A stretch of 64,000 bases of DNA, from the NCBI GenBank assembly GCA_023667315.1, contig JAMPAI010000006.1, positions 1 to 64,000 on the forward strand. Direction: 5' to 3'. Below are positions 1 through 64,000 of the stretch, piece by piece. The stretch comes from Ruminococcus flavefaciens (lineage in GTDB: Bacteria > Bacteroidota > Bacteroidia > Bacteroidales > P3). Position 1 is the first letter of the stretch. Each line of letters opens with the position of its first letter. The notes beneath the pieces are model-generated. The model ran no database searches, was not told the DNA's origin, and saw nothing but the letters and a program-made list of their open reading frames with translations. The translations under genes were made by a program, and so were the position numbers.

Positions 1-41
1 TCCGATTTGAGGCCCCAAATAAGTACATATTATAATTGTAG
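1..41 (+). promoter_or_regulatory. Class I phage promoter (TCCGATTT box plus TATATTATA element)
   Basis: TCCGATTT starts at base 1 and GTACATATTATAATTGTAG at 23, exactly 22 nt later, matching the class I consensus. It lies in a 52-bp segment repeated identically at 54289-54340. The window begins inside or at the edge of this element, so its upstream limit is unknown. It would drive the gene at 114. Confidence 0.7.
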
Positions 42-52
42 AGAAGGAAAAG
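1..52 (+). repeat. 52-bp direct repeat, copy 1
   Basis: Bases 1-52 are identical to 54289-54340 and contain a complete class I promoter. The sequences diverge immediately after base 52. Both copies precede genes with GC-rich, optimised-looking codons (114 and 54462). Confidence 0.95.
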
Positions 53-113
53 AATAAAACCTTCTACTTCAAATCTACAGGTCAGCCGGAACCTGAATCC
101 GGTAGGAGAAATT

Positions 114-419
114 ATGGCTAATGTTACTATGATGGTAAATAAGACTGTGAACGTGATCGATCTGGGCGTGGTCGGTGAACTGGTGGCTACTGCTGAAACC
201 AGCCAGGGTACGCTGGGGCTGGTGTCCTACAATGAGAACGGCCATGTGAGCAACAAGTACTTCCTGCTCTCGGAGCAGAACGCCGACGGCATTTACGAGG
301 TTATGAGCTTCAACCTGGTCGGCGAGCTGACCTGCGAGGATCTGGGCAAGCTGGAAGTCGGCGTCATCCTCGAATCCGTCGAGGTGATGGCTCAGAGTCT
401 GGAGGAGGACAGGGGTTAA
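114..419 (+). CDS. Unknown small protein, probably abundant (101 aa)
   Basis: The function is not recognised. The 101-aa protein is acidic, with no visible membrane segment or catalytic motif. It starts at ATG 114 after TAGGAGA. Its 61-nt leader contains a short CCGGA...TCCGG hairpin just before the ribosome binding site. The codons are GC-rich at the third position, as in the capsid, sheath and tubulin genes here, suggesting high expression. It has its own duplicated promoter upstream and its own terminator, so it is a monocistronic unit. An abundant early protein such as a host takeover factor is possible, but that is inference. Confidence 0.8.
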   Translation: MANVTMMVNKTVNVIDLGVVGELVATAETSQGTLGLVSYNENGHVSNKYFLLSEQNADGIYEVMSFNLVGELTCEDLGKLEVGVILESVEVMAQSLEEDRG

Positions 420-446
420 ACGCCCCTGTTCTTTTTATTATTTTTT
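409..446 (+). terminator. Rho-independent terminator
   Basis: A 7-bp stem ACAGGGG/CCCCTGT with a 7-nt loop that contains the stop codon of the preceding gene, followed by a T-rich tract. Confidence 0.8.
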
Positions 447-545
447 ACCCCTGGATAGGTATTCATCATCCTTGTTTTATTCTATTCACAGACAAACACT
501 TTTATGTAAAAGAGAATGAGGTGATAGCTGAAAGGTTTTATTTGG

Positions 546-564
546 CTATATACTATATCAGTAA
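546..564 (+). promoter_or_regulatory. Class I phage promoter
   Basis: CTATATACTATATCAGTAA matches the class I core, 20 nt before the start codon at 584. The upstream TCCGATTT box is not preserved here. Confidence 0.6.
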
Positions 565-583
565 CATTGAAAGGAGGTTCTAT

Positions 584-817
584 ATGAAAAATCCTATTAG
601 AGCATATGAGTTCGTGAAAACATTCGACCAAGATACAACAATTTTGGTCAGGATTCCGCCCGATGGATTGAGCGAGAATCTGAAGGAGTGGTCTGATAAA
701 GACCTGTACAAGCACACGGTTTTGAGTGCTGATTTACGGATCATGCATGGTAAGATTGTTGTCGGTGTATATGTATCTATGGATGATACATCGCCGACAT
801 TATTCCCACAAGGATAA
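584..817 (+). CDS. Unknown small protein (77 aa)
   Basis: Not recognised. The start at ATG 584 is chosen because AAAGGAGG lies just upstream; an in-frame ATG at 521 would place the class I promoter inside the gene. The protein is 77 aa with no recognisable domain. It is first in the operon leading into the topoisomerase genes, 12 nt before the next start. Confidence 0.75.
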   Translation: MKNPIRAYEFVKTFDQDTTILVRIPPDGLSENLKEWSDKDLYKHTVLSADLRIMHGKIVVGVYVSMDDTSPTLFPQG

Positions 818-829
818 CAGGAGGAAACC

Positions 830-3196
830 ATGGCAAGAGAATACACCTCAAAAGATATTCAGTCGATTCGAGAAGATCGACTGAGAGTTCGAAAGCGTCC
901 GCAGATGTACCTTCCGGGTGCACATAAAGATGGATGCGTGCACATTATCTTTGAGATTGTGGATAACTCGATCGATGAGTTGTCCATTGATCAGTCTCTT
1001 GGTAAAACTCTGACTATCACATTCGATACCAAAACTCGTGAGGTTACGGTGACGGATGATGGCCGAGGAATTCCGCATGAATCATTGCTGGATGCATATA
1101 CGGTTCTGAACACATCCGGTAAGTTCGATAACGGTGAGGATACTGCATATGTGACAAGTGGTGGCACATATGGCATCGGTTCAAAACTTGCAGTATTCCT
1201 GTCCAAAACGTGTGAGGTAACTTCCTTCCGGGAAGGTAAATCGTTGACGTATCAGTTCGTCGATGGCGTTCTCACAAATACAATCAAGGGTAAATCGAAG
1301 AACCATGGTACCACTACAAAGTTTACCATTGATAATAAACTGATGGATATGGATGATGTTGAGCCAGAGGACATCCGTGCTCGGCTGTACGAAAAGAGTT
1401 TTTGCTTCCCTGACATTGACATGACATTGGTCATTCTCAACAATGGGGAAGAGGTGAAGACTTATAACTTCAAAGGGAATACGCTTCTTGATCTGGTTAA
1501 GAAGTGGAAACCTGACACTGACATCATCCACATCAATACCACACGGAAAGTTCGACTGCTCAAGCGCATCGACGATGATGATATTACTGAGGTCAAAGTC
1601 GATGTTGAGGCGGCTGTAGCATTCAAGTGGGAAGCTTTGGAGAAGGATACGGATACGTTTGTAATCTCGTATGCTAACTCTATCAAAACCTACGACGGCG
1701 GACAGCATGTAGATGGTCTGAAGCAAGGTTTGGTGAAGTACTTCAAGGAAATCTATATCCCGAAAATGTCCAAGAAGGATAAGGATCTTCCCATTATGCC
1801 GAGTGACATCACTGCTGGTCTTTGTGGTATGGTTAGCGTTAAACTTTCTAGACCTGAATTTAGCGCACAGCATAAATCTCGACTGTTGAATCAGGAGGTC
1901 AAGTTTGCTGTTCGCGATGCTGTCTATGAAGCCTTGTGCAACCAGAAGAATGGAGTTATCAATGACCTCGGCGATTTCATTAAGAAGGTTGTTAAGGGTC
2001 GTATGGCATCTAAGAAGGTTCGGGTAAAGGATACCGATAACGCCTTCAGTAAGGATAAGCCGGATAAGTATGTGCCGATCATCTACAACATGAAAACGGT
2101 ATCTCCCGAGTTGATCATATGCGAAGGGGACTCCGTTTTAGGTTTGGCCACCAGTGCCCGTGATCCGTACAATCAGGCGATCTATACCTGTCGAAAGCCG
2201 AAGAATATCTTCGATGATGATAGTGAAACGATCATGACCGCTGCAGTGAATAATTTCAATGAGATCATGAACGTTAGCGGAATCGAACCGGGAAAACGCT
2301 GCGATCCATCCAAGTGCGTATTTCATCATATCCTGATCTGTACTGATGCAGATATTGATGGTGATGGCATTGCGATCACAGTTGCGGGTCTATTCGCAAA
2401 GCATTGTCGTCCATTGGTAGACGCTGGAATGATTGGACGCATTCTGCCTCCGCTGTACTCCTTTATGGAGGGTAAGAAAAAGAAGTTCGTTCAATCGAAA
2501 CGGAAGTTCTTTGAGTATCTTACTGAGAGATTCTTGGCTGATACCACAGTCACATTCCGGGGCAAAGCTATGAGCAAGAAACAGCTTGCTGAGTTCCTGG
2601 AAGTAAACTCCGACTATGATACCAAGCTGAACAAGATCACTGAGTACTATTGCTGCGATCCCCGGCTGATGGAGTATATCATCTGGAAATATCATGATAA
2701 ATCTGAGAGCCAAAAGAAGTCCTATTGGATGGCTGCTCTGAAGCAATACAAGGATCTTCGGATTTTGATCGAGAATGGTCGAGTGGTGATTGATGGTGAA
2801 CTCCCCGGTTCGGATTATGTGAATTTGGATCTGGATGAACATTTCGATCATCGCATTCGTAAGTTCAAAGCAATCCAGGCGGTCAATCATCAGATTGATG
2901 GATTCACAATCAATGGATCTGACGGGAAAACTATCTATGACGTCATGACAAAGTTCCGGAACTATATCCCGAAGGATGTTAAGTACTACAAGGGACTGGG
3001 AGAGCTGACACCGAAAGAGATGAAAGCTCTGTGTATGGATCCGGAAAACCGCACAGTCATCATTCTGAAGTTCAAGAACTATGAACAGGATATGCAGAAG
3101 CTCAGTGTCATTCTGTCCACGAAAGCTGAATATGCTGATATCCGGATGCGCGTCATGTCTCATACAGTCCTGTCGGATATTGACCTCGTGACTTGA
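830..3196 (+). CDS. Type II topoisomerase ATPase/TOPRIM subunit (GyrB/ParE-like)
   Basis: This is the ATP-binding subunit of a bacterial-type type II topoisomerase, which changes DNA topology with the subunit encoded at 3585. The 788-aa protein has a GHKL ATPase domain (E42 and N46 of the ATP site, the DGRGIP loop at 77-82, and a glycine-rich lid with TYGIGSKLA), a transducer region, and a TOPRIM domain with the EGDS acid motif at 432-435, metal-binding D506/D508/D510 and KGLGEL near 721. EGDSV and DADIDGDG deviate slightly from the bacterial EGDSA and DADVDGAH forms. It could be gyrase-like or topo IV-like; sequence reading alone does not separate these. The ribosome binding site AGGAGG precedes ATG 830. 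Confidence 0.95.
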   Translation: MAREYTSKDIQSIREDRLRVRKRPQMYLPGAHKDGCVHIIFEIVDNSIDELSIDQSLGKTLTITFDTKTREVTVTDDGRGIPHESLLDAYTVLNTSGKFDNGEDTAYVTSGGTYGIGSKLAVFLSKTCEVTSFREGKSLTYQFVDGVLTNTIKGKSKNHGTTTKFTIDNKLMDMDDVEPEDIRARLYEKSFCFPDIDMTLVILNNGEEVKTYNFKGNTLLDLVKKWKPDTDIIHINTTRKVRLLKRIDDDDITEVKVDVEAAVAFKWEALEKDTDTFVISYANSIKTYDGGQHVDGLKQGLVKYFKEIYIPKMSKKDKDLPIMPSDITAGLCGMVSVKLSRPEFSAQHKSRLLNQEVKFAVRDAVYEALCNQKNGVINDLGDFIKKVVKGRMASKKVRVKDTDNAFSKDKPDKYVPIIYNMKTVSPELIICEGDSVLGLATSARDPYNQAIYTCRKPKNIFDDDSETIMTAAVNNFNEIMNVSGIEPGKRCDPSKCVFHHILICTDADIDGDGIAITVAGLFAKHCRPLVDAGMIGRILPPLYSFMEGKKKKFVQSKRKFFEYLTERFLADTTVTFRGKAMSKKQLAEFLEVNSDYDTKLNKITEYYCCDPRLMEYIIWKYHDKSESQKKSYWMAALKQYKDLRILIENGRVVIDGELPGSDYVNLDLDEHFDHRIRKFKAIQAVNHQIDGFTINGSDGKTIYDVMTKFRNYIPKDVKYYKGLGELTPKEMKALCMDPENRTVIILKFKNYEQDMQKLSVILSTKAEYADIRMRVMSHTVLSDIDLVT

Positions 3197-3208
3197 TCGG
3201 AGGTGCAT

Positions 3209-3598
3209 ATGAAAACACTCGTATCTTCGCATACAGTGCAAGGAGTGTTGCTGGATATTACGGTGCGAGTGTCAGAAGATGAGGCTCCTATCTATCAGAG
3301 CCTGATCGATAGTGATCGTCCAAAGTGTCCGGCATGTGGAGCAGCTATGAAACTAAAAGCGGAGGATATGCATCTAGTGATTCATTCACCGCTTACTCCG
3401 CTGTTTGGTATGGATATCGGAACTCCAAGGTTCAAATGTCCATCCTGCGGAACTGACGTGGAGATTCCTGCTGATATGGATCTCCACGCATTCCCCAGTA
3501 TCCTTCAATATGTAACTCGACTTCGCCAAGAATATAAGAGACGAGTTGCATTAGCGCAAGCCAAATCGAAAGGAATTGTGATAGATGGCAAAAAGTAA
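3209..3598 (+). CDS. Small zinc-ribbon protein between topoisomerase subunits
   Basis: The 129-aa protein has two CxxC knuckles, C40/C43 and C77/C80, spaced as in a zinc ribbon. Its function is not recognised. The start at ATG 3209 is preferred over GTG 3203 because CGGAGG sits 5 nt upstream. Its last 14 bases overlap the GyrA/ParC-like gene, so translation is probably coupled. Its position inside the topoisomerase operon suggests a link to DNA topology or nucleic-acid binding, which is inference only. Confidence 0.85.
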   Translation: MKTLVSSHTVQGVLLDITVRVSEDEAPIYQSLIDSDRPKCPACGAAMKLKAEDMHLVIHSPLTPLFGMDIGTPRFKCPSCGTDVEIPADMDLHAFPSILQYVTRLRQEYKRRVALAQAKSKGIVIDGKK

Positions 3599-6170
3599 AA
3601 CGAAAGTAAAGGAGCATGAGTTCACTGAGCTGATACCCATAGCCGGTGGACCCTATGATCGGTGGCTTCGAGAACGACAAGCCACACGTCTTCCGAAAGA
3701 TTCGGAAGACTTTCTGACTACGTTAATCGATATCTATGGCAGTGAAGATATCATCAATATGTCCGAAGTCCCTATTGGGGATTACTGCTACAACAAAGGT
3801 CTATTGTTCTCTATGAATATGAACGTAGGCCGGAGTATTCCATGGATTGAAGATGGTCTGAAGTCTGTGGAACGTCGAGTCCTGTATATTGCATTCAAGA
3901 AAGGCCTGTATGGGACTCGGTCTACCAAGGTATCCAGTTTGGTTGGTTCCATGATCGAACTGGTTTATCCGCATGGCGATCAAGCGGCTGCTGATACAAT
4001 TTATCGGTTGGGTCGGAGTAAGACCATGATGATCCCGTATATCCAAGAGAAGGGTAACTACGGAAATATGTCTGATCTGAAGCCGGCCGCCTCTCGATAC
4101 GCGGAGGCTGCGTTGACTCCATATGCAATGGATTGTTTCTTCGGTGATATTGGACCGAAACGCCCATTGTATGATGAAAAGGATTCCTATGAGTATACGG
4201 GAACGGAGCCGATCTATCTGATCAGTCGTTATCCGAATATCTTGATGCAGTGGAATCAAGGTATCGGTAAAGGAGCTTCTAGTTGGCTGGGGGCTTTTAA
4301 CAGTACCGACATTTTCAAAGCGACATTGGCGTTGATGGATGACCCGAATGCAAAAATTGATATCTATCCGGATACACCGATACCTCTGAACATCGTGAAT
4401 GCGAAATCTCTGAGAGGTTGTTTCGATCGTAAGAAGTTCAAGGTTGCGATGCGAGCCCCGTATCGAGTCGAAGTAGATCAGCGACGCGGATCTGGCGGCA
4501 AGATTGAGGATAAGTACGTCCTGGTCTTCACAGCCGTACCGCTTGGGGTATACGGTAAACAGATTGCTGAAGAGATCCGGGCGATCAAGCTTGAGGACAA
4601 GAACAAATCCGCTAAGAGGCTTCCTGAAGTTCTCAATGTGGAAATCATTGCTGATGAAGACCTTCCGGGTGGCATTGAGATTCTGATTGAGTACGAGCGT
4701 GGATATGATCCGCATGTGTTGGCTGAGAAACTGTATAAGGCAACATCACTGGCCAAGGTGATCGGTGTCAAGTTCAGTTTGATCTTCAATTATATGCCGG
4801 ATTATGCTACGCCACGAGAGATCCTTTTGAAATGGATCAATCAACGGTATGATCAGAAGCGTCGGTATTATCATCAGGTGGTACTGAAAGCCGCAAAGGA
4901 TCGTGCTCGATATGAAGCGCTGGTCATGGTACTGGAGACATCCTCTGCTACGGATAAGGCAATTGCAATCATTCGGAAGTCCAGAAACAATGATGAGTCG
5001 ATTGCTGGTCTTCAGAAAGCATTCGGGATGACTGAGTTCCAGGCTCGCTGTGTTCTCCAGGTTCCCCTTGCTACGTTGCAGAAGCTGGATATCGAAGAGC
5101 AGAAAGCAAAGAAGAAGGAAGCCGTCGAAACCTATAAGACCTATCGAAAACTCTTATCCGAGGATGGCGCGGTCAAAGAAGCCATTCGGAATGAATTGAA
5201 AGAGGGTCTGAAGAAGTATGGTAAGAAGCGGAATGCGATTCTGACTAACTTGGAAGGCGGTCTGATGGATCCCAATGCAAAGAAGTATATTTTGTATAAT
5301 CAGGATATCTTCTATTGTGTCGATGACCCCAATAAGATCTCTGACTTCTGGGATAAGATCAACAACTCCTACAAAATGGTTGAGGTTAAGAACAGTGACA
5401 CTGTGATGATCTTTAGCCGTGAAGGTATGGTTAAGATGCTGGTCGGTAGTGCATTCAATATGACTAATTCTGGTATCAGTATGAGCCAACTTGGCGTGAA
5501 GAATGTCGTCAGTATCATTGGCTCTACGCAGGAGTCCGGATACAATGCACTGGCCATGATCACCGAACAGGGCTACGGCAAGGTGGTTGATCTGGCCAGT
5601 ATCCTGAAGGTGGATCGCGGTGGTCGGGTTATGAATCTCTACAACCCAGATACGTTGGTTGATGTCATCCCGATTAAGGGGAATGGTCATACGGATTCGA
5701 TCATCGGCATGGTTCAAGGTGATACGATGTACTACCTGAAGGCTGAGGACTTCCCGAGATATCAGAGAGCATCTGCTGGTAATCGGATGATCAAGAATGT
5801 GGAAGATCTGCGAATCAGTAAGTTGGTGTACTTCGACGCTACTGACAATGCCAACTATATGCTGATCTATGGCGAATCCGGTTATCTGAAGTTCCTGGAT
5901 GCCGCATATTTGGCGTTTGCCAAGAGAGGCAACAATACGATCTCCTTGCAAGGGAAGAAGATCATTGGTGCAATCTTCTTGCACGGGTCTGAAGATGATC
6001 TGGTTCTGTACAATGGAGCTGGAAAACTGGATCTTAAGGTTCAGATCGGTAAGGTTGTGAAATTTGTTGCATCCACTGGTGAGGAACAGAAGTTTAAGAT
6101 GGCAACATCGATCGGCACACCAACCAAGGTACTCAAGCTTGGCAAGAACGATTGGTACTGCATGGAATAA
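3585..6170 (+). CDS. Type II topoisomerase DNA-cleavage subunit (GyrA/ParC-like)
   Basis: This is the breakage-reunion subunit, partner of the ATPase subunit at 830. The 861-aa protein carries the winged-helix region with VYPHGD near 127-132 and the catalytic tyrosine Y172 in AASRYAEA, equivalent to the active-site RYTE segment of GyrA. The tower and coiled coil follow. The C-terminal third (from about 590) has beta-propeller-like repeats, but no clear GyrA box, so topo IV-like activity is as likely as gyrase. It overlaps the preceding zinc-ribbon gene by 14 nt. A strong terminator follows. Confidence 0.93.
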   Translation: MAKSKTKVKEHEFTELIPIAGGPYDRWLRERQATRLPKDSEDFLTTLIDIYGSEDIINMSEVPIGDYCYNKGLLFSMNMNVGRSIPWIEDGLKSVERRVLYIAFKKGLYGTRSTKVSSLVGSMIELVYPHGDQAAADTIYRLGRSKTMMIPYIQEKGNYGNMSDLKPAASRYAEAALTPYAMDCFFGDIGPKRPLYDEKDSYEYTGTEPIYLISRYPNILMQWNQGIGKGASSWLGAFNSTDIFKATLALMDDPNAKIDIYPDTPIPLNIVNAKSLRGCFDRKKFKVAMRAPYRVEVDQRRGSGGKIEDKYVLVFTAVPLGVYGKQIAEEIRAIKLEDKNKSAKRLPEVLNVEIIADEDLPGGIEILIEYERGYDPHVLAEKLYKATSLAKVIGVKFSLIFNYMPDYATPREILLKWINQRYDQKRRYYHQVVLKAAKDRARYEALVMVLETSSATDKAIAIIRKSRNNDESIAGLQKAFGMTEFQARCVLQVPLATLQKLDIEEQKAKKKEAVETYKTYRKLLSEDGAVKEAIRNELKEGLKKYGKKRNAILTNLEGGLMDPNAKKYILYNQDIFYCVDDPNKISDFWDKINNSYKMVEVKNSDTVMIFSREGMVKMLVGSAFNMTNSGISMSQLGVKNVVSIIGSTQESGYNALAMITEQGYGKVVDLASILKVDRGGRVMNLYNPDTLVDVIPIKGNGHTDSIIGMVQGDTMYYLKAEDFPRYQRASAGNRMIKNVEDLRISKLVYFDATDNANYMLIYGESGYLKFLDAAYLAFAKRGNNTISLQGKKIIGAIFLHGSEDDLVLYNGAGKLDLKVQIGKVVKFVASTGEEQKFKMATSIGTPTKVLKLGKNDWYCME

Positions 6171-6172
6171 AC

Positions 6173-6207
6173 GAGTGGGCTGGCATGGACCAGCCCACTC
6201 TTATTTT
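6173..6207 (+). terminator. Rho-independent terminator of the topoisomerase operon
   Basis: A perfect 11-bp stem (6173-6183 with 6190-6200), a 6-nt loop, then TTATTTT. Confidence 0.9.
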
Positions 6208-6218
6208 AGGAGGTTTGT

Positions 6219-6407
6219 ATGACAGTTAGGGAATTAGTAGCTTTAACAAGTCAGAGACAGTTGCGTATACCAATGACCTTAAAGCGTAAGGTGGACTATT
6301 CGTGGAAAATCATACAGGAGGCGTATAACATCAAGCCGTCTGATCTTTTGAAACTTCAGGTCATTGCGCTGATGCTTGGAGTGGAGGATAAGAAGAGTGA
6401 CGGATAA
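6219..6407 (+). CDS. Unknown small protein (62 aa)
   Basis: Not recognised. A basic, helical-looking 62-aa protein with a strong AGGAGG before ATG 6219. It starts a run of five tightly overlapping small genes (6219-7981) after the topoisomerase terminator. No promoter of either class is seen directly upstream, so expression may depend on read-through. Confidence 0.75.
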   Translation: MTVRELVALTSQRQLRIPMTLKRKVDYSWKIIQEAYNIKPSDLLKLQVIALMLGVEDKKSDG

Positions 6408-6576
6408 AGAAGCAAATGCCATTGCTGAAGCGATGTACGAGAATGATCCAATGTGGGATCTGGAATTAAAACGATACCATGAACACCGTATAAAGCAAGC
6501 CGCAAAAGATGCCAAACGGCAAGTGGGATGGCTTGCTCAATTTATTAAGGGTATGCGGAGGTGGCTTCAATCATGA
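6397..6576 (+). CDS. Unknown small basic protein (59 aa)
   Basis: Not recognised. GTG 6397 is chosen over TTG 6376 because GGAGG lies 9 nt upstream of the GTG. It overlaps the previous gene by 11 nt and the next start by 4 nt (ATGA), consistent with translational coupling. The product is highly charged and helical. Confidence 0.6.
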   Translation: MTDKEANAIAEAMYENDPMWDLELKRYHEHRIKQAAKDAKRQVGWLAQFIKGMRRWLQS

Positions 6577-7019
6577 GCAGCTCTATGACAGGTCATCACT
6601 ATCATGTGCGTGTGGTAATCAATGGTCACTATGCATATGATAGAGGCGGTGATTATTGTAAGTGGGTCGCCCAGGATGTCTATGATGGGCCTATGGATTA
6701 TGATCCCTTGAGTGCTCCGAGTGACAAATGTCAATTCGGCTTACACTACATCGACGATGACGGTAAAACAGTATGCATCAATAAAGAAGATGTGGAAAGT
6801 CTCCGGCTGATATTCATCACCAGACGTCGAAATCATCGTCGGATTGATCGTGTCATTCATTATCATTACTATAATGGACGACTGGTTGGTTGGAATAATG
6901 TACCATTACGTCCTTATGGTGGTGCATATTATAAATCCACTGATCCAGAATACCGCGAAACAATCAACCATCAATCTATGGCTAATTTTCATGTGAAAGG
7001 AATGAATTTTGATGAATAG
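6573..7019 (+). CDS. Unknown His/Tyr-rich protein (148 aa)
   Basis: Not recognised. ATG 6573 overlaps the previous stop as ATGA, with GGAGG about 11 nt upstream. The 148-aa product is unusually rich in histidine and tyrosine (HHYH, HYHYY) and has two well-separated cysteines. No domain could be assigned. Confidence 0.7.
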   Translation: MSSSMTGHHYHVRVVINGHYAYDRGGDYCKWVAQDVYDGPMDYDPLSAPSDKCQFGLHYIDDDGKTVCINKEDVESLRLIFITRRRNHRRIDRVIHYHYYNGRLVGWNNVPLRPYGGAYYKSTDPEYRETINHQSMANFHVKGMNFDE

Positions 7020-7545
7020 ACCAAGCTACATGGATGCCCTGGAGGGACAGGTCCATCCTACCCCCGATGACTACAATACCCTTCGGAGTATGGCGCACGG
7101 ACATTCGCCAAAGCCTATCGAGAAGTCGTATCTCACAGCAAGCGAGATCTTTCATCTCGATGAGAAGAGAAAGGCTTTTATTGCCGAAATGACAGCACAT
7201 TTCCGTGCTGGTGGCACTGTCGGTGGTGTGTCCGATGGGTACCACACCTTTGACGAGCTCTATCATCATCGAGCACTGCTGTTTGCTACCATCTGCAACA
7301 TGCATCCGGAACTGGCATGGAAGTCAAAGCAACATGATGATCCGGAGTTCCCGATGTTCGATGGGATGTTCATCTGCGGTATTAAGACTCCGCAAGGACA
7401 AGCGACCTACCATTACGATCTCGATCCCTATTGGGATATGTTCCATGTGCAGGAACTTGAGAGAGCTCCTAAGTACGATGGGCACACCCCAGATGATGCG
7501 ATCAATCGAATCTTCAGTTTAACGGAGGAAATGAACGATGAGTGA
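7012..7545 (+). CDS. Unknown protein (177 aa)
   Basis: Not recognised. ATG 7012 is chosen over the TTG at 7009 for its better spacing to AAGG. It overlaps the previous gene by 8 nt. It is soluble-looking, acidic towards the C terminus, and has His-rich patches around its middle. Confidence 0.7.
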   Translation: MNRPSYMDALEGQVHPTPDDYNTLRSMAHGHSPKPIEKSYLTASEIFHLDEKRKAFIAEMTAHFRAGGTVGGVSDGYHTFDELYHHRALLFATICNMHPELAWKSKQHDDPEFPMFDGMFICGIKTPQGQATYHYDLDPYWDMFHVQELERAPKYDGHTPDDAINRIFSLTEEMNDE

Positions 7546-7981
7546 GATGACTGAAAACCAGGTCGAGTATACTACTATGGGTAATGAGTACCATAATGCT
7601 CTTACTGCAGATCTTGACAAACACCTGAAGAAATCCTGGAAGAAATTCCAACAGTATGCCGGGGGTTCATACTTCTATCTGGAAAACCATCGAGAAGGGT
7701 ATATCCTGAAGAAGGAGAATTCGAAGATCTATTATATCGCAATCCGGTATCCAGGTGCAACTCGTGGATGCATCGGTATCGAGAGAGAAACTGGACGTAT
7801 TGTTCATTTCGAATTCAATGAGACTGCATATGAGCAGAAGGGCATTGCCTGTTACGACAAGTCTGTCGTTGAAGTTCGTACCAAGTGGATGGGCGGATGT
7901 CTGCCCGATCTGCTTCGTATGATTGAGAATACACCGAAGTCGGGCACTTGGGAGCGAGATACTACATGCCAAGATTCCTGA
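7538..7981 (+). CDS. Unknown protein (147 aa)
   Basis: Not recognised. It overlaps the previous gene by 8 nt with GGAGG upstream. Mixed alpha/beta-looking sequence with several cysteines. It is the last gene of the coupled 6219-7981 cluster; a class I promoter begins at its 3' end. Confidence 0.7.
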   Translation: MSEMTENQVEYTTMGNEYHNALTADLDKHLKKSWKKFQQYAGGSYFYLENHREGYILKKENSKIYYIAIRYPGATRGCIGIERETGRIVHFEFNETAYEQKGIACYDKSVVEVRTKWMGGCLPDLLRMIENTPKSGTWERDTTCQDS

Positions 7982-8022
7982 TCCGATTTTACAACTTTTC
8001 TTTCTATATACTATAATAGTAG
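7982..8022 (+). promoter_or_regulatory. Class I phage promoter (both boxes)
   Basis: TCCGATTT at 7982-7989 and CTATATACTATAATAGTAG at 8004-8022, with the exact 22-nt offset. This is the closest match to the class I consensus and lies just upstream of the gene at 8048. Confidence 0.8.
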
Positions 8023-8047
8023 GAATGCATAGAAAGGAGTTGTAGAT

Positions 8048-8296
8048 ATGCATACTGAAGGATTGCGGTATATACTGCAACGAGCAATCACGGCAACGAC
8101 GATGATCGAAACGATGAAGCTTACTGGAAGAGATCGTACTGAATTTGTCCAGAGACACTACAGCGCTACCTATCATGGATTGGCGGCGATGGGATTGTCC
8201 GCGGATGATCAGAAAAATCTTCTAAAGCGGGCGGAACACCAATGGACCCAGAAAGGAGGGTTGGGAGAATGGCCATATCCTACATTAGCGTCCTGA
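8048..8296 (+). CDS. Unknown small protein (82 aa)
   Basis: Not recognised. Helical 82-aa product. AAGGAG precedes ATG 8048, 25 nt after the promoter. Overlaps the next gene by 28 nt. Confidence 0.75.
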   Translation: MHTEGLRYILQRAITATTMIETMKLTGRDRTEFVQRHYSATYHGLAAMGLSADDQKNLLKRAEHQWTQKGGLGEWPYPTLAS

Positions 8297-8577
8297 ATGC
8301 GACCTTCGATGGTGGACTCCCTCATGATGACGATGAACGATTCGTTACCAATTTTAGTTGGGAGAGTGAGTTCTATTACCGACGGGCGATTGCAGAGTAC
8401 CTTGAAACATATCCGGAAGATGTTGATATGTTTATCATAAAGGACGATGCATTTGATGTGTATGGGCAACGGGTGGAACGATGTAAATCTTTCTGGGTAA
8501 AACAACCGAAGAACTTGACAAGTTTCTGGAAGATCTTTGATCGCGTCAGCGGATTTCCCGAAAGGGGTGAATGCTAG
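8269..8577 (+). CDS. Unknown small protein (102 aa)
   Basis: Not recognised. ATG 8269 is preferred over ATG 8242 because AGGAGG sits 10 nt upstream of 8269. The product is acidic and overlaps the preceding gene. Confidence 0.7.
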   Translation: MAISYISVLNATFDGGLPHDDDERFVTNFSWESEFYYRRAIAEYLETYPEDVDMFIIKDDAFDVYGQRVERCKSFWVKQPKNLTSFWKIFDRVSGFPERGEC

Positions 8578-8578
8578 A

Positions 8579-8632
8579 ATGGATCATGAATCTGTAGGAA
8601 CCCCTGCTGATGGTGGTACTGATGACAAGTGA
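8579..8632 (+). CDS. Possible 17-aa mini-ORF
   Basis: An ATG at 8579 follows AAGGGGTG and opens 17 codons ending just before a terminator. It is acidic and glycine-rich. It may be a real micro-protein or only trailing sequence. Confidence 0.25.
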   Translation: MDHESVGTPADGGTDDK

Positions 8633-8640
8633 AAAAGAAA

Positions 8641-8670
8641 AGAGCGGGCCTTCGGGTCCGCTCTTTTTAT
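8641..8670 (+). terminator. Rho-independent terminator with TTCG tetraloop
   Basis: A 10-bp stem (one G-T pair) closed by a TTCG loop, then TTTT. Confidence 0.9.
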
Positions 8671-8676
8671 CCTCGC

Positions 8677-8690
8677 GACATAACTATAAT
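8677..8690 (+). promoter_or_regulatory. Class II (late-type) promoter
   Basis: GACA at 8677-8680, six bases, then TATAAT at 8687. It matches RACA-N6-TATAA and is 26 nt before the start of the 386-aa gene. Confidence 0.6.
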
Positions 8691-8715
8691 TTTACTATAT
8701 TGGCGGTGATAGTTT

Positions 8716-9876
8716 ATGTTGAAGGATCAATTTGGGCCTAGAATCGCCAAGGCTCTCACACCGGCAGCTATCAAAGCTTTAGACAAGGGAGTTTTAGATT
8801 ACGTTGACCGGAACTCTGAAATTTTGCTGACTTTGGATCTTAGTCGCAGATTTTCATTTGGCGATCAGGATCGGGAGGTTCTGTATAAGGCAATCGGTAT
8901 CACGGAAGCGGAATTGGATGCCGCTATTAAACAGAGTAAGCAGATCTATAGCGGCAATAAAATTCAATCGAAACCGTTTTATATCGCGTCTATGTTGGTA
9001 GCTTCTCATTTTTTGAACATGAAGTCTACTGAAGGAGAACGGATGGCCAAGGTAGTTGTTACGTATATGTCGCTGAATATGTGGACTTCTCTACATAAGG
9101 GTTTCTTCAAATATGAGGCGAATAAGCAAATTATGGACTACACGTTGGCTCATCTGAACAACACCTTCTCCATTCGTGAGTTCCCATCTCTATTTGCATT
9201 CATTCAGGACAATACGAATACCGTTCTAAACACGTATGCAGATAAGATCAAAACTTGTGGAGATAAGGATATGACCTGGGTTATAGACTCTACCTGGACG
9301 CGGTTGAAGGGTAAAATGAAGAAGATTTCTTCTGAGTTTTATAAGAACCATCAGGCTGGCAATTATCTGAATGCGGATACAGAAGAGTGGACATCTGATA
9401 CGTATCGGGAGATGGACAATCAGTCATTTGCAACTGATCGGTTAGCGAACAAGGTATATATTAAGCTGACGAACAGACAATATGATCGACGGTTCATCAA
9501 GTATAGTATCACCAGAGCTGATACTTCATTAGACAAACTTTCTCATTTGATTGAGGATATCATCGATCAAGATGGAGAAGATCAATCTATGCGGAAATTG
9601 ATCAGTGCCATGATCGAGTTCTATTTGTTGCAATCTGGTAAGCCGATTCAATATGTAGCAAAAGGTGATTTCATTGCCTTCATGCAAACATCTTTCGGTT
9701 CAAATACCGAAGTCCCGCAGATGAAGTTGATCAAGAGTACGATCGATCAGTGGTTGGCACAAAACATGTACAAGTATGGCAATGCGAGGTATGGTAATAC
9801 TGTAAAGCTTCAGTATCGTCGATGCATCTACATGTTTTTTGTTTTTATCATCAACTATGAGGCGAAATTACAGTAA
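8716..9876 (+). CDS. Unknown late protein (386 aa)
   Basis: Not recognised. A 386-aa, largely helical protein without membrane segments or obvious catalytic motifs. It opens an operon behind a late-type promoter and terminates where the gene at 9889 begins. Because this operon holds a candidate RNAP beta-like piece at 10457, a virion or RNAP-associated role is possible but unproven. The ribosome binding site (GGCGGTGAT) is weaker than usual here. Confidence 0.8.
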   Translation: MLKDQFGPRIAKALTPAAIKALDKGVLDYVDRNSEILLTLDLSRRFSFGDQDREVLYKAIGITEAELDAAIKQSKQIYSGNKIQSKPFYIASMLVASHFLNMKSTEGERMAKVVVTYMSLNMWTSLHKGFFKYEANKQIMDYTLAHLNNTFSIREFPSLFAFIQDNTNTVLNTYADKIKTCGDKDMTWVIDSTWTRLKGKMKKISSEFYKNHQAGNYLNADTEEWTSDTYREMDNQSFATDRLANKVYIKLTNRQYDRRFIKYSITRADTSLDKLSHLIEDIIDQDGEDQSMRKLISAMIEFYLLQSGKPIQYVAKGDFIAFMQTSFGSNTEVPQMKLIKSTIDQWLAQNMYKYGNARYGNTVKLQYRRCIYMFFVFIINYEAKLQ

Positions 9877-9888
9877 GGATGGTGCTAT

Positions 9889-10368
9889 ATGAAACGACCT
9901 GTGAGTATCAACTTTTTGACTCCGCAAGAGAACGAGTGTTTGGAACTGTTGGTTCAAGCCCAGGATATGTTCGATGCTATCTGTAAGCAGGATCCGCAGA
10001 ATTCCACTGATGCATACAATTTTGGTCATTATGTCGATGCTGCTCGTACTGCAGTTTTGGTGCGAGGCGCTCGGCGAATGGATTCTGAGAATCTGTTGGT
10101 GAAACATTCTCCTAATGAATCGACCACGAAAGCGTTCGATGAATTGATGAAGAAGCTGTCTCCTGATCAGGATACTCAGCCTTCTCAAATTGATGCACCA
10201 AGAACCTATCCAAGAGCAGTTCCTGTATCCGAGAAGCCGACTCCGTATAGCGGCAAGTCTACCTTTAAGCCGATCGAGGTTTCTCTTACTCCTGAACTCC
10301 GCAAATCCATCATGGAGACAGTCCCAGGTATGCTGACTGAGATTCTCAATAAATTGGAAGGCAGGTGA
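9889..10368 (+). CDS. Unknown protein (159 aa)
   Basis: Not recognised. An N-terminal helical half is followed by a proline/serine-rich linker and a short C-terminal helix. AAGGATG precedes ATG 9889. It is the second gene of the late-type operon, 12 nt after the first. Confidence 0.75.
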   Translation: MKRPVSINFLTPQENECLELLVQAQDMFDAICKQDPQNSTDAYNFGHYVDAARTAVLVRGARRMDSENLLVKHSPNESTTKAFDELMKKLSPDQDTQPSQIDAPRTYPRAVPVSEKPTPYSGKSTFKPIEVSLTPELRKSIMETVPGMLTEILNKLEGR

Positions 10369-10374
10369 GAATCT

Positions 10375-10485
10375 GTGGAAAATTTTTACGGCAGGCTGTA
10401 CGTGGCGTTGCTCCTTACCCAAGCACTAACTACTGTGGCGAAGGGAGGAGAGTCTAATGGCGAGTGCTCTGAGGAAGGAGATTGA
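10375..10485 (+). CDS. Possible 36-aa small protein with hydrophobic segment
   Basis: GTG 10375 follows AGGTGAG and opens 36 codons. Residues 8-22 are hydrophobic enough for a short membrane helix. It fills an otherwise empty gap and overlaps the next gene by 29 nt. Support is coding potential only. Confidence 0.3.
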   Translation: MENFYGRLYVALLLTQALTTVAKGGESNGECSEEGD

Positions 10486-11209
10486 AGCTGATATCTATGA
10501 ACTATTGGATGACATGGATCCGTCTGGGAAGAATACTACTCGAATGAGGAATTTCTTGAATCAGATGGATGACACTGCATTCTATAAGTTCATGGATGAG
10601 TTCTTCTCTAATCCCGATAAGAATGTGCCGGTTGCTTACGAGGCATACAACAATCCAGTTACTCTGGATTTTATCCATGAGGTAGCTCGGAAACATAATG
10701 TTCCTATCTATGAGTACGTATATCGTCCGTATCTCAATGGGGATAAAGATAATCCCCCTGGTACAATTAATAAGATCATGGTTCTGGACGTGCCAGTGAA
10801 ACGGCTGAAACAAATGGCTCAATCGAAGAATCATGTATCTACTGCATCGGCAAAGCGTGATCCGAAAACTGGTCAGGTAAGCGGTGAGGATAAGACTGCT
10901 CGTGTGACTGATGTTGAGGGTTATTCTCTGCTGTCCCAGGGCCAGTACTATGCGGCACAGGAGTATTTCGGGCCAATGGCAGATGATTCGGCGGCTCATT
11001 ATGAGATGCTACGGCGTATCCAGCGTGATGGTGAGGTAGAGTTGAAAGATCTGCCGAATGATCCGCTGGATAAAGTTACATTGAACACGATCAATGTTCT
11101 ACTGCTGGGAGCATGTATTCAGACAAATCTAATTGATCAGTCTGGTTTGATGTTGCCTATCACATTGAAAGCCAAGGAAGGCGACGCTACTACGATTGAT
11201 CGCGGGTGA
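10457..11209 (+). CDS. Candidate RNA polymerase beta C-terminal-like subunit (250 aa)
   Basis: Residues about 110-190 follow the pattern of the beta-subunit C-terminal clamp-anchor region: a strand, a lysine-rich stretch (KRLKQMAQSK), a variable segment containing TGQ, then ARVTDVEGYSLLSQG, which lines up by eye with the RFGEMEVWALEAYG helix of bacterial RpoB and with RFGEMEIEILQAM of the beta half at 21551. This is profile-level similarity, not an alignment. It sits in a late-type operon, so if correct it could belong to a second RNAP packaged in the virion, as known for phiKZ and AR9. Catalytic lysines of beta are absent from this fragment. AGGGAGGAG precedes ATG 10457. Confidence 0.5.
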   Translation: MASALRKEIEADIYELLDDMDPSGKNTTRMRNFLNQMDDTAFYKFMDEFFSNPDKNVPVAYEAYNNPVTLDFIHEVARKHNVPIYEYVYRPYLNGDKDNPPGTINKIMVLDVPVKRLKQMAQSKNHVSTASAKRDPKTGQVSGEDKTARVTDVEGYSLLSQGQYYAAQEYFGPMADDSAAHYEMLRRIQRDGEVELKDLPNDPLDKVTLNTINVLLLGACIQTNLIDQSGLMLPITLKAKEGDATTIDRG

Positions 11210-11215
11210 TATGAT

Positions 11216-11467
11216 ATGATTTTCTATCCAACAATTAAAGCGAGTGAACGATATACTCGCGAAATCACTAATGCGACACCTCGTACGCGAGATCCAATTA
11301 CTGCGAGGGATCGCGTACTCCAAGAGAAGTTTGGTATTAAAATCGAGGATTTGAAACATCTGATGGATGATGAATGGTGTAAATCGCACCATGCGTCACT
11401 ATGTAGGATCCTTGGGATATATGGGGACAGAACCGATCTGAGGATTGGTAGTCCCGACGATAGATAG
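11216..11467 (+). CDS. Unknown small protein (83 aa)
   Basis: Not recognised. Charged 83-aa product starting 7 nt after the beta-like gene. ORFs on the opposite strand here (for example 11224-11544) are judged to be shadows because this frame has operon spacing and a plausible GGGTGAT site. Confidence 0.6.
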   Translation: MIFYPTIKASERYTREITNATPRTRDPITARDRVLQEKFGIKIEDLKHLMDDEWCKSHHASLCRILGIYGDRTDLRIGSPDDR

Positions 11468-11477
11468 GAGATAGCGT

Positions 11478-11750
11478 ATGAGTAATGTATCGATATCTGA
11501 ATTCGAAGGGCTGGCAAGCGGGCCTTTGGATATGTCGCGTACACTGCACGATTGGTTGAATGCTATACATGATCCCGAATTGGATAAGGTGGTATGTAAA
11601 AGCCTTGCCAATGTCATTGAACATCAACGTATTCGACGTAGCTATAAACAGTTTGTCGATAAGCTGAATGTTACAAATGGAATGCGTGTCAATGCTGAGT
11701 TGCCACTCGCACCGTTATTCTACTATCATGGCAGACCGGTATTTTGTTAG
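11478..11750 (+). CDS. Unknown small protein (90 aa)
   Basis: Not recognised. TAGGAGA precedes ATG 11478. A helical 90-aa product in the late-type operon, 10 nt after the previous gene. Confidence 0.7.
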   Translation: MSNVSISEFEGLASGPLDMSRTLHDWLNAIHDPELDKVVCKSLANVIEHQRIRRSYKQFVDKLNVTNGMRVNAELPLAPLFYYHGRPVFC

Positions 11751-11767
11751 AATAGGAGGTGAATTTG

Positions 11768-11899
11768 ATGCCTGAAGAGAAGTCTCGTGAGGAGCTTCAG
11801 AAGGAAGCGTATGAGCGCCTGAAGAATCAGGAGTATATGAATGAGGTTGCTATGCCTGGCGTTCATCGGCCGGTTAATCCGGAAGATCTGAATAAGTAG
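11768..11899 (+). CDS. Small charged helical protein (43 aa)
   Basis: A 43-aa ORF with a strong AGGAGG site 8 nt before ATG 11768 and a terminator 7 nt after its stop. The N-terminal half is a glutamate/lysine-rich helix and the C terminus is Pro-rich. Function unknown; last gene of the operon. Confidence 0.7.
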   Translation: MPEEKSREELQKEAYERLKNQEYMNEVAMPGVHRPVNPEDLNK

Positions 11900-11905
11900 C
11901 AGAAC

Positions 11906-11937
11906 AATGGGTCTGGGTAACACCAGACCCATTTTCA
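11906..11937 (+). terminator. Rho-independent terminator
   Basis: An 11-bp stem AATGGGTCTGG/CCAGACCCATT with a 6-nt loop, then a short T-rich tail. Confidence 0.85.
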
Positions 11938-11967
11938 TTCCGGTATCTTCGAAGAAATGTGATACAA

Positions 11968-11986
11968 GTATATATTATACGAGTAG
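11968..11986 (+). promoter_or_regulatory. Class I phage promoter
   Basis: GTATATATTATACGAGTAG, 26 nt before ATG 12012. The upstream box is degenerate. Confidence 0.65.
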
Positions 11987-12011
11987 ACGCAAGCAGGAGG
12001 TATAAAAAGAC

Positions 12012-12854
12012 ATGCAAACAAAAATGTATCGGGTAACCGCATTAGACGTTGCCCGAATAGAAAAGTTGCTGATTAAATTCTTGCTGATCGGCGTGGGCAT
12101 TGGAGCCCTGATTGCAGTTATCATTACAAGCGTGATTTTCAAGTTTATCTATGATGGAAAAGTTGAGAGTTATGAAACTCAGATTTCCCACTACACAGCC
12201 ACATTGGCAAATGTTGATCAACAGCGCGAAACACTTATCCGTTCTGCGGAGACAGAACTTAGCAACACAATTGACACATATGAAAATCGCGAAGCAGACT
12301 ACAACAACCAAATTGAAAAATTGAATATGACAATAGATACCCTGAATCAGGAAATCGAGACTCTGCACAACGCACAAGCCGCGGAGTTTGATAGACTGCA
12401 GGAGTATTGGTATATATTTGAACATGCCCCCAAGAACTCTGGTTTAACCTTAGATCACATTCGTTATTCATGGGAGGTATGTGAAACGTGGAACGTCAAC
12501 CCGCAAGTAATGTGGGCAATCTATGACGTTGAATCTGACTTTAACCCTATGGCTGATAATTCACAGTCGTCAGCTAGAGGGCTAGGTCAAACTTTAGAGA
12601 GTACGGCTGTTATGATCTGGGAAGGAGTCCTGGGTCATGAGAAAGGTTCGTACAATCATAGCATGGCGTACGATCCATATGTGAACATTGAGATTTCCAC
12701 TTGTCTTCTTGGTCGAAATTTGACCAATGGGACTTTGGAGAATGCTTTGAATCTATATGGAGACGGTACCGAAAGTTATCCGAGTAGAGTATTATCCGCA
12801 GCAAAAGATCATGGATATACAATAACGGAAAGTAATGCTCGGTATACAAATTAA
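12012..12854 (+). CDS. Membrane-anchored lytic transglycosylase-like protein
   Basis: This is probably a peptidoglycan-cleaving lytic transglycosylase of the SLT (goose-lysozyme-like) fold. The 280-aa protein has one N-terminal membrane helix (about 21-47), a coiled-coil stalk (about 52-130), then a catalytic domain with the glutamate E174 in DVESDFNP, followed by the SARGLGQ motif typical of SLT domains. The membrane anchor and stalk would place the enzyme on the outer face of the cytoplasmic membrane. It is not preceded by a late-type motif but by class I, so lysis, wall remodelling during infection or an entry-linked role are all possible. Confidence 0.8.
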   Translation: MQTKMYRVTALDVARIEKLLIKFLLIGVGIGALIAVIITSVIFKFIYDGKVESYETQISHYTATLANVDQQRETLIRSAETELSNTIDTYENREADYNNQIEKLNMTIDTLNQEIETLHNAQAAEFDRLQEYWYIFEHAPKNSGLTLDHIRYSWEVCETWNVNPQVMWAIYDVESDFNPMADNSQSSARGLGQTLESTAVMIWEGVLGHEKGSYNHSMAYDPYVNIEISTCLLGRNLTNGTLENALNLYGDGTESYPSRVLSAAKDHGYTITESNARYTN

Positions 12855-12865
12855 GGAGGTTAGAT

Positions 12866-13567
12866 ATGAGCGACCATGTAACAGAGCGCAGTTTTATGAT
12901 GTATTGCCCGATATGTCATAAACTGGAACAAGTCACTATCACCACCAATATTCTTCACAGCGGCGACAAACCTAGATATATCGCAACAGATGTGAGACTC
13001 CGCTGTGAGGACTGCAAAGCCATGATGTTCGAGATCGATGTCCCGATGGTATCGGTTCTTACACGGCTGAACGATCATAACATTCAAACACAAGCACATT
13101 GCGCCCATATGTATAAACGGCATGGATCTCTCGTTGAGAAACCGGATAAACTTAAATTCTCAAAGCAACTGGGCGCGTATCACGGACCATATGTTATGGT
13201 CAAGAACCTTCAGGATGATGTCTCGGAGGTGTTGAACGAGACGATACAGGCATATCAAGCTGGGATTATTGACCATCCCAGCGAGATCTCATTGGCAGTT
13301 TCTCGACGTGGGCTCGATTGCTGGTGTGAAGTCGAGAATCTGGTCCAGTTGGAGATGACCATTCTGGAGAAAGATCCCAAGCTCGTACAGGTAGCGCTGG
13401 AAGAGTTATACAATTTCGTAAGCCACTGGGTGGAAGAGTTAGATAAGCGTGACATTCGTCATCCCGAAGATCGGAAACGGCTACTCGATATCACCATTCC
13501 GAACTATCAATGCGCTGACCCAGTACTCGAGCATGCAAACCCGTACAAAGAAATCACTCGTATGTAG
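12866..13567 (+). CDS. Zinc-ribbon protein of unknown function (233 aa)
   Basis: Two CxxC pairs (CPIC near 14-17 and CEDC near 47-50) form a likely zinc ribbon at the N terminus. The rest is helical and acidic and not recognised. AGGAGG precedes ATG 12866, 11 nt after the transglycosylase gene, so the two are probably co-transcribed. Confidence 0.75.
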   Translation: MSDHVTERSFMMYCPICHKLEQVTITTNILHSGDKPRYIATDVRLRCEDCKAMMFEIDVPMVSVLTRLNDHNIQTQAHCAHMYKRHGSLVEKPDKLKFSKQLGAYHGPYVMVKNLQDDVSEVLNETIQAYQAGIIDHPSEISLAVSRRGLDCWCEVENLVQLEMTILEKDPKLVQVALEELYNFVSHWVEELDKRDIRHPEDRKRLLDITIPNYQCADPVLEHANPYKEITRM

Positions 13568-13597
13568 ATCCTATATGTGAAAATAGGGTTTATATAA

Positions 13598-13609
13598 ATT
13601 CACACATTT
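13598..13609 (+). promoter_or_regulatory. Leader motif ATTCACACA upstream of the tubulin-like gene
   Basis: ATTCACACATTT occurs 30 nt before the start codon, downstream of TTTATATAAA. Near-identical words occur at 24218 (before the ligase) and 27306 (before the gene at 27336). The role is unknown: a third promoter type or an RNA leader element. Confidence 0.35.
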
Positions 13610-13627
13610 GAAAAGGAGATCAAAATT

Positions 13628-14866
13628 ATGAGTAACAATCTGAACGAGAAGGACATTCAGGCCATGCTGAGAGAGGCTGATGGTGCCAAGACTACTCTCG
13701 CTGCCGAAGAGGAGAGCGAAAATGCTTCCACCACCGTCCGTCAGGTTCTCGTTATCGGCTGCGGCGATGGCGGCTGCAACATCTCCACTCTGATCACTGA
13801 TCGCGTTCCGCATGATGTGTTCTCCATTGCATATAACACCAGCGTCCACAATATGAAGGAGAACGTGCTGGCCAACAAGAAGGCGCATATCCAGGGTGAG
13901 GACGGCTCCGGTAAGGTGCGCGACTATTCCAAGAACATCTTCAAGAACGGGACCTATGAGACGGTCATCGGCTACGTGAATGAGGGCATCCAGTCTCTCC
14001 ACGGTGTGGACTATGTCCTAATCACCACGACTGCTGATGGCGGTACCGGTTCCGGTATGAGCATCATTCTGGCCAAGCTCTTGGCCGACAACCTGAAGCT
14101 ACCCGTTATCGTTCTGGGCGTATATCCTACGATGGACGATGATGCTCAGTCCCAGTTTAATGCACTGGAGTGGCAGTCCGAGCTTACTCGGTCCGGTATT
14201 CCTCACTTCATCCTGGACAACAACATTCCCCATCAACAGTCCACTGAGACCGGCGATTCTAAGGTGGCCGAGGTCCACAATAAGGTCAATGAGCAGGCTG
14301 CTCGCATTGCGGCACTTCTCACTGGCACCAACTTCGGTACCAGCACCAAGGGGATGATTGACCGGCGCAATCTTCTGAACCTGACGATGGGCATCGGCGG
14401 GCGCATGGTGGCTACCTCTGATACCACCCGGCCTACTGCTGGTCAGACATTGGATGACTACATCGAGAATATGATTCAGAAGTCCTGCCAGCCTCTGCCT
14501 ATGGGTGCTACTGGTATTGGCGTGTGGGTCAAGGGCCCCAAGGATATGCTGGCACAGATGAATACGGATCTGCATGTTCTGCAAAGCAAGTACGGCGAGG
14601 CCCAGCTGAAGTTCGCTCACATCGAAGAAAGTACCGCGACTGAGATCGGCATCATCATGACTGGTTGTAATGAGGCTGCTGACCGGTTGGCTGGTATGAA
14701 GCATCGGTATGATGACATCATGAGCAAGGCTCAGAAGAAGGAGTCCTGCATCGATGGTCTGATGTCCGGGATGACCAATCCGATGGGTGGGCTGAACAAG
14801 AAGTTTGGCGGATCTGATGTGATTTCCGGCTCCGGTGAGCTGGATACCAGTGCATTCGATCTGTAA
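13628..14866 (+). CDS. Tubulin/FtsZ-family GTPase (PhuZ/TubZ-like)
   Basis: A 412-aa cytoskeletal GTPase. A Rossmann start (VLVIGCGDGGCN near 40-51) and the tubulin signature DGGTGSG at 137-143 in TTTADGGTGSGMS place it in the tubulin/FtsZ/TubZ superfamily. Phage members (PhuZ) form filaments that position the replicating phage DNA or phage nucleus; TubZ segregates plasmids. The N-terminal ~35 residues are an acidic extension. Codons are GC-rich, implying high expression, and the gene is followed by its own terminator, so it appears monocistronic. Whether it centres a phage nucleus here cannot be told from sequence. Confidence 0.9.
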   Translation: MSNNLNEKDIQAMLREADGAKTTLAAEEESENASTTVRQVLVIGCGDGGCNISTLITDRVPHDVFSIAYNTSVHNMKENVLANKKAHIQGEDGSGKVRDYSKNIFKNGTYETVIGYVNEGIQSLHGVDYVLITTTADGGTGSGMSIILAKLLADNLKLPVIVLGVYPTMDDDAQSQFNALEWQSELTRSGIPHFILDNNIPHQQSTETGDSKVAEVHNKVNEQAARIAALLTGTNFGTSTKGMIDRRNLLNLTMGIGGRMVATSDTTRPTAGQTLDDYIENMIQKSCQPLPMGATGIGVWVKGPKDMLAQMNTDLHVLQSKYGEAQLKFAHIEESTATEIGIIMTGCNEAADRLAGMKHRYDDIMSKAQKKESCIDGLMSGMTNPMGGLNKKFGGSDVISGSGELDTSAFDL

Positions 14867-14878
14867 GAAGATGTAATG

Positions 14879-14917
14879 ATGGGTAGGGTGGGAATTGATC
14901 CCACCCTACCCATTTCT
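14879..14917 (+). terminator. Hairpin terminator after the tubulin-like gene
   Basis: A 14-bp stem (14879-14892 with 14900-14913) with loop AATTGAT. The following T-tract is weak. Confidence 0.75.
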
Positions 14918-14931
14918 ACGAAAGGAGTAAT

Positions 14932-15561
14932 ATGTTTTATACTATATTTCGTTTATTAGCAGCTTTCGCGGTAGGCTATATTATCTGGTATATCGTACAT
15001 CTGTTCCGTTCAAACGGTGGCTTGTTTACTGATGAGTATCGGGACATGCAGCTATATGCGCCTATTCCGGATTACGAATCTAGATTACGCGAGCCTCCGT
15101 TGGCGCTATGGTTCATCTGTATGTCGATCATTAAGCGATTAAACTGGTATCGATACTCATCCACTGTACATTTCTATCTTGATACCATTCTCGTAGATCA
15201 GCTTTATGATTGGGTATCCAAATATGGCCATCAATATGGTATTACTAACCCACGAATCGTTACGATTACAAGCTACATTCCGACTAACACAGAAGGCTTC
15301 GATATGGCCGTTAAACATAAGGCGCTGTTCGTGTCGATCAAATTACATACTAACCTCGCGTTAGTTGGAAACCCAAATGGGCATGGTGGTAGTGATTATA
15401 TAGTCGATTTTCTTTGGTCATACAAAGATGGAGAATTATCCACTATGCATGATCGATTTGCCATTAATACCAGGTGGTTAAAACATATATTGAAGGCTTG
15501 TACTAAGCCTCATTACAAGTTCCTCTTTCAAGCAAATACGTTGAAATTCACTTACCAGTGA
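14932..15561 (+). CDS. Membrane-anchored unknown protein (209 aa)
   Basis: Not recognised. One N-terminal membrane helix (about 3-25) precedes a ~180-aa domain with no assigned fold. AAAGGAG precedes ATG 14932. It lies between the tubulin-like gene and an abundant unknown protein, but its AT-rich codons suggest lower expression than either. Confidence 0.75.
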   Translation: MFYTIFRLLAAFAVGYIIWYIVHLFRSNGGLFTDEYRDMQLYAPIPDYESRLREPPLALWFICMSIIKRLNWYRYSSTVHFYLDTILVDQLYDWVSKYGHQYGITNPRIVTITSYIPTNTEGFDMAVKHKALFVSIKLHTNLALVGNPNGHGGSDYIVDFLWSYKDGELSTMHDRFAINTRWLKHILKACTKPHYKFLFQANTLKFTYQ

Positions 15562-15597
15562 ATACAAATATAACTTTATACAAGGAGGGCTATCACA

Positions 15598-16869
15598 ATG
15601 GCCAAGAAGACACATGGTAGAAGAACTACGCAGGTGAAGGGACCTGCTGGAATTCCCCCGGTCAAGAAAATGATCGATCTGACCAAGGATAAGACCGATC
15701 CCAAGGCATCTAAGTTCAACACCGCTGTGGAGAAGATGTTTATCCGCAGCGTTATGAAGCTGAACATTCCGGTGTGCAGCATGCTGGCAACCAATCCGCA
15801 TATGCTGTCCGGCTATATGATGGGCCGCGAGCGGTATATCCAGTTCATGGACGACTGCAGTGCTCTGGTGGATCAGTGTCTGCGGGATGCCATTGCCAAG
15901 ACGATCTTGGATCAGATGGTTGTCCCGGAGTTGAACAAAGTGGTATATCCCGGCAAGTGGGATGAGTTCAATCTGTTCGCATTGGCTCGGTCCAGGGTAA
16001 ACATTATTGTCCCTATCGATAAGCCGGAACTCGGCGGTTATCTGACCTGTAACCCGGTGGATGCCGCTGTTCCTGGGTATACGACAGAACAGATGACTGA
16101 GGAGGGCAATGCACTTACGTTCTTCCGCATGATTGAGTACAACCCCAATCGGTTCTACCAGTTCGCAATTCTGACGGCATCTGTCCTGGTGAAGATCATC
16201 TCCACTGCAGTGGAAACCGATCTTCCACTGGCATATCTGTCGACATCCGAAGAGCGGCTGGTGGTTCGGTATGGTCGCGAGCTGACGGAAGTTTGCCGGC
16301 CTATTATTCAGGAGTGGGCTCATGATACGCTGGGTCGTTCCGATATGACGTTCGATGCCAAGATGAACAAGCTGGGCGGCAATCTCTATACGCCGGTTAC
16401 GAACTATTATGCTGTCCTTATCTTCCAGTCCGGCATTGCCGAAAAGTATATCGAGCGCGTGTTGAGTCCTGACGTGACTGAACTGAAGATCACTCATATA
16501 TCCGATCAGGTGGAGGATATCAGCACCACAAATGCGTCGATCCAGTATCGGTTCACCCCGATTGATAAGACCATTCGTCGGGTCGGTACCACAGAGCCGT
16601 ATTATGGTGTCACTCAGCTGACTCTGAATATGGGTCAGCTGTATCGCGTGTCTCAGACGGAAAATCCCAAGAAGTCCGAGCTGGCCGACATCGGTAAGGC
16701 GGTTCGTGGGTTCCTGGATATGATGCTCATGCATACCTTCAACATGTACCTGGCTGGTGCACTGTTTACGGAGGATAAAGAAGAGAAGCCTGATACATCC
16801 GAGTCTGGTCCCGCATTCTCCATGGAGGATGGAGATTCGGATGTGGATGCTGGTTCTCAGGAGGAGTAA
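15598..16869 (+). CDS. Abundant unknown protein (423 aa)
   Basis: Not recognised. The 423-aa product has a basic N-terminal tail, a long mixed alpha/beta body and an acidic, disordered C terminus (about 385-423). GC-rich codons suggest high expression, as for the tubulin and capsid genes. It has AAGGAGG before ATG 15598 and an AT-rich leader. An abundant non-virion protein close to a PhuZ-like gene could be a shell or DNA-binding protein, but I see no sequence match to the phage nuclear shell protein, so this is speculation. Confidence 0.8.
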   Translation: MAKKTHGRRTTQVKGPAGIPPVKKMIDLTKDKTDPKASKFNTAVEKMFIRSVMKLNIPVCSMLATNPHMLSGYMMGRERYIQFMDDCSALVDQCLRDAIAKTILDQMVVPELNKVVYPGKWDEFNLFALARSRVNIIVPIDKPELGGYLTCNPVDAAVPGYTTEQMTEEGNALTFFRMIEYNPNRFYQFAILTASVLVKIISTAVETDLPLAYLSTSEERLVVRYGRELTEVCRPIIQEWAHDTLGRSDMTFDAKMNKLGGNLYTPVTNYYAVLIFQSGIAEKYIERVLSPDVTELKITHISDQVEDISTTNASIQYRFTPIDKTIRRVGTTEPYYGVTQLTLNMGQLYRVSQTENPKKSELADIGKAVRGFLDMMLMHTFNMYLAGALFTEDKEEKPDTSESGPAFSMEDGDSDVDAGSQEE

Positions 16870-16875
16870 TCCCAT

Positions 16876-16894
16876 CTATATACTATAGATGTGG
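16876..16894 (+). promoter_or_regulatory. Class I phage promoter
   Basis: CTATATACTATAGATGTGG begins 7 nt after the upstream stop codon and 64 nt before ATG 16940. Confidence 0.65.
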
Positions 16895-16939
16895 AGCCGA
16901 TAAAAGAATTGGCATCCAATAAACGAAAGGAGCAAGCCT

Positions 16940-17878
16940 ATGAGCAAGAGAAAAGGCGGCGGAGGCGACTTTAAGAACCGAGCAGCGAAACGGTTCAAGG
17001 ACATGAGCAAAGTCGACCTGATGGCGCAAGACGAAGTATTCGACATTCTCGACAGCGATATCGGTGAGATGTTGGAACAAGTGACTGCTCATCGTGAGCA
17101 TCGCGGGCCATTCCCTACGTATATCGGGAATGCGTTCGCAAACCTCTCCACCTCGGTGTGGTTTAGCGAGTATATCAAGAACCATGTCCGGGTGAAGAAG
17201 GATCACCTGAAAACGGACCTGACAAAGAGTCAGGTCGAATCCCTGAAGAGCATTCTGGCGGATGCATACCGGAAGTCCTGTAGTTCGGCGTACACCAACC
17301 AGAGTCAGGAGTATACAGAGCGGAATGCTCTGATTACTTCGGCGTTCATCATGCTCAGCCCCGATACGTATCGGGCATCCAAGAAGCTGGATGGGTTGAC
17401 CAAATCCAACCGGCAGGAGCTGACCATTCAGGTCTATGGGGATCCGGTGCATAACTTCAAGTATATCCATCGGATCATCAACAAGTCTACCGTTTCCGAC
17501 AAGAAGAAGATCAAGTACCTGAAATCGGTATACGGTAAGCGGTTCACCGCGATGGTTGGCGCAGCTATGACTACAGAGGGTAATAACTCTGACTGTCTGG
17601 CAATGATCTTCGAACTGATCCAGAAGACCAAAAAGAAGAAGCGCGGGAAGTATATTCGAGCATACGCGGAAGCGTATAAGAAGAACAATCCTGGTCGCTA
17701 CTTCCGGATGGATAAGTCGTTTTACGATGAGAACAAGAAGCTCATCAAGCTTCTGATCGGTAAGAAGAAGCATCCCGAGCGGGCAATCGATGCCGGCTAT
17801 CGGAAGGCATTTGCTGATATGATGGAGGGAAAGCCCGCCGTCAGCAAGAAGAAGGACCAGGGCAAGAAGTGGTCCTGA
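16940..17878 (+). CDS. Unknown basic protein (312 aa)
   Basis: Not recognised. A lysine/arginine-rich 312-aa protein with a Gly-rich basic N terminus, a helical body and a Lys-rich C terminus, suggesting nucleic-acid binding. GC-rich codons suggest high expression. It is monocistronic between a class I promoter and a terminator. Confidence 0.75.
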   Translation: MSKRKGGGGDFKNRAAKRFKDMSKVDLMAQDEVFDILDSDIGEMLEQVTAHREHRGPFPTYIGNAFANLSTSVWFSEYIKNHVRVKKDHLKTDLTKSQVESLKSILADAYRKSCSSAYTNQSQEYTERNALITSAFIMLSPDTYRASKKLDGLTKSNRQELTIQVYGDPVHNFKYIHRIINKSTVSDKKKIKYLKSVYGKRFTAMVGAAMTTEGNNSDCLAMIFELIQKTKKKKRGKYIRAYAEAYKKNNPGRYFRMDKSFYDENKKLIKLLIGKKKHPERAIDAGYRKAFADMMEGKPAVSKKKDQGKKWS

Positions 17879-17884
17879 AGATAC

Positions 17885-17918
17885 GGTGCTGGGGTAAATC
17901 CCCAGCACCTTTCTTTTA
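17885..17918 (+). terminator. Rho-independent terminator
   Basis: A perfect 10-bp stem GGTGCTGGGG/CCCCAGCACC, loop TAAAT, then TTTCTTTT. Confidence 0.9.
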
Positions 17919-17941
17919 CATAGAAAGGAGAAATTGCTACG

Positions 17942-18460
17942 ATGGACGAGAACAGAGAGAATACCACAGTCGAGGCTGAAGTTGAAGAATCGGAGACCGA
18001 ACAGGAAACAACTCCTAAGACGGAAGGCGGAAGTTCAGACCTAGGAAGTATCATCGGATTGGTTATTATCCTTGCAATAATCCTCTGTGTGGCATTCTAT
18101 TGGACGTATCAATCTGGTAAGAGCAACGGCATTGAGCGCACTAAGCTTACCAAGGATATAGCATATGCGCTGATTGAGGATTACTTTACGCCATCCGAAG
18201 CCCGGGCGATAGAGTACGAGATCAACAATATGCACTACGATTTGTACCAGAGTACATTCAGTGATACAGTGGATCTGATCATTCATAAGGATCACTACAG
18301 CAGAGGTCGGAAATCATGTGAGCATGAAGACGAGGATATTGAGATTATATTCTCATTGTCCTTTGTGACCGATGACTGGCACATTACTAAGTATACCTGG
18401 CCAAATCATAACACTTGTGGATGTGATGTGTGTACCTGTGGTGAACCTACCACAGTGTGA
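17942..18460 (+). CDS. Single-pass membrane protein (172 aa)
   Basis: An acidic N-terminal segment (1-34), one membrane helix (about 35-56), then a soluble domain ending in a Cys-rich tail (CGCDVCTCG). Function unknown. AAGGAG precedes ATG 17942. It pairs with the next gene, another small membrane protein, 10 nt downstream. Confidence 0.75.
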   Translation: MDENRENTTVEAEVEESETEQETTPKTEGGSSDLGSIIGLVIILAIILCVAFYWTYQSGKSNGIERTKLTKDIAYALIEDYFTPSEARAIEYEINNMHYDLYQSTFSDTVDLIIHKDHYSRGRKSCEHEDEDIEIIFSLSFVTDDWHITKYTWPNHNTCGCDVCTCGEPTTV

Positions 18461-18470
18461 AGGGAGACAT

Positions 18471-18866
18471 ATGAAACAGAAAATTGGACATATTGTCACG
18501 GTGGTCGTGTGCTGTGTATTAATCACAGCATTTGTCGTACTCGGCATTCTTACGTGTACGATAAAACCATCAAATGGTCCGGATATCCCATACAACCAAA
18601 TTCGGTATGACATGCGCAATATGATAAACAATGCAAATCCCACTCCGACTTTGCAGTCCGTGTACCAGGAGGCATATTATTTGATTGGAGATGAAGATTC
18701 CATGCGAATCATTTTCCATGATAATGATGTGACTGCCGAAGTTCAGTTTGATGTATACGGAACCGCGTTGGGTGATGTACAGGTGTGCATGTTGTATGAT
18801 AAGACCAAAGAGGATCCCAATCGATTTGCAATTTATGATTACGGCTACATGCCGCTGGATAAATAG
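18471..18866 (+). CDS. Small membrane-anchored protein (131 aa)
   Basis: ATG 18471 follows AAGGGAG; the longer in-frame ORF from 18372 would overlap the previous gene extensively. An N-terminal hydrophobic helix (about 7-29) acts as anchor or signal, with no lipobox that fits well. The remaining ~100 aa share a general layout with the C-terminal domain of the neighbour, so they may be related, which is inference by eye. Confidence 0.7.
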   Translation: MKQKIGHIVTVVVCCVLITAFVVLGILTCTIKPSNGPDIPYNQIRYDMRNMINNANPTPTLQSVYQEAYYLIGDEDSMRIIFHDNDVTAEVQFDVYGTALGDVQVCMLYDKTKEDPNRFAIYDYGYMPLDK

Positions 18867-18884
18867 TAAATTGATTAGCGTCTG

Positions 18885-18903
18885 GATATATTTATACTAC
18901 TAC
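18885..18903 (+). promoter_or_regulatory. Class I-like promoter
   Basis: GATATATTTATACTACTAC resembles the class I core with several substitutions, 17 nt before ATG 18920. Confidence 0.5.
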
Positions 18904-18919
18904 CCAAAGGAGTGTAAAT

Positions 18920-20323
18920 ATGAAGGACTTCAGGGATTTTCTGTTAGCGAATCAGGACAAAAAGAACCCAATTGAAACCGTTACCAGTATGGTACAGTAC
19001 CCTACTGGTTTCATGTATCTCGATTATGGTACTGGTAGTTATCTGACCGTTCACGATGAGCAGGAGCGGCCACTCTACCAGTACCATAATGTCGGTATCC
19101 CTCAGGGAAGCGTGAACACCATCATCGCAAAATCTCAGGGTGGTAAGACGACGCTGACGATTGCCATGGCTGTCGCGATCATCGAATCGTACATCAATCC
19201 TTACATCCAGCAGGCAGTCTGTCATGACATCATTCAACACCTTCCCAAGAAGAAATTTGATTTTTCTATGGAGGGTGCCCCGTTTGTTGAGATTTTGGAT
19301 ACTGAGAAAACTCTGCCGGTGGACTATGTCAAGAAGATTGCACAGTACACCAACTCACTGACGAAGAGTCATATCATAATCAATCCTATCACGACAGATC
19401 GGGATCTTATGGTTGCACTGGATCGTCATGTGAAGTTTAAGGTGGCTCATATGAAAAAGATCCCTATGCCCATGCTGGATATGTTCGGGAATCCGATCTT
19501 CGATTATCCTCCCACTGTGATGATCGTTGACTCAGCATCCCAGCTTCTGTTGGAAGATTGTGATGATCCTTCCATGGCGAAGAAGGGTGAGGGGATCCTT
19601 GACATCTACAATTCTGCGACACAGAATACTGCTGGAGCTCGCAGGGCAAAGGTGATTACTGCATTGTATTCGCAAATTGTCAATTATGCGAAGAAGTACA
19701 ATGTACTTGTCTTCATGATCAACCACATCAACAAGATGCTTCCTGTGAATGGAATCCCTGTTAAGCAGTATCGTGGTCTGCGTGGCGGTGAGACCATTGG
19801 TGGTGGCGAGAAGGCGATCTATCTGACTGCGAATATCTTGAGACTGGATGTTATCAAGTCTATCGGATATGAGAGTTCTACTTCTCTGAATCTTGGTGAT
19901 GGGATCACTGGATTTATCGCGAAGGCTTCGTGGATCAAGTCCAAGTCGAACAGTCGTTCCAACAGCACGATGCTCTGCTATACGAACAAGGCTGGATATG
20001 ATCCGCTCCTGTCTTCCTTGTATCAGGGTCGTGAGAATGGGGATCTTCTCAAGTCTGGTAACTTCCACTACGTCAAGGGCTATGAGAAACTCAAGTTCTC
20101 GCTGAAGAATTATGGAGATGTGTTCGGTGATCATCCTGAGCTGTACATGGCATACTACGACGAGCTGAAAGAGAAGTGTTCCGTGCTTCTCGACAACCCT
20201 GAAGTGGCAATCGCCCATGATCGGCAGTTGACCGAGAAGATTCGGGATGACATTCATCAGGACTTCTCCGGTTCCGATGCGATGGATATGGACGATATGT
20301 TCGCCCAAATGATCAATAGCTGA
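18920..20323 (+). CDS. RecA/UvsX-like ATPase
   Basis: A 467-aa P-loop ATPase with the RecA-core pattern: Walker A AKSQGGKTT at 70-78, Walker B strand VMIVDSASQLL with D204, and INHINK in the position of the RecA motif that senses nucleotide. It probably acts as a homologous recombinase or as a RecA-fold helicase-like factor at phage forks. The C terminus is acidic and methionine-rich (DAMDMDDMF). It has its own promoter and terminator. A DnaB-type helicase is the main alternative, but the length and N-terminal layout suit a recombinase better. Confidence 0.75.
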   Translation: MKDFRDFLLANQDKKNPIETVTSMVQYPTGFMYLDYGTGSYLTVHDEQERPLYQYHNVGIPQGSVNTIIAKSQGGKTTLTIAMAVAIIESYINPYIQQAVCHDIIQHLPKKKFDFSMEGAPFVEILDTEKTLPVDYVKKIAQYTNSLTKSHIIINPITTDRDLMVALDRHVKFKVAHMKKIPMPMLDMFGNPIFDYPPTVMIVDSASQLLLEDCDDPSMAKKGEGILDIYNSATQNTAGARRAKVITALYSQIVNYAKKYNVLVFMINHINKMLPVNGIPVKQYRGLRGGETIGGGEKAIYLTANILRLDVIKSIGYESSTSLNLGDGITGFIAKASWIKSKSNSRSNSTMLCYTNKAGYDPLLSSLYQGRENGDLLKSGNFHYVKGYEKLKFSLKNYGDVFGDHPELYMAYYDELKEKCSVLLDNPEVAIAHDRQLTEKIRDDIHQDFSGSDAMDMDDMFAQMINS

Positions 20324-20326
20324 TAT

Positions 20327-20365
20327 ATTAAGAGGCTGGGGTAACCTGGCCTCTTAATTATTTTT
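20327..20365 (+). terminator. Rho-independent terminator
   Basis: A stem ATTAAGAGGC/GCCTCTTAAT with an interior loop region, then TTATTTTT. Confidence 0.75.
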
Positions 20366-20382
20366 GAAAGGATGTGTTCTAT

Positions 20383-20832
20383 ATGGCAATGGATCCGAAG
20401 GTAGACAAATTGTGTGAGAGCTGCTCCAACAATCAGGGTAACTGCATGTACGGATACCCCTCAGGCGTGCAAGGCTGTGATCGAGGTATGACGCCTGAGG
20501 CGATTCTACTGATGCAGAAAGAACAGCGAAAATACTGCGCAACGCATCCGGAGATCCGGACAGTTGCATGTGGCTCTTGTAAGGTGAAGGATGTATGTCA
20601 CTTCGAGAATAGCCGAAAGGTCATGTATCCGAATGATACGATTCATACCATTCGTCAAATTCTTAAAACACAAGAGATTGCATCGCAGGAAGCTGAATTT
20701 CATCCTGCGCTGGTGCGAATCGTTCCCTTTACGGATGACCTGCCAAATAAGTGCGAGGTTATTATCAAGACGCCCACTGGAGAGTTCCGGTTTAAGGCCG
20801 ATGGTGAATGGAAACTGAATTCGGATAAGTAA
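20383..20832 (+). CDS. Cysteine-rich unknown protein (149 aa)
   Basis: Not recognised. The N-terminal ~70 residues hold many cysteines (CESC, CMYG, CDRG, CGSCKVKDVC), suggesting bound zinc or an Fe-S cluster. ATG 20383 is chosen over the upstream ATG at 20374 because AAAGGATG is well spaced. No own promoter is visible. Confidence 0.7.
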   Translation: MAMDPKVDKLCESCSNNQGNCMYGYPSGVQGCDRGMTPEAILLMQKEQRKYCATHPEIRTVACGSCKVKDVCHFENSRKVMYPNDTIHTIRQILKTQEIASQEAEFHPALVRIVPFTDDLPNKCEVIIKTPTGEFRFKADGEWKLNSDK

Positions 20833-20838
20833 AATAGA

Positions 20839-20880
20839 CCACCTCCTTGCGATATATACTATACATACGTAAGGAGGTGG
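20839..20880 (+). promoter_or_regulatory. Inverted repeat around a promoter that can sequester the ribosome binding site
   Basis: CCACCTCCTT (20839-20848) is the exact reverse complement of AAGGAGGTGG (20871-20880), the ribosome binding site of the next gene. The arms extend to 12 of 13 bases. The class I promoter core lies in the loop, so a transcript started there lacks the left arm, while read-through RNA would fold over the ribosome binding site. Confidence 0.6.
20851..20869 (+). promoter_or_regulatory. Class I phage promoter
   Basis: GATATATACTATACATACG lies between the arms of the inverted repeat, 15 nt before TTG 20885. It would drive the gene at 20885 and the RNAP beta half at 21551. 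Confidence 0.65.
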
Positions 20881-20884
20881 AATT

Positions 20885-21547
20885 TTGCGATTCAATACGT
20901 TGAATCAATTAGCAGAAATAACCACGGAGCTGTTTAATGAATATGTAGCTCCTGTGGCAAAATCCATGATGACTGGTGAAGTGCCTTCAGCGATGCTAAC
21001 CATTCACCGGTTAGGAACAAAGGATAAAGATTGGTTAGCGCAAGTTCAATTCAAGGATGGTATGCCGGTATCGACATTTCGGTGTACTGTCTATCTGGAC
21101 GATATCTTTCGTTTGTGCAGGAAGTGTTACCTGTATTTGATTACGGAAGAGATCTATCGAGTCGTTGCATTATATGCTATGCTACACCCGCTATATCAGA
21201 GTCAGTACAACGATTTCACGAAGGATCTGTTACTTGACTATGAATCGATGATGGCAGGTGCAGGATCAGAGACGTATCATTTCATCAAGGACTATTATCC
21301 GTTTGCTGATGAGTCGGATCGGATTGTTCTTGAGTTGTTACGGTATCACATGGCAATATTCACAAATCATACGAAAGGAGAAATTTTGAATCGAAAGATA
21401 AAGAAACGTCGAGCGCAGTACGAGACGTATATGTTGCAGAATTATGCCGATGCCTATAGAACTGCACGCTTTCGAAAAGCACAGACATGTCAGGTGGACC
21501 AGGATGGGTTCATTCGGTTGGAACGCCTGATAGAACAGGAGGAATAA
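20885..21547 (+). CDS. Unknown protein co-operonic with RNAP beta (220 aa)
   Basis: Not recognised. It starts with TTG 20885, supported by a near-ideal AAGGAGGTGG site 7 nt upstream and no alternative ATG nearby. A 220-aa helical protein with a basic C-terminal third. It ends 3 nt before the RNAP beta C-terminal half, so a role with that enzyme is plausible. Confidence 0.75.
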   Translation: MRFNTLNQLAEITTELFNEYVAPVAKSMMTGEVPSAMLTIHRLGTKDKDWLAQVQFKDGMPVSTFRCTVYLDDIFRLCRKCYLYLITEEIYRVVALYAMLHPLYQSQYNDFTKDLLLDYESMMAGAGSETYHFIKDYYPFADESDRIVLELLRYHMAIFTNHTKGEILNRKIKKRRAQYETYMLQNYADAYRTARFRKAQTCQVDQDGFIRLERLIEQEE

Positions 21548-21550
21548 TCA

Positions 21551-23656
21551 ATGTCTATGCATCGCGAAGAAAAGGAAGTTGTCAGACGAGCAAAAGACTT
21601 GAGATACCCAACCGATCGGTTGGGTCCAACATCGTTGATGACACAAGTGAGCCATACCAACAGCTCACGCGTTATCATGCTGGCCAGTCAGTTTGGTCAC
21701 ATGGTATCAATCAAGGATCCGGAACAACCGCTGGTACCAACCGGGTTCGAGAATGTACTGTCGGAGTATTCTCCGATGCTGAATCAGGCGGATGGCGACT
21801 ATGAGATAGTTGCCAAGTTCGCCAAAAATGAGTACACCTACGTGCTCATTGGCTATGACAAGAAGCGAAAACTTTATCATGCCTGGAAACGGGAAGAAGC
21901 GGAAGAGCATTCCGAGGGATTCTCCACCAGGTATGATAATAAGTATATCGATTCTCTTGAGGTAGGGGATAGCATTGACCTCGGCGCATATGTACAGAAG
22001 TCTACTAACTTTGATAAGCATATGAATTATCAGTACGGCAAGAACATCAATGTTGTCTATCTGGTATCTCCATATGTATATGAAGATGGTATTCTGGCTA
22101 TGAACGGGGTGGATGAGATGTTCAATACATTCCGTTCTCATACTAAGAGGATCAAACTAGGCGATAACGAGGTTCTGGTAAATCTCTACGGAGGATCTGG
22201 AGAGTATCAAGGACTCCCGAAGATCGGAGAGAAAACAAAGAATGGGATTGTCTGTGCGGTACGTCGCACAGACAGTGCTAGTGCCCCTCGGTCGCTGAAG
22301 AATGATAAACTGCGCGCAATCGAGCGAAGTGATCGTCTGTGTTATGGGTCCGGCCGTGTCGTGGATATTGAGATCCTGACGAATCGAGATCCTGATAAGA
22401 TGCCGGACACTGGAGCAAATAAGATGGTCAAAGAGCTGTATATGCAACAGCAGGAATACTATCGGAATCTGTTCCACTATATGAACGACATTGCAGAACG
22501 AGCGGACGATGAAGGATATACCTACTCGGATGGGTTTGGTATTATCGCAGCGGAAGCCCGGGACTTCATCGATGCGTCCGCATTCTTTGCCGACAGCAGC
22601 GACACTGTGTATGGTACGACGGAAATCGTCATTCATCTTCTGGATGAAGAAAAGATGATTGTTGGATCGAAGTTCGTTGGTCGGTCTGGTAACAAGGGCG
22701 TCATTGCTAAGATTCTTCCCAAGGACCAGTCGTGGACAATGGAAGATGGCACTCCGATTCATTTCGTAGTTGCAGCACTCGGTATCGTTGGTCGGTTGAA
22801 TCAGTCACAGTTGAATGAGCACTCCTGTAATGAGCTCGGGGCGAATGCTGTTCGTATGATGAAGCAGACGAATGATGTCGATGAGAAACTCAAGATTGCG
22901 ACAAAACTTCTAAAGCATCTGAACCCTGATGAGGCGCAGGACTTCAAGAAGTGGTGGAAGAATCTCGATGAGAAAGAACGGGCAAAGTTCGCTAAGCGCA
23001 TTGAGCGTCGAGGAATCACGATTGTCCAAGATCCGATTGATAATTCGGATATTCTGGATATCGCCCGGGCATATGAGGATTTCCCACCGAATTATCAGCG
23101 AATAGTGTTCCCAGATGGCGGAAAATCTATGCGCAAAATTCTGTGTGCTAAGATGTTCTATGTCAGGTTGAAGCAGGATCCATTGGAGAAGTATTCAACG
23201 AGATCTCGCGGACCGGTGAATCCTCTGACCACGTTACCGGCGAAATCTAATCTTAAGAAGAAGTCGGTGATCCCATATTCAGATGTACCGGTCAGATTTG
23301 GAGAAATGGAGATCGAGATTCTGCAAGCTATGGTCCCACACCCCCACGCGATCGCAGATTTTATGATGGAGAACTCCACCAGCTTCGATGCAAAATTCGC
23401 AATGTCCAGAGATGCTTATTTGGCACATCTGTTCGACGAAGTATTTATTCGAGCTGATGACGAAGAGCTGGACGAAGAGGAAGCGTTTAATCAAGTTAGC
23501 GAGTTATTCCAGCAGGACTACGATAGCGGTAGTGATGAGATCATTGCAAAGGGCAAGAAAAATATTGAGCAGATTGCTGCGTATCTGAACGTACTTGGTA
23601 CGAAGATTAATATTGATTACGAAGTTGCGCCGGAAGGTGAATATTTCCAGGGATAA
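21551..23656 (+). CDS. RNA polymerase beta subunit, C-terminal half
   Basis: A 701-aa equivalent of the C-terminal half of bacterial RpoB, part of a split multi-subunit phage RNAP. The N terminus corresponds to the beta segment after the rifampicin region (SSRVIMLASQFGH and PLVPTGFE). VSPYVYEDGILAMNG at 172-186 matches the WEGYNYEDAI segment. VGSKFVGRSGNKG at 371-383 matches the GDKMAGRHGNKG catalytic loop with its two active-site lysines. RFGEMEIEILQAM at 582-594 matches the C-terminal anchor. Its partner, the beta N-terminal half, is at 28756. No beta-prime (NADFDGD) segment is present in this window. It sits in a class I operon, consistent with the intracellular enzyme rather than a packaged one. 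Confidence 0.92.
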   Translation: MSMHREEKEVVRRAKDLRYPTDRLGPTSLMTQVSHTNSSRVIMLASQFGHMVSIKDPEQPLVPTGFENVLSEYSPMLNQADGDYEIVAKFAKNEYTYVLIGYDKKRKLYHAWKREEAEEHSEGFSTRYDNKYIDSLEVGDSIDLGAYVQKSTNFDKHMNYQYGKNINVVYLVSPYVYEDGILAMNGVDEMFNTFRSHTKRIKLGDNEVLVNLYGGSGEYQGLPKIGEKTKNGIVCAVRRTDSASAPRSLKNDKLRAIERSDRLCYGSGRVVDIEILTNRDPDKMPDTGANKMVKELYMQQQEYYRNLFHYMNDIAERADDEGYTYSDGFGIIAAEARDFIDASAFFADSSDTVYGTTEIVIHLLDEEKMIVGSKFVGRSGNKGVIAKILPKDQSWTMEDGTPIHFVVAALGIVGRLNQSQLNEHSCNELGANAVRMMKQTNDVDEKLKIATKLLKHLNPDEAQDFKKWWKNLDEKERAKFAKRIERRGITIVQDPIDNSDILDIARAYEDFPPNYQRIVFPDGGKSMRKILCAKMFYVRLKQDPLEKYSTRSRGPVNPLTTLPAKSNLKKKSVIPYSDVPVRFGEMEIEILQAMVPHPHAIADFMMENSTSFDAKFAMSRDAYLAHLFDEVFIRADDEELDEEEAFNQVSELFQQDYDSGSDEIIAKGKKNIEQIAAYLNVLGTKINIDYEVAPEGEYFQG

Positions 23657-23658
23657 AA

Positions 23659-23690
23659 AGAGTGGGCCCAGATGGGCCCACTCTCATTTT
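23659..23690 (+). terminator. Rho-independent terminator
   Basis: A perfect 11-bp stem AGAGTGGGCCC/GGGCCCACTCT, loop AGAT, then a T-rich tail. Confidence 0.9.
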
Positions 23691-23710
23691 TCAGATAGGA
23701 GGTTTAATTC

Positions 23711-24175
23711 ATGGCAAATATTCATTATTTTGTAGATACGACTGGTTGTCTCAATGATTGGGGTGTCGCATTGGCTGGAGCTATAGATGTGAATATCCGC
23801 AATAATTGCGATACCGACTATACGCTCATTATACCGTCAAAGCTCGCAGATCAGTCGATTATTGCGATGACACCGTTGGCACTGTTTAAGTATCTCAATC
23901 AAGATAAGTTAAAGGTTCATTTTATCGATACAACTGACCCAGTTAAATCTTCGCACCTTATAACAGCGCTGGTGGTAGATAGACTGCGGCAGATTACAAT
24001 TGATTGCAGTGCGGATTCAAAGAACCTTCCACCCAAAGAGCATACGTTTTGTATATTGACTACGAAGAAAGCTAACTATAGTGTAGACATTTTGAATAGC
24101 GTTGCATATGCTCTCGGGTACCGCAATGTTCGGTTCAGTGTGGATCTGGTGAGATCTTCCGAGACGGATAAGTAG
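23711..24175 (+). CDS. Unknown protein (154 aa)
   Basis: Not recognised. Alternating beta/alpha pattern over 154 aa. AGGAGG precedes ATG 23711. No promoter is seen after the upstream terminator, so low-level read-through expression is likely. Confidence 0.7.
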   Translation: MANIHYFVDTTGCLNDWGVALAGAIDVNIRNNCDTDYTLIIPSKLADQSIIAMTPLALFKYLNQDKLKVHFIDTTDPVKSSHLITALVVDRLRQITIDCSADSKNLPPKEHTFCILTTKKANYSVDILNSVAYALGYRNVRFSVDLVRSSETDK

Positions 24176-24194
24176 CTATATATTATAGCAATGA
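24176..24194 (+). promoter_or_regulatory. Class I phage promoter
   Basis: CTATATATTATAGCAATGA starts right after the stop codon of the previous gene and drives the ligase gene, whose start is 60 nt further on. Confidence 0.65.
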
Positions 24195-24217
24195 TCCGAA
24201 AGAATGAAATATCGGTA

Positions 24218-24229
24218 ATTCACACAAAT
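24218..24229 (+). promoter_or_regulatory. Leader motif ATTCACACAAAT before the ligase
   Basis: Same word as at 13598 and 27306, 25 nt before the ligase start codon at 24254. Function unknown. Confidence 0.3.
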
Positions 24230-24253
24230 GAATCTGAAAGGAGATTTATTACT

Positions 24254-26632
24254 ATGAGCAAAGACAAGTCCAAAAAGAAGGATAAGGGGTACGCAAAGAT
24301 TGGCGGATCTCAGACCGCCACTGGGAGCGTACTGAAGACCCTTCCGATTCCCGAGGAAACCCAGGATTCTGATGGATTTGCCAAACTGAGCCCGACCGCA
24401 AAGGGTGACACCGCGTTTACTGAGTTCATGCAGAGGCGTTCCAAGAAGTCTCCGCTGATCACGAAACCGGAGCCGCCTGTGGCATACTCCGATTATGATC
24501 CGTCTAAGGCTGCAAACCAGATCACCAAGTCGATGGAGTTCATCGGCAAGAACAAGTTCGGCAAGGCGTATGACATTCTGGATAAGACAGTGATCACGGA
24601 TCTGCTGGATGCTTTCCAGAATATGGATCAGACATTGTCGAATGCCCCGCTGGTGAATAAGACTGTCACCAAGCTGTTGCAGGTGTGTAAATCGTTCTAT
24701 GAGTATGACGGTAAACAACGCGAAGTAATCCCCAATAATATCTATGATGGGGTACTTGCGAAGTACACTGGCCTCGGTTTGGTTGAGCCAACTGGGATTG
24801 TGCCTAAGACCGACAAGAAGACTGGGATCAAGTATCCGGAACTCCATAACAACATGGATAAGGCTTACATTCTCAAGGAGGGTGAGCTGGTTCCTGAAGG
24901 AGTAAAAGAAACTGATTCTGTGGAGGACTTCCTGCGGAGAGCATATTTTCTGGCTGGCCTGACCACCAATGAGGAGATCACAATCGAGCTCAGTCCCAAG
25001 ATCGATGGCGTCAGTGTCAACGGCACCATGAAGCGTGGATGTCTGGTTGATCCACAGACTCGCGGCGATCAGGATGCCTCTATGGCCATCAAGTGGCTGA
25101 GTGGCATTGAGCTTGGTGACAGCAAGAACGATGATGAGTTCGGCATCCAATACGAATGCTTTGTGACGGATGAGGATCGTATTAAGGCTGGAGAATACCT
25201 CAAGCTCGCTCGGCCCTATGTGAGTAACCGTCATGCAGCCGCTGGCATTATCAATAGGCTGTGCACCAACGAGGATGATAAGCTGCTGGAGTTCTTGAGC
25301 TTCTTCCCGATTGAAGCGACTGACCTTGATGAGGAAATGTCGTATGAAAATCGGATGAAGTTCCTCAAGGGCTTTGCCTGTGTCCCCGATGATATGATCA
25401 AGCGTACCATGGTCACCGGGAATCTGGAGACACTGCTGAAGGAGATCAAGAAGAAGTTCCGGGATTTGTATGCGCAGCGAGAAGAACTGTCATATGCAAT
25501 CGATGGTCTTGTCATCACGGTTGCAAGTGACAAGCTGCAGACTATGATCGGTCGCAATGGTCGGACGAATAAGTATCAGATTGCGTACAAGTTCGATCCG
25601 GCAAACGCGGAAGCAATTGTCAAGGGGATCTACTTGGATTCCGGTCGCAAAGGGTATCGTACCATTCAGGTGGAACTGGAGCATCCGGTGTTCCTGGATG
25701 GCGTACGGTATGACCATGTGCCGGTTCTGAGTGCCGACCTCTACGACAAGCTGGATCTTAGAGTTGGGTCCACGGTAAACGTCCACCGAGTCGGTGACGT
25801 GATTCCGTCCATCTCTTTGATCAAAGAAGGTTCCGGTAAGAAACTGAAGCTCCCCAAGAGCTGTCCTGATTGTAATGGTCCGCTGGAGATCAAGAACAAG
25901 AAACTGATCTGCCAGAACGGCAACTGCAAGGGAAATGTCGTTGGAAAGTATTTGGCGTTCCTGGATGCGATCGGAGTTGACGGTTATGCCGAAGCATTCG
26001 TCAGTGAGCTGGTCACACATCTGAATCGACTGTATCTTGGTCATCTGTATTCCATCTGCAGTCTGACTGAAGATGACATGAGGAAGTTCGGTATGACCGA
26101 CAAGCTCAGTCTGGAGTTCCCGGACAAAGTCGCAAACGGCCTGGCTACTGCGCCAGATTATGTCATTCTGGGTGCAATGGGTTGGTCCGATATTGGGCCG
26201 GCTAGAGCGAAAGAGCTCCTGCGTGGATATGGCGGACTGAAGAAGTTTGTCGACAAGTTCGGCGATACTACCATGCCCTGTGATTGGAAACGTTATATCG
26301 GCGAAATCGGAGCCAAGTCTGCCAACCAGATTATGCGGGATCCCGGACTTCGGGATGATCTGCACAATGATCTGATCGCAGTCTCCAGGATGATTAAGAA
26401 TATCACCAGAGACTTCAGTGAAAAGATCAAGGTTGGTCACACCGGCGGAGACCTGAGTGATAAGGCCATCGAAGTCTGTCGGGCTCACAACATGGAAGTT
26501 GTTGATGGATCCAGCTTCGACATTCTGATCACATCCAACATGAATTCTACTTCCGGAAAGATGGAAAAGGCTCGAAAGAGAAATCTCCCCATTTACCTGG
26601 AGGATGAGTTCATCAAAGAATACGACAGATAA
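24254..26632 (+). CDS. ligA: NAD+-dependent DNA ligase (LigA family)
   Basis: A 792-aa enzyme that seals nicks in DNA using NAD+. The adenylation domain carries the nucleophile K249 in SPKIDG, then AIDGLVI and YKFDP motifs. An OB fold follows (RVGSTVNVHRVGDVIPS). A four-cysteine zinc finger (CPDC...CQNGNC) leads to a helix-hairpin-helix region, and a BRCT-like C terminus ends the protein. ATG 24254 is chosen over the in-frame ATG at 24191 because GAAAGGAG is adjacent and the extension would overlap the promoter. It is longer than bacterial LigA (about 670 aa), mainly from N-terminal sequence. It probably joins Okazaki fragments made by the phage polymerase. Confidence 0.95.
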   Translation: MSKDKSKKKDKGYAKIGGSQTATGSVLKTLPIPEETQDSDGFAKLSPTAKGDTAFTEFMQRRSKKSPLITKPEPPVAYSDYDPSKAANQITKSMEFIGKNKFGKAYDILDKTVITDLLDAFQNMDQTLSNAPLVNKTVTKLLQVCKSFYEYDGKQREVIPNNIYDGVLAKYTGLGLVEPTGIVPKTDKKTGIKYPELHNNMDKAYILKEGELVPEGVKETDSVEDFLRRAYFLAGLTTNEEITIELSPKIDGVSVNGTMKRGCLVDPQTRGDQDASMAIKWLSGIELGDSKNDDEFGIQYECFVTDEDRIKAGEYLKLARPYVSNRHAAAGIINRLCTNEDDKLLEFLSFFPIEATDLDEEMSYENRMKFLKGFACVPDDMIKRTMVTGNLETLLKEIKKKFRDLYAQREELSYAIDGLVITVASDKLQTMIGRNGRTNKYQIAYKFDPANAEAIVKGIYLDSGRKGYRTIQVELEHPVFLDGVRYDHVPVLSADLYDKLDLRVGSTVNVHRVGDVIPSISLIKEGSGKKLKLPKSCPDCNGPLEIKNKKLICQNGNCKGNVVGKYLAFLDAIGVDGYAEAFVSELVTHLNRLYLGHLYSICSLTEDDMRKFGMTDKLSLEFPDKVANGLATAPDYVILGAMGWSDIGPARAKELLRGYGGLKKFVDKFGDTTMPCDWKRYIGEIGAKSANQIMRDPGLRDDLHNDLIAVSRMIKNITRDFSEKIKVGHTGGDLSDKAIEVCRAHNMEVVDGSSFDILITSNMNSTSGKMEKARKRNLPIYLEDEFIKEYDR

Positions 26633-26644
26633 GGAGATAACGGG

Positions 26645-26851
26645 ATGTTGGAATACAAGATCGATATCCTCGCAGAGCTAAAGAAACGCGGGTACACTCA
26701 GGCCGAGTTGAGAAAGACAACTCGGCTTGGAATGTCCGCGATTGATGCTCTTCGGTACGGTAACTACGTATCGATGGGAACTCTGGATAAGATCTGCAAT
26801 CTTCTGGATTGTGAACCGGGTGATATCCTTGTTCGCCGAAAAGCGAGCTAA
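26645..26851 (+). CDS. Small Cro/CI-type helix-turn-helix regulator (68 aa)
   Basis: A 68-aa single-domain DNA-binding protein. A HTH of the XRE type is visible (YTQAELRKTTRLGMSAID and then a recognition-helix region), ending in the family pattern LDKICNLLDCEPGDIL. AAGGAG precedes ATG 26645, 12 nt after the ligase gene. It may regulate phage or host promoters. The next 480 bp lack a convincing gene. Confidence 0.8.
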   Translation: MLEYKIDILAELKKRGYTQAELRKTTRLGMSAIDALRYGNYVSMGTLDKICNLLDCEPGDILVRRKAS

Positions 26852-27164
26852 TTCATTCGAGATCACATGACTAACAAATTTAATAGAAATGCCAATTGAT
26901 GTAAGATTTGATCGTTGGCGGCGCAAAGGTGAACGGCGCGGGCATCATGAAATACGGGTGCTTATGTCGGGAACCAAGTCGCGGGAGGCTTGGAAACCTC
27001 TCGGTCTGCAGGACGCGGGAGAGATTCGCGGATCCATTATAGATGGGGCGGATGAATGCTTGGGCCAGGGCGGCCTGAGTATAAGAAAGGTTGAATGACT
27101 GGTAGTTGTTATCGGGCCCGTACCTGTAGATTCTATTAAATTCTGTTACACGTTACTGCTATGA

Positions 27165-27200
27165 GAACCGTACGCTATGGACAGGGCGTACGGTTCTTTA
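27165..27200 (+). terminator. Hairpin, probable terminator of a noncoding transcript
   Basis: A perfect 11-bp stem GAACCGTACGC/GCGTACGGTTC with a 10-nt loop and a short TTTA tail. It superficially resembles a group II intron domain V, but lacks the bulge and the catalytic triad. Confidence 0.6.
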
Positions 27201-27305
27201 GCCTTGAACCACCTGAATATAACCAGGTGCGTCAAGTAGTATTTGACTTCTTGATGAACATTTATGTGATTTGGTAGTTACCGGGCACTTCCGGTCTACG
27301 ATATA

Positions 27306-27319
27306 CTTCACACAAATTT
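27306..27319 (+). promoter_or_regulatory. Leader motif TTCACACAAAT
   Basis: CTTCACACAAATTT lies 17 nt before ATG 27336, downstream of GATATA. Third occurrence of the word seen at 13598 and 24218. Confidence 0.35.
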
Positions 27320-27335
27320 CAAGGAGGAAACAACA

Positions 27336-27962
27336 ATGAGCAATTTTGTATCTGCATGGGTCGCACAGGAGAAGCCTGCATTCCAGGGCTTCAATGAATT
27401 CATTTCCACTCGGATGACCGAGTCCGTGACCCGTACGATCTGCGAAACCCTGAAGCGTCAGATGCTGTCCAACCACAAGGCCGAGCTGGAGATGCCCTGG
27501 GGCGTGTTCTCCGCTGAGGTGAAGACCGTTGGTGAGGGTACCAACATCACTCCCACCTTCGAGCCCAGCAAGCGGTTCCTCGAGATGCTGAACGCCGACG
27601 ACAACAAGCGCACCGCCGACTTCCAGGAGAACTTCGACGACGAGTTCGTCAAGCTGTTCCGGGATTATCTCGCCTGGGGTGTGTATGATCCCGATGAGAA
27701 GAACGCCCCTGCCAAGGAGAAGGGTGCCCGAATCGATCCCGAGGAGGTCGAGTACTTCCTGGATAGCTTCATGCGCCTGATGGTGTCCCTGGCCAGGGAT
27801 CATCAGCGGGATGGCAAGGAGTACTATCTGGACATCAACGCGGAGTTTGATCATGGCCGGTACACCTTCGAGTATGTCGGCGACGACATCAAGGTCAAGT
27901 TCACTCCGTCCAAGGCGTTCAAGCAATACCTCAAGAACGACGCGGTTTCCGAGGCTGAGTAA
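27336..27962 (+). CDS. Abundant unknown protein (208 aa)
   Basis: Not recognised. GC-rich codons suggest strong expression. Two segments, TPTFEPSKRFLEML (about 74-87) and KVKFTPSKAFKQYL (about 188-201), share the pattern F-x-P-S-K-x-F seen near the end of HU-like DNA-binding folds. This could be a weak internal duplication; a DNA-binding role is speculative. AAGGAGG precedes ATG 27336. Monocistronic with its own terminator. Confidence 0.75.
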   Translation: MSNFVSAWVAQEKPAFQGFNEFISTRMTESVTRTICETLKRQMLSNHKAELEMPWGVFSAEVKTVGEGTNITPTFEPSKRFLEMLNADDNKRTADFQENFDDEFVKLFRDYLAWGVYDPDEKNAPAKEKGARIDPEEVEYFLDSFMRLMVSLARDHQRDGKEYYLDINAEFDHGRYTFEYVGDDIKVKFTPSKAFKQYLKNDAVSEAE

Positions 27963-27978
27963 TCAGCACGGCCAAAAA

Positions 27979-28011
27979 GACCCGGGGAGAAAATCCCCGG
28001 GTCGTTCTTTT
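27979..28011 (+). terminator. Rho-independent terminator
   Basis: A perfect 10-bp stem GACCCGGGGA/TCCCCGGGTC, loop GAAAA, then GTTCTTTTA. Confidence 0.9.
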
Positions 28012-28027
28012 AGTACCCAATTATTGG

Positions 28028-28046
28028 GTATATATTATACTCTTGA
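28028..28046 (+). promoter_or_regulatory. Class I phage promoter
   Basis: GTATATATTATACTCTTGA, 15 nt before ATG 28061. It would drive 28061 and the RNAP beta N-terminal half. Confidence 0.65.
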
Positions 28047-28060
28047 AAGGAGTGACAGCA

Positions 28061-28762
28061 ATGAACACCACTGTGTTAGATTTGGCAAAAGTGTCGCTGC
28101 ATACGCGTATGTTCATTACGCCATTCACAGCGATCTACGTCAATCAGCAATCGGGCCATCCGGTCTATACGATTCATACGCTTAGTCGTAATGGAGTGGT
28201 CGATGTGGTCCAGTATGTCCCGCGGGATATCTATCCCGGCATGGACAAAGTGAAAAAGGTATCCGAGAGAATCGAAGTGCATTTCAAGAATGACAATGTG
28301 GTCTATTTCGACGTGAGGACCGCAGAGTCTGGTGATGAAGTCATCGAGATAATCGGTCAGAATATCACGGATCCCAGTACACTGGTGGTTCGGGATTCGG
28401 ACGGATTCATCAAACTGACACCGTATTTCATGAAGGCTCGGTATTTTCACGACTACCGTGACACCGAGGATTCCAATGTTCGAGTGTACGGTGCGAAAAG
28501 AGATGACTATGTCACGCCGAATCTGGTGAACGCCTGCTCAGTTCTGTACGGCGATAGGGTGAGAGTCAACTACATCGATATTCCCTATTGTCGGACCAGT
28601 ATTCACGGCAGCGTGTTTGTTCAAGCAATGGACTATCTGAAAACCGTAAGTGAGAAAATCGGTATGTGTAATATCAAGCCGAATGTCATCGAAGCGGTTC
28701 TCGCCGAGAGCATGGAGTTGGTTGATTACAAATTCGACGGTGAGGATGATCTGTATTGTTAG
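28061..28762 (+). CDS. Unknown protein coupled to RNAP beta N-terminal half (233 aa)
   Basis: Not recognised. A 233-aa soluble alpha/beta protein. ATG 28061 follows AAAGGAG. Its stop overlaps the TTG start of the RNAP beta N-terminal gene by 7 nt, so the two are translated together. It could be an extra RNAP subunit or assembly factor, by context only. Confidence 0.75.
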   Translation: MNTTVLDLAKVSLHTRMFITPFTAIYVNQQSGHPVYTIHTLSRNGVVDVVQYVPRDIYPGMDKVKKVSERIEVHFKNDNVVYFDVRTAESGDEVIEIIGQNITDPSTLVVRDSDGFIKLTPYFMKARYFHDYRDTEDSNVRVYGAKRDDYVTPNLVNACSVLYGDRVRVNYIDIPYCRTSIHGSVFVQAMDYLKTVSEKIGMCNIKPNVIEAVLAESMELVDYKFDGEDDLYC

Positions 28763-30606
28763 ACTTTATTGCTAACTATTGTCATAAAAATGACAAGAAG
28801 ATCTCCAGGGAAATGTTCGACAGGGCCTACGACAAACCATTAGTGGAATATATCGTGGACACCTGTCGGAATCTGGAGGTCATCCCCGCAATCACCTTAG
28901 AGAGTTGGGAGCTGGTTACCGATCAGCTCAAGATTCGAAGTGAGGTGAATAAGAACAATTCGAAAGATCCGAAGATCAAGAACAACAAGTCTCTGGAACG
29001 TTTGGCACAGCCGAATAAGACGTTGTATGACATGTTGTATTTGACATTCCGAGTTCAAGCGAAAGATCGGGATGCAACGGTAGTTCGAAAAGTTCGCGTT
29101 CCAAAACCCGTCCACGGCGGGTATTACATTCGCAATGGTAAGAAAGTTCGGGTATTGAACCAAGTGGTGGATAACAGTACGTTCGTTAAGAAAAATGTGC
29201 TGAACTTCAAAACGAAGCTGTACCCGATCAAACTTTCTACTGTCCGGATGAAGCTCAAATTCATTGACGGGGAAACTGCAACTTGTCCATGTTTCCGACT
29301 GGATTTGTTGTATAAGGTTACCAACCCCTTGATCTATTACCTGGCGCAATATGGAGTTCAGCATACCATCGAGATGTTCCGTTTGGAAGATGTCATGTCC
29401 GTTGTGGATGCCCCGTTGGATGAGGATAACTATATGTATCTCCCCATCAATGATGGTATCTATCTGGAGGTGAATGAGAAAGCATTCTATGGGCACGAGT
29501 TCGTAGGTGCGTTCACTGCAACCTTGTATGATGTCTTACGAGAGGATCATAACATCACATTCTCCGATGTGTATGATCAGGAGTATTGGTATGGCAGGTT
29601 GTCCGAAATCTTCTCGAAGAAGCGGTATGCGAATAAGGCACTGCGGATTTTGATCTCGTTCAATAAGATCATGGACACCAGTGTCAAGAAGCAACTGGTT
29701 ATTGGGAAGCGTCGGAAGAGAAATACCTTCACGATTATTCTGTGGATGATGACAAACTACGGAGAGTTGATCAAGAAGGATTCTCACGACCTGCGGTACA
29801 AACGGGTGAGAGCCAATGAAACGTTGGCGTACTATTTCGACAAGCATATCAGTAAAAATGTCTATAGCCTGTTGAATACAGATAATCCTCCGTTTGAGAA
29901 GTATATCCGACTCCTGAATTCCATCAACGAGTACACGTTACTTCGCGGTGCGTCTGGTGGCGGGAAAGGGAGCACGACTTCCATGTTCCGCTATGAGCGC
30001 TATAATGACTTCGATGCTATCGAGATCAGCCGATATACTCTGAAAGGTCCGACTGGCATCAACGGTGGCAAGGAGCGCACTTCGCTGACGTATCGTGATA
30101 TCTATCCGTCTCACCTGGGTCGACTGGATATGAACGTATGCTCCAGTTCGGATCCTGGTCTGACAGGATATCTCTGTGCCAATGTGAAACTGGATGAAAC
30201 CGGATACTTCGACACAAAGAACAGTGAACCGGATTCGTATGATATGGCGATCGATGCTGTTGTCAGCAAGTTTGCTGAGCCTGGCTATCGTCACAGTCGT
30301 GATGAGTATATCGATACTCAGCAAAATCGCGATGAAGATGGTTTCGTTATTCTGAAGCGTCGACCCACCTCACAAGAGATGCATCGAATGATGGTGGAGC
30401 GTCCGGAGGAATTTGGTTTGTATCGGACTGATGATGGATTGAAACTCATTCCGAAGTCTGATAACATTGACTCGAAGGGATTCAAGATTCTCGCAAGGAG
30501 AAAACCCGGAAAGGATGCCGATAAGGTAGTTCGAGATACTGCAGGATTTATTGTCCTGACACGCGTTGTGACAAAGATGTCCGTACGCGACCAAGAATCA
30601 TCGTAA
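28756..30606 (+). CDS. RNA polymerase beta subunit, N-terminal half
   Basis: A 616-aa equivalent of the N-terminal half of bacterial RpoB. GGYYIRNGKKVRVLNQVV near 121-138 matches the FIINGSERVIVSQ region. DLRYKRVRANETLAYYF at 345-361 matches the DLGNRRVRSVGE segment. LTYRDIYPSHLGRLDMN at 444-460, followed by SSDPGLTGYLC, matches [25 protein letters not shown]. Together with the gene at 21551 it would make a complete beta. The start is TTG 28756, with GAGG 10 nt upstream and overlap with the previous stop. The first clear ATG (28812) has a poor site. The C-terminal ~110 residues past the fork region look phage-specific. Confidence 0.88.
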   Translation: MLDFIANYCHKNDKKISREMFDRAYDKPLVEYIVDTCRNLEVIPAITLESWELVTDQLKIRSEVNKNNSKDPKIKNNKSLERLAQPNKTLYDMLYLTFRVQAKDRDATVVRKVRVPKPVHGGYYIRNGKKVRVLNQVVDNSTFVKKNVLNFKTKLYPIKLSTVRMKLKFIDGETATCPCFRLDLLYKVTNPLIYYLAQYGVQHTIEMFRLEDVMSVVDAPLDEDNYMYLPINDGIYLEVNEKAFYGHEFVGAFTATLYDVLREDHNITFSDVYDQEYWYGRLSEIFSKKRYANKALRILISFNKIMDTSVKKQLVIGKRRKRNTFTIILWMMTNYGELIKKDSHDLRYKRVRANETLAYYFDKHISKNVYSLLNTDNPPFEKYIRLLNSINEYTLLRGASGGGKGSTTSMFRYERYNDFDAIEISRYTLKGPTGINGGKERTSLTYRDIYPSHLGRLDMNVCSSSDPGLTGYLCANVKLDETGYFDTKNSEPDSYDMAIDAVVSKFAEPGYRHSRDEYIDTQQNRDEDGFVILKRRPTSQEMHRMMVERPEEFGLYRTDDGLKLIPKSDNIDSKGFKILARRKPGKDADKVVRDTAGFIVLTRVVTKMSVRDQESS

Positions 30607-30617
30607 GTTAGAAGAGA

Positions 30618-30647
30618 GGCCCAGGGGATATCCCCTGGGCCCTTTTC
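30618..30647 (+). terminator. Rho-independent terminator
   Basis: A perfect 10-bp stem GGCCCAGGGG/CCCCTGGGCC, loop ATAT, then CCTTTT. Confidence 0.9.
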
Positions 30648-30676
30648 ACTTAAATAAAATTTTGGAGGAAATTATC

Positions 30677-31768
30677 ATGAAGTACAGTGAGATCAATTCC
30701 ACCACCAACTTGAATGCCTTCGGCCGCATCAACGTCATCAGCGCATTCCCTGGCATGGGTAAGACGACCGCCACTAAGATGCTGTTCGCTGATACCTGCT
30801 TTAAGGCATATGATCTGGACAGCGGTGGATTCATGAAAAATCCCGGTGTGACCGATGAGAACTGGGTGGAACTGTATATCAGACACATCCAGACCGCCAT
30901 CGCGAATATTGGGATGAAGATGACCCTGGCCGGCCCCGATGATCACACCACATATATCCTCTTCGTCTCCTCGCATGAAGAGGTCCGGAAGGCTATGTCC
31001 GATGCCAACATCCCGTTTATCTACGTTCTTCCGTCCAAGGATAAAGGTGCTGAGTATCTGATCTCTAATATAATCAGTCCTCGGCAGTTCTCTAAGGATC
31101 CTGCTGACAAACGGGCGGTCGCACTTGCTCGGAAGATGGTTGACACCTATAAGAAGGGAGAAGCGCCTGATCCTATCGAATATCCGAATCAATTCATTAT
31201 CGAGATTGACAGCGAGATCGGTGATGATAAGGATAACCTCCGGCTCGCATACCTGTCCGATGTGATCTACGATATCACCAAAATTCCTCTCGAGTATCGG
31301 AATAGTCACACACTGCCCAAGCATAAGGTGAGTATGCTCAAGCGGAAGCTGTGGGCGGAGCTCAAGGATCGTTTCAGCCACGCGCGGTTCAAGCGGGATC
31401 CGAAGGAGTATGTGCGTGACCGTATCACGGTTGCTATCAATTCACAGGGATACCTGTATCTGGTTTGGAGCGGTAAACGGTCCACCAAACCTCTGCGGAA
31501 GTTCGCCAAAAAGAATGATCTGTCGGATGCAGTTGCCGAGCGACTGGCGAATGTTGGCTCCGACTTTATTGTGCTGAATCGGGATGATGCCGAGAATATT
31601 CTCGATATGCTGAATTCGGCGATTATCAGGCTGGAGTCTGGCAACCGGCAGGACAACGACATCGAAGTCTTTGGTGACAAGGCCATCTCTTACGAGCGCC
31701 TGATCGATGAGCTGGATCATACGGTTCTGCCGGTGTCTTCCGGTGATGAGGAAGTAGCCGATGAATAA
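30677..31768 (+). CDS. P-loop kinase-like protein (363 aa)
   Basis: The N-terminal domain starts with AFPGMGKTT (K29 in the Walker A). DLDSGGF follows, then NWVELYIRHI and LFVSSHEEVRKAM, the layout of a phage adenylate/nucleoside kinase-like family in which a small molecule is phosphorylated. The C-terminal ~170 aa are unrecognised and acidic at the end. ATG 30677 follows GGAGG. GC-rich codons suggest good expression. It leads a three-gene unit with 31761 and the CYTH protein at 32178. The substrate cannot be named from sequence. Confidence 0.7.
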   Translation: MKYSEINSTTNLNAFGRINVISAFPGMGKTTATKMLFADTCFKAYDLDSGGFMKNPGVTDENWVELYIRHIQTAIANIGMKMTLAGPDDHTTYILFVSSHEEVRKAMSDANIPFIYVLPSKDKGAEYLISNIISPRQFSKDPADKRAVALARKMVDTYKKGEAPDPIEYPNQFIIEIDSEIGDDKDNLRLAYLSDVIYDITKIPLEYRNSHTLPKHKVSMLKRKLWAELKDRFSHARFKRDPKEYVRDRITVAINSQGYLYLVWSGKRSTKPLRKFAKKNDLSDAVAERLANVGSDFIVLNRDDAENILDMLNSAIIRLESGNRQDNDIEVFGDKAISYERLIDELDHTVLPVSSGDEEVADE

Positions 31769-32171
31769 ACGTCTTAGGAAGAAGCTACTGAAGGATGTCG
31801 AGTTGGGATACAGTATGCTTAAAGTTGACCCTATAAAGGCCATCACTTTTGCATATATGGATCCCCTCACAGAAACTACTCGGTTGGCTGCTGGCATACG
31901 CAAGGTTATCAAAATGGCTGGCATCTATACCGAAGAAAATAGCTGGCGCATGGGTTCTCTTAATTTATGGAATGCCGCTCGTCAGCTTGGAACGTATGAT
32001 ATTCCGGTTCATGTAGGTGATACCGTTACTGTGGTGAATGTTCGCAAATGGATAGATGGCAAGCAGCATGGCAATCCCAATGTCGATGAATTCATGGCGA
32101 CAATTACCAAGGAAGCATCATATATCATGCTAGATAGAATACGTGCAGACTGGAACAGACATGGAGGGTGA
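31761..32171 (+). CDS. Unknown small protein (136 aa)
   Basis: Not recognised. It overlaps the kinase-like gene by 8 nt. A basic N terminus is followed by a mixed alpha/beta body. It sits between two enzymes of probable nucleotide or polyphosphate chemistry. Confidence 0.7.
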   Translation: MNKRLRKKLLKDVELGYSMLKVDPIKAITFAYMDPLTETTRLAAGIRKVIKMAGIYTEENSWRMGSLNLWNAARQLGTYDIPVHVGDTVTVVNVRKWIDGKQHGNPNVDEFMATITKEASYIMLDRIRADWNRHGG

Positions 32172-32177
32172 TGACTA

Positions 32178-32834
32178 ATGGCTAATACGGAAACTGAGTA
32201 CAAGTTCGGATTGCCGAACAACTGGTCACATTTCACGGTGCAAAGTTTCGATATGGTCAGCCGGTATCTCACGGATATCCAGCAGTTCCATATGGAGTCT
32301 TTCGACTATGACACAGAGGATGGATTCCTGGACAAGAATGGCCATTCTTTCCGTCGCCGCCGGGAGAACGGCGATACCGTATACACTCTGAAGGTACTTC
32401 GTGAAGATGATGGCCAAGGCAAGCGAGTACGCGATGAGTATGAGGTACGCAGAAACTGCTCGGAGAATGATGCTATTCGGGATATCCATCTCGAAGCCTG
32501 CGCAAAGAGTGATACTCAATGTCAGGAGCTTCTTCGTCGTATGGCGGATATATCGGATACCGGTAAGATTGCGAATGGTCTTAGCATTTACCGGATACGT
32601 GATTTCGTTCGTTACGAGTACACTATCCAGTTCCGTGATGTAACAATTAAGATCGCGGTTGACGTTGGAGTCAAATGCGTTGGAGAGAAGACTGATCGCA
32701 TTCGGAAAATCGATCTGGAGTATGCTGGAGGTAACAAGGAAACCTTTGAGAAGTACGTCCAGGCATTTGAGTTTATCACTGGTTTGCATATGATCACCAG
32801 CGCAAAAGTAACTGATCTGGATTACGACCTGTAA
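32178..32834 (+). CDS. CYTH-domain protein (triphosphate tunnel metalloenzyme-like)
   Basis: A 218-aa protein with the ExExK signature at the N terminus (E5, E7, K9), characteristic of CYTH/triphosphate tunnel enzymes. The order of strands also fits: a strand with HSFRRRRENG, then TLKVLRE, then EYEVRR, and late IDLEYAGG. The family hydrolyses triphosphate groups (thiamine triphosphate, tripolyphosphate, RNA 5' triphosphate) or makes cyclic AMP. Here it lies directly downstream of a kinase-like gene, so processing of nucleotide or RNA 5' ends is conceivable. Start at ATG 32178, after GGAGGG. Confidence 0.7.
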   Translation: MANTETEYKFGLPNNWSHFTVQSFDMVSRYLTDIQQFHMESFDYDTEDGFLDKNGHSFRRRRENGDTVYTLKVLREDDGQGKRVRDEYEVRRNCSENDAIRDIHLEACAKSDTQCQELLRRMADISDTGKIANGLSIYRIRDFVRYEYTIQFRDVTIKIAVDVGVKCVGEKTDRIRKIDLEYAGGNKETFEKYVQAFEFITGLHMITSAKVTDLDYDL

Positions 32835-32850
32835 CAATGGTCGAATAGAG

Positions 32851-32886
32851 ACGGCCCGGGGAATTCCCCGGGCCGTTTCTTTTTCT
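32851..32886 (+). terminator. Rho-independent terminator with palindromic core
   Basis: An 11-bp stem ACGGCCCGGGG/CCCCGGGCCGT with loop AATT, then TTCTTTTTC. Its CCCGGGGAATTCCCCGGG core recurs at 34378 and 55537. Confidence 0.9.
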
Positions 32887-32888
32887 TT

Positions 32889-33662
32889 TTATAGCAACTG
32901 GAAATATCGTGGACCAATACGATCCGGTAGAGATTTCTGTTTGAGTTCTTTCAGGAACTCAGTCCGTTCACGCTCAGCACCGCTCCAGTCCACGCGAAGT
33001 TGAAGATTACCATTCGCAGTAGGAACATCCTCGATGTATTTCAATTCATTCCAGAGTTTTACCTGAATATCATAAATGGCCAACTGAATGAACTCTTCAT
33101 GATATTCCTCAGGAATGGAGACTAGATTAGGCCAGGTGGTCTTAATCTCGAGTTCCGTCAGACCCTGATATCCCCAGTTTCTGAGATACAGGATTCTTCC
33201 GCCACGGAACTCTTTGAACGGTTTGAATGGAGTGGCGTTATCTGTGATGGTTCTGTTGTACGAGTATTCAGAACCCATCAACATTCCTTCCAATGTCATA
33301 TTCTGACGTGATGTGATCAATGCATTATAGTACTCTGTGGAGTCAGGGTCATAAGGGTCTACTCCGGAGATGTTATTGTATCGCATAACTTCAATTCCTA
33401 AGATAGGCAGATTAAACTTATCCAAAATAGGATCATCGATGTGATACTCAACGCCTCGGGAATGATAGTCTTTTCGGACAATCTTAGATCGATCGGACAG
33501 ATCGAGATATGTGAGATATTTGACGCCGATACAGTTGCTGAACGCCAACAACGTTTTGCGTTCAATCAGCTGAACCAATTCGGCAAATCGATAGTCCAGA
33601 CCAAGATAGTCAAGACCCATACGATCTTCAAACAATTCAGTCAAGAAACTGTTTACTTGCAT
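32889..33662 (-). CDS. Probable late/virion protein (257 aa)
   Basis: Not recognised. Minus strand, ATG at 33662 with AGGAGG, 29 nt from an AACA-N6-TATAAG late-type promoter. A 257-aa soluble protein. The late-type promoter and the nearby prohead protease on the same strand suggest a head or neck component, by context only. Confidence 0.75.
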   Translation of the reverse strand: MQVNSFLTELFEDRMGLDYLGLDYRFAELVQLIERKTLLAFSNCIGVKYLTYLDLSDRSKIVRKDYHSRGVEYHIDDPILDKFNLPILGIEVMRYNNISGVDPYDPDSTEYYNALITSRQNMTLEGMLMGSEYSYNRTITDNATPFKPFKEFRGGRILYLRNWGYQGLTELEIKTTWPNLVSIPEEYHEEFIQLAIYDIQVKLWNELKYIEDVPTANGNLQLRVDWSGAERERTEFLKELKQKSLPDRIGPRYFQLL

Positions 33663-33677
33663 ATAGAAACCTCCTAT

Positions 33678-33691
33678 CTTATATGGGTGTT
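33678..33691 (-). promoter_or_regulatory. Class II (late-type) promoter, minus strand
   Basis: Read on the minus strand: AACA, six bases, TATAAG. Drives the gene ending at 32889. Confidence 0.6.
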
Positions 33692-33699
33692 TTAATATA

Positions 33700-33740
33700 T
33701 CCGATTTCAGTGTCAGGATAACTATATATTATAATAGTAG
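33700..33740 (+). promoter_or_regulatory. Class I phage promoter (both boxes)
   Basis: TCCGATTT at 33700-33707 and CTATATATTATAATAGTAG at 33722-33740, 22 nt apart. Back to back with the minus-strand late-type promoter at 33678-33691. Drives the sigma-like gene at 33801. Confidence 0.8.
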
Positions 33741-33800
33741 CGAGGAGTATGAGGGCCTCGTGAGTACTATAAATTCTGATCACAAAGGAGAACGAAGAAG

Positions 33801-34361
33801 ATGAATACCCTGATGTTATTGGAGACCGTGAAGAAGTATGTCCTGAAGAACCTGACCGCCGCCGATGTTGAACACGTCGAGACTGACGACCTGGAGCAAG
33901 AGATCTACATGATCACGCTGGAACTCTTGCAGAGCAGCATCGAGGCCGATAGCGTGGACGCCCTCTGTGCTACGGTACTGCAAAAGATCCGGACCAAACT
34001 CGGAGTCCAATCTGATGACACTGCGCTGCGCTTCGGTGAGATCGGGATCGTTGGTTGCCCGATTTCATACTGCCGCCGGATGAATGAGCAGATTCGTGCC
34101 CGCGAGACGGTCGAGGATCTCTTGGAGACTGTGTTGGATCCGACAGAAGAAGTTGTTGTTCGGCTCTACTATGGTGTGCCAACAGCTGAGATGTGCGAGG
34201 AGATGCACATCAAACCGACAACACATTACAGTGTGATGGATATCATCTATCTACTACGGTGGCACGATAGTCGGGAGACCCGTCGAAGAGTCAACGATAC
34301 ACTTACGGCTGCCATGCAGAAACTGCGTCCGAATGCACGGGCGTTCATGTTGTTGCATTGA
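33801..34361 (+). CDS. Sigma-factor-like protein (186 aa)
   Basis: The N-terminal part has DDLEQEIYMITLELL (about 28-42), like sigma region 2 (DLxQE). The C-terminal part has LDPTEEVVVRLYYGV (about 114-128), then a later SRETRRRVNDTL...AMQKLRP stretch resembling the DNA-binding helix-turn-helix of sigma-70 region 4. The match is by pattern, so this is a candidate phage sigma or promoter-specificity factor for either the host or the phage RNAP. Its own gene has a perfect class I promoter, which would allow feedback. GC-rich codons. AAAGGAG precedes ATG 33801. A generic helix-turn-helix regulator is the alternative. Confidence 0.55.
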   Translation: MNTLMLLETVKKYVLKNLTAADVEHVETDDLEQEIYMITLELLQSSIEADSVDALCATVLQKIRTKLGVQSDDTALRFGEIGIVGCPISYCRRMNEQIRARETVEDLLETVLDPTEEVVVRLYYGVPTAEMCEEMHIKPTTHYSVMDIIYLLRWHDSRETRRRVNDTLTAAMQKLRPNARAFMLLH

Positions 34362-34377
34362 TCCGTACATACGGAAT

Positions 34378-34409
34378 ACGCCCGGGGAATTCCCCGGGCG
34401 TAATTTTTT
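34378..34409 (+). terminator. Rho-independent terminator with palindromic core
   Basis: A 10-bp stem ACGCCCGGGG/CCCCGGGCGT, loop AATT, then AATTTTTTC. Lies between convergent genes. Confidence 0.85.
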
Positions 34410-34413
34410 CCTG

Positions 34414-35280
34414 TTAATCGAACAGATGATACTGATTTGCACCGATCAGTTTCCGGAGCGGAAGAACTACGGTGATCTTGGTAGTTTCGTCGATACGGCT
34501 GATCTTAATGGAATTCTCAGTCAGTACCATGGAATCGTAGTCAAGATTCATTGTATCGCATACACGAGCAATCTTGTCACGGCTAACCGATTCAGTGAGC
34601 AGGAAGCTCTTGAACGATTCAGACTGCATATCGATACGGCTGACAGATTCCTGCATGGTATTGCCGGCGGGAATATTGAATTCATTTACTTTCAGCGTAC
34701 TCATGTCAGCATATGCACCCTTACTGGACTGACGAACAACGCTATCAACTGTGACCAGATTAATACCCGGGAGAACATTGCCTCGGGCATCACATCCCCC
34801 AATCGCCCGTGTAGAAGCCATCGGCGTAATACCGACCAGTGCACGGTCACGCAGGATATCGCCATATCCTCCAGGAGTGGTAGTACACTCACCGATCCAG
34901 AGATTTCCTTCCATATGAGGATTGCTGATCTTCCAACAAACGTTGGGCGGGAAGATAGTCATCTGGCGAGCGAGCTCATTCTGAGACTTGGAGACATCCG
35001 GATGTCCATACTCAGCCATCCAGACATCATGCTTCAGATCGTGCTGGATCAGAGGATTGCTCTGAACGGCTTTCATCCAGATTCCAGTGGGATATGTACG
35101 GCCATTCCAGTTGCCGACACCCTCTTCAGACAAGACCTGTTTGAACGTAATGGTGAAAATTCGATGTCCATTGACATCGGTTACATTTTCACGGAGAATC
35201 TTGGTGTATTTCTCGTTCGTCTCCTCCCGAACAGTAGATTCGTTGAAAATGTAGTATTCAAGCTTTTCAGTATGAATCAT
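34414..35280 (-). CDS. Prohead core protease (T4 gp21/S80-like serine protease)
   Basis: A 288-aa maturation protease that would cleave capsid and core proteins in the prohead. Residues 59-64 (NGRTYP) followed by YGHP with H93 and, 63 residues later, S156 in GITPMASTRAIG match the arrangement of the S80 phage protease family: the NGRxYP start, the catalytic His in GHP, and a Ser in the GxS region. It is on the minus strand with a late-type promoter and lies close to the capsid cluster. The C-terminal third is phage-specific. Confidence 0.8.
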   Translation of the reverse strand: MIHTEKLEYYIFNESTVREETNEKYTKILRENVTDVNGHRIFTITFKQVLSEEGVGNWNGRTYPTGIWMKAVQSNPLIQHDLKHDVWMAEYGHPDVSKSQNELARQMTIFPPNVCWKISNPHMEGNLWIGECTTTPGGYGDILRDRALVGITPMASTRAIGGCDARGNVLPGINLVTVDSVVRQSSKGAYADMSTLKVNEFNIPAGNTMQESVSRIDMQSESFKSFLLTESVSRDKIARVCDTMNLDYDSMVLTENSIKISRIDETTKITVVLPLRKLIGANQYHLFD

Positions 35281-35319
35281 AAAAGAGTTTCCTCCTATTG
35301 ATAAATTCTCTAAGGTCCA

Positions 35320-35333
35320 ATTATAAGGATGTT
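35320..35333 (-). promoter_or_regulatory. Class II (late-type) promoter, minus strand
   Basis: Read on the minus strand: AACA-TCCTTA-TATAAT-type match (AACA, six bases, TAAT). Upstream of the prohead protease, 40 nt before its start codon. Confidence 0.65.
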
Positions 35334-35350
35334 CCGGTTATAAAATGCAT

Positions 35351-35369
35351 GTATATATTATAATGATAG
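35351..35369 (+). promoter_or_regulatory. Class I phage promoter
   Basis: GTATATATTATAATGATAG, 37 nt before ATG 35407. Back to back with the minus-strand late-type promoter. Confidence 0.65.
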
Positions 35370-35406
35370 CGAATCCACAAATATTATTACAAAGGAGATA
35401 TTTATT

Positions 35407-35982
35407 ATGAACATCAAGGTCAACACCACCAGTACTAAGGCCCCGTACGATTACTGCGATAGCGCCTGGGTTTCTATGATCCCTCGTGTAGATTACCGCA
35501 CCGATACTATAAAAGCTGTCCGTGGGTTATTCGAGGAGTGGATACAGTACGTATCTGGAACCGAACATTTCCGGGAGGCATTTAATAAGAGACTCGCTGA
35601 CGGCCTGCCCGGGTATGACCATGTCCTGCGGAATGATAATCTGTTCACGAGTGTTATCATATTGGTAGATGGTACTACCTATGCGATTTTCAGAGATCTG
35701 GATGGCGAAAATCTATATTACATGCAAGTGGATATCCATCGACCGGATCTGGTTGCGGATGAGGATGTCAGCATTATTACTGTGAAGGGAATGGGTCCAA
35801 CGCGGAAGGTTACTGAAATTCGGACACATTACCATCATCTGCCCATGTGCGAACCGGCATATTGGTGCAATTCGATGAAAGTCCCTTGTAACGGAGATTC
35901 GTTCAAACGCATCATTAAGGGATATAATACGATCTGTAAACCAGAGCGTGCCGTGATCGGTGTGATCCAGTATAATACATGA
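35407..35982 (+). CDS. Unknown protein (191 aa)
   Basis: Not recognised. A 191-aa soluble protein with His/Cys-rich patches near the C terminus (HYHHLPMCEPAYWC), which could bind metal. AAAGGAG precedes ATG 35407. Monocistronic between a class I promoter and a terminator, unlike its structural-gene neighbours. Confidence 0.75.
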   Translation: MNIKVNTTSTKAPYDYCDSAWVSMIPRVDYRTDTIKAVRGLFEEWIQYVSGTEHFREAFNKRLADGLPGYDHVLRNDNLFTSVIILVDGTTYAIFRDLDGENLYYMQVDIHRPDLVADEDVSIITVKGMGPTRKVTEIRTHYHHLPMCEPAYWCNSMKVPCNGDSFKRIIKGYNTICKPERAVIGVIQYNT

Positions 35983-35990
35983 GAAAGATA

Positions 35991-36022
35991 GGGGAGGGGC
36001 ATCTGCCCCTCCCCGTTTGTCT
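35991..36022 (+). terminator. Rho-independent terminator
   Basis: A 10-bp stem GGGGAGGGGC/GCCCCTCCCC, loop ATCT, then GTTTGTCTCT. Same loop-closing core as at 50113. Confidence 0.85.
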
Positions 36023-36050
36023 CTATTCAGATTTACTTTTTATCTCTGGC

Positions 36051-36064
36051 GACATTTTTATAAT
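36051..36064 (+). promoter_or_regulatory. Class II (late-type) promoter
   Basis: GACA at 36051, six bases, TAAT at 36061. Heads the capsid operon. Confidence 0.6.
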
Positions 36065-36102
36065 GTGTCCCAAGTATAGTAAGAAGGAGGATATGGGCCA
36101 TC

Positions 36103-37266
36103 ATGTATCGAAATATGATGTTGCAAGAAGCGATTGAATTAACAGCAACTGCGGTTAAACCTGATGAGATTGCTTCTGAGATTAAAAAGTGCATGAACAC
36201 CTGCAAACTGACGAAGTTTAAATCTGAGTCAGAATGTGCGCGCTTCTATAGCGCGTTCTTTTTAACCACGCTGAATGCTCAGGTTACCCCCACGGTAGAA
36301 CAATGGGGAACCATCTATACGACATTGCTCAGTAACGATTCTTTTTGTAATGATCTGGCCGTGTACATGGTCATGTATCGACCGGCAATCTTTACAGGAA
36401 TCTTTGCTCCACTGTGGAATCTGGTTCAGTCTGAGTTAGCTAATATGAAAACTAACCAGATTCGTTATCTGGCACTCACCAAAGCGATGTTTACTATGTT
36501 GCAGACGAGGATGAATGGAGTAGGACAGATCATTCGATCCCAGGTTCATGATACGGAGACGTTGAAGTTTATTGGGATCGTTGAGCAGGTTCTTACTCAG
36601 TTTATTTTTGACCTGACGTCACTTACCCAAGCTGAAGTTGAGAAGATGGTGAAACCTGAGGATATCACCATTGATGTACGGTATCCCAATAAACCTCTTG
36701 CTGAAGATGTGAAAGAGTTGCTGGCTATTTTGGCATCTGCGGAAGAGTGGATTAATGAAGATGCCAAGCAGTATATGACATTGAATGAAGGCATTGTTTC
36801 GAATGCCGCAATGAAGGCAAAAGAAGCCGGCATTGCAATGAAGAAGGCGGAACGAAACTTCGATGAATTCGTCATGAAGCGTGTCAAGAAGATGCGTCAG
36901 GATCGTCAGAATCGAAAACATTCTGAAATGGTCGGCGAATCTCTACAGATCACCCATGAGATCAAACGTCTTTTGAAATCTGGTGGTCTCGCTGTCATCA
37001 ATCCGGCGCTTGGCGTTATGCACTACATTGTAACACTTTTTATCGATCGTCATACTGATGCCAAAGATCGAGCTGTGTTGGTTCGTCAGTTGAAGGAAGA
37101 GATCGAAATCATTGATGAGAAGATTGCGATGGCTGAGCGTAATGGTCAGGATAAAGAACGTATTGAATTGATTCGAGTTCGCCAGAAGTATATCCGTGAG
37201 TATGATCGGATCAATAAGATTCGCTATGATCCTCAGACCAGAGATCGTTTGGCTAATATGGCATAG
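36103..37266 (+). CDS. Probable head/prohead-associated protein (387 aa)
   Basis: Not recognised. A 387-aa helical protein with a long coiled-coil-like C-terminal half (about 230-387) rich in Glu/Lys/Arg and an apparent hydrophobic stretch near 305-318. First gene of the operon that continues into an acidic core-like protein and the probable capsid protein. A prohead core or internal head protein is likely from context. Confidence 0.75.
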   Translation: MYRNMMLQEAIELTATAVKPDEIASEIKKCMNTCKLTKFKSESECARFYSAFFLTTLNAQVTPTVEQWGTIYTTLLSNDSFCNDLAVYMVMYRPAIFTGIFAPLWNLVQSELANMKTNQIRYLALTKAMFTMLQTRMNGVGQIIRSQVHDTETLKFIGIVEQVLTQFIFDLTSLTQAEVEKMVKPEDITIDVRYPNKPLAEDVKELLAILASAEEWINEDAKQYMTLNEGIVSNAAMKAKEAGIAMKKAERNFDEFVMKRVKKMRQDRQNRKHSEMVGESLQITHEIKRLLKSGGLAVINPALGVMHYIVTLFIDRHTDAKDRAVLVRQLKEEIEIIDEKIAMAERNGQDKERIELIRVRQKYIREYDRINKIRYDPQTRDRLANMA

Positions 37267-37282
37267 GAAGGAGGTATACTGA

Positions 37283-38110
37283 ATGGATTTATTCGCATTG
37301 CGCAGTATTGCTCTTCGAGCTATGGTTGAAGCTGCTGGTGATGATGAAGAGGAAAAGAAGAAACAGGACGAAGAGAAGAAAAAGAAGCAGCAAGATCAAG
37401 AGAATGCTGAGCAGGAGGAAGAGACTCCCGCTGAGGATGATACTACCGAAGAGGATACACAGGAGGAGAATCCGGATGAGCAGACCGAAGAAGAAACCCC
37501 TGAAGACAATTCCGACGAAGGTGATCCAGCGCCCGAAGACACGCCGGCCGACGATGCGGGTGGAGAAGATCCTCCCCCCGATGGAGAGGAAGCTCCCGTA
37601 GACGGAGATGTTCCTGATGCCGGTGGTGATGACTTCTCAATGGATCCCGAAGGTGGTGAAGAGGAAGATCTTGGTCCAGCTCCAGATGGACTGCCAGAAG
37701 CTGACGATGACGGTAGTGGGGATATGGAATCTGACGAGGAAGAGGATCAAGAAACAAATATCCAGATCAATATTCTGAAACTTTCTGAGTTGGATCGGGT
37801 ATTGGCTAAGAAAAACTGCTTCCAGTTCTTTATTGATCTGAAGGCCAAAGTGCAGGCCAATCTCGCTATCATCGAGAAGAATGAGACTGTCATTGATCCG
37901 GATGTTCGTGATCAGATTGTGGAGAAGTTGAATACGGTTACTCTGCAACTGAATCAGTTCCTCGAGTACAAATTCCCCATTATGAACTATGAGGAAGCGA
38001 TCCAGTCGTATTATATCTTCGTGAAAGACATTAATACTGCCCTGGAGGAAGTCCGAAATGACGGAATTATCGGGAGAAAACCTAAACATAAAAATAAGGA
38101 AAGCTCCTAG
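37283..38110 (+). CDS. Acidic scaffold/prohead core-like protein (275 aa)
   Basis: Residues about 20-160 are low-complexity, dominated by Glu, Asp, Pro and Gly, followed by a compact helical domain (about 163-265) and a basic tail. No enzyme motif. Strongly acidic, disordered proteins just upstream of the major capsid gene are typical of scaffold or core components cleaved by the prohead protease. AAGGAGG precedes ATG 37283, 16 nt after the previous stop. Confidence 0.7.
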   Translation: MDLFALRSIALRAMVEAAGDDEEEKKKQDEEKKKKQQDQENAEQEEETPAEDDTTEEDTQEENPDEQTEEETPEDNSDEGDPAPEDTPADDAGGEDPPPDGEEAPVDGDVPDAGGDDFSMDPEGGEEEDLGPAPDGLPEADDDGSGDMESDEEEDQETNIQINILKLSELDRVLAKKNCFQFFIDLKAKVQANLAIIEKNETVIDPDVRDQIVEKLNTVTLQLNQFLEYKFPIMNYEEAIQSYYIFVKDINTALEEVRNDGIIGRKPKHKNKESS

Positions 38111-38119
38111 ATTTGGTGG

Positions 38120-38131
38120 AACAATCTAGTT
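38120..38131 (+). promoter_or_regulatory. Possible class II promoter before the capsid gene
   Basis: AACA at 38120, six bases, TT at 38130. It fits AACA-N6-TW but lacks the TATAA seen at other sites. Confidence 0.3.
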
Positions 38132-38197
38132 GCTAACCGAGGCATTCCATCATTCTAGTAACAATAACAATTTTTATTTCTGAAAGGAGATTGACAA

Positions 38198-39886
38198 ATG
38201 GGTGTTTTGTTTGGCGGCATGGGTAAAAGCCGCGACATTAACGACATTGTCGAGAAGCTTCAGACCGGCTCTATCGTGAACGAATCCGTATCTTCCACCT
38301 CTCTGCAAAGCATGGAGGTTAGCGAGCTGGCCGACAGCATCAAGAACGCGATGCTGGAGCACTACACCGGCGTTATCCCTCACGAGCAGTTCCAGGATAT
38401 GCTGAAGGAGGATGCTGAGTCCGCCGCTCTGATGTTCAAGAACGGCATGGTCGAGTATCAGGCTCAGCGTACTGGTTCTTCCAACGGCAAGGCGATGAAC
38501 GAAAGCATTCAGATGCCCAATCTGGTCACTCTGACGACTTCCATCGCCACTACCATGCGTACGCCTTACGAGGCTGTGCTGCATAGACTGTACGATACCC
38601 GTACCCTAGAGAAGCAGACCGTGGATGTTGAGGAAGTCATCCCCACCATCACCGCTCCTCTGGAGTCCCGTGCTGAAGACATGATCGATGCGCTGTCTCC
38701 CTATGCGCCGGTTCCCTTCGTGGATCGTACCGAGATCATGGTCAGCTCCCTGGTGAACGGTATCGAGGTCGGCACCAAGGATATGTACCTGCTGGATGGC
38801 ATGGATCCCATCTTCACCATCAACCGCGACGTGCGTGTGGTCCGTGTTGATGCGGAGCTGGATGGCCAGCCTGTCGATCCCAAGAACATCTCCATCGCCA
38901 AGGGCTCCATGCCCTACTTCGAGGCCAAGAACAATGACCTCACCTGCCTGTTCAACATCAAGCGTGATGACGGCACCATCTACACCGCCGATGTCACCGC
39001 TCGGATGGACTTCGAGCATTCTGAGCTGAAGTTCCTGCGCGCGGATGCGGCCATCAAGAAGGTGTACTTCTACGCCACCGTGAGCCATCAGGAGCACACT
39101 CACCCCATCCACACCAGCTTCCGGAACAGCTTCGAGCAGTACGTGGTTCCTACCCGTCCTCATATCGAAGTGAGCCTGCCTCCTGAGGCCAAGACCGATA
39201 TCTCCAACCAGATCAACCACTTTGCCAACAAGGACATCATCACCGCCATGACCGAGCAGATCACCGAGATCAGCTCCCGCATGGAGGATCAGCGCCTGAA
39301 GAAGTGCCTGGATGCCGGTTGGGAGATGGAGGCCACCTTCCCCTTCGAGGCTCCCAGCAACTTCGCACACGGCAACCTGGAGTGGCTGAAGCGCGAGTTC
39401 GTGCCTTTCCTGGATCAGTGCGCTCTGAAGCTGAAGAGCCGTGAGAATATCACCGACTGCCACTTCCGTGTCGGCGTGTCTCCCTACATCCTGCGGATTC
39501 TGGATACCGACTTCACCATGGACAAGGCCATGAGCGAGGAGTCCCGTGGTGCTGGCGTCATCAACTACTCCATTGGTATCAAGACTTCCACCAGCGTCTT
39601 CTATCTGATCTCCAGCCAGCAGTTCGAGGACAACCGCATGCAGATGCTGCTGATCCCCAACAACTGGAAGATGAGCCAGGTGAAGACCTACAACTACTTC
39701 AAGTACAGCTCCTACCTCACCGATCAGCTGCGCCGTGCGGATCACCCCGTACAGCCCGCCATCGTGTACACCGAGCGGAACATGCCTGTCGTCTTCCGTC
39801 CGATGTCTGCGATCGTTGAGATCGAGGGCATGCCCACCATGATGAACGAGGGCGCACGCTCCATTCGTCTGGTTGAGCGCGTGTAA
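38198..39886 (+). CDS. Probable major capsid protein (562 aa)
   Basis: No motif defines this family, so the call rests on context and layout. The 562-aa size suits jumbo myovirus capsid proteins. GC-rich codons signal very high expression. It follows an acidic core-like gene and sits near the prohead protease. The C-terminal part (about 420-562) has the strand-rich pattern of an HK97-type A-domain (RVGVSPYILRIL, then GVINYSIGIK, MLLIPNNW). The N-terminal ~100 residues are charged and helical, fitting a propeptide removed on maturation. AAAGGAG precedes ATG 38198, and a strong terminator ends the operon. Confidence 0.7.
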   Translation: MGVLFGGMGKSRDINDIVEKLQTGSIVNESVSSTSLQSMEVSELADSIKNAMLEHYTGVIPHEQFQDMLKEDAESAALMFKNGMVEYQAQRTGSSNGKAMNESIQMPNLVTLTTSIATTMRTPYEAVLHRLYDTRTLEKQTVDVEEVIPTITAPLESRAEDMIDALSPYAPVPFVDRTEIMVSSLVNGIEVGTKDMYLLDGMDPIFTINRDVRVVRVDAELDGQPVDPKNISIAKGSMPYFEAKNNDLTCLFNIKRDDGTIYTADVTARMDFEHSELKFLRADAAIKKVYFYATVSHQEHTHPIHTSFRNSFEQYVVPTRPHIEVSLPPEAKTDISNQINHFANKDIITAMTEQITEISSRMEDQRLKKCLDAGWEMEATFPFEAPSNFAHGNLEWLKREFVPFLDQCALKLKSRENITDCHFRVGVSPYILRILDTDFTMDKAMSEESRGAGVINYSIGIKTSTSVFYLISSQQFEDNRMQMLLIPNNWKMSQVKTYNYFKYSSYLTDQLRRADHPVQPAIVYTERNMPVVFRPMSAIVEIEGMPTMMNEGARSIRLVERV

Positions 39887-39937
39887 TTCCGGCTGTGTGA
39901 GGATATTCCCATAAGAAAGTATCTAAACTGAAACAAG

Positions 39938-39970
39938 TCCCCCTCCCGTAATGGGAGGGGGATATTTTTA
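39938..39970 (+). terminator. Rho-independent terminator after the capsid gene
   Basis: A perfect 10-bp stem TCCCCCTCCC/GGGAGGGGGA, loop GTAAT, then TATTTTTA. Confidence 0.9.
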
Positions 39971-39984
39971 TCTGAAAACGGTAA

Positions 39985-39998
39985 AACACAACTATAAG
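39985..39998 (+). promoter_or_regulatory. Class II (late-type) promoter
   Basis: AACA at 39985, six bases, TAAG at 39995. Upstream of the gene at 40030. Confidence 0.6.
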
Positions 39999-40029
39999 CT
40001 TACATGCAGAAAGGAGTGTTACCCTGCAT

Positions 40030-41208
40030 ATGATTATGAAAGATGCAGTGACCAGTTATCTGATCACGTTGAGCAAGTTTTGTACCAAAAAGGGAGCAGA
40101 TATCAATACCAACCAGGAATTGGTGCAGGCGATTAATACACTGACTGAGGAAAATTCATTGGCCACGATCTATGTGAATGATCGTGACAATATCAATATT
40201 CCGGATGTTTGTGTGATTCCTCTGTTTGATCGGGGATTCGCCGGATATCTGCTGAATCCTGATAGCACAGTTCTTTGCCCGTTTGGCTATACGATCGAGA
40301 TTCATGCTCGGTGTTTTGCTAAGTATTCGGATGAAGAACTTGGCGCCGTAATCATTCATGATATTCTACAGAATGTTATGTCTGACACAGCAAAGATCCG
40401 AATGCTGAAGGCATATACCACCGTTGCAGGCAAGCATCAGAATCAGACAATGCTTCAGCTCTTCGACGATATTAACCTCGATGAAGTGCTGTATATCGCA
40501 TTTGCGGAGATTTGCATGCGGCCATTTCGCGTTCCGACCGTGGGTACTGATTATGTATCCACCGATGATGTGTTGGAAGCAATTGGGCTCGCTGATGCAT
40601 ATGACTCTTACGTGAATAAGGTTATGCCGCTTACAACTACATCGATCGAAGATCAGATGGCTCGTGAATTGCGTGATGATGTTCGGGACGTTAATACCGT
40701 CATCAATGCCTGTCTGGATAACGACATTCGGCATTATTATGCCGCTATTCGGAAGGGTGTTCCTCTTCTTACGTTTGAGAACGTGCTGGGGAATCATCAC
40801 GGGACACTGTCGATCGGATTTACTCCTAAGGGTAAGCATATTCCTTGGCGTAATACACCTCCGAAACCTGAGGTTATGTCCGAGTCTTTCAATAGTCCGG
40901 AGTCTGATTACGATATTCGTTTTCAGATTGATAAGATCATCGGAAACATGCGTTACGCAGAATCTGAGGCTGAGCGGGAAGTGGTCTTGTTTAAGATCAA
41001 GCAACTTTCAATCAAGCTGACAAAGCTCGAGATGAAACTGTCCAGGATTCCTAACCCAAATAAGGTAACACAGAATCGGCTGAAGTTCCTGGCAGAATGT
41101 AAGGCGGAACTGGAAGAGCTCCGCAGAAAGACTGTGGCTATGGAGATCAAGGAGAAACGCTGGCATGTCTATGCCAAGGGCGATATGCCTGATGGTTATG
41201 ATTTCTGA
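40030..41208 (+). CDS. Probable virion protein with degenerate metallopeptidase-like motif (392 aa)
   Basis: A 392-aa protein. Near residues 97-112, KYSDEELGAVIIHDILQN has the layout of the zincin helix (EELxAVxxHExxH), but has HDILQN, so the second histidine is missing and catalysis is doubtful. The C-terminal ~100 aa form a coiled coil. AAGGAG lies 13 nt before ATG 40030, and ATG 40036 is an equally possible start. The late-type promoter and position suggest a virion or assembly role. Confidence 0.7.
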   Translation: MIMKDAVTSYLITLSKFCTKKGADINTNQELVQAINTLTEENSLATIYVNDRDNINIPDVCVIPLFDRGFAGYLLNPDSTVLCPFGYTIEIHARCFAKYSDEELGAVIIHDILQNVMSDTAKIRMLKAYTTVAGKHQNQTMLQLFDDINLDEVLYIAFAEICMRPFRVPTVGTDYVSTDDVLEAIGLADAYDSYVNKVMPLTTTSIEDQMARELRDDVRDVNTVINACLDNDIRHYYAAIRKGVPLLTFENVLGNHHGTLSIGFTPKGKHIPWRNTPPKPEVMSESFNSPESDYDIRFQIDKIIGNMRYAESEAEREVVLFKIKQLSIKLTKLEMKLSRIPNPNKVTQNRLKFLAECKAELEELRRKTVAMEIKEKRWHVYAKGDMPDGYDF

Positions 41209-41216
41209 TTAATAAC

Positions 41217-41252
41217 TGGGAGTGGCTTACGGGTCACTCCCAATTTATATTT
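41217..41252 (+). terminator. Probable terminator
   Basis: An 8-bp stem TGGGAGTG/CACTCCCA with a 10-nt loop and an AT-rich tail. Confidence 0.6.
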
Positions 41253-41266
41253 TATGGAGGTGTTTT

Positions 41267-41689
41267 ATGTTACCAACCGCTACACGTGCGTATCCGACAA
41301 TTCGTCGCGGAGTAGGACGGGTGATACTATTCCATCGAACGATCCTGACGGAGCATATTATTGGTGAGAACTTTTCCGATGAATTCTTGCTAAATGAAGC
41401 GGATAATGGCAAGTATTTAAGTCTGCTTATATCCACTGACGCATCAATCGATTGCTTGACTGATCCATTAGTGATACTAACCGTCCCACATCCAGAAGAG
41501 GGAATTACTTCAGTCATAGTGAACCTCTATGAATGTATTGAATATAAATTTATACAAGGAGGTAACATTGGCGACATCATACGATTTTCTTATGTACGTG
41601 ATCCTACACCACCAAAACTAGATTCCGATTTGAGGACTTTTCTGTGTACATACTATAATAGTAGAGGAACAAAAGAAAACTTTACATAG
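41267..41689 (+). CDS. Unknown protein (140 aa)
   Basis: Not recognised. ATG 41267 is chosen because GGAGG sits 8 nt upstream; the longer frame starts inside the terminator. Its 3' end contains both boxes of a class I promoter, so coding and control sequence overlap. Confidence 0.65.
   Translation: MLPTATRAYPTIRRGVGRVILFHRTILTEHIIGENFSDEFLLNEADNGKYLSLLISTDASIDCLTDPLVILTVPHPEEGITSVIVNLYECIEYKFIQGGNIGDIIRFSYVRDPTPPKLDSDLRTFLCTYYNSRGTKENFT
41624..41664 (+). promoter_or_regulatory. Class I phage promoter (both boxes) inside a coding 3' end
   Basis: TCCGATTT at 41624-41631, and GTACATACTATAATAGTAG at 41646-41664, 22 nt apart. TCCGATTTGAGG here equals the first 12 bases of the 52-bp repeat. Drives 41702 and 41896. 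Confidence 0.75.
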
Positions 41690-41701
41690 GAGGTATGTAC
41701 A

Positions 41702-41902
41702 ATGGATAAGTTTCTCGAGACCTATGAGGCTAACAAGGCAAAGCGGGCACGGTATGCGAAGGCAATCAAGCGGCAGAAGATTGAGGGGATCATTCTGATC
41801 ATCCTCGCGATTCTCATGCTGGATGGCGCGGCTGGCGGTTCCCTCGTGATCGGGGGATTCGGCCTGTGGGCTCTGCTCAGCAAGGAGGTGCTGGCATGGT
41901 GA
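41702..41902 (+). CDS. Small membrane protein (66 aa)
   Basis: A basic N terminus (1-26) precedes one or two membrane helices (about 28-62, with Gly-rich centre). Function unknown. AGGAGG precedes ATG 41702. Overlaps the next gene by 7 nt. GC-rich codons suggest notable expression. A lysis-related or membrane-modifying role is possible. Confidence 0.75.
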   Translation: MDKFLETYEANKAKRARYAKAIKRQKIEGIILIILAILMLDGAAGGSLVIGGFGLWALLSKEVLAW

Positions 41903-42300
41903 GACCTGTTGAGAACAAGGGCATGGAGATCCTCAGAGATTTCCACAGTTACTACGATGCCCTCAGCATGATCGCCGGCGGCATCAATTTCGGTACCACC
42001 ATCAATAAGGGAACCTATATGCGGATGGATGAGAACTACTTCGAGATCGTCACTGAAGGCAAGGTGGACGAGATCGATTACCACATGGTCCTGCAGTTCC
42101 AGGGTGACGGTATCCTGATTGCGAAGCTGTATGCATATTGCAGAAACATAAGCGACGAGGTCCCGGATAACTGCCGGTACTATACCAGCTTCGATGATCA
42201 CAACCGGGATTATGCTCTGGCAAAACTCCGGGAAGTTCTCCCGAAGATCAATCCGCAGTCACATCACTTCGATCCGACTTGGAGTCGGTATGGATACTGA
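41896..42300 (+). CDS. Unknown protein (134 aa)
   Basis: Not recognised. ATG 41896 follows AGGAGG. A 134-aa soluble protein, probably translated together with the membrane protein it overlaps, and sharing its GC-rich codon use. Confidence 0.75.
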   Translation: MVRPVENKGMEILRDFHSYYDALSMIAGGINFGTTINKGTYMRMDENYFEIVTEGKVDEIDYHMVLQFQGDGILIAKLYAYCRNISDEVPDNCRYYTSFDDHNRDYALAKLREVLPKINPQSHHFDPTWSRYGY

Positions 42301-42305
42301 GAAGA

Positions 42306-42340
42306 GGGCGGGTGGCCAAAAGGTCATCCGCCCATTTTGT
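42306..42340 (+). terminator. Rho-independent terminator
   Basis: A 12-bp stem with two G-T pairs, loop AAAA, then ATTTTGTTC. Confidence 0.8.
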
Positions 42341-42370
42341 TCAATCGCTGTAGCTTTTTATTTTTTATGA

Positions 42371-42384
42371 AACTTGTATATAAT
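42371..42384 (+). promoter_or_regulatory. Class II-like promoter
   Basis: AACT (one change from AACA) at 42371, six bases, TAAT at 42381. Heads the operon 42405-46106. Confidence 0.45.
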
Positions 42385-42404
42385 CTTAAAAATAGGAGGG
42401 GCTT

Positions 42405-43199
42405 ATGGCACCATTCAATTCCATTGATATTCTCCAGTTAGCCAATAAGATGACTGTCTTAGGTGGTGCTACACTGGATGAACAGCTCACGTTCCTGGAG
42501 GAACAAATCCAAAAACCGTTTACATCAAACAATTCCAATTATTTCAAGGAGATCAAGCGTCTAGTTTCCTCGAAAGATGAATTGGATGAGCACTGCGCCA
42601 CCTGTATTACACAGATCCAGGATGTCTACCCTGGATTGACAATCGACCTGTCCGAGTATGATAAACATCTTGCCGGGTTCTTTATGAATTTGTACAAATT
42701 CTTTGTGAAGGATGCTCAGAAATTGATGTATCTCTTCATCAAAGAGTTCATCTTTAACAACAAGAACCGTAAAGGGCTGGTGGATCCCTATAACACTGCG
42801 GCAGTGGTCAACTATCCGAAGGAGCAGTATGGTAAGAAGGAGTTCTATCTGCTGATCATCAAACTCCCGAAGATCCTCGATGATATTTTCGACGATGGCG
42901 TCAAACTGAAGAAATTCATCGAATACATTTCCAGGAGTGAGGATGCTCCCGTTTATCTGGATTACATTCGCGAACGTATGGACGATGGTTACATTATCGA
43001 TAAAGGTGTCGTTGCTGATATGTATGCGATGTTTAAGAAATCTGAGTTGTATCGATCTCAGCTGAATAAGCTGGAGATCGACATTTACAATTCTCTGATT
43101 CTTCCGTACATGGAGGCGAATGGGCTTATGGATGTTCGGATTCCTGCTGCTGAAGATATCCCGGAAGAAACTGATGAGGAGGATGATGACGATGAATGA
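42405..43199 (+). CDS. Probable structural protein (264 aa)
   Basis: Not recognised. A 264-aa helical protein with an acidic C-terminal tail. TAGGAGGGG precedes ATG 42405. First gene of a late-type five-gene operon. Its stop overlaps the next start. Confidence 0.7.
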   Translation: MAPFNSIDILQLANKMTVLGGATLDEQLTFLEEQIQKPFTSNNSNYFKEIKRLVSSKDELDEHCATCITQIQDVYPGLTIDLSEYDKHLAGFFMNLYKFFVKDAQKLMYLFIKEFIFNNKNRKGLVDPYNTAAVVNYPKEQYGKKEFYLLIIKLPKILDDIFDDGVKLKKFIEYISRSEDAPVYLDYIRERMDDGYIIDKGVVADMYAMFKKSELYRSQLNKLEIDIYNSLILPYMEANGLMDVRIPAAEDIPEETDEEDDDDE

Positions 43200-43623
43200 G
43201 TTCAATACGGCGAACGTATATGGGATGTCTGTATATTCTCTGGCGAGTATTGATGCGCCGAGCGATGATGTGGAGTCGGGTCTGTTCGATAAAATCTTCA
43301 CCCCGGATTACTGGAATGATGGATGGAACAAAGCCTTTGCAGTGTATGTTCGACCCAAGCTGTATGAGATCATGGGCTGGACAGAGCCAGGCAGAACTTT
43401 TGACTCATCGCTCACTCTGCATATCGATGAGGTGCGGGAGCATCTGCATTCACTGCGTCGACATCATATCACCTTCAGTAGCTATACTGTTATGGATGAT
43501 GGGACCGTCCTAATCATCAGCGGTAAGTATACTACAGACGATTGTGATATGACCGACCCCGCAAATATTACGCGCTACGATGAAATTGTCAATATGATAA
43601 GAGGAGGATCTACAAATGAATAG
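43192..43623 (+). CDS. Unknown protein (143 aa)
   Basis: Not recognised. ATG 43192 is chosen among several in-frame ATGs for spacing of 10 nt from AGGAGG. Overlaps its neighbours by 8 nt on both sides, so the genes are translationally coupled. Confidence 0.65.
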   Translation: MNEFNTANVYGMSVYSLASIDAPSDDVESGLFDKIFTPDYWNDGWNKAFAVYVRPKLYEIMGWTEPGRTFDSSLTLHIDEVREHLHSLRRHHITFSSYTVMDDGTVLIISGKYTTDDCDMTDPANITRYDEIVNMIRGGSTNE

Positions 43624-44050
43624 CGTTATTAATTGGGACCTGGTTACCCTGGATGAACTCACGAGCAAGCGATACGGGATATGTGGAATGTACGGCATGT
43701 CCGATACGACGAGTCGGTACGAGGTGCTATATCCTTACCTCGAAAAGTGCTACTTGTTTGGTACACCGGATGGCCGGAAAGAGCTGACGGTAATTCTCAA
43801 GGACACCAATGAAGCCAAAGATACATTGGGTAGAATATATCGTGAGTTCAACATCCGATTCACTGGCATCCTGTTGACGAATATTTCCAACATCATCAAT
43901 AGCAACAGTTATATTTTCAACGGAATAATCAGCGCTGGCGAGTGGTATGAGCTTGACGACAAGCCCGGTTTTGTCGGTTGCCCGAAGATGCATTTCGATC
44001 TGATTGATCCGGTTGTCGCTTCGGTCATTCTGAAAAATGCGACTATATAA
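43616..44050 (+). CDS. Unknown protein (144 aa)
   Basis: Not recognised. A 144-aa soluble protein overlapping the previous gene by 8 nt, with AGAGGAGG upstream. It is part of the late-type operon. Confidence 0.7.
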   Translation: MNSVINWDLVTLDELTSKRYGICGMYGMSDTTSRYEVLYPYLEKCYLFGTPDGRKELTVILKDTNEAKDTLGRIYREFNIRFTGILLTNISNIINSNSYIFNGIISAGEWYELDDKPGFVGCPKMHFDLIDPVVASVILKNATI

Positions 44051-44067
44051 GTAGGAGGAAGTACATA

Positions 44068-45636
44068 ATGCCAAACAACATCATCAATCTGCAGGAGGCT
44101 ATTGCTCAGCGCAATGCGGAGAATGCCGCAATGGCTGCAGAAACTTTCGAGCAGGGAGAACTGACCCAGGAAGAGCGAGAGAAGATGGAAGAGCTTGCCA
44201 ACAAAGTGGAAACTGTAGTCACTGAGACTACTCCAGAGGGAACATCCAGTTCTGTACCTCTGGATGCCTATATGGCGGGTATCGATTCTGAAATCAAGCA
44301 GATCAAGGATGCGGCCGGGAACTTTGTCGCAAAAGGCCTGAATGTTGGCGATATCAAAAAGACCGCCGAAGAGATGAAGCGCGACGGTCAGCGGCAAGCG
44401 ATCAAGGCTTTTCGCGATATGGCATTGGAGACCGCTGAGGATTCCTCCTATACGGATGATGACATCATCGCGATCAACAATCGAGCTATCGAGAAGATCC
44501 AGCAGTACATGAAAGTAGATCGCCTGAACTCTGACGATATCATCAAAACATTCCGGAGATTGACCTTGCGTCAGATCAGTGAGATTGTTCCCGCTGAGTT
44601 CATGGACATTTATGTCCGGCCGAATGAGGTTCTGGCAAACAATCTCCCGGCCAAAGAGCGTCTTCTGGCAACTCTCGGTTATTTGTCCGTCACAGGCCCC
44701 GAGATGGATTATCTGAATGAGTACATTGATCATGAGAACAAGCTCATGATGCTGTCCCATAAGATGATCGAGTGCTCTCTGAATGTGACAGAGGTTCTTC
44801 AAAGCAAGGAGAGTTTGGTGGATCTGATCAAGCAGGCAAATGCGCTGGCTCCTCAGAATCCTAATTCTCCCTGGAGTAAGTACATCAAGGGTGGACCGAA
44901 TAAGGTTCACAGTGAGTTTGCCCAGAAGGCAGTTGTAACCAAGCTCCTCCGAGATGCATACGTACAACTGCAGAGGGAGTATCAGGATGATCCTGAATGT
45001 GTCGCGGAGATTCAGGAGCAGATTGACGAGTCTGATCAGAAGTATCTGATCTATACTCGTATCACTAATCTGGATCTGATGCGAGAGTTGTGGGGAATTT
45101 TGAAGGATCGTCTTCGTGATAATAAGAAGATGAACTATCAGGGTCTTCAGAGAGAAGCGATCGCTGCTATGGATCGGATCCGGCGAGCAAAGCAAAATGT
45201 CAGCTTCCCCATCTATGCGGATGGCAAACCTGGCAATAACAGACCGGAAGTCCTGTTCAAGATGTACATGGATCAATATCCTTCCCTTCTGGCAGCATGC
45301 AATACTACGATCAAAGCCGTCCGTGAAAAAGATCCTGATGGCGTGGTCGGCATTGAGGATATCCAACCGATTGAGATTGAAGGGATTCCCAATGAGAAGG
45401 TTCATGAGATGTTCGCGATGATGCTTCTGATTCTGTTCGGTCGGATCATGAAGAAGTTGTCTCCGAATGATCAGACCAAGTATCAGGCAATCGAGCTCGA
45501 TATGTACTTCACTATGTATTGCAAGCTTATCACCGATGTCTATCTCATGGATGAGGTATGGTATATGATGATGCCATTTGTCAAGTATGCCATTGAGACG
45601 TGGCCTGCGCCCAAGGGGAAGGGGAAGAAGTCATGA
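44068..45636 (+). CDS. Probable structural protein, long helical (522 aa)
   Basis: Not recognised. A 522-aa, nearly all-helical protein with an acidic N terminus and coiled-coil regions. AGGAGG precedes ATG 44068. Its stop overlaps the next start as ATGA. From operon position, a head, neck or tail-assembly protein is likely; no portal signature is visible. Confidence 0.75.
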   Translation: MPNNIINLQEAIAQRNAENAAMAAETFEQGELTQEEREKMEELANKVETVVTETTPEGTSSSVPLDAYMAGIDSEIKQIKDAAGNFVAKGLNVGDIKKTAEEMKRDGQRQAIKAFRDMALETAEDSSYTDDDIIAINNRAIEKIQQYMKVDRLNSDDIIKTFRRLTLRQISEIVPAEFMDIYVRPNEVLANNLPAKERLLATLGYLSVTGPEMDYLNEYIDHENKLMMLSHKMIECSLNVTEVLQSKESLVDLIKQANALAPQNPNSPWSKYIKGGPNKVHSEFAQKAVVTKLLRDAYVQLQREYQDDPECVAEIQEQIDESDQKYLIYTRITNLDLMRELWGILKDRLRDNKKMNYQGLQREAIAAMDRIRRAKQNVSFPIYADGKPGNNRPEVLFKMYMDQYPSLLAACNTTIKAVREKDPDGVVGIEDIQPIEIEGIPNEKVHEMFAMMLLILFGRIMKKLSPNDQTKYQAIELDMYFTMYCKLITDVYLMDEVWYMMMPFVKYAIETWPAPKGKGKKS

Positions 45637-46106
45637 TTAGAAACTTATTCCAATTCGCACTTATCATCGCTATGATTGGGTGCGGATCTATCCTGCCATC
45701 CATGTTTCAGATGGCAGCATTTTCTGTCATTAAGGAACGATATGGGAATTCGAGGTATACCGTGACAATGTGGGTGTTGTATGAGATACTACTTGCAGCA
45801 CTCATTATGATGATCATGGCTGGATCCTGGCTGATTATCTCGATGCTAATGAACGCATGGTGCAAGGGTTTCATCTTGCATTTCATGTCCAATACTTTAT
45901 TGAAATGGTTCTATGGATACATTCTGATTTGTACATATCTGTACATGAATCTGATGGGTCCTATCCGTGCCCGAATGCGCGATGATGAACGAGTATCAGA
46001 TCCCGTCTGTATCTTACAATGGATCACATTGGTCATCTACATGTTTATCATGATTGGACTCATGGTAGTGTATGTTCGGATTTGGTTCATCCCGACTTTT
46101 TCTTGA
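45633..46106 (+). CDS. Polytopic membrane protein (157 aa)
   Basis: About four membrane helices in 157 aa (near 4-25, 45-72, 84-103 and 130-152). ATG 45633 overlaps the previous stop by 4 nt. The function is unknown. In a late operon, a membrane protein of this kind could act in lysis, as a holin-like protein, or as a packaged membrane-channel protein; neither can be shown. Confidence 0.75.
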   Translation: MIRNLFQFALIIAMIGCGSILPSMFQMAAFSVIKERYGNSRYTVTMWVLYEILLAALIMMIMAGSWLIISMLMNAWCKGFILHFMSNTLLKWFYGYILICTYLYMNLMGPIRARMRDDERVSDPVCILQWITLVIYMFIMIGLMVVYVRIWFIPTFS

Positions 46107-46118
46107 CATCTCTATAAA
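46105..46118 (+). promoter_or_regulatory. Class II (late-type) promoter
   Basis: GACA at 46105, six bases, TATAAA-like at 46113. Overlaps the end of the preceding gene and lies 15 nt before ATG 46133. Confidence 0.5.
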
Positions 46119-46132
46119 AGAGGTGAACATCT

Positions 46133-46954
46133 ATGGTTACTCCCTTTAAATTTGATAAAGAAAAAGTCGTTGTCGACTGTTTCGCAGTTGAACTGTATCT
46201 ACCGGCTGAATATGCTGAATCAGCATATCGAGGAACTCCGTATTATTCCGTGCTCGGAACGAAAATCAAGTTCCTTGGAATCGGGAATTTTCGATTTTTT
46301 AACTCCGAGAAAGAAATGGAGCATCCGGAGGACTATCCCTGCTATCCGTTTGGAATCCCGATGTTGATTACAACGGAGCCAATGGAAATCGATGTCCGAA
46401 ACGTAAAGTTTTCCAAAACTGGTCCAGAGAGAAACTGCCTTGTATTGACATACTTGAAAGGAGATCCTTTCATTGTCAATAAAGAAGTCATCAAAAATTC
46501 AGATCCATTGATGATGTACTTATCCAGATTGGAACAAGGCAAGCTGGATCACGTTCCGCCTGAAGTTGCTGTACAAATCCTTCAGGATTGCGAATCGATG
46601 AACGGCTTGAGTCTTCGAATTCCTTCCGAGGAAGAGGAGATCTTTATCGCTGAACGTTACCGTGATCCTGATCATCCCGAAAGAGCATATCGGTATCATA
46701 CTGGGAATCTCGATCCTGATCGGATTGTATCCCGGAATATGAGAACCGATGCCCATCAAGCGACCACGTTCCAAGCCGTCATGCACGAGGATATCTCGAC
46801 TGGTTTGATTACTTCTGCGAACCGACATCGTAGAGGTGATATTGATCAGATCGGGTTATTCGAAGCACTCATTCGCGGTAAGGACATGAGCCAGTTTGCA
46901 GAACAGGATAAGGAGGGTGACAACAATGACACCGGAAAGTCTGCCAATAGTTAA
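46133..46954 (+). CDS. Probable tail/virion protein (273 aa)
   Basis: Not recognised. A 273-aa protein with a beta-rich N-terminal half (to about 120) and a charged C-terminal half. The position between a late-type promoter and the tail sheath suggests a tail or baseplate component. Confidence 0.7.
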   Translation: MVTPFKFDKEKVVVDCFAVELYLPAEYAESAYRGTPYYSVLGTKIKFLGIGNFRFFNSEKEMEHPEDYPCYPFGIPMLITTEPMEIDVRNVKFSKTGPERNCLVLTYLKGDPFIVNKEVIKNSDPLMMYLSRLEQGKLDHVPPEVAVQILQDCESMNGLSLRIPSEEEEIFIAERYRDPDHPERAYRYHTGNLDPDRIVSRNMRTDAHQATTFQAVMHEDISTGLITSANRHRRGDIDQIGLFEALIRGKDMSQFAEQDKEGDNNDTGKSANS

Positions 46955-47045
46955 TCTAGTGGCAATCGTCTCTACCATCGTTGCGTTGATCAATGTCGCG
47001 AGATTTTCTTGTTTGATGCAAGATCGCGAAAGGGATGTCGAATGA
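46926..47045 (+). CDS. Small single-pass membrane protein (39 aa)
   Basis: ATG 46926 follows AAGGAGGG and overlaps the end of the previous gene by 29 nt. A membrane helix spans about residues 7-24 with a charged C-terminal tail. Good ribosome binding and a terminator just after the stop support it. Function unknown. Confidence 0.65.
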   Translation: MTPESLPIVNLVAIVSTIVALINVARFSCLMQDRERDVE

Positions 47046-47059
47046 CAAATGGGGAATAA

Positions 47060-47098
47060 GTGGGGTGCCGGATTGGCACCCCACCCTCTTTTTGTTCC
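47060..47098 (+). terminator. Rho-independent terminator
   Basis: A perfect 10-bp stem GTGGGGTGCC/GGCACCCCAC, loop GGATT, then CCTCTTTTT. Confidence 0.9.
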
Positions 47099-47100
47099 CA

Positions 47101-47114
47101 AACATTCTTATAAG
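47101..47114 (+). promoter_or_regulatory. Class II (late-type) promoter of the tail operon
   Basis: AACA at 47101, six bases, TAAG at 47111. TTATAAGCAAC here also appears at the minus-strand site near 56196. It is 115 nt from the sheath start codon, leaving a long leader. Confidence 0.65.
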
Positions 47115-47228
47115 CAACTACGATATATTCCAGCATGTGTACTGGCATAGTCGTCAGATGCCAAGGGGTAATCTTTTCGTTAGGTAACTAGATTTCTAAT
47201 TCTTAGCTAAGAAGGAGGTAATAACCAC

Positions 47229-49130
47229 ATGCTGTTCCTTAATGCGGGAAGTCAGTATGACTTCTCATACGCAACATTGAAGATCATCGACGAGACAGCT
47301 ATCGATGACAGCACGGCTGAAGTGGAACGGGAAGTACCCGACTTTAACGTGCTGATTCCTACTGTCCAGGCGATTGGATCTACCAATAAGATGGAACTGT
47401 ATTGGCCGGACGGGCTGAGCAAGTACCTGCGGAATCATGGTAATCCTAACCATATCCAGTACGGATTCGGTCCCGATTACATTACCGCGGTGCTGAATCG
47501 TCCGAACGCCAACGTCGGTGTGTACACCGTAAATCTGCGTGGTCCTTCCGCGACCATCGCAAACATCGTCGTCCTGATGAAGTACAAGGTTGAGGAAGGT
47601 GTTCCTTACCTGGATGGTTCTGGTAATCAGTATTACAAGGATGCTGATGGCCAGCTGACCACCGACTACGTTGAGGGCGGCGAGATCACCCGTGATGTCC
47701 TGCACGTCAAGTTTGAGACTACCAAGATCGAGGAGCTCAAGAATTGGCGCGGCCTGCACAATGGCCTGAATGCAATCGTCAACGATACAGAGGACGATGA
47801 GGGGTATCGTACTCTGCCTTGGTTCGGCGTGATGTATCAGGGTGCAAGTGCATGGGCCAACAACACCTACTTCAGCATGGTTCCTACCGTTGCGGAGTAT
47901 GACAATAACACCTATTACGGCATCAAGCTGTTTGACGGTGTCAGCATGAAGACCACTGAGAGTATCTACTCTTTCGATCGGGACGCCGGTGGAAAGCGCG
48001 ATCTGAGTTACTACATCGAGGAGAAATTCAACGAGGTGTTCCCCACCATGCGTTGGATGACTGCCGAGGATTCCGATCGCATCGTGGAGCTCTTCAATAA
48101 GTATCTGTACAGCGTGGATGACTATCTGAACGACAAGATGGATTCTCCCACCATGAAGTTCAGCTCTGTCGATCCGTTCACTGTCGATACCTTCGGCATC
48201 GTTGTCGATGAGGGTTCTGTGAATTCTCAGCTGACCAATGCCTTCCAGATGACTGGTGGTTACGACGGCGATGAGACTCGCGATGAGCTCTTCGAGATGT
48301 TCTACCGTGGGCAGATCATCACCGATATCACCAATCCTCTGTGCTATCGCATTCCCTACATTCCCGACATCGGCTACAACCAGCAGACCAAGGATGCCAT
48401 CGCATGGCTGATTGGCAAGCGTATGCGGACTACTTCCGCATCCATCATGCTGGGTAATACCGAGTCCTTCCAGTCTGCGGTGATCGATCACCAGGCCAAC
48501 TGGATGGATGACAACCCGAACATTCACCAGCTCACTTGGCGTCAGGCTCCCATGATGTACAACGAGTACACTCGTCGGACCGTGACGACTCCGACTGGTT
48601 ACTTCGATCTGATTGCCCTTCTGGACAATATGATCAAGTGGGGTCATCCCTTCCATCCCTGCGCTGGTGCCGACTGCCGTTACCAGGGCTATGTCGAGGA
48701 CACTATGGCTTTTGCGGATGAGGAGCCTGCATATATGCAGTCCCTGCAGAAGGCCCGCATCAATGTTGTCATGCATGACAACAAGAGCGGTGCGTACATC
48801 GCTGATCAGCTGATGAATACCCGTCAGTTCTCTGACCAGACGGAGTTGAACAACGCGTTCATTATTTCCTGCATGGTCTACGACCTGATCGACCTGGTTC
48901 ATCGCAATCACTTTAAGTTCAACGAGGCGGATCAGGTTCGTCAGTTCAACGAGGCCGTTGAGTCCAAGATCAACACCCGTTATGCCGAGCACTCTGCTTC
49001 TATCAGCGCAACTGTTACCCGTCTGGGTACTGTTGGTCGTGCTCGCTACACCAACAAGATCACAGTGCGCGTCGACCTGAAGGATATCAATCGGTACACT
49101 GATATCGAGATTATCCTGGTCGATGAATAA
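47229..49130 (+). CDS. Contractile tail sheath protein (633 aa)
   Basis: A 633-aa protein with the layout of myovirus sheath proteins: an N-terminal domain, a variable middle, and a C-terminal part with GGYDGDE (about 343-349) followed by the conserved helical core. The end of the sequence has the ISATVTRLGTVGRARYTNKI strand pattern of sheath C-terminal arms. GC-rich codons indicate one of the most abundant products. AAGGAGG precedes ATG 47229. It is paired with the tube gene, as in nearly all contractile-tail phages. Confidence 0.75.
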   Translation: MLFLNAGSQYDFSYATLKIIDETAIDDSTAEVEREVPDFNVLIPTVQAIGSTNKMELYWPDGLSKYLRNHGNPNHIQYGFGPDYITAVLNRPNANVGVYTVNLRGPSATIANIVVLMKYKVEEGVPYLDGSGNQYYKDADGQLTTDYVEGGEITRDVLHVKFETTKIEELKNWRGLHNGLNAIVNDTEDDEGYRTLPWFGVMYQGASAWANNTYFSMVPTVAEYDNNTYYGIKLFDGVSMKTTESIYSFDRDAGGKRDLSYYIEEKFNEVFPTMRWMTAEDSDRIVELFNKYLYSVDDYLNDKMDSPTMKFSSVDPFTVDTFGIVVDEGSVNSQLTNAFQMTGGYDGDETRDELFEMFYRGQIITDITNPLCYRIPYIPDIGYNQQTKDAIAWLIGKRMRTTSASIMLGNTESFQSAVIDHQANWMDDNPNIHQLTWRQAPMMYNEYTRRTVTTPTGYFDLIALLDNMIKWGHPFHPCAGADCRYQGYVEDTMAFADEEPAYMQSLQKARINVVMHDNKSGAYIADQLMNTRQFSDQTELNNAFIISCMVYDLIDLVHRNHFKFNEADQVRQFNEAVESKINTRYAEHSASISATVTRLGTVGRARYTNKITVRVDLKDINRYTDIEIILVDE

Positions 49131-49151
49131 TGGAAAAGGAGGTAGCAACAA

Positions 49152-50096
49152 ATGGCTGAAGATGCTGTGGCTCTGGGTACTAACCCACTATACGAACTGA
49201 ATTCGAATGGCCAACCTACGTACATTCGACACCTCAGTAACATCGAAAGCAATCCCCGGGATACCGGCGGTACGATTCAGCATCATGTCTATGACATCGA
49301 GGCTCAGCTCCTGCGCGGCACCATGGCCTTCTCTAAGAGCAAGCTTCAGGAACTGGATCCTTCCTACATCGGCTATACGCATATCTTCTGTGTGCGTGTT
49401 CCGCCGATTCTGACTCAGGTAGCTCGTGGCTATCAGGTCCCCGGCTTTGACGTGCCCGGCCGTGGTCGTCGGCACTGCATCGCCTTGAAGACTTTCTTCG
49501 AGATGGGCTGTACCAGCTATTCCGGTACTCCGGATCTGACGCTGAACAACTCTCAGGTTGCCATCGGTTGGGCTGACCGTGTGTACGCTGCACCGACCAC
49601 CTCTGAGTACGGTTCCACCAGCTTCTCCATGAACGTTCTGGAGTGCCGTGGTGATCCTTTGCGTAAGGGTATTGAGTACTGGGTGTCCGGTGTTTCTGAC
49701 CCGAACGTCAAGGCCGCTATGATGAATGGCGCCACTGACGAGTATGGTCAGCTTCTGGAGCCCACTCTGGCGAACTTCACCTGGGCCTTCATGGTTGTCC
49801 AGACCGACCAGACTCTGCTGACCATCCAGGATATTTCCCTGTGGAATAACTGCCTGATCGGCGGCGTGGATCGCTCCAACCTTGACTGGGAAAACGGTAC
49901 GGTTGATATCGTTCAGCCTCGTTCCATCCAGTTTACCGGTGTCTATATGCCTGATACCGAGAACCCGTACATGCAGCGGATGGCTGAAAAGCTTCTGGGT
50001 ATGCGCCTGAAGTACTACAAGCGTTACCGTGACATGGGCGAGAACGAAATCGGTACCAAGGAATGGGATACCATCGGAACCGATTGGTCCACCTGA
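49152..50096 (+). CDS. Tail tube protein (314 aa)
   Basis: A 314-aa, beta-rich, GC-rich-codon protein directly downstream (21 nt) of the sheath gene in one transcription unit ended by a terminator. Position and abundance identify it as the tail tube; no sequence motif is decisive. It is larger than the T4 tube protein (about 160 aa), as expected for jumbo phages. AAGGAGG precedes ATG 49152. Confidence 0.65.
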   Translation: MAEDAVALGTNPLYELNSNGQPTYIRHLSNIESNPRDTGGTIQHHVYDIEAQLLRGTMAFSKSKLQELDPSYIGYTHIFCVRVPPILTQVARGYQVPGFDVPGRGRRHCIALKTFFEMGCTSYSGTPDLTLNNSQVAIGWADRVYAAPTTSEYGSTSFSMNVLECRGDPLRKGIEYWVSGVSDPNVKAAMMNGATDEYGQLLEPTLANFTWAFMVVQTDQTLLTIQDISLWNNCLIGGVDRSNLDWENGTVDIVQPRSIQFTGVYMPDTENPYMQRMAEKLLGMRLKYYKRYRDMGENEIGTKEWDTIGTDWST

Positions 50097-50112
50097 TACG
50101 ACAAATGAAAAC

Positions 50113-50145
50113 ACGGAGGGGCATCTGCCCCTCCGTTCTTTTTCT
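50113..50145 (+). terminator. Rho-independent terminator of the tail operon
   Basis: A perfect 10-bp stem ACGGAGGGGC/GCCCCTCCGT, loop ATCT, then TCTTTTT. Confidence 0.9.
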
Positions 50146-50168
50146 TCCTGATTTGAAATAAGATCGAC

Positions 50169-50187
50169 CTATATACTATAAAGTTGA
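50169..50187 (+). promoter_or_regulatory. Class I phage promoter
   Basis: CTATATACTATAAAGTTGA. TCCTGATTT at 50146 is a near match to the TCCGATTT box. A 16-bp hairpin follows at 50198. Confidence 0.6.
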
Positions 50188-50197
50188 AGGGACGAGA

Positions 50198-50236
50198 GGA
50201 TAACCAGCACCTACTTGTACTAGGTGCTGGTTATCC
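50198..50236 (+). promoter_or_regulatory. 16-bp perfect inverted repeat in the 5' leader
   Basis: Bases 50198-50213 and 50221-50236 are perfect inverted copies with a 7-nt loop, located about 11 nt after the class I core and 30 nt before the start codon of the next gene. There is no T-tract, so it is probably not a terminator. It may protect the 5' end of the RNA or bind a regulator. Confidence 0.6.
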
Positions 50237-50265
50237 AATCTGTTTCAATGAAAGGAGGATTCGCT

Positions 50266-50448
50266 ATGCGAAATATCTTAGCGGAGACGCAAAGTCTTCG
50301 TGAAGGGATTGAGCATGATCGGCGTATCGTAACCCCACTTACGAATGTCGATTCAGATTTGTCTGAGCTGAAAATTCGTCACATCAGTGATGAGGCTCCC
50401 AGTTGGGATCCTTACAAACTGTTTGCGGCGAGATTGAGTATGACTTAA
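50266..50448 (+). CDS. Unknown small protein (60 aa)
   Basis: Not recognised. ATG 50266 follows AAAGGAGG. A charged 60-aa protein, monocistronic, expressed from a class I promoter with a strongly structured leader. A small regulatory protein is possible. Confidence 0.7.
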   Translation: MRNILAETQSLREGIEHDRRIVTPLTNVDSDLSELKIRHISDEAPSWDPYKLFAARLSMT

Positions 50449-50470
50449 TCCAGTTTCAATACGAGCCACG

Positions 50471-50505
50471 AAGAACGACTTACCCTTCAGAGTCGTTCTT
50501 TTTAT
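50471..50505 (+). terminator. Rho-independent terminator
   Basis: A 10-bp stem AAGAACGACT/AGTCGTTCTT with a 10-nt loop and a TTTAT tail. Confidence 0.75.
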
Positions 50506-50594
50506 CCTTTGGCCAAGGACAAGGTTTCGAATCAATATGTGCATCAACTAAATACATTCATGATGCACAGCTCCTTTCATTATTTTTCTGTTGA

Positions 50595-51317
50595 TCAGCA
50601 ATTCACAATATAACCCCAAAAGATCTCTTCGATTCCATTTTTGGCAATCTGATATGTCATAATATACACATCTGTCATCAGGGTTTCTTGTACATTGAAC
50701 TTGAACAGATCAACTTCCTTGATTCCAAGGAACATTGAGCGGAACAGAGGAACTCGGATCTTCATACCAGCGTTTTTCAATACATAGTAATAGATCTCCG
50801 GTGTGCTATTAATCCGTTCTTGTAATCCCTGATAGACTCCATCAATTTCCATACAGATTCCGCCGGGCTTGATACGGTCCAATAACAGATTGTATTGTTT
50901 CATGATATTCATTACATCATGATCGATATCCGTTGGCCGTATAACAGGAATCGATAGAGTACACATGGATTGATCTGCTACACGAAAAGCAATTTTGAGT
51001 TCATTCTCGACCAGATATACTTCCTCAACCAGATCCTTTGGTTTGTACTTATTCGCTTTACGATAGGCATCGACTTCTTTATGCGCCATGTTATAATTCT
51101 TGATAATATCTGGAAGATTTAGAAGCACTGTTTGATCATAAAACTCAGATTGATACTCTTCAGTATCCGGGATGGGCAGGATATAGTGTAACCCTACATC
51201 ACTATCCACATCCAGATCGAAACATTGCATAAGCAAACGATTCGACATCAGCAGAGTTTGATACTTCGAACGAGTCGCTCGCTTCAGCAATGTAAGAAAT
51301 CCTTTTGCACTGGTCAT
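50595..51317 (-). CDS. Candidate DNA sliding clamp (240 aa)
   Basis: A 240-aa protein whose layout resembles T4 gp45-type clamps: FLTLLKRA, then LLMSNRLLMQCFDLD, a VLLNLPDIIKNY segment at the position of the first clamp helix, and a second similar half. The similarity is by pattern and length (gp45 is 228 aa), not a motif match. The ATGA overlap with the polymerase N-terminal half makes them translationally coupled, which is strong context for a polymerase processivity factor. A polymerase accessory subunit of another kind is the alternative. Confidence 0.45.
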   Translation of the reverse strand: MTSAKGFLTLLKRATRSKYQTLLMSNRLLMQCFDLDVDSDVGLHYILPIPDTEEYQSEFYDQTVLLNLPDIIKNYNMAHKEVDAYRKANKYKPKDLVEEVYLVENELKIAFRVADQSMCTLSIPVIRPTDIDHDVMNIMKQYNLLLDRIKPGGICMEIDGVYQGLQERINSTPEIYYYVLKNAGMKIRVPLFRSMFLGIKEVDLFKFNVQETLMTDVYIMTYQIAKNGIEEIFWGYIVNC

Positions 51318-53368
51318 ACAACTATCGCCTTCTTTCTCTCCATGAGTTTCTTGTGCAGATCTGTAACCGTCGGAAGATTAAACCACACGTTACCAAGTGC
51401 GATTACATTTTGACTGAGATAATCTGAAACGAATTCACCTCCAGGCAAATATGCCTTGATTTCTTGAATTCGTTTCTTCTGACCCATCGGGAGGGTATTT
51501 TGACGTTCAGAAATTTTCTCAGGAATGATTAGACGACCTATCTGTGTACTCTTACTCAGAGATCTGGTATATTTCGCCCATGGGTACTCAGATGCAAAGT
51601 CCATATCCATGATGTGTTCCATCATGTGTTTGCTCTTAACACCCTTGATCAATTCGATACCATTCTCCGTGTTGAAGTCAGGATCAGCCACCATACCACC
51701 GGGTATACTGATCTTTCGATCAACACTATCTTCATAGATACCAACCAATCCAGCGGCAACCTCTTCAGCAACTTTCTGAGTATTCTCGTCGAATTGTTCC
51801 TCAGTCTCATTGCCTAGATCATCCGTATCTTTTTCCAAGAAGAGTTCTTCTACTGCTTCTTGATCCGCTTTTTCTCGTGCCAATCGAGCTTCTTCCATTC
51901 GTTCCAGATAGTCTTCCGATTCCCCTCGGACATAGCTGATATTCGGGTTATTGCCCGGAACAAATCCCTTACGAAGATAGTTGGTATAATAGATCTGCCG
52001 TTGATACCGAGTTTGCTTCGTCAGATTCTCCAGAGATGTATTGGACTGGTTCATATCGTATACCATAGACATACAGTCATTGGTAACAATATCGATCATA
52101 ACCTGACGGACAACGTCGATGATGTTGTACAGGACGAATTCCCAATACGACTCAACTGCTGCATTCAGGACGTTCACTCCAGGTTTAGTAAACTTCAACT
52201 TACCCAAGCCGAGCTCAATGTTGGAGATGTTATCCAATGCTGACGAACCGAACTGCTTCATACCTTTACGCAATCCGCCATACGATTGCATCTGATCGAT
52301 ATACGACGTAGTCGATGCCATTCGGATATACGTCTTTTTATCCGAAATCTCAATACCCGGACGTGTATCGATATTCATCTCCACAAATCGATAATCCTTC
52401 GGGAAAGTAGAATCGCACATCGCATCGACATAGTTGATTCCATTGGCTTCCATACGAGCTGCAATCTTTGGGATATCGTATGCGATGTTCCATACACTGC
52501 AAGTATCTGGACGATACTTATTGATCACCTCAAAGATCCGATTCAGAAGTTTTCCTTCGTCATCGAACAGCTCGATATGATAATCGGCCACGAAATCGAT
52601 CACCTGTGACTTCTCACCCTTCGTGACAGTCGTGTGATCGATTGTTTCATGACACTGTTGGATAAACTCATCCAGATGTTCCTCAAAGTGTTTCTGTTGA
52701 GGATATCTTCGATGATTTCTCAGGAGGAATGTGAACACTTGCGGCTTGATCTTTACTTTCCAATGTGGGTCGAAGTTAAAGATAACCGTACAGGCGTTGA
52801 TTTTATCCAGATTCGCCGCTTGTTCGGATGATGTAAATCCAAGGGTATCAGCCTCGATATCCAGATAGGCTTTATCGATGATATGGTTTCGCATGGTATT
52901 GTAGTGATACCCAAGCATGATCCGATAATACTCTTCTACACCCATATCGGAGAACAGAGTGTACGGCCATTTGAAGATTTCTTTCATCGCTTGTCGATTT
53001 CCGCAATTCTTTGATTGGGTATAGATCGACTGTAACACCTGAGATTGTGGATCATTCGCTTTTACCAGTTCTTCCCATACAGTTGGAAGAACCTTAGTTG
53101 CTGGAACTTTCCGTGAGTATACATCTTCCATCGGAAGATATTCTCTCGGTGTTCTGAATTGATCTCGGATTTCGGGGTTTGCGAAATAGATCTCCATGCT
53201 CGGATGCTTGATTGCCCGGATCTTCTTTGTATCCGTATCGTCTTTATAAACGATAAATAACACATCATCTTTACCAGCATTTCGATGCTTCCATTGCTGG
53301 TAATATTGTACCGAGAATACTGTAATCGGAGCATTCTCTGGTTCGTTCAAAATACCTGTCATACTCAT
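51314..53368 (-). CDS. Family B DNA polymerase, N-terminal half (exonuclease and motif A)
   Basis: A 684-aa protein with all three proofreading exonuclease motifs: D170-I-E172 (AYLDIEAD), N294..Y297-D298 (NIAYDIP), and Y414...D418 (YNIID). Motif A of the palm follows, with D590 in MDMDFASEYP, matching DFxSLYP. Motifs B and C are missing and occur in a separate gene at 56266 on the other strand. Together they would form the replicative polymerase. Residues about 485-545 are an acidic low-complexity insert. AGGAGG precedes the minus-strand start at 53368. Neither promoter class is obvious upstream. Confidence 0.9.
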   Translation of the reverse strand: MSMTGILNEPENAPITVFSVQYYQQWKHRNAGKDDVLFIVYKDDTDTKKIRAIKHPSMEIYFANPEIRDQFRTPREYLPMEDVYSRKVPATKVLPTVWEELVKANDPQSQVLQSIYTQSKNCGNRQAMKEIFKWPYTLFSDMGVEEYYRIMLGYHYNTMRNHIIDKAYLDIEADTLGFTSSEQAANLDKINACTVIFNFDPHWKVKIKPQVFTFLLRNHRRYPQQKHFEEHLDEFIQQCHETIDHTTVTKGEKSQVIDFVADYHIELFDDEGKLLNRIFEVINKYRPDTCSVWNIAYDIPKIAARMEANGINYVDAMCDSTFPKDYRFVEMNIDTRPGIEISDKKTYIRMASTTSYIDQMQSYGGLRKGMKQFGSSALDNISNIELGLGKLKFTKPGVNVLNAAVESYWEFVLYNIIDVVRQVMIDIVTNDCMSMVYDMNQSNTSLENLTKQTRYQRQIYYTNYLRKGFVPGNNPNISYVRGESEDYLERMEEARLAREKADQEAVEELFLEKDTDDLGNETEEQFDENTQKVAEEVAAGLVGIYEDSVDRKISIPGGMVADPDFNTENGIELIKGVKSKHMMEHIMDMDFASEYPWAKYTRSLSKSTQIGRLIIPEKISERQNTLPMGQKKRIQEIKAYLPGGEFVSDYLSQNVIALGNVWFNLPTVTDLHKKLMERKKAIVV

Positions 53369-53434
53369 ATAAACATGCCTCCTGATAGGTTTTGGTATAT
53401 TTTTATCGATCCGAATATAAGAAACTACTTGAAG

Positions 53435-53453
53435 CTATATACTATATCTCTGA
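53435..53453 (+). promoter_or_regulatory. Class I phage promoter
   Basis: CTATATACTATATCTCTGA. TCCGAATAT at 53410 is a partial upstream box. Drives 53509. Confidence 0.6.
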
Positions 53454-53508
53454 AGAAATAACGGAAATCGATGATCCTAAAAATCCGAAATAAAGGAGAT
53501 GTAGCATT

Positions 53509-54135
53509 ATGACTACAAGTAGCAGATTTATGTTAGAAACAAGCGAAAAATGCTTGACCCTGTATCCGGATGAGTTGGACACGATTTTTGGTACGGGAGA
53601 CGGAGTGTATCTCCGCATTGATGATGTCATTCTTCATTGTCAAATCGAAGGAACGGAATACTGGAGAAAAAGAAAGCTGACTCTGCGTAATGCAGGGTCG
53701 GCTTCTATTCTGGTAACGATGTTCATCTTCGAAGGCGAGAGCTATACCATTCGAACGAAAACTTGTGGGAAGGAGGTATTGGTGAGCAAGAATCAGCTCC
53801 CGAAATCTCTCACCAATAAGGTCGGATGGGCATTTGGATTTGTGTCCAAAAACTGGACACCGATGGATCAGCTGTACAATATCTATCTGAGATATCAGAC
53901 GGATACTGATGCAAATAAACCAGTATACAAAGTGTTCAGCCCCTGGTTACATGCTACTTATCAGCTCGACACTGGTGGTAGTTATTCCGGGTCTGCTGTA
54001 TATTGGTCCACTGATGGTAATCCATCTCAGGATGAAGCTCTCACTTTGATGCAGAAGATGACAGATCGTTGTGCGAATGATCACAATCGCTCTCGTATCA
54101 ATTACGTGATAAATCAACTCCAGCCTGTTGCGTAA
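53509..54135 (+). CDS. Unknown protein (208 aa)
   Basis: Not recognised. A 208-aa soluble protein with two central beta-rich segments. AAGGAG precedes ATG 53509. Lies between the two DNA polymerase halves; monocistronic. Confidence 0.75.
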   Translation: MTTSSRFMLETSEKCLTLYPDELDTIFGTGDGVYLRIDDVILHCQIEGTEYWRKRKLTLRNAGSASILVTMFIFEGESYTIRTKTCGKEVLVSKNQLPKSLTNKVGWAFGFVSKNWTPMDQLYNIYLRYQTDTDANKPVYKVFSPWLHATYQLDTGGSYSGSAVYWSTDGNPSQDEALTLMQKMTDRCANDHNRSRINYVINQLQPVA

Positions 54136-54142
54136 CAGGAAA

Positions 54143-54169
54143 AGAGGTGGGTCACAATGACCCACCTCT
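54143..54169 (+). terminator. Strong hairpin after the gene at 53509
   Basis: A perfect 12-bp stem AGAGGTGGGTCA/TGACCCACCTCT with a 3-nt loop but no T-tract. First of three hairpins in this gap. Confidence 0.5.
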
Positions 54170-54199
54170 AGAATCGTTATAGTAATGAAAAAGTACAGC

Positions 54200-54267
54200 G
54201 GGAGTGGGTCAAACGTAACGGCCAACCCACTCCCTATTCAATTATACGGGAATACCGGATCCCGTAT
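54200..54267. other. Two further hairpins in a 326-bp gene-free gap
   Basis: 54200-54209 pairs with 54225-54234 (10 bp), and 54244-54251 pairs with 54260-54267 (8 bp). The gap 54136-54461 otherwise holds the 52-bp repeat and a leader with small hairpins such as GGGGTAATCCCC near 54433. Confidence 0.6.
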
Positions 54268-54288
54268 AAAATTGTTGCTATTTCTTTT

Positions 54289-54329
54289 TCCGATTTGAGG
54301 CCCCAAATAAGTACATATTATAATTGTAG
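54289..54329 (+). promoter_or_regulatory. Class I phage promoter (both boxes)
   Basis: TCCGATTT at 54289-54296, and GTACATATTATAATTGTAG at 54311-54329. Drives the gene at 54462. Confidence 0.75.
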
Positions 54330-54340
54330 AGAAGGAAAAG
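54289..54340 (+). repeat. 52-bp direct repeat, copy 2
   Basis: Identical to bases 1-52 of the window. Contains a class I promoter. Confidence 0.95.
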
Positions 54341-54461
54341 TGTAAGGAGTTACGTGCGATATTTGAACATCGCCATACCGACTTTACCTTCCAAATTTGC
54401 TATGGTGGTAGGCAGTAAAGAAATACCATCTAGGGGTAATCCCCGAAAGAAAGGATTCAAA

Positions 54462-55523
54462 ATGAAGGCTCTGTTTGTTGCTACTAAGAAGGAAACCAAC
54501 GCTCTGGTCAACGGCATCAATGAAGTCAGCGATCTCTTCTGCGACAAGAACGTCATCACCGGCGAGATGATCCACAACGCCAAGAAGAATGCTGAGCGGG
54601 CCGACGTACACCACTTCGCTGGCGGCTGGGCTCAGTTCCGCGGCGAGAAGAACGTCGAGGGTGATACCAGCATCTCCGACTATGCCATCGAGATCTCCGC
54701 TGAGGAGGATGCCACTGTCCTCATGATCCAGGCCATGGTCAAGATGATCGTCTACTTCGCCCCTGTCATTACTCCGTTGCTCTCCGTGTGGGTCAGCCTG
54801 AAGTCCCTCAGCAAGAATTGGAAGGATTTCGCCCATTCCGTCGGTAACGAGTTCCGGGAGAAGTTCCACAAGCCCAGCACCTATGCGAACATGACGATCT
54901 TCAGCGAAGAGGCTGACGTCGCCGCCGTGGTCATCATCAAGAAGGATGGGTATGGCAACGAGCCCTACATCGTGGAGTCTGTTGAGATCACTGATGGTGT
55001 CGGCATTGACATGCTCACTCGTCTGTGGAAGCAGATGGAAGCCCGCGTCGATACTGCGACTGAGTACTATCCCCATGCTGAGTATATCTTCGATAACATC
55101 GAGGATGCTCGGGAGAACATGGAGAAGGGTCTGGTATCTCTGCGCAAGGATTACTTCGGCATGAAGAACGCCCGCGCTGAGTCCTCCAGCGAGATTAAGG
55201 AGACTGCTGATGATCCCATCGAGTATGCCGCGGTTCTGGTGACTGACGGCAAGAGTGATATCGTAGATGATGTTGCTATGGTCCGTGTTATCGATGATAG
55301 TATCATCGTGATTAAGCACACTCACAACCTCAGTCTGTCGGATGACACTTTCTCCGAGAGAGTCCGTGTCGCTCTGAAGAATAAGGATGAATATCAGCTT
55401 GTCACCAAGGAGAAGGCCCGGTACCTGTACACCAACGTCGTTGAGGCTTTCGAAGGTGATCCCGCTGGCTTCACTGCTGACGATGACGCTGCGAAGATGG
55501 GTTACATCGCTGTGAAGATCTGA
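54462..55523 (+). CDS. Abundant unknown protein (353 aa)
   Basis: Not recognised. A 353-aa protein with one hydrophobic stretch near 97-110 and an acidic C-terminal half. ATG 54462 with AAAGGATT is preferred because codon use becomes GC-rich only from there, but an in-frame GTG at 54354 has a good AAGGAG and no stop intervenes, so a 36-aa N-terminal extension made from it is possible. Shares the duplicated promoter with the gene at 114, so both may belong to one early, strongly expressed set. Confidence 0.75.
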   Translation: MKALFVATKKETNALVNGINEVSDLFCDKNVITGEMIHNAKKNAERADVHHFAGGWAQFRGEKNVEGDTSISDYAIEISAEEDATVLMIQAMVKMIVYFAPVITPLLSVWVSLKSLSKNWKDFAHSVGNEFREKFHKPSTYANMTIFSEEADVAAVVIIKKDGYGNEPYIVESVEITDGVGIDMLTRLWKQMEARVDTATEYYPHAEYIFDNIEDARENMEKGLVSLRKDYFGMKNARAESSSEIKETADDPIEYAAVLVTDGKSDIVDDVAMVRVIDDSIIVIKHTHNLSLSDDTFSERVRVALKNKDEYQLVTKEKARYLYTNVVEAFEGDPAGFTADDDAAKMGYIAVKI

Positions 55524-55536
55524 TCAAAGAAGAGAG

Positions 55537-55568
55537 AACGCCCGGGGAATTCCCCGGGCGTTTCTTTT
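55537..55568. terminator. Terminator with palindromic core, shared by convergent genes
   Basis: An 11-bp stem AACGCCCGGGG/CCCCGGGCGTT with loop AATT and TCTTTT on the plus side. The same CCCGGGGAATTCCCCGGG core as at 32854 and 34381. Genes converge here. Confidence 0.85.
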
Positions 55569-56130
55569 ACTTCTTCGGCGTATTTTTATCCACTACAGCG
55601 GCAACCTTGCCAGACTTCCGAGTCTTCTGCCACAGCTTCTTGGCAAGACGCTCGGCCTTTGCGCCATAGATCCGGCGCATCTCTTCCATGTTGGTCTTCT
55701 TGATCTTCTGGCCCAGCTTGTACTTCTTGTACGCTTTGTGACCAGCCTTGCGGCCCATCTTCAGAGTGATGATGGTGGACAGGCGCTTGATCTGTGCCTG
55801 CTTGTTCAGATGAACCACGTTGATCTTGGGATTACTGATGCTGACGGTGGCGGCCTCATCGATCAGACCCTGACCAACGAAGTAATCCTGCAGTGTCAGT
55901 ACTGCATTCTTGACACCCTCATCCAGTTCATCTGCGGACTCACCCAGGATCATACCCTGGATCATCAGGCCCATCAGATCAGCGGTGCACTCCTGCATAA
56001 ATGCTTGGTCATTTTCGTACTCGGCGATATCATCGTCCGTAACAGGAGTCTGGTCCGGCTGGACGCTCTGCAGTGCATCCTCGTTCAGACTCCCAGTGGC
56101 GATACCGCGAAGGGTTTCCATGAGATTCAT
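55567..56130 (-). CDS. Probable late protein with basic C terminus (187 aa)
   Basis: Not recognised. An acidic N-terminal half (to about 90) and a very basic C-terminal half (about 115-187), suggesting DNA binding or packaging inside the head. It has a minus-strand late-type promoter upstream, at 56196-56209, and AAGGAGG before the start. GC-rich codons suggest abundance. An internal head protein is a reasonable guess. Confidence 0.7.
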   Translation of the reverse strand: MNLMETLRGIATGSLNEDALQSVQPDQTPVTDDDIAEYENDQAFMQECTADLMGLMIQGMILGESADELDEGVKNAVLTLQDYFVGQGLIDEAATVSISNPKINVVHLNKQAQIKRLSTIITLKMGRKAGHKAYKKYKLGQKIKKTNMEEMRRIYGAKAERLAKKLWQKTRKSGKVAAVVDKNTPKK

Positions 56131-56195
56131 TACGTAATGTCCTCCTTGTTTTTAGGATAGTATTTAAACTGAAACGCGTTTCACAACGACTGTTG

Positions 56196-56209
56196 CTTAT
56201 AACATTGTT
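56196..56209 (-). promoter_or_regulatory. Class II (late-type) promoter, minus strand
   Basis: Read on the minus strand: AACA, six bases, TAAG, followed by CAAC as in the tail-sheath promoter. About 66 nt before the start codon at 56130. Confidence 0.6.
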
Positions 56210-56265
56210 TTGGCATTTCAATGTGAAACTGTATGAGGATACTTATATACAATGGAGGTGATGAT

Positions 56266-58281
56266 ATGAAATGTGCGTATCTGGAAGATGTCTGGGTGTC
56301 GGAGATGGTAGACAGTCTGGCACTGATGCATCCGGATATGACCATTGCAGACCTTACAGAATTTGTACGAGAGGAGTATGAAGCATCCTATACAGATCAT
56401 AAATGTTCGATCTATAACAGCTATGAAAATACTGTAGCTGATACTACATTAGGTGGAGTACTGGATTGGATTCAGAAGGAAAAACCACTGATCGCCGAAT
56501 CCGGTGTTTTCTTTTACCCCAAGCATGTTAAGCGAAACGTCAATATCGAGATTATTAAAGAGTGTATGCTGGATGCTCGAACAATTCATAAGAACGAGAT
56601 GTTCGAAGCGAAAAAAGCTGGCGACACTTTCACACAGACGGTCAAGAATCTACAGCAGTTGAACGATAAGAAAGCGGCCAACTCAGGATATGGCGCTGAA
56701 GGTCAGGCAAGTTCGTTCCTGTTTAACATCAACTCGGCAATGTCGGTTACAGCTTCTGGACGTGGACAACTGTCCACGGCAATGCTTTGCTTTGAGAATC
56801 TATTCGGCGATTATGTGAAGTTCTTTGATATGGATGATTTCCATCATTATATCTGGAACATTCTTCATGAGGAATCTAAAATCGATGTATATGATGTCAT
56901 CGAGTTTATTCCGAATAAAAAGACTTGGACAAAGCGTTTCATGGATAAGTTCCTGCATGTATCTCTATACGATCAAGAGCAAATCGAGATGGTGTATGAT
57001 AGCCTGACTGAACCTCAGATCATTCGGACATACTACAAGGCGAATCTTCGTGAGTTTTTCAAGTACAATAGACTGCCGACGATGATACTGGATCGAATCA
57101 CGAATTCGAAGGATGACTTTGTTGACCCGAATGAACCCCCAGAGACGATTCAGGATCTGCTTGGTCAACTAAATGCGATCATAACGGAGTTTGTCTGTTA
57201 TAAGCATAGCTTCTTCCGGTATGAGGATCGCGCTAGATATCAGAAGCGTGCAGTGGTTTGTGTCGCTGATACAGACTCGAATATGTTGAATTATGGACCT
57301 CTGCTGGATTTTATGAAACATGAGGTTCTTCCGACGAAGTTGTCATTGAAGGCGAAAAAGGATGAAGCGTTTACTCTGAAGATTTTGAATACGTTATCCA
57401 CCTTTGCATCCAGTGCAGTTGCGGCTACATTGTGGAACTATCTTGGGTATGTGAATGTAGCGAAGGAAGATCGTCCTCGAATCAAGATGAAGAATGAGTT
57501 CTATTATTTGAGAATGATCGTCACGTTTGCCAAGAAGTCCTATATCGCATTGATGACCAGACGTGAACAGGTTGTCTTGAAAGTACCTGAGTTGGATGTG
57601 AAAGGTGTCAACTTCTTTAAGAGTACAGCGAGCAAAGAAACTTCTGATTTCATTTATGAAGAGATGTTGATGAATCAGCTTCTTCAGCCGAAATCTGGTA
57701 AGGTTTCTCTTCAGTCGGTCTATAAGTCTGCACACGATTTCCAGAAGTATATTGCTGATGAGATCAAGCATGGCAACATGGGCTTCTTGAAGCGGTCCGT
57801 TAAAGTGAAGTCTGCCGATGCCTATGCAGATCCTCTACGTATCAGTCAATATGCGGCATGTTATGTCTGGAACTATATCTCACCTGACAACGAACAGATC
57901 ACTTTCCCGAATATTGTAACATTGGTTAAGGTGAAATTGCAGACGAAGAAAGATGCGGCAGTTCTTGCACCGTGGCCTCATATCTATGAAAAGATCATCG
58001 AACTGTTTGATACCAATGACACTATTGGGGATCACATGGTTTATGATTCTGCCAAGGAGAAAGATCGTTTGGTGAAAGGTCGCGGGATCAATGCAATTGC
58101 ACTCCCTCCGGATGCAGAAGAAGTTCCGGATTGGATGTTGGCAATCATCGATGTTGAAACTCTGACCAATGACAACATGTCGCTCTTCACGCAACTCTTC
58201 AAACCGCTGGGATTTGTTCCGGGCAAGGTAACACATCGCGGAACAACTCAGCAATATTATACTTCGATCGTTCGAATTTAA
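56266..58281 (+). CDS. Family B DNA polymerase, C-terminal half (motifs B and C)
   Basis: A 671-aa protein with motif B KKAANSGYG (K135 to G143), matching KxxxNSxYG, and motif C ADTDS (D335 and D337), matching YGDTDS. A later FAKKSYIALM segment matches the KKRYA motif. These are the dNTP-binding helix and second catalytic acid cluster of family B palms. The exonuclease and motif A lie in the separate minus-strand gene 51314-53368, so the active site must be assembled from two polypeptides. ATG 56266 is chosen over ATG 56233 because GGAGGTGAT is adjacent. Confidence 0.9.
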   Translation: MKCAYLEDVWVSEMVDSLALMHPDMTIADLTEFVREEYEASYTDHKCSIYNSYENTVADTTLGGVLDWIQKEKPLIAESGVFFYPKHVKRNVNIEIIKECMLDARTIHKNEMFEAKKAGDTFTQTVKNLQQLNDKKAANSGYGAEGQASSFLFNINSAMSVTASGRGQLSTAMLCFENLFGDYVKFFDMDDFHHYIWNILHEESKIDVYDVIEFIPNKKTWTKRFMDKFLHVSLYDQEQIEMVYDSLTEPQIIRTYYKANLREFFKYNRLPTMILDRITNSKDDFVDPNEPPETIQDLLGQLNAIITEFVCYKHSFFRYEDRARYQKRAVVCVADTDSNMLNYGPLLDFMKHEVLPTKLSLKAKKDEAFTLKILNTLSTFASSAVAATLWNYLGYVNVAKEDRPRIKMKNEFYYLRMIVTFAKKSYIALMTRREQVVLKVPELDVKGVNFFKSTASKETSDFIYEEMLMNQLLQPKSGKVSLQSVYKSAHDFQKYIADEIKHGNMGFLKRSVKVKSADAYADPLRISQYAACYVWNYISPDNEQITFPNIVTLVKVKLQTKKDAAVLAPWPHIYEKIIELFDTNDTIGDHMVYDSAKEKDRLVKGRGINAIALPPDAEEVPDWMLAIIDVETLTNDNMSLFTQLFKPLGFVPGKVTHRGTTQQYYTSIVRI

Positions 58282-58296
58282 AGGAGGATCTTGCCA

Positions 58297-59250
58297 ATGA
58301 GTTTTTACCAGCATAAGGGTAGCATTTGTCCAATCCCATTTGCAATTCCGAATAGCTCGTATCGGAATGCGGAGGATCGATCCAAGGGCTTAGCTACGTT
58401 CCTACAAACAGTGACAATCCAGTCAAATATTGATGGGATGCAGTGCACTAGCACCGATCCCGGACTGGATAAACTACTGGATCATAATACATTCCCTGAT
58501 TGCGGTCGTAACTTTTTCCCTGTCGTCATTATGGTAGCCTCTGCCGGCGGATCCGGCAAGGATACCTTCATCGAGATGGTACGGAGACATTTTTCATATG
58601 ATGATGAATCCGTATCGACTGTTGATCAGATCAAGTGTGTATACGATATACTGCATACTGCTTTACATCTTACCTATGACGACTTTTACGATAAAGAAAT
58701 GAATCCCGCAGAAGGGATGGTTGTTCTGAAAGATAAGAAGAGCGAGGAATATCGGCAGTTTCTTCATGACGTTAAAGATGCATGGACAAAGTTGAACGAT
58801 GGGCCGGTTTTATATTGTCTCGCTGAATATGTGAAGGCTGCTCGGTCTAATATCATATTGAATGGAGATCCGGCATATTCTCCTCCCTATGGAGCAATTT
58901 TCGTCAACAATCGAGATCTTGACACCTATACCACTATGAAGGATTGGTGTTATCAGATGGGAACGTTGTGCATCGGCGTCAAGGTTGACGGAACTCCGCA
59001 GGCTTCGGATTTCAGTAACGACTGCGATTCCAATGTGGACAAGATTCCATATGATATCATCATTGAGAATAAATCCACGTTGGAAGCTCTTGATCGAAAA
59101 GCTAAAATCTTCGCTCAACTGCTGGAACTCGGAATCAGTCGGTACGGTATCGAAGTGGATGATCGACTGACTTTTGAGGACTGTCAAACACTCGGATTAA
59201 AGAACATCTCTCAGATGAAGAAATATGGGAGAGATATCAGTGTAGAATGA
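58297..59250 (+). CDS. P-loop nucleotide kinase-like protein (dNMP kinase-like, 317 aa)
   Basis: VASAGGSGKDTFIEM (Walker A, K88) resembles the start of T4-type deoxynucleoside monophosphate kinases (GxxxSGKDT). The C-terminal region has YDIIIENKSTLEALDRKA, typical of a kinase lid and end. The first ~80 residues before the P-loop are unusual for the family. AAAGGAGG precedes ATG 58297. It follows the polymerase half directly (15 nt), which suits a supply of dNTP precursors for phage replication. Confidence 0.7.
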   Translation: MSFYQHKGSICPIPFAIPNSSYRNAEDRSKGLATFLQTVTIQSNIDGMQCTSTDPGLDKLLDHNTFPDCGRNFFPVVIMVASAGGSGKDTFIEMVRRHFSYDDESVSTVDQIKCVYDILHTALHLTYDDFYDKEMNPAEGMVVLKDKKSEEYRQFLHDVKDAWTKLNDGPVLYCLAEYVKAARSNIILNGDPAYSPPYGAIFVNNRDLDTYTTMKDWCYQMGTLCIGVKVDGTPQASDFSNDCDSNVDKIPYDIIIENKSTLEALDRKAKIFAQLLELGISRYGIEVDDRLTFEDCQTLGLKNISQMKKYGRDISVE

Positions 59251-59309
59251 TTTCTCGTTGAACAATACAAATAATTCCCTAGTGATACATATGAAAGGAT
59301 GATAAAATT

Positions 59310-60284
59310 ATGCCGTATAGTAACAATGGATATGGTGGTCAGTCTCGCCCCAATTATGGTGCTCCTCGCAACAGTGCACCCAGAACTTCTGCATTTCCTC
59401 CGCAGTCCAAGACGACAGGTATTCGCCTGACAAATGAAAGAGCCGGTCGGTTCATCGACTTCAACTTCTGGGGTCGTTATGGAACCATCGCAATTAGCGC
59501 AGTTGCCGCTGGATCTCAGATTACCTGGGAGACAATCAAGAATGCGCAAGCTACTCAGCAGAATCTGGCATTCGGCGATCTGAATGAGCTGTGGGATATC
59601 TGTGCCGAGGTGCTGGATACTGTAAAGAACACCGGCACGTTCACATCCACTGGCATGCGTGTAGCCGGCAAAGGCGGTGACTCCATTGTTGAGATCAGCA
59701 ATGGCTCCAATCTGAATCTCAGCCCTGGCATCTACCTGGTGATCTACAAGAACCTGGACTCTGGCAATCGGACGAACGCGGTTGAGTACTACCCGTTTAA
59801 TGAGACTCATGTGATCCGTGGGTATGATCACAACACCGGTACCGGTAAGGACGATGTCATCAAGGTCGGTGAATTCAAGAAGTTCTACCGGGCTGTACAG
59901 GAAGCGGCAAAGGCCTTTACAATGGCACAGGCACATGCGGCGGCGACTGTCAGTCACAGCGATAAGCTGGCCGCGTTCAAAGCGATGGCGGCAATCACAG
60001 CATCGATGGGTATTGACATTTCCAAAGAACTGGATGCCATCGCAAAGGGTGGATCTTCCAGTAGATCCTCTGGTGGACAGCAGCGTCAGGGCGCTAATTA
60101 TGGTGCTCCCAGATCTGCTGGTGGGAATCGCTATGGAAATGCACCTCGGAATCCTGGCACCTTCGAGAACGGTGGATATCCCGGTGGTGGCATGCCTTCG
60201 ATGAACGCATCGATCGATGATCCTGTCGATATCACATTGTCGATGGATAACCTGACCAATGTGGACATGAGCCGGTTCAGTTAA
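59310..60284 (+). CDS. Possible ssDNA-binding protein (324 aa)
   Basis: Not firmly recognised. An ordered core (about 36-235) is flanked by Gly/Asn/Pro/Arg-rich tails at both ends and ends in an acidic tip (DDPVDITLSMDNLTNVDMSRF). Flexible Gly-rich arms and an acidic tip, GC-rich codons and the replication setting suit a single-stranded DNA-binding protein, but no OB-fold signature is provable by eye. AAAGGATG precedes ATG 59310. A TAATG overlap couples it to the next gene. Confidence 0.4.
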   Translation: MPYSNNGYGGQSRPNYGAPRNSAPRTSAFPPQSKTTGIRLTNERAGRFIDFNFWGRYGTIAISAVAAGSQITWETIKNAQATQQNLAFGDLNELWDICAEVLDTVKNTGTFTSTGMRVAGKGGDSIVEISNGSNLNLSPGIYLVIYKNLDSGNRTNAVEYYPFNETHVIRGYDHNTGTGKDDVIKVGEFKKFYRAVQEAAKAFTMAQAHAAATVSHSDKLAAFKAMAAITASMGIDISKELDAIAKGGSSSRSSGGQQRQGANYGAPRSAGGNRYGNAPRNPGTFENGGYPGGGMPSMNASIDDPVDITLSMDNLTNVDMSRFS

Positions 60285-61141
60285 TGGCCACTGTGAAAAA
60301 TTCGTCGTCCGATCTGTTTCGAACTTTATGGCCGGGTATGGTACAACATACCCGGCTTCTTTTGATCGATTATGATATCTGTCGATATCATTCCCTGGAT
60401 ATGCTCAGATGGCAGTTGATGATCGATTCAACTGAAACTCATGATATGGAACATTTTATGAGTATTCGAGAAGATCTGAGACCGTTGTTAAATGGGCAGA
60501 TGGATTGGGCAGATCAAGCTCAATTTGCTCAGGAGCATATCGATTCGCTGAATATCTATCGAATGTTTACGAAGCAGCTTTTGGGCGTAGACACAGATGC
60601 TCGTGCAAACCGCATTGCGTATGAACAGAAAGTTCATCAGATGCTTCAACATCGGCCGCAGATGATCACCCCTACTGACGTGGCTGCTCGATTCGGGGTT
60701 GTTTTTGAACGTCCAGATATCACTGGATACTTGATGCAGTACAAGGATGAGATGCATCGACCCGATTTCTACGATATGGTGAATCATATTCAAGTGAATC
60801 ACGTATTGAGTAAGGATGTCATCGCGGCAGTGGTGAAACAATTCGGAATCAATGCGATTATGATCAGTAGTTCTGAGATAGCGTTACAGGTTGCGACCAC
60901 ATTGATCAATAGCGGGTATCGTGCACCTATCACGTTCATTCTTGGCCGATACGCGTATAACTATCACAAAGATACCACTCGAAACAAGTTGGTTCCATTA
61001 TTCAATTCTGAGATGGGAGAGTTGGAAATTGGATTCAAATATGAGTTTGGGTTCTTTGAACCGTTTACCGGTTTAGCATATCAATCATTCCTGAAATGGA
61101 AATCATTACAAGATATGGAGGAAGATATTCATGCAGAGTGA
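60284..61141 (+). CDS. Unknown protein of the replication operon (285 aa)
   Basis: Not recognised. A 285-aa helical protein whose ATG overlaps the previous stop (TAATG) and whose end overlaps the chaperonin gene by 11 nt, so it belongs to the same transcription unit. AT-rich codons suggest lower expression than its neighbours. Confidence 0.75.
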   Translation: MATVKNSSSDLFRTLWPGMVQHTRLLLIDYDICRYHSLDMLRWQLMIDSTETHDMEHFMSIREDLRPLLNGQMDWADQAQFAQEHIDSLNIYRMFTKQLLGVDTDARANRIAYEQKVHQMLQHRPQMITPTDVAARFGVVFERPDITGYLMQYKDEMHRPDFYDMVNHIQVNHVLSKDVIAAVVKQFGINAIMISSSEIALQVATTLINSGYRAPITFILGRYAYNYHKDTTRNKLVPLFNSEMGELEIGFKYEFGFFEPFTGLAYQSFLKWKSLQDMEEDIHAE

Positions 61142-63044
61142 CATGCACGTACAGAGCAACTCTATGCGCGGTAAGGAAGTTCAGGACTTCGTGCGCAGGG
61201 CTGTAAATGAGATTATCCAAGACATTGCTCCGGCATTTGGTCCTGGTGCGTCCGACTATTTCATGAGCAAAGACAATGGAAGCTACTACACCCGCGATGG
61301 TAAGGAGATTATGGAATCTCTGACCTTCGACAACGAACTGGCTCGACAGATTCACCACATCCTGTTCCAGGCGGCATATCGTCAGGCCAAGAGCGTTGGT
61401 GATGGAACTACCACCACAGCACTCTTCTACGGGTATCTGTACAATGCGCTATATGAACGCCTGTATGGAGATAGCGATGCGTTGACAGTAGGAGAACCCG
61501 TTGCAAAGAATATCAACTGGATTCGCCGGGAGTGGAAGAGTGTCATCGAGGATCTCAAGAGTGAGTTGAAGAAGATTTCTCAGCCGATGACCAACAAGCT
61601 TCTGCTGTCCATGCTCTATACCTGCACACAGGATCAGGAGTTGACTGCAACCATCTATGAGAAACTGCGGGAACCGATTATGGCTGGTGCATATATCATT
61701 CCTCGTAAGTCGAATATCGCATCCGACTTCGAAATGACTACATATATGAACCCGATATTCAAGGCCACCAAGCAATATATTCTCAGAGATAAGAATAAGT
61801 TCGATCACGCTACAATTCTTTACTGCAATGGCCCTCTGGATATCGCTCATTATGAGGTACTTCTCGGGCTTATGGAAAAGCTGATGGCTGAACAAGATGA
61901 TGATGGGAATCAGCGTCCGATCAGTTTGGATATTATCATCTTGTGTCATGGGTTGACCGAGCGTACACGGCAGACATTGAAGGAGCTTAATAGGTTCCTG
62001 AAGTCTAGGCAGATCGACACCAATGCATGCAATAACCTGGCAATCTTTACCCTGGATGAGTACAGGAATTTCTCCCAGGAAGAGATCGAAGATGTTGCTA
62101 CTATCATCACAGATGAACCTGGTATTGGCGGCCTGGTGCAGAGTCTGACCTTTGAAACTTTGCTTTACCGAGCATTTTATCCAGTTGAAAGTGCGCCACC
62201 GATTGAAGGTCTGGATCAGTACGACATGGATCCTCATCTGATTACTCAGATGCAGACCATCTTCAGGACTCTCTGCACAGTCGAGTTCGATGTCACAGAA
62301 GGCATGAAGATTGAAAAGGATCTTGGGCCTGTTGCACTTGCTCGATATAACCAGCTTCGTGCTGAGATCGAGGAAGAGAAGTCTGAGATCCGTAAGGTCA
62401 GTCTGAATCGTCGCCTGAAGAGATCCTATGGCATGTTCATTGACATTCAGGTTGGTTCTGCTCTTCTGAAGGACAGTCAGCGGAAGTATGAACTGATTCT
62501 CGATGCAATCATCTCTGCCGCTACCGGTGTTCGGGAAGGCGTCATTGTCGGTAACTCCATTCTCCATCTGATGAAGATCATCGCTGATAAAATGGAGCGT
62601 AAAGATCTGGAAATTAGCGAAGCCGCGTTGAATAAGGAGTATGTTCCTCCGATTCCTTTCCTCGATGCTATCATGCAGGCTCTGAGCAAAGTGATGGGAG
62701 TCATGATCATGAATGATGCTGGAGAGGACTACAGCGATGGGCATGTTGATACTTATGCTCAGCAAATCATAAACATGGTCACAGATCCTCAGTACGATAT
62801 CTCCGATTTCAATCTGACAACAGATGATCTGATGTATTGGCCCATGAAGAGGAATGCGCCTCCGGTCAAGCAGATCGACGTGACTGTCGGCGATGAAGTC
62901 ATTCTCATTCCGAATCAGGTTGTGGAACCTCTTGGTATCATGACCGAAGTGCTGGAGAATTCCATCCTCCCCGTAGAGCTTCTGAAGGCCAAGGTATTCC
63001 ATATCTCCGGTGTAGCTGGATATATGAACAACTTCATCGATTAA
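61131..63044 (+). CDS. GroEL-like (group I) chaperonin (637 aa)
   Basis: A phage-encoded chaperonin subunit. SVGDGTTTTALF with DGTTT at 91-95 matches the GroEL ATP-binding and catalytic VGDGTTTA segment, and TRDGKEIMESLTF (54-66) matches the preceding TKDGVTVAKEI region. SAATGVREGVIVGNS in the C-terminal equatorial part matches GroEL ATRAAVEEGIVPGGG. At 637 aa it exceeds GroEL (548), mainly in the apical domain. No GroES-like gene is seen. It could fold phage capsid or polymerase subunits. AR9 and related phages are known to carry such single-ring chaperonins. AGGAAG precedes ATG 61131. Confidence 0.85.
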   Translation: MQSDMHVQSNSMRGKEVQDFVRRAVNEIIQDIAPAFGPGASDYFMSKDNGSYYTRDGKEIMESLTFDNELARQIHHILFQAAYRQAKSVGDGTTTTALFYGYLYNALYERLYGDSDALTVGEPVAKNINWIRREWKSVIEDLKSELKKISQPMTNKLLLSMLYTCTQDQELTATIYEKLREPIMAGAYIIPRKSNIASDFEMTTYMNPIFKATKQYILRDKNKFDHATILYCNGPLDIAHYEVLLGLMEKLMAEQDDDGNQRPISLDIIILCHGLTERTRQTLKELNRFLKSRQIDTNACNNLAIFTLDEYRNFSQEEIEDVATIITDEPGIGGLVQSLTFETLLYRAFYPVESAPPIEGLDQYDMDPHLITQMQTIFRTLCTVEFDVTEGMKIEKDLGPVALARYNQLRAEIEEEKSEIRKVSLNRRLKRSYGMFIDIQVGSALLKDSQRKYELILDAIISAATGVREGVIVGNSILHLMKIIADKMERKDLEISEAALNKEYVPPIPFLDAIMQALSKVMGVMIMNDAGEDYSDGHVDTYAQQIINMVTDPQYDISDFNLTTDDLMYWPMKRNAPPVKQIDVTVGDEVILIPNQVVEPLGIMTEVLENSILPVELLKAKVFHISGVAGYMNNFID

Positions 63045-63054
63045 GGAGGACAGT

Positions 63055-63510
63055 ATGAGACTCGGTACTATTCGAAATGATGCCGGCGATTCGACCCTGA
63101 CGATAGATGACTTCACTAAAAGAAGCTATACGATCGGTTCGACAAGTTCTTTGATTGTCAATCATTATAAGCGGTTTCACGGCAAGGTGCTGGAAGTTTA
63201 TCAGTGTGACGAGGTGATGGATGAAGATGTCGCTACTCGCTTGGTTGATAAACTGGTAAGACAATATTCCACGCCATCAGCCGATGTCAGTATGGCCAGT
63301 GATACTGGCAGTCTTACCAACGAAGGACTCGTTGAAGTCTCTGTTGTACGAGTGCTCGCATGGGAACTGCAAAATGGAGATACTAGCAATCCCGGATGTG
63401 AACGTATCATCATTTTCAAGAAGCATCAACGAGATGGGTATGTGAAAGCTATCCTCGATCTCGCAACTCAATTAGAATTTGGAGGGAGTGAAACATATGG
63501 ATCCAACTGA
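63055..63510 (+). CDS. Unknown protein (151 aa)
   Basis: Not recognised. A 151-aa soluble protein. AAGGAGG precedes ATG 63055, 10 nt after the chaperonin. Overlaps the next gene by 14 nt. Confidence 0.7.
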   Translation: MRLGTIRNDAGDSTLTIDDFTKRSYTIGSTSSLIVNHYKRFHGKVLEVYQCDEVMDEDVATRLVDKLVRQYSTPSADVSMASDTGSLTNEGLVEVSVVRVLAWELQNGDTSNPGCERIIIFKKHQRDGYVKAILDLATQLEFGGSETYGSN

Positions 63511-63883
63511 ACTGACTAATATCTCGATTTTCTCCAAGCGTGAGAACGGTGGGCATGTGACAATTCCGGTCGAACTCGTAAGGTCTGAGGCCGTATGCGA
63601 AAGTGCTGGTAGACCGGTTGATCTAGTGTGCGGTCAGCTGATGGAACGATACAGCGATAACGACAGCGGAAATGCTCCCATTCTGATTCAGCAGGGAACA
63701 GATTCCCCGACATGTGGTGCACCTACATGGGTCGCTATCTATCGTCCGACATCTACCGTGTATTATCTGGATATGCAAACGGCCTATTTCTGTGTGATCC
63801 ATTACGAAGATACCAACGGTGCCGCAGAACTTCGTCTCGAAAAATATCTCAACGCTGAGGCTAATACTTCGGCAGAGTCTTGA
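63497..63883 (+). CDS. Unknown protein (128 aa)
   Basis: Not recognised. ATG 63497 is chosen because GGAGGG lies 10 nt upstream. A 128-aa soluble protein, last gene of the replication/chaperonin operon. Confidence 0.65.
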   Translation: MDPTELTNISIFSKRENGGHVTIPVELVRSEAVCESAGRPVDLVCGQLMERYSDNDSGNAPILIQQGTDSPTCGAPTWVAIYRPTSTVYYLDMQTAYFCVIHYEDTNGAAELRLEKYLNAEANTSAES

Positions 63884-63892
63884 GAAAAGAAC

Positions 63893-63921
63893 ATGGGGAC
63901 CTTCGGGTCCCCATAGTTTTT
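63893..63921 (+). terminator. Rho-independent terminator with TTCG tetraloop
   Basis: A perfect 9-bp stem ATGGGGACC/GGTCCCCAT, loop TTCG, then AGTTTTTC. Confidence 0.9.
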
Positions 63922-63978
63922 CAAAAAGAAAAGGTTCTACAACACCCAATATAACAAAGAGTATGTAGGTGTTAAAAT

Positions 63979-64000
63979 ATGAAATTACGAGGCTTTTTAC
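63979..64000 (+). CDS. Possible gene start cut by the window end
   Basis: ATG 63979 follows GTAGGTG and AT-rich leader sequence and reads open to the last base. Only seven codons are visible, so no function can be given. Confidence 0.3.

Follow-up and report, generated by a model that had tools for sequence, protein, structure and literature searches.

A non-virion RNA polymerase (nvRNAP) with gp226 reads the late promoters of the jumbo phage AR9 in the template strand, and their sequence is described as AACA-(6N)-T A/G(+1) (PMC5312081, PMC9209446). The early promoters of AR9 are given as AAATATATATTAT-(6N)-G in the first of these accounts (PMC5312081). The nvRNAPs of AR9 and phiKZ are homologous, yet the two enzymes differ in the DNA strand on which they read the promoter and in the subunit that they use for it, and one of them needs uracil (PMC9209446, PMC12809450).

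The window considered here, a stretch of 64,000 nucleotides, is part of a 125-kb contig (C66) that holds about half the genome of a distant AR9/PBS1 relative. The sequence RACA-N4-TATAA, which occurs in it on both strands, is very probably the late promoter of this jumbo phage, recognised by its own nvRNAP. A preliminary description had proposed late-class promoters read by the phage nvRNAP, and comparative tests favour that proposal: the polymerase genes present, a single spacing, recurrence at orthologs, sites at the AR9 counterparts and a separate early-type motif. The AR9 late consensus that it invoked agrees with the published AACA-(6N)-TA/G, as that source gives it (PMC5312081). The spacing of its own motif needed correction, RACA-N6-TATAA having no match in the window; the true common word is RACA-N4-TATAA, equivalent to RACA-N6-TAA.

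For the corrected word the expected excess over shuffled sequence is there: eight exact matches in the window against a mean of 0.81 and a maximum of 5 in 100 shuffles. That the TATAA merely comes from AT-rich intergenic DNA, with RACA incidental, can be practically dismissed. TATAA alone is indeed enriched between genes (45 of its 114 occurrences in the window are intergenic), but not one of the 100 shuffles reached eight, both a YACA control and a reversed control fall below RACA-N4-TATAA, and the sites recur at orthologs despite diverged flanks. Over the whole contig RACA-Nx-TATAA was found 2, 2, 14, 2 and 0 times for spacers of 2, 3, 4, 5 and 6 nucleotides, N4 being the sole outstanding spacing. 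The shorter RACA-N6-TA is rejected as a sufficient motif, for on its own it is not enriched in the window (44 found, 58.5 expected). In the host assembly as a whole RACA-N4-TATAA is not enriched either, with 50 matches where the reversed control has 54, and C66 accounts for 14 of the 50. Seven of the eight window matches are intergenic, although called genes leave only 6.6% of the window; the outcome named beforehand as fatal to the proposal, a word equally common within genes and ahead of them, is thus not what is seen. All eight lie 15–115 nts upstream of a correctly oriented gene. The eighth match, at 8677, is inside a 43-codon gene call which is taken as spurious because the N-terminus shared with a related phage, G001, sets the real start at 8716.

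In AR9 numbering RACA would occupy −11 to −8 and TATA −3 to +1, which places the predicted transcript start on the fourth base of TATAA. All eight of the stronger positions proposed earlier hold the word. On the plus strand GACA-TAAC-TATAA (8677..8689, predicted +1 at 8688) precedes an AR9 g052-like gene with its start at 8716, whose G001 ortholog has GACA-N4-TATAA at the equivalent position. GACA-TTTT-TATAA (36051..36063, predicted +1 at 36062) stands before gene 36103–37266, the first of three of which the third is the major capsid gene (38198–39886). AACA-CAAC-TATAA (39985..39997, predicted +1 at 39996) precedes a gene whose function is not known (40030–41208); its orthologs have AACA-N4-TATAC in G001 and AACA-N4-TATAA in two further relatives, G066 and G067. 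GACA-TCTC-TATAA (46105..46117, predicted +1 at 46116) is before a virion gene (46133–46954), and AACA-TTCT-TATAA (47101..47113, predicted +1 at 47112) before the tail sheath gene (47229–49130).

The three minus-strand sites are AACA-CCCA-TATAA (33679..33691, predicted +1 at 33680) before a virion gene (32889–33662), AACA-TCCT-TATAA (35321..35333, predicted +1 at 35322) before the prohead protease gene (34414–35280), and AACA-ATGT-TATAA (56197..56209, predicted +1 at 56198) before another virion gene (55567–56130). The protease orthologs of G066 and G067 have a site in front and that of G001 has none. The last gene corresponds to AR9 g153, whose transcript is reported to show up only by 20 min into infection (PMC5312081). 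The earlier statement that all such sites precede virion or assembly genes thus stands for six of the eight, with virion, protease or sheath support, and finds none for the genes after 8677 and 39985, both of no known function, which is a point against a late-promoter role. The weaker forms in that description fared differently. AACT-TGTA-TATAA (42371..42383, plus strand, predicted +1 at 42382), before gene 42405–43199, is plausible because AACT-N4-TATAA also stands before the G001 ortholog; the G067 ortholog has the GACA form and none was seen in G066. The form at 38120 (AACAATCTAGTTG) is rejected since it lacks TATA and makes up one arm of a hairpin, with loop GGTGGAAC, that is predicted in G001 as well. 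Strong RNA structure is absent from the late leaders (z-scores −1.9 to +0.1 for eight leaders from two gene families).

Five related phage records were compared (C66, G001, G066, G065 and G067), with 6–9% of each sequence intergenic. Across them 105 of 133 RACA-N4-TATAA sites are intergenic (C66 12/14, G001 30/34, G066 32/38, G065 7/12, G067 24/35); the sites inside called genes in G065 (5/12) and G067 (11/35) count against a late-promoter role. The next gene is faced by 102 of the 105, at a median distance of 36.5 nts. Pattern exceeds reversed pattern in every record: 14 against 4 in C66, 34 against 15 in G001, 38 against 19 in G066, 12 against 5 in G065 and 35 against 7 in G067. For C66 and G001, eleven ortholog pairs have a site at both members, two plus two at one only and 49 at neither (p=7.6e-9). 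Nine of the ten genome pairs show such recurrence (p between 1e-3 and 1.8e-12); the remaining pair, C66/G065, has only 14 orthologs in common and no shared site. In the eleven C66/G001 pairs the spacer is 36% identical and the flanks 33–38% (the fixed motif letters match by definition), and the shared sites are therefore not mere unchanged DNA.

The major capsid query had no match among viral contigs, a scan that was insensitive, given that G001 has a 65% identical capsid; among 61 genomes of host relatives it was found in one, its own. Scans of genome contigs found no relative, and megablast of window positions 34000–44000 against phages gave no match. As far as literature searches showed, neither motif nor lineage is reported in open PMC papers.

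The TATAA core could also be a sigma-A −10 box, TATAA(T), in which case the host's own RNA polymerase would read these sites. T does follow TATAA at 55 of the 105 intergenic sites, a partial likeness to that box, but a TTGACA-like −35 element at 15–19 nts with at least four of six letters matching accompanies 22.9% of sites against 21.9% in shuffled sequence (at least five of six, 5.7% against 2.8%), and the phage has late polymerase genes of its own. A host promoter reading is accordingly very unlikely. No sigma-A feature is known that corresponds to a RACA box at exactly N4.

The polymerase genes are of the AR9 type. Those for the nvRNAP beta C-terminal subunit (21551..23656, plus strand; AR9 gp089 homolog) and beta N-terminal subunit (28756..30606, plus strand; AR9 gp105 homolog) are in the window, the latter with Ser in place of AR9 Arg363 in the −10 base pocket. 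C66 also carries beta′C and a gp226-like specificity subunit, so that split beta and beta′ subunits accompany a gp226 homolog as in an AR9-like nvRNAP holoenzyme. The gp226 relationship is supported by profile comparison (hhalign 99.2%, pairwise profile E 5.9e-20) and by blastp against AR9 ORFs alone (E 2e-5); with the gp226-like protein as query, phmmer did not recover gp226 from PDB chains, and tblastn against phage records gave E 0.02 or worse. The nvRNAP beta′N subunit was seen in G001, G066 and G067 and not in C66, and a search of C66's assembly for the virion-RNAP beta subunit known from G001 gave no homolog.

A second motif, the AT-rich ATATAYTATA, is distinct from RACA-N4-TATAA and resembles the AR9 early promoter. 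It is intergenic at 20 of 20 occurrences in C66 and marks early-type genes, those for the gp226-like subunit and beta′C among them, which by analogy would be transcribed by injected virion RNAP. Newly made nvRNAP may then turn on virion, packaging and virion-RNAP genes on both strands from RACA-N4-TATAA.

Like the AR9 late promoter, the sequence has ACA at −10 to −8, six bases to T(−1) and a purine at +1, a spacing that is enriched and intergenic; it lies upstream of corresponding virion genes and is accompanied by a homologous polymerase. AR9 itself has AACA-N6-T[AG], with a 22–38 nt leader, before eight of nine corresponding genes, against a background of 83 of its 296 genes having the pattern within 100 nts. 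The miss is g112, whose C66 counterpart has a site; conversely, AR9 has late-type sites at g117 (capsid) and g127, and the corresponding C66 genes have no site of their own. These mismatches count against the late-promoter reading. The differences are threefold. First, −11 is A or G here (A at 37 and G at 18 of 55 intergenic RACA-N4-TATA sites in C66 and G001), while AR9 has 16 intergenic GACA sites against 14.7 expected by area. Second, the AR9 spacer is free, whereas TA is favoured at −3/−2 here, being present at 16 of 24 intergenic [AG]ACA-N6-T[AG] sites in C66 as against 18 of 110 AACA sites in AR9. C66 sites without TA show no excess (8 against 12.9 expected by area); AACA sites lacking TA are in mild excess over expectation in the relatives (G001 24 against 17.5, G066 31 against 21.5, G065 10 against 5.8, G067 22 against 17.5). 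In seven AR9-type phages, whose uracil DNA is known or presumed, RACA-N4-TATAA shows no excess over its reverse: AR9 15 against 28, BpSp 18 against 19, LPJP1 20 against 32, Machias 15 against 28, S6 11 against 26, SA1 17 against 21 and phiR1-37 4 against 9. Third, the pocket residues gp226 206, gp226 210 and betaN 363 are changed.

These differences bear on the DNA itself. A faithful AR9-type promoter, which requires uracil in the template at −11/−10, would imply a uracil-DNA phage whose nvRNAP reads 3′-UUGU in the template strand as in AR9. The ACA core and its distance to T(−1), equal to those reported for AR9 (PMC5312081), and the homology of nvRNAP and gp226 are in keeping with it; also, thymidylate synthase is missing from G066, C66 is without the genome half where G001 has the enzyme, and L088 retains Val at the gate position. 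But residue 206 of gp226, where the AR9 gate valine excludes thymine, is Val in all seven uracil-type phages and in the five clade members is Gly (C66 and G001), Val (L088), Leu (G066) and Pro (G067); betaN 363 is Arg in 7/7 of the former and Ser in 4/4 of the latter; and thymidylate synthase (PF00303) is present in three of four relatives, the same three having DHFR, and in none of the seven. GACA is used alongside AACA. A tblastn search of the five records found homologs of neither AR9 Ugi nor the AR9 g151 deoxyribonucleotidase, the Ugi absence being weak evidence because phiR1-37 is described as having uracil DNA without Ugi (PMC8150378). Such a faithful uracil promoter is improbable. With the gate valine not conserved and thymidylate synthase in three of four relatives, thymine DNA is likely on this indirect evidence but unproven. 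A universal natural V206G was considered on the Gly of C66 and G001 and abandoned: the added relatives gave Leu, Pro and Val, and the claim is therefore limited to residue 206 not being conserved in the clade. A correlation of residue 206 with thymidylate synthase was also set aside; L088 (Val) and G065 (with the enzyme) share a metagenome number and would be contrary to it if they are one phage.

The late-promoter sequence also recalls that of phiKZ, with TAT at −3 to −1 and a purine at +1. Unlike phiKZ, where the letters are T(−3) A(−2) T(−1) G(+1), +1 is A here by definition of the motif, and an upstream RACA box accompanies the TATA. Profile alignment of the homolog to phiKZ GP123, which has the non-template TATG pocket, gave a weak match (hhalign 14% probability). 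Tentatively, and at somewhat less than even confidence, the promoter may be two-part, an AR9-like −11 to −8 box for the sigma-like subunit being joined to a phiKZ-like −3 to +1 TATA for the beta-lobe, on thymine DNA and with a remodelled −10 pocket; these two modes of recognition have until now been described separately. The remodelling, held with the same reserve, would comprise betaN Arg363 to Ser, the aromatic residue 210 of gp226 to Arg, and a gate valine set free. The glycine at 206 in C66 and G001 is as in the laboratory AR9 V206G enzyme, which accepts T. Two promoter sub-classes may be distinguished by whether −11 is A or G. This base is identical in 12/12 C66/G001 pairs, and agreement is weaker outside C66/G001: 7/9, 8/10, 19/23, 11/12, 15/21, 7/9, 20/23 and 4/6 in the other eight site-sharing genome pairs, with uncorrected p from 0.008 to 1.

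By one published account bioinformatics had failed to find a late-promoter motif for such phages (PMC7598289). Here one was found from sequence alone, and with its help transcription starts can be predicted for jumbo phages that are not in culture. If the two-part promoter is real, its lineage links the uracil-dependent and thymine-using jumbo-phage polymerases; both signals together with a natural glycine at 206 in two members would make evolution of the uracil/thymine switch directly testable.

The recurring word ahead of virion, terminase and virion RNA polymerase (vRNAP) genes on this contig (C66) is RACA, four bases and TATAA, with RACA at −11 to −8 and TATA at −3 to +1 in AR9 numbering. 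The eight strong sites of the preliminary description stand, but the spacing claimed there, RACA-N6-TA (usually TATAA), does not, six being the gap from RACA to TAA. Literal RACA-N6-TATAA has no match in the window, and RACA-N6-TA is not enriched (44 found, 58.5 expected). The corrected word fares well against both shuffled sequence and gene interiors. The window contains it 8 times, while 100 dinucleotide shuffles gave 0.81 on average and never more than 5; 7 of the 8 are intergenic in a window of which only 6.6% is so (by our own gene calls). The eighth, at 8677, lies inside a short gene call taken to be spurious because the N-terminus common to C66 and its relative G001 indicates that the gene really begins at 8716, 26 nt past the site. 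With that start accepted, all eight sit 15–115 nt before a same-strand gene. A ninth match, to RACA-N4-TATA (54264–54276, minus strand), points toward the 3′ end of the plus-strand gene 53509–54135 and may be antisense or chance.

The two weaker forms fared differently. That at 42371 reads AACT-TGTA-TATAA and its G001 ortholog carries AACT-TTGA-TATAA; where −8 departs from the motif in G001 and in a second relative, G066, T is the most frequent base, but only 8 of the 16 such matches are intergenic. (AR9 is reported to have almost no U/T preference at −8; PMC9209446.) That at 38120 is dropped, being half of a hairpin also found in G001. This predicted hairpin (38107–38129) lies immediately ahead of the major capsid gene, and its loop, GGTGGAAC, is kept in G001 with the stem sequence changed.

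C66 (125,357 bases, of which the window is 1–64000, within an 88-contig assembly) carries blastp matches to AR9 ORFs for the non-virion RNA polymerase (nvRNAP) subunits betaC (21551–23656), betaN (28756–30606) and beta′C (C66 66727–68928), and for vRNAP beta′N, major capsid, sheath, terminase, two DNA polymerase parts and both gyrase subunits (830–6170); the protease was identified separately. Identities are mostly 20–40%, making this phage a distant AR9 relative. The counterpart of gp226, the AR9 nvRNAP specificity subunit, is just beyond the window end (C66 64885–66678). It is weak by blastp (E 2e-5) and by tblastn, and a phmmer search of PDB with it did not recover gp226, but profile–profile comparison aligned the two over 341 columns (99.2%, pairwise E 5.9e-20). 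The phage also encodes a GroEL-like chaperonin (61131–63044) and a Tubulin/FtsZ-family protein (13628–14866) whose matches are to the PhuZ family (PF00091, phrog_4733); G001, G066 and G065 have homologs of it. Spindle tubulin is characteristic of phages that form a nucleus.

Relatives came from IMG/VR scans: G001 (230,855 b), G066 (259,863 b), G065 (105,182 b), G067 (287,660 b), L088 and three shorter contigs, which encode a gp226-like protein that does not differ from the G001 one across the 590 residues compared. Gene order in C66 follows that of G001 125–230 kb, so about half of its phage is missing; no homolog of the G001 vRNAP beta subunit turned up in C66's assembly. Intergenic matches number 12 of 14 in C66, 30 of 34 in G001, 32 of 38 in G066, 7 of 12 in G065 and 24 of 35 in G067, together 105 of 133, and 102 of the 105 face the next gene, at a median of 36.5 nt from its start codon. 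Other spacings are scarce in G001 (N2 6, N3 5, N5 5, N6 2, against 34 for N4). The pattern outnumbers its reversed form in C66 (14 to 4), G001 (34 to 15), G066 (38 to 19), G065 (12 to 5) and G067 (35 to 7), and is no commoner than this control in seven AR9-type phages.

Among 64 C66/G001 reciprocal best hits, counting sites within 400 nt, 11 have a site in both, two in each alone and 49 in neither (Fisher 7.6e-9). In the 11 pairs the fixed motif letters match by definition, but spacers are 36% and flanks 33–38% identical, so the shared sites are not simply unchanged DNA. Sites are shared upstream of orthologs in 9 of 10 genome pairs (p at most 1e-3); the 14 orthologs of C66/G065 share none. 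All 12 sites that C66 and G001 share have the same −11 base (A or G), which suggests two sub-classes of candidate late promoter; agreement is weaker in more distant pairs.

In AR9 itself, 8 of the 9 genes corresponding to C66 late-site genes (g052, g114, g115, g121, g125, g126, g145 and g153) have a late-type site with a 22–38 nt leader, the exception being g112; the background is 83 of 296 genes with one within 100 nt (our own gene calls). None lies within 200 nt before g226, g154, g152, g132, g089, g105 or g044, while gyrB (g024) is preceded by one 151 nt away. AR9 g117 (capsid) and g127 bear late-type sites; their C66 counterparts lack one of their own. Judged on sequence, the RACA-N4-TATAA sites very probably serve an AR9-like nvRNAP as its late promoters.

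Counting k-mers de novo in the upstream regions that lack a late site yielded Shine-Dalgarno words, TTCTTTTT and ATATAYTATA-like words. ATATAYTATA is intergenic in 20 of 20 cases in C66, 25 of 25 in G001, 32 of 37 in G066, 10 of 11 in G065 and 27 of 30 in G067. It is directly upstream of the gp226-like and beta′C genes and also before the two C66 genes, g029 and g036, that come ahead of betaC and betaN; window examples precede 8048, 12012, 28061, 33801 and 35407. Neither gyrase nor the catalytic DNA polymerase gene has it within 160 nt, and the only one upstream of the other DNA polymerase gene (51314–53368) belongs to the divergent neighbour. ATATAYTATA is a putative, separate early-type promoter motif resembling that of AR9. 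The AR9 early motif, AAATATATATTAT, and its late counterpart, AACA-(6N)-TA/G (PMC5312081), form a pair that the two classes here would mirror. T runs such as TTCTTTTT also occur upstream of late promoters (before 40030 and C66 114250, for instance), several after GC-rich inverted repeats; these look like candidate intrinsic terminators. TTCTTTTT is intergenic in 8 of 24 cases in C66 and 31 of 68 in G001.

AR9, S6 and phiR1-37 (PMC8150378) and BpSp (PMC7598289) are reported to have U-DNA, and PCR supports it for LPJP1 (PMC8460666); for Machias and SA1, among the seven AR9-type comparison phages, it is presumed. A PBS1 dTMP phosphatase of the deoxyribonucleotidase family is described as depleting dT (PMC12697855). 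Searching the five records by tblastn with AR9 Ugi and the g151 deoxyribonucleotidase gave no homolog. Thymidylate synthase (PF00303) is present in G001, one gene away from DHFR, and in G065 and G067, which also have DHFR; there is no match in G066 or any of the seven AR9-type phages. The solved structures closest to the G001 enzyme are 1b02 and 1bko, which we take to be the enzymes of phage phi3T and of Bacillus subtilis. We infer thymine DNA in most of the clade, C66's own relevant half being outside its assembly.

The AR9 promoter-pocket residues are altered in the clade. Residue 206 of gp226 is Val in 7 of 7 AR9-type phages and Gly in C66 and G001, Val in L088, Leu in G066 and Pro in G067; glycine is thus not a clade rule. 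Residue 210 is Tyr/Phe in 7 of 7 and Arg in 5 of 5 clade members, and betaN R363 is Arg in 7 of 7 and Ser in 4 of 4. In AR9, V206 is reported to block the thymine methyl, and V206G enzyme to use −10T and −10U promoters equally (PMC9209446). G066 (L052-L064), with Leu at this gate position and no thymidylate synthase match, could be a uracil-DNA member.

Of 55 sites, 37 have A at −11 and 18 have G; in AR9, by contrast, intergenic GACA shows no enrichment (16, 14.7 expected). TA at −3/−2 is strongly favoured in C66 (11 of 18 intergenic AACA sites, 5 of 6 GACA), in contrast to just 18 of 110 AACA sites in AR9. C66 sites without it do not exceed expectation (AACA 7 against 7.5, GACA 1 against 5.4); AACA sites without it in the four relatives G001, G066, G065 and G067 do somewhat (24 against 17.5, 31 against 21.5, 10 against 5.8 and 22 against 17.5). 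This preference puts TATA at −3 to +1, the position of phiKZ TATG, which is reported to be read on the non-template strand by the beta-like GP123 (PMC12809450); the AR9 −11 to −8 box is described as read on the template strand by gp226 and betaN (PMC9209446). Tentatively, and somewhat short of an even chance, recognition in this clade may be a two-part, thymine-tolerant bridge between those of AR9 and phiKZ.
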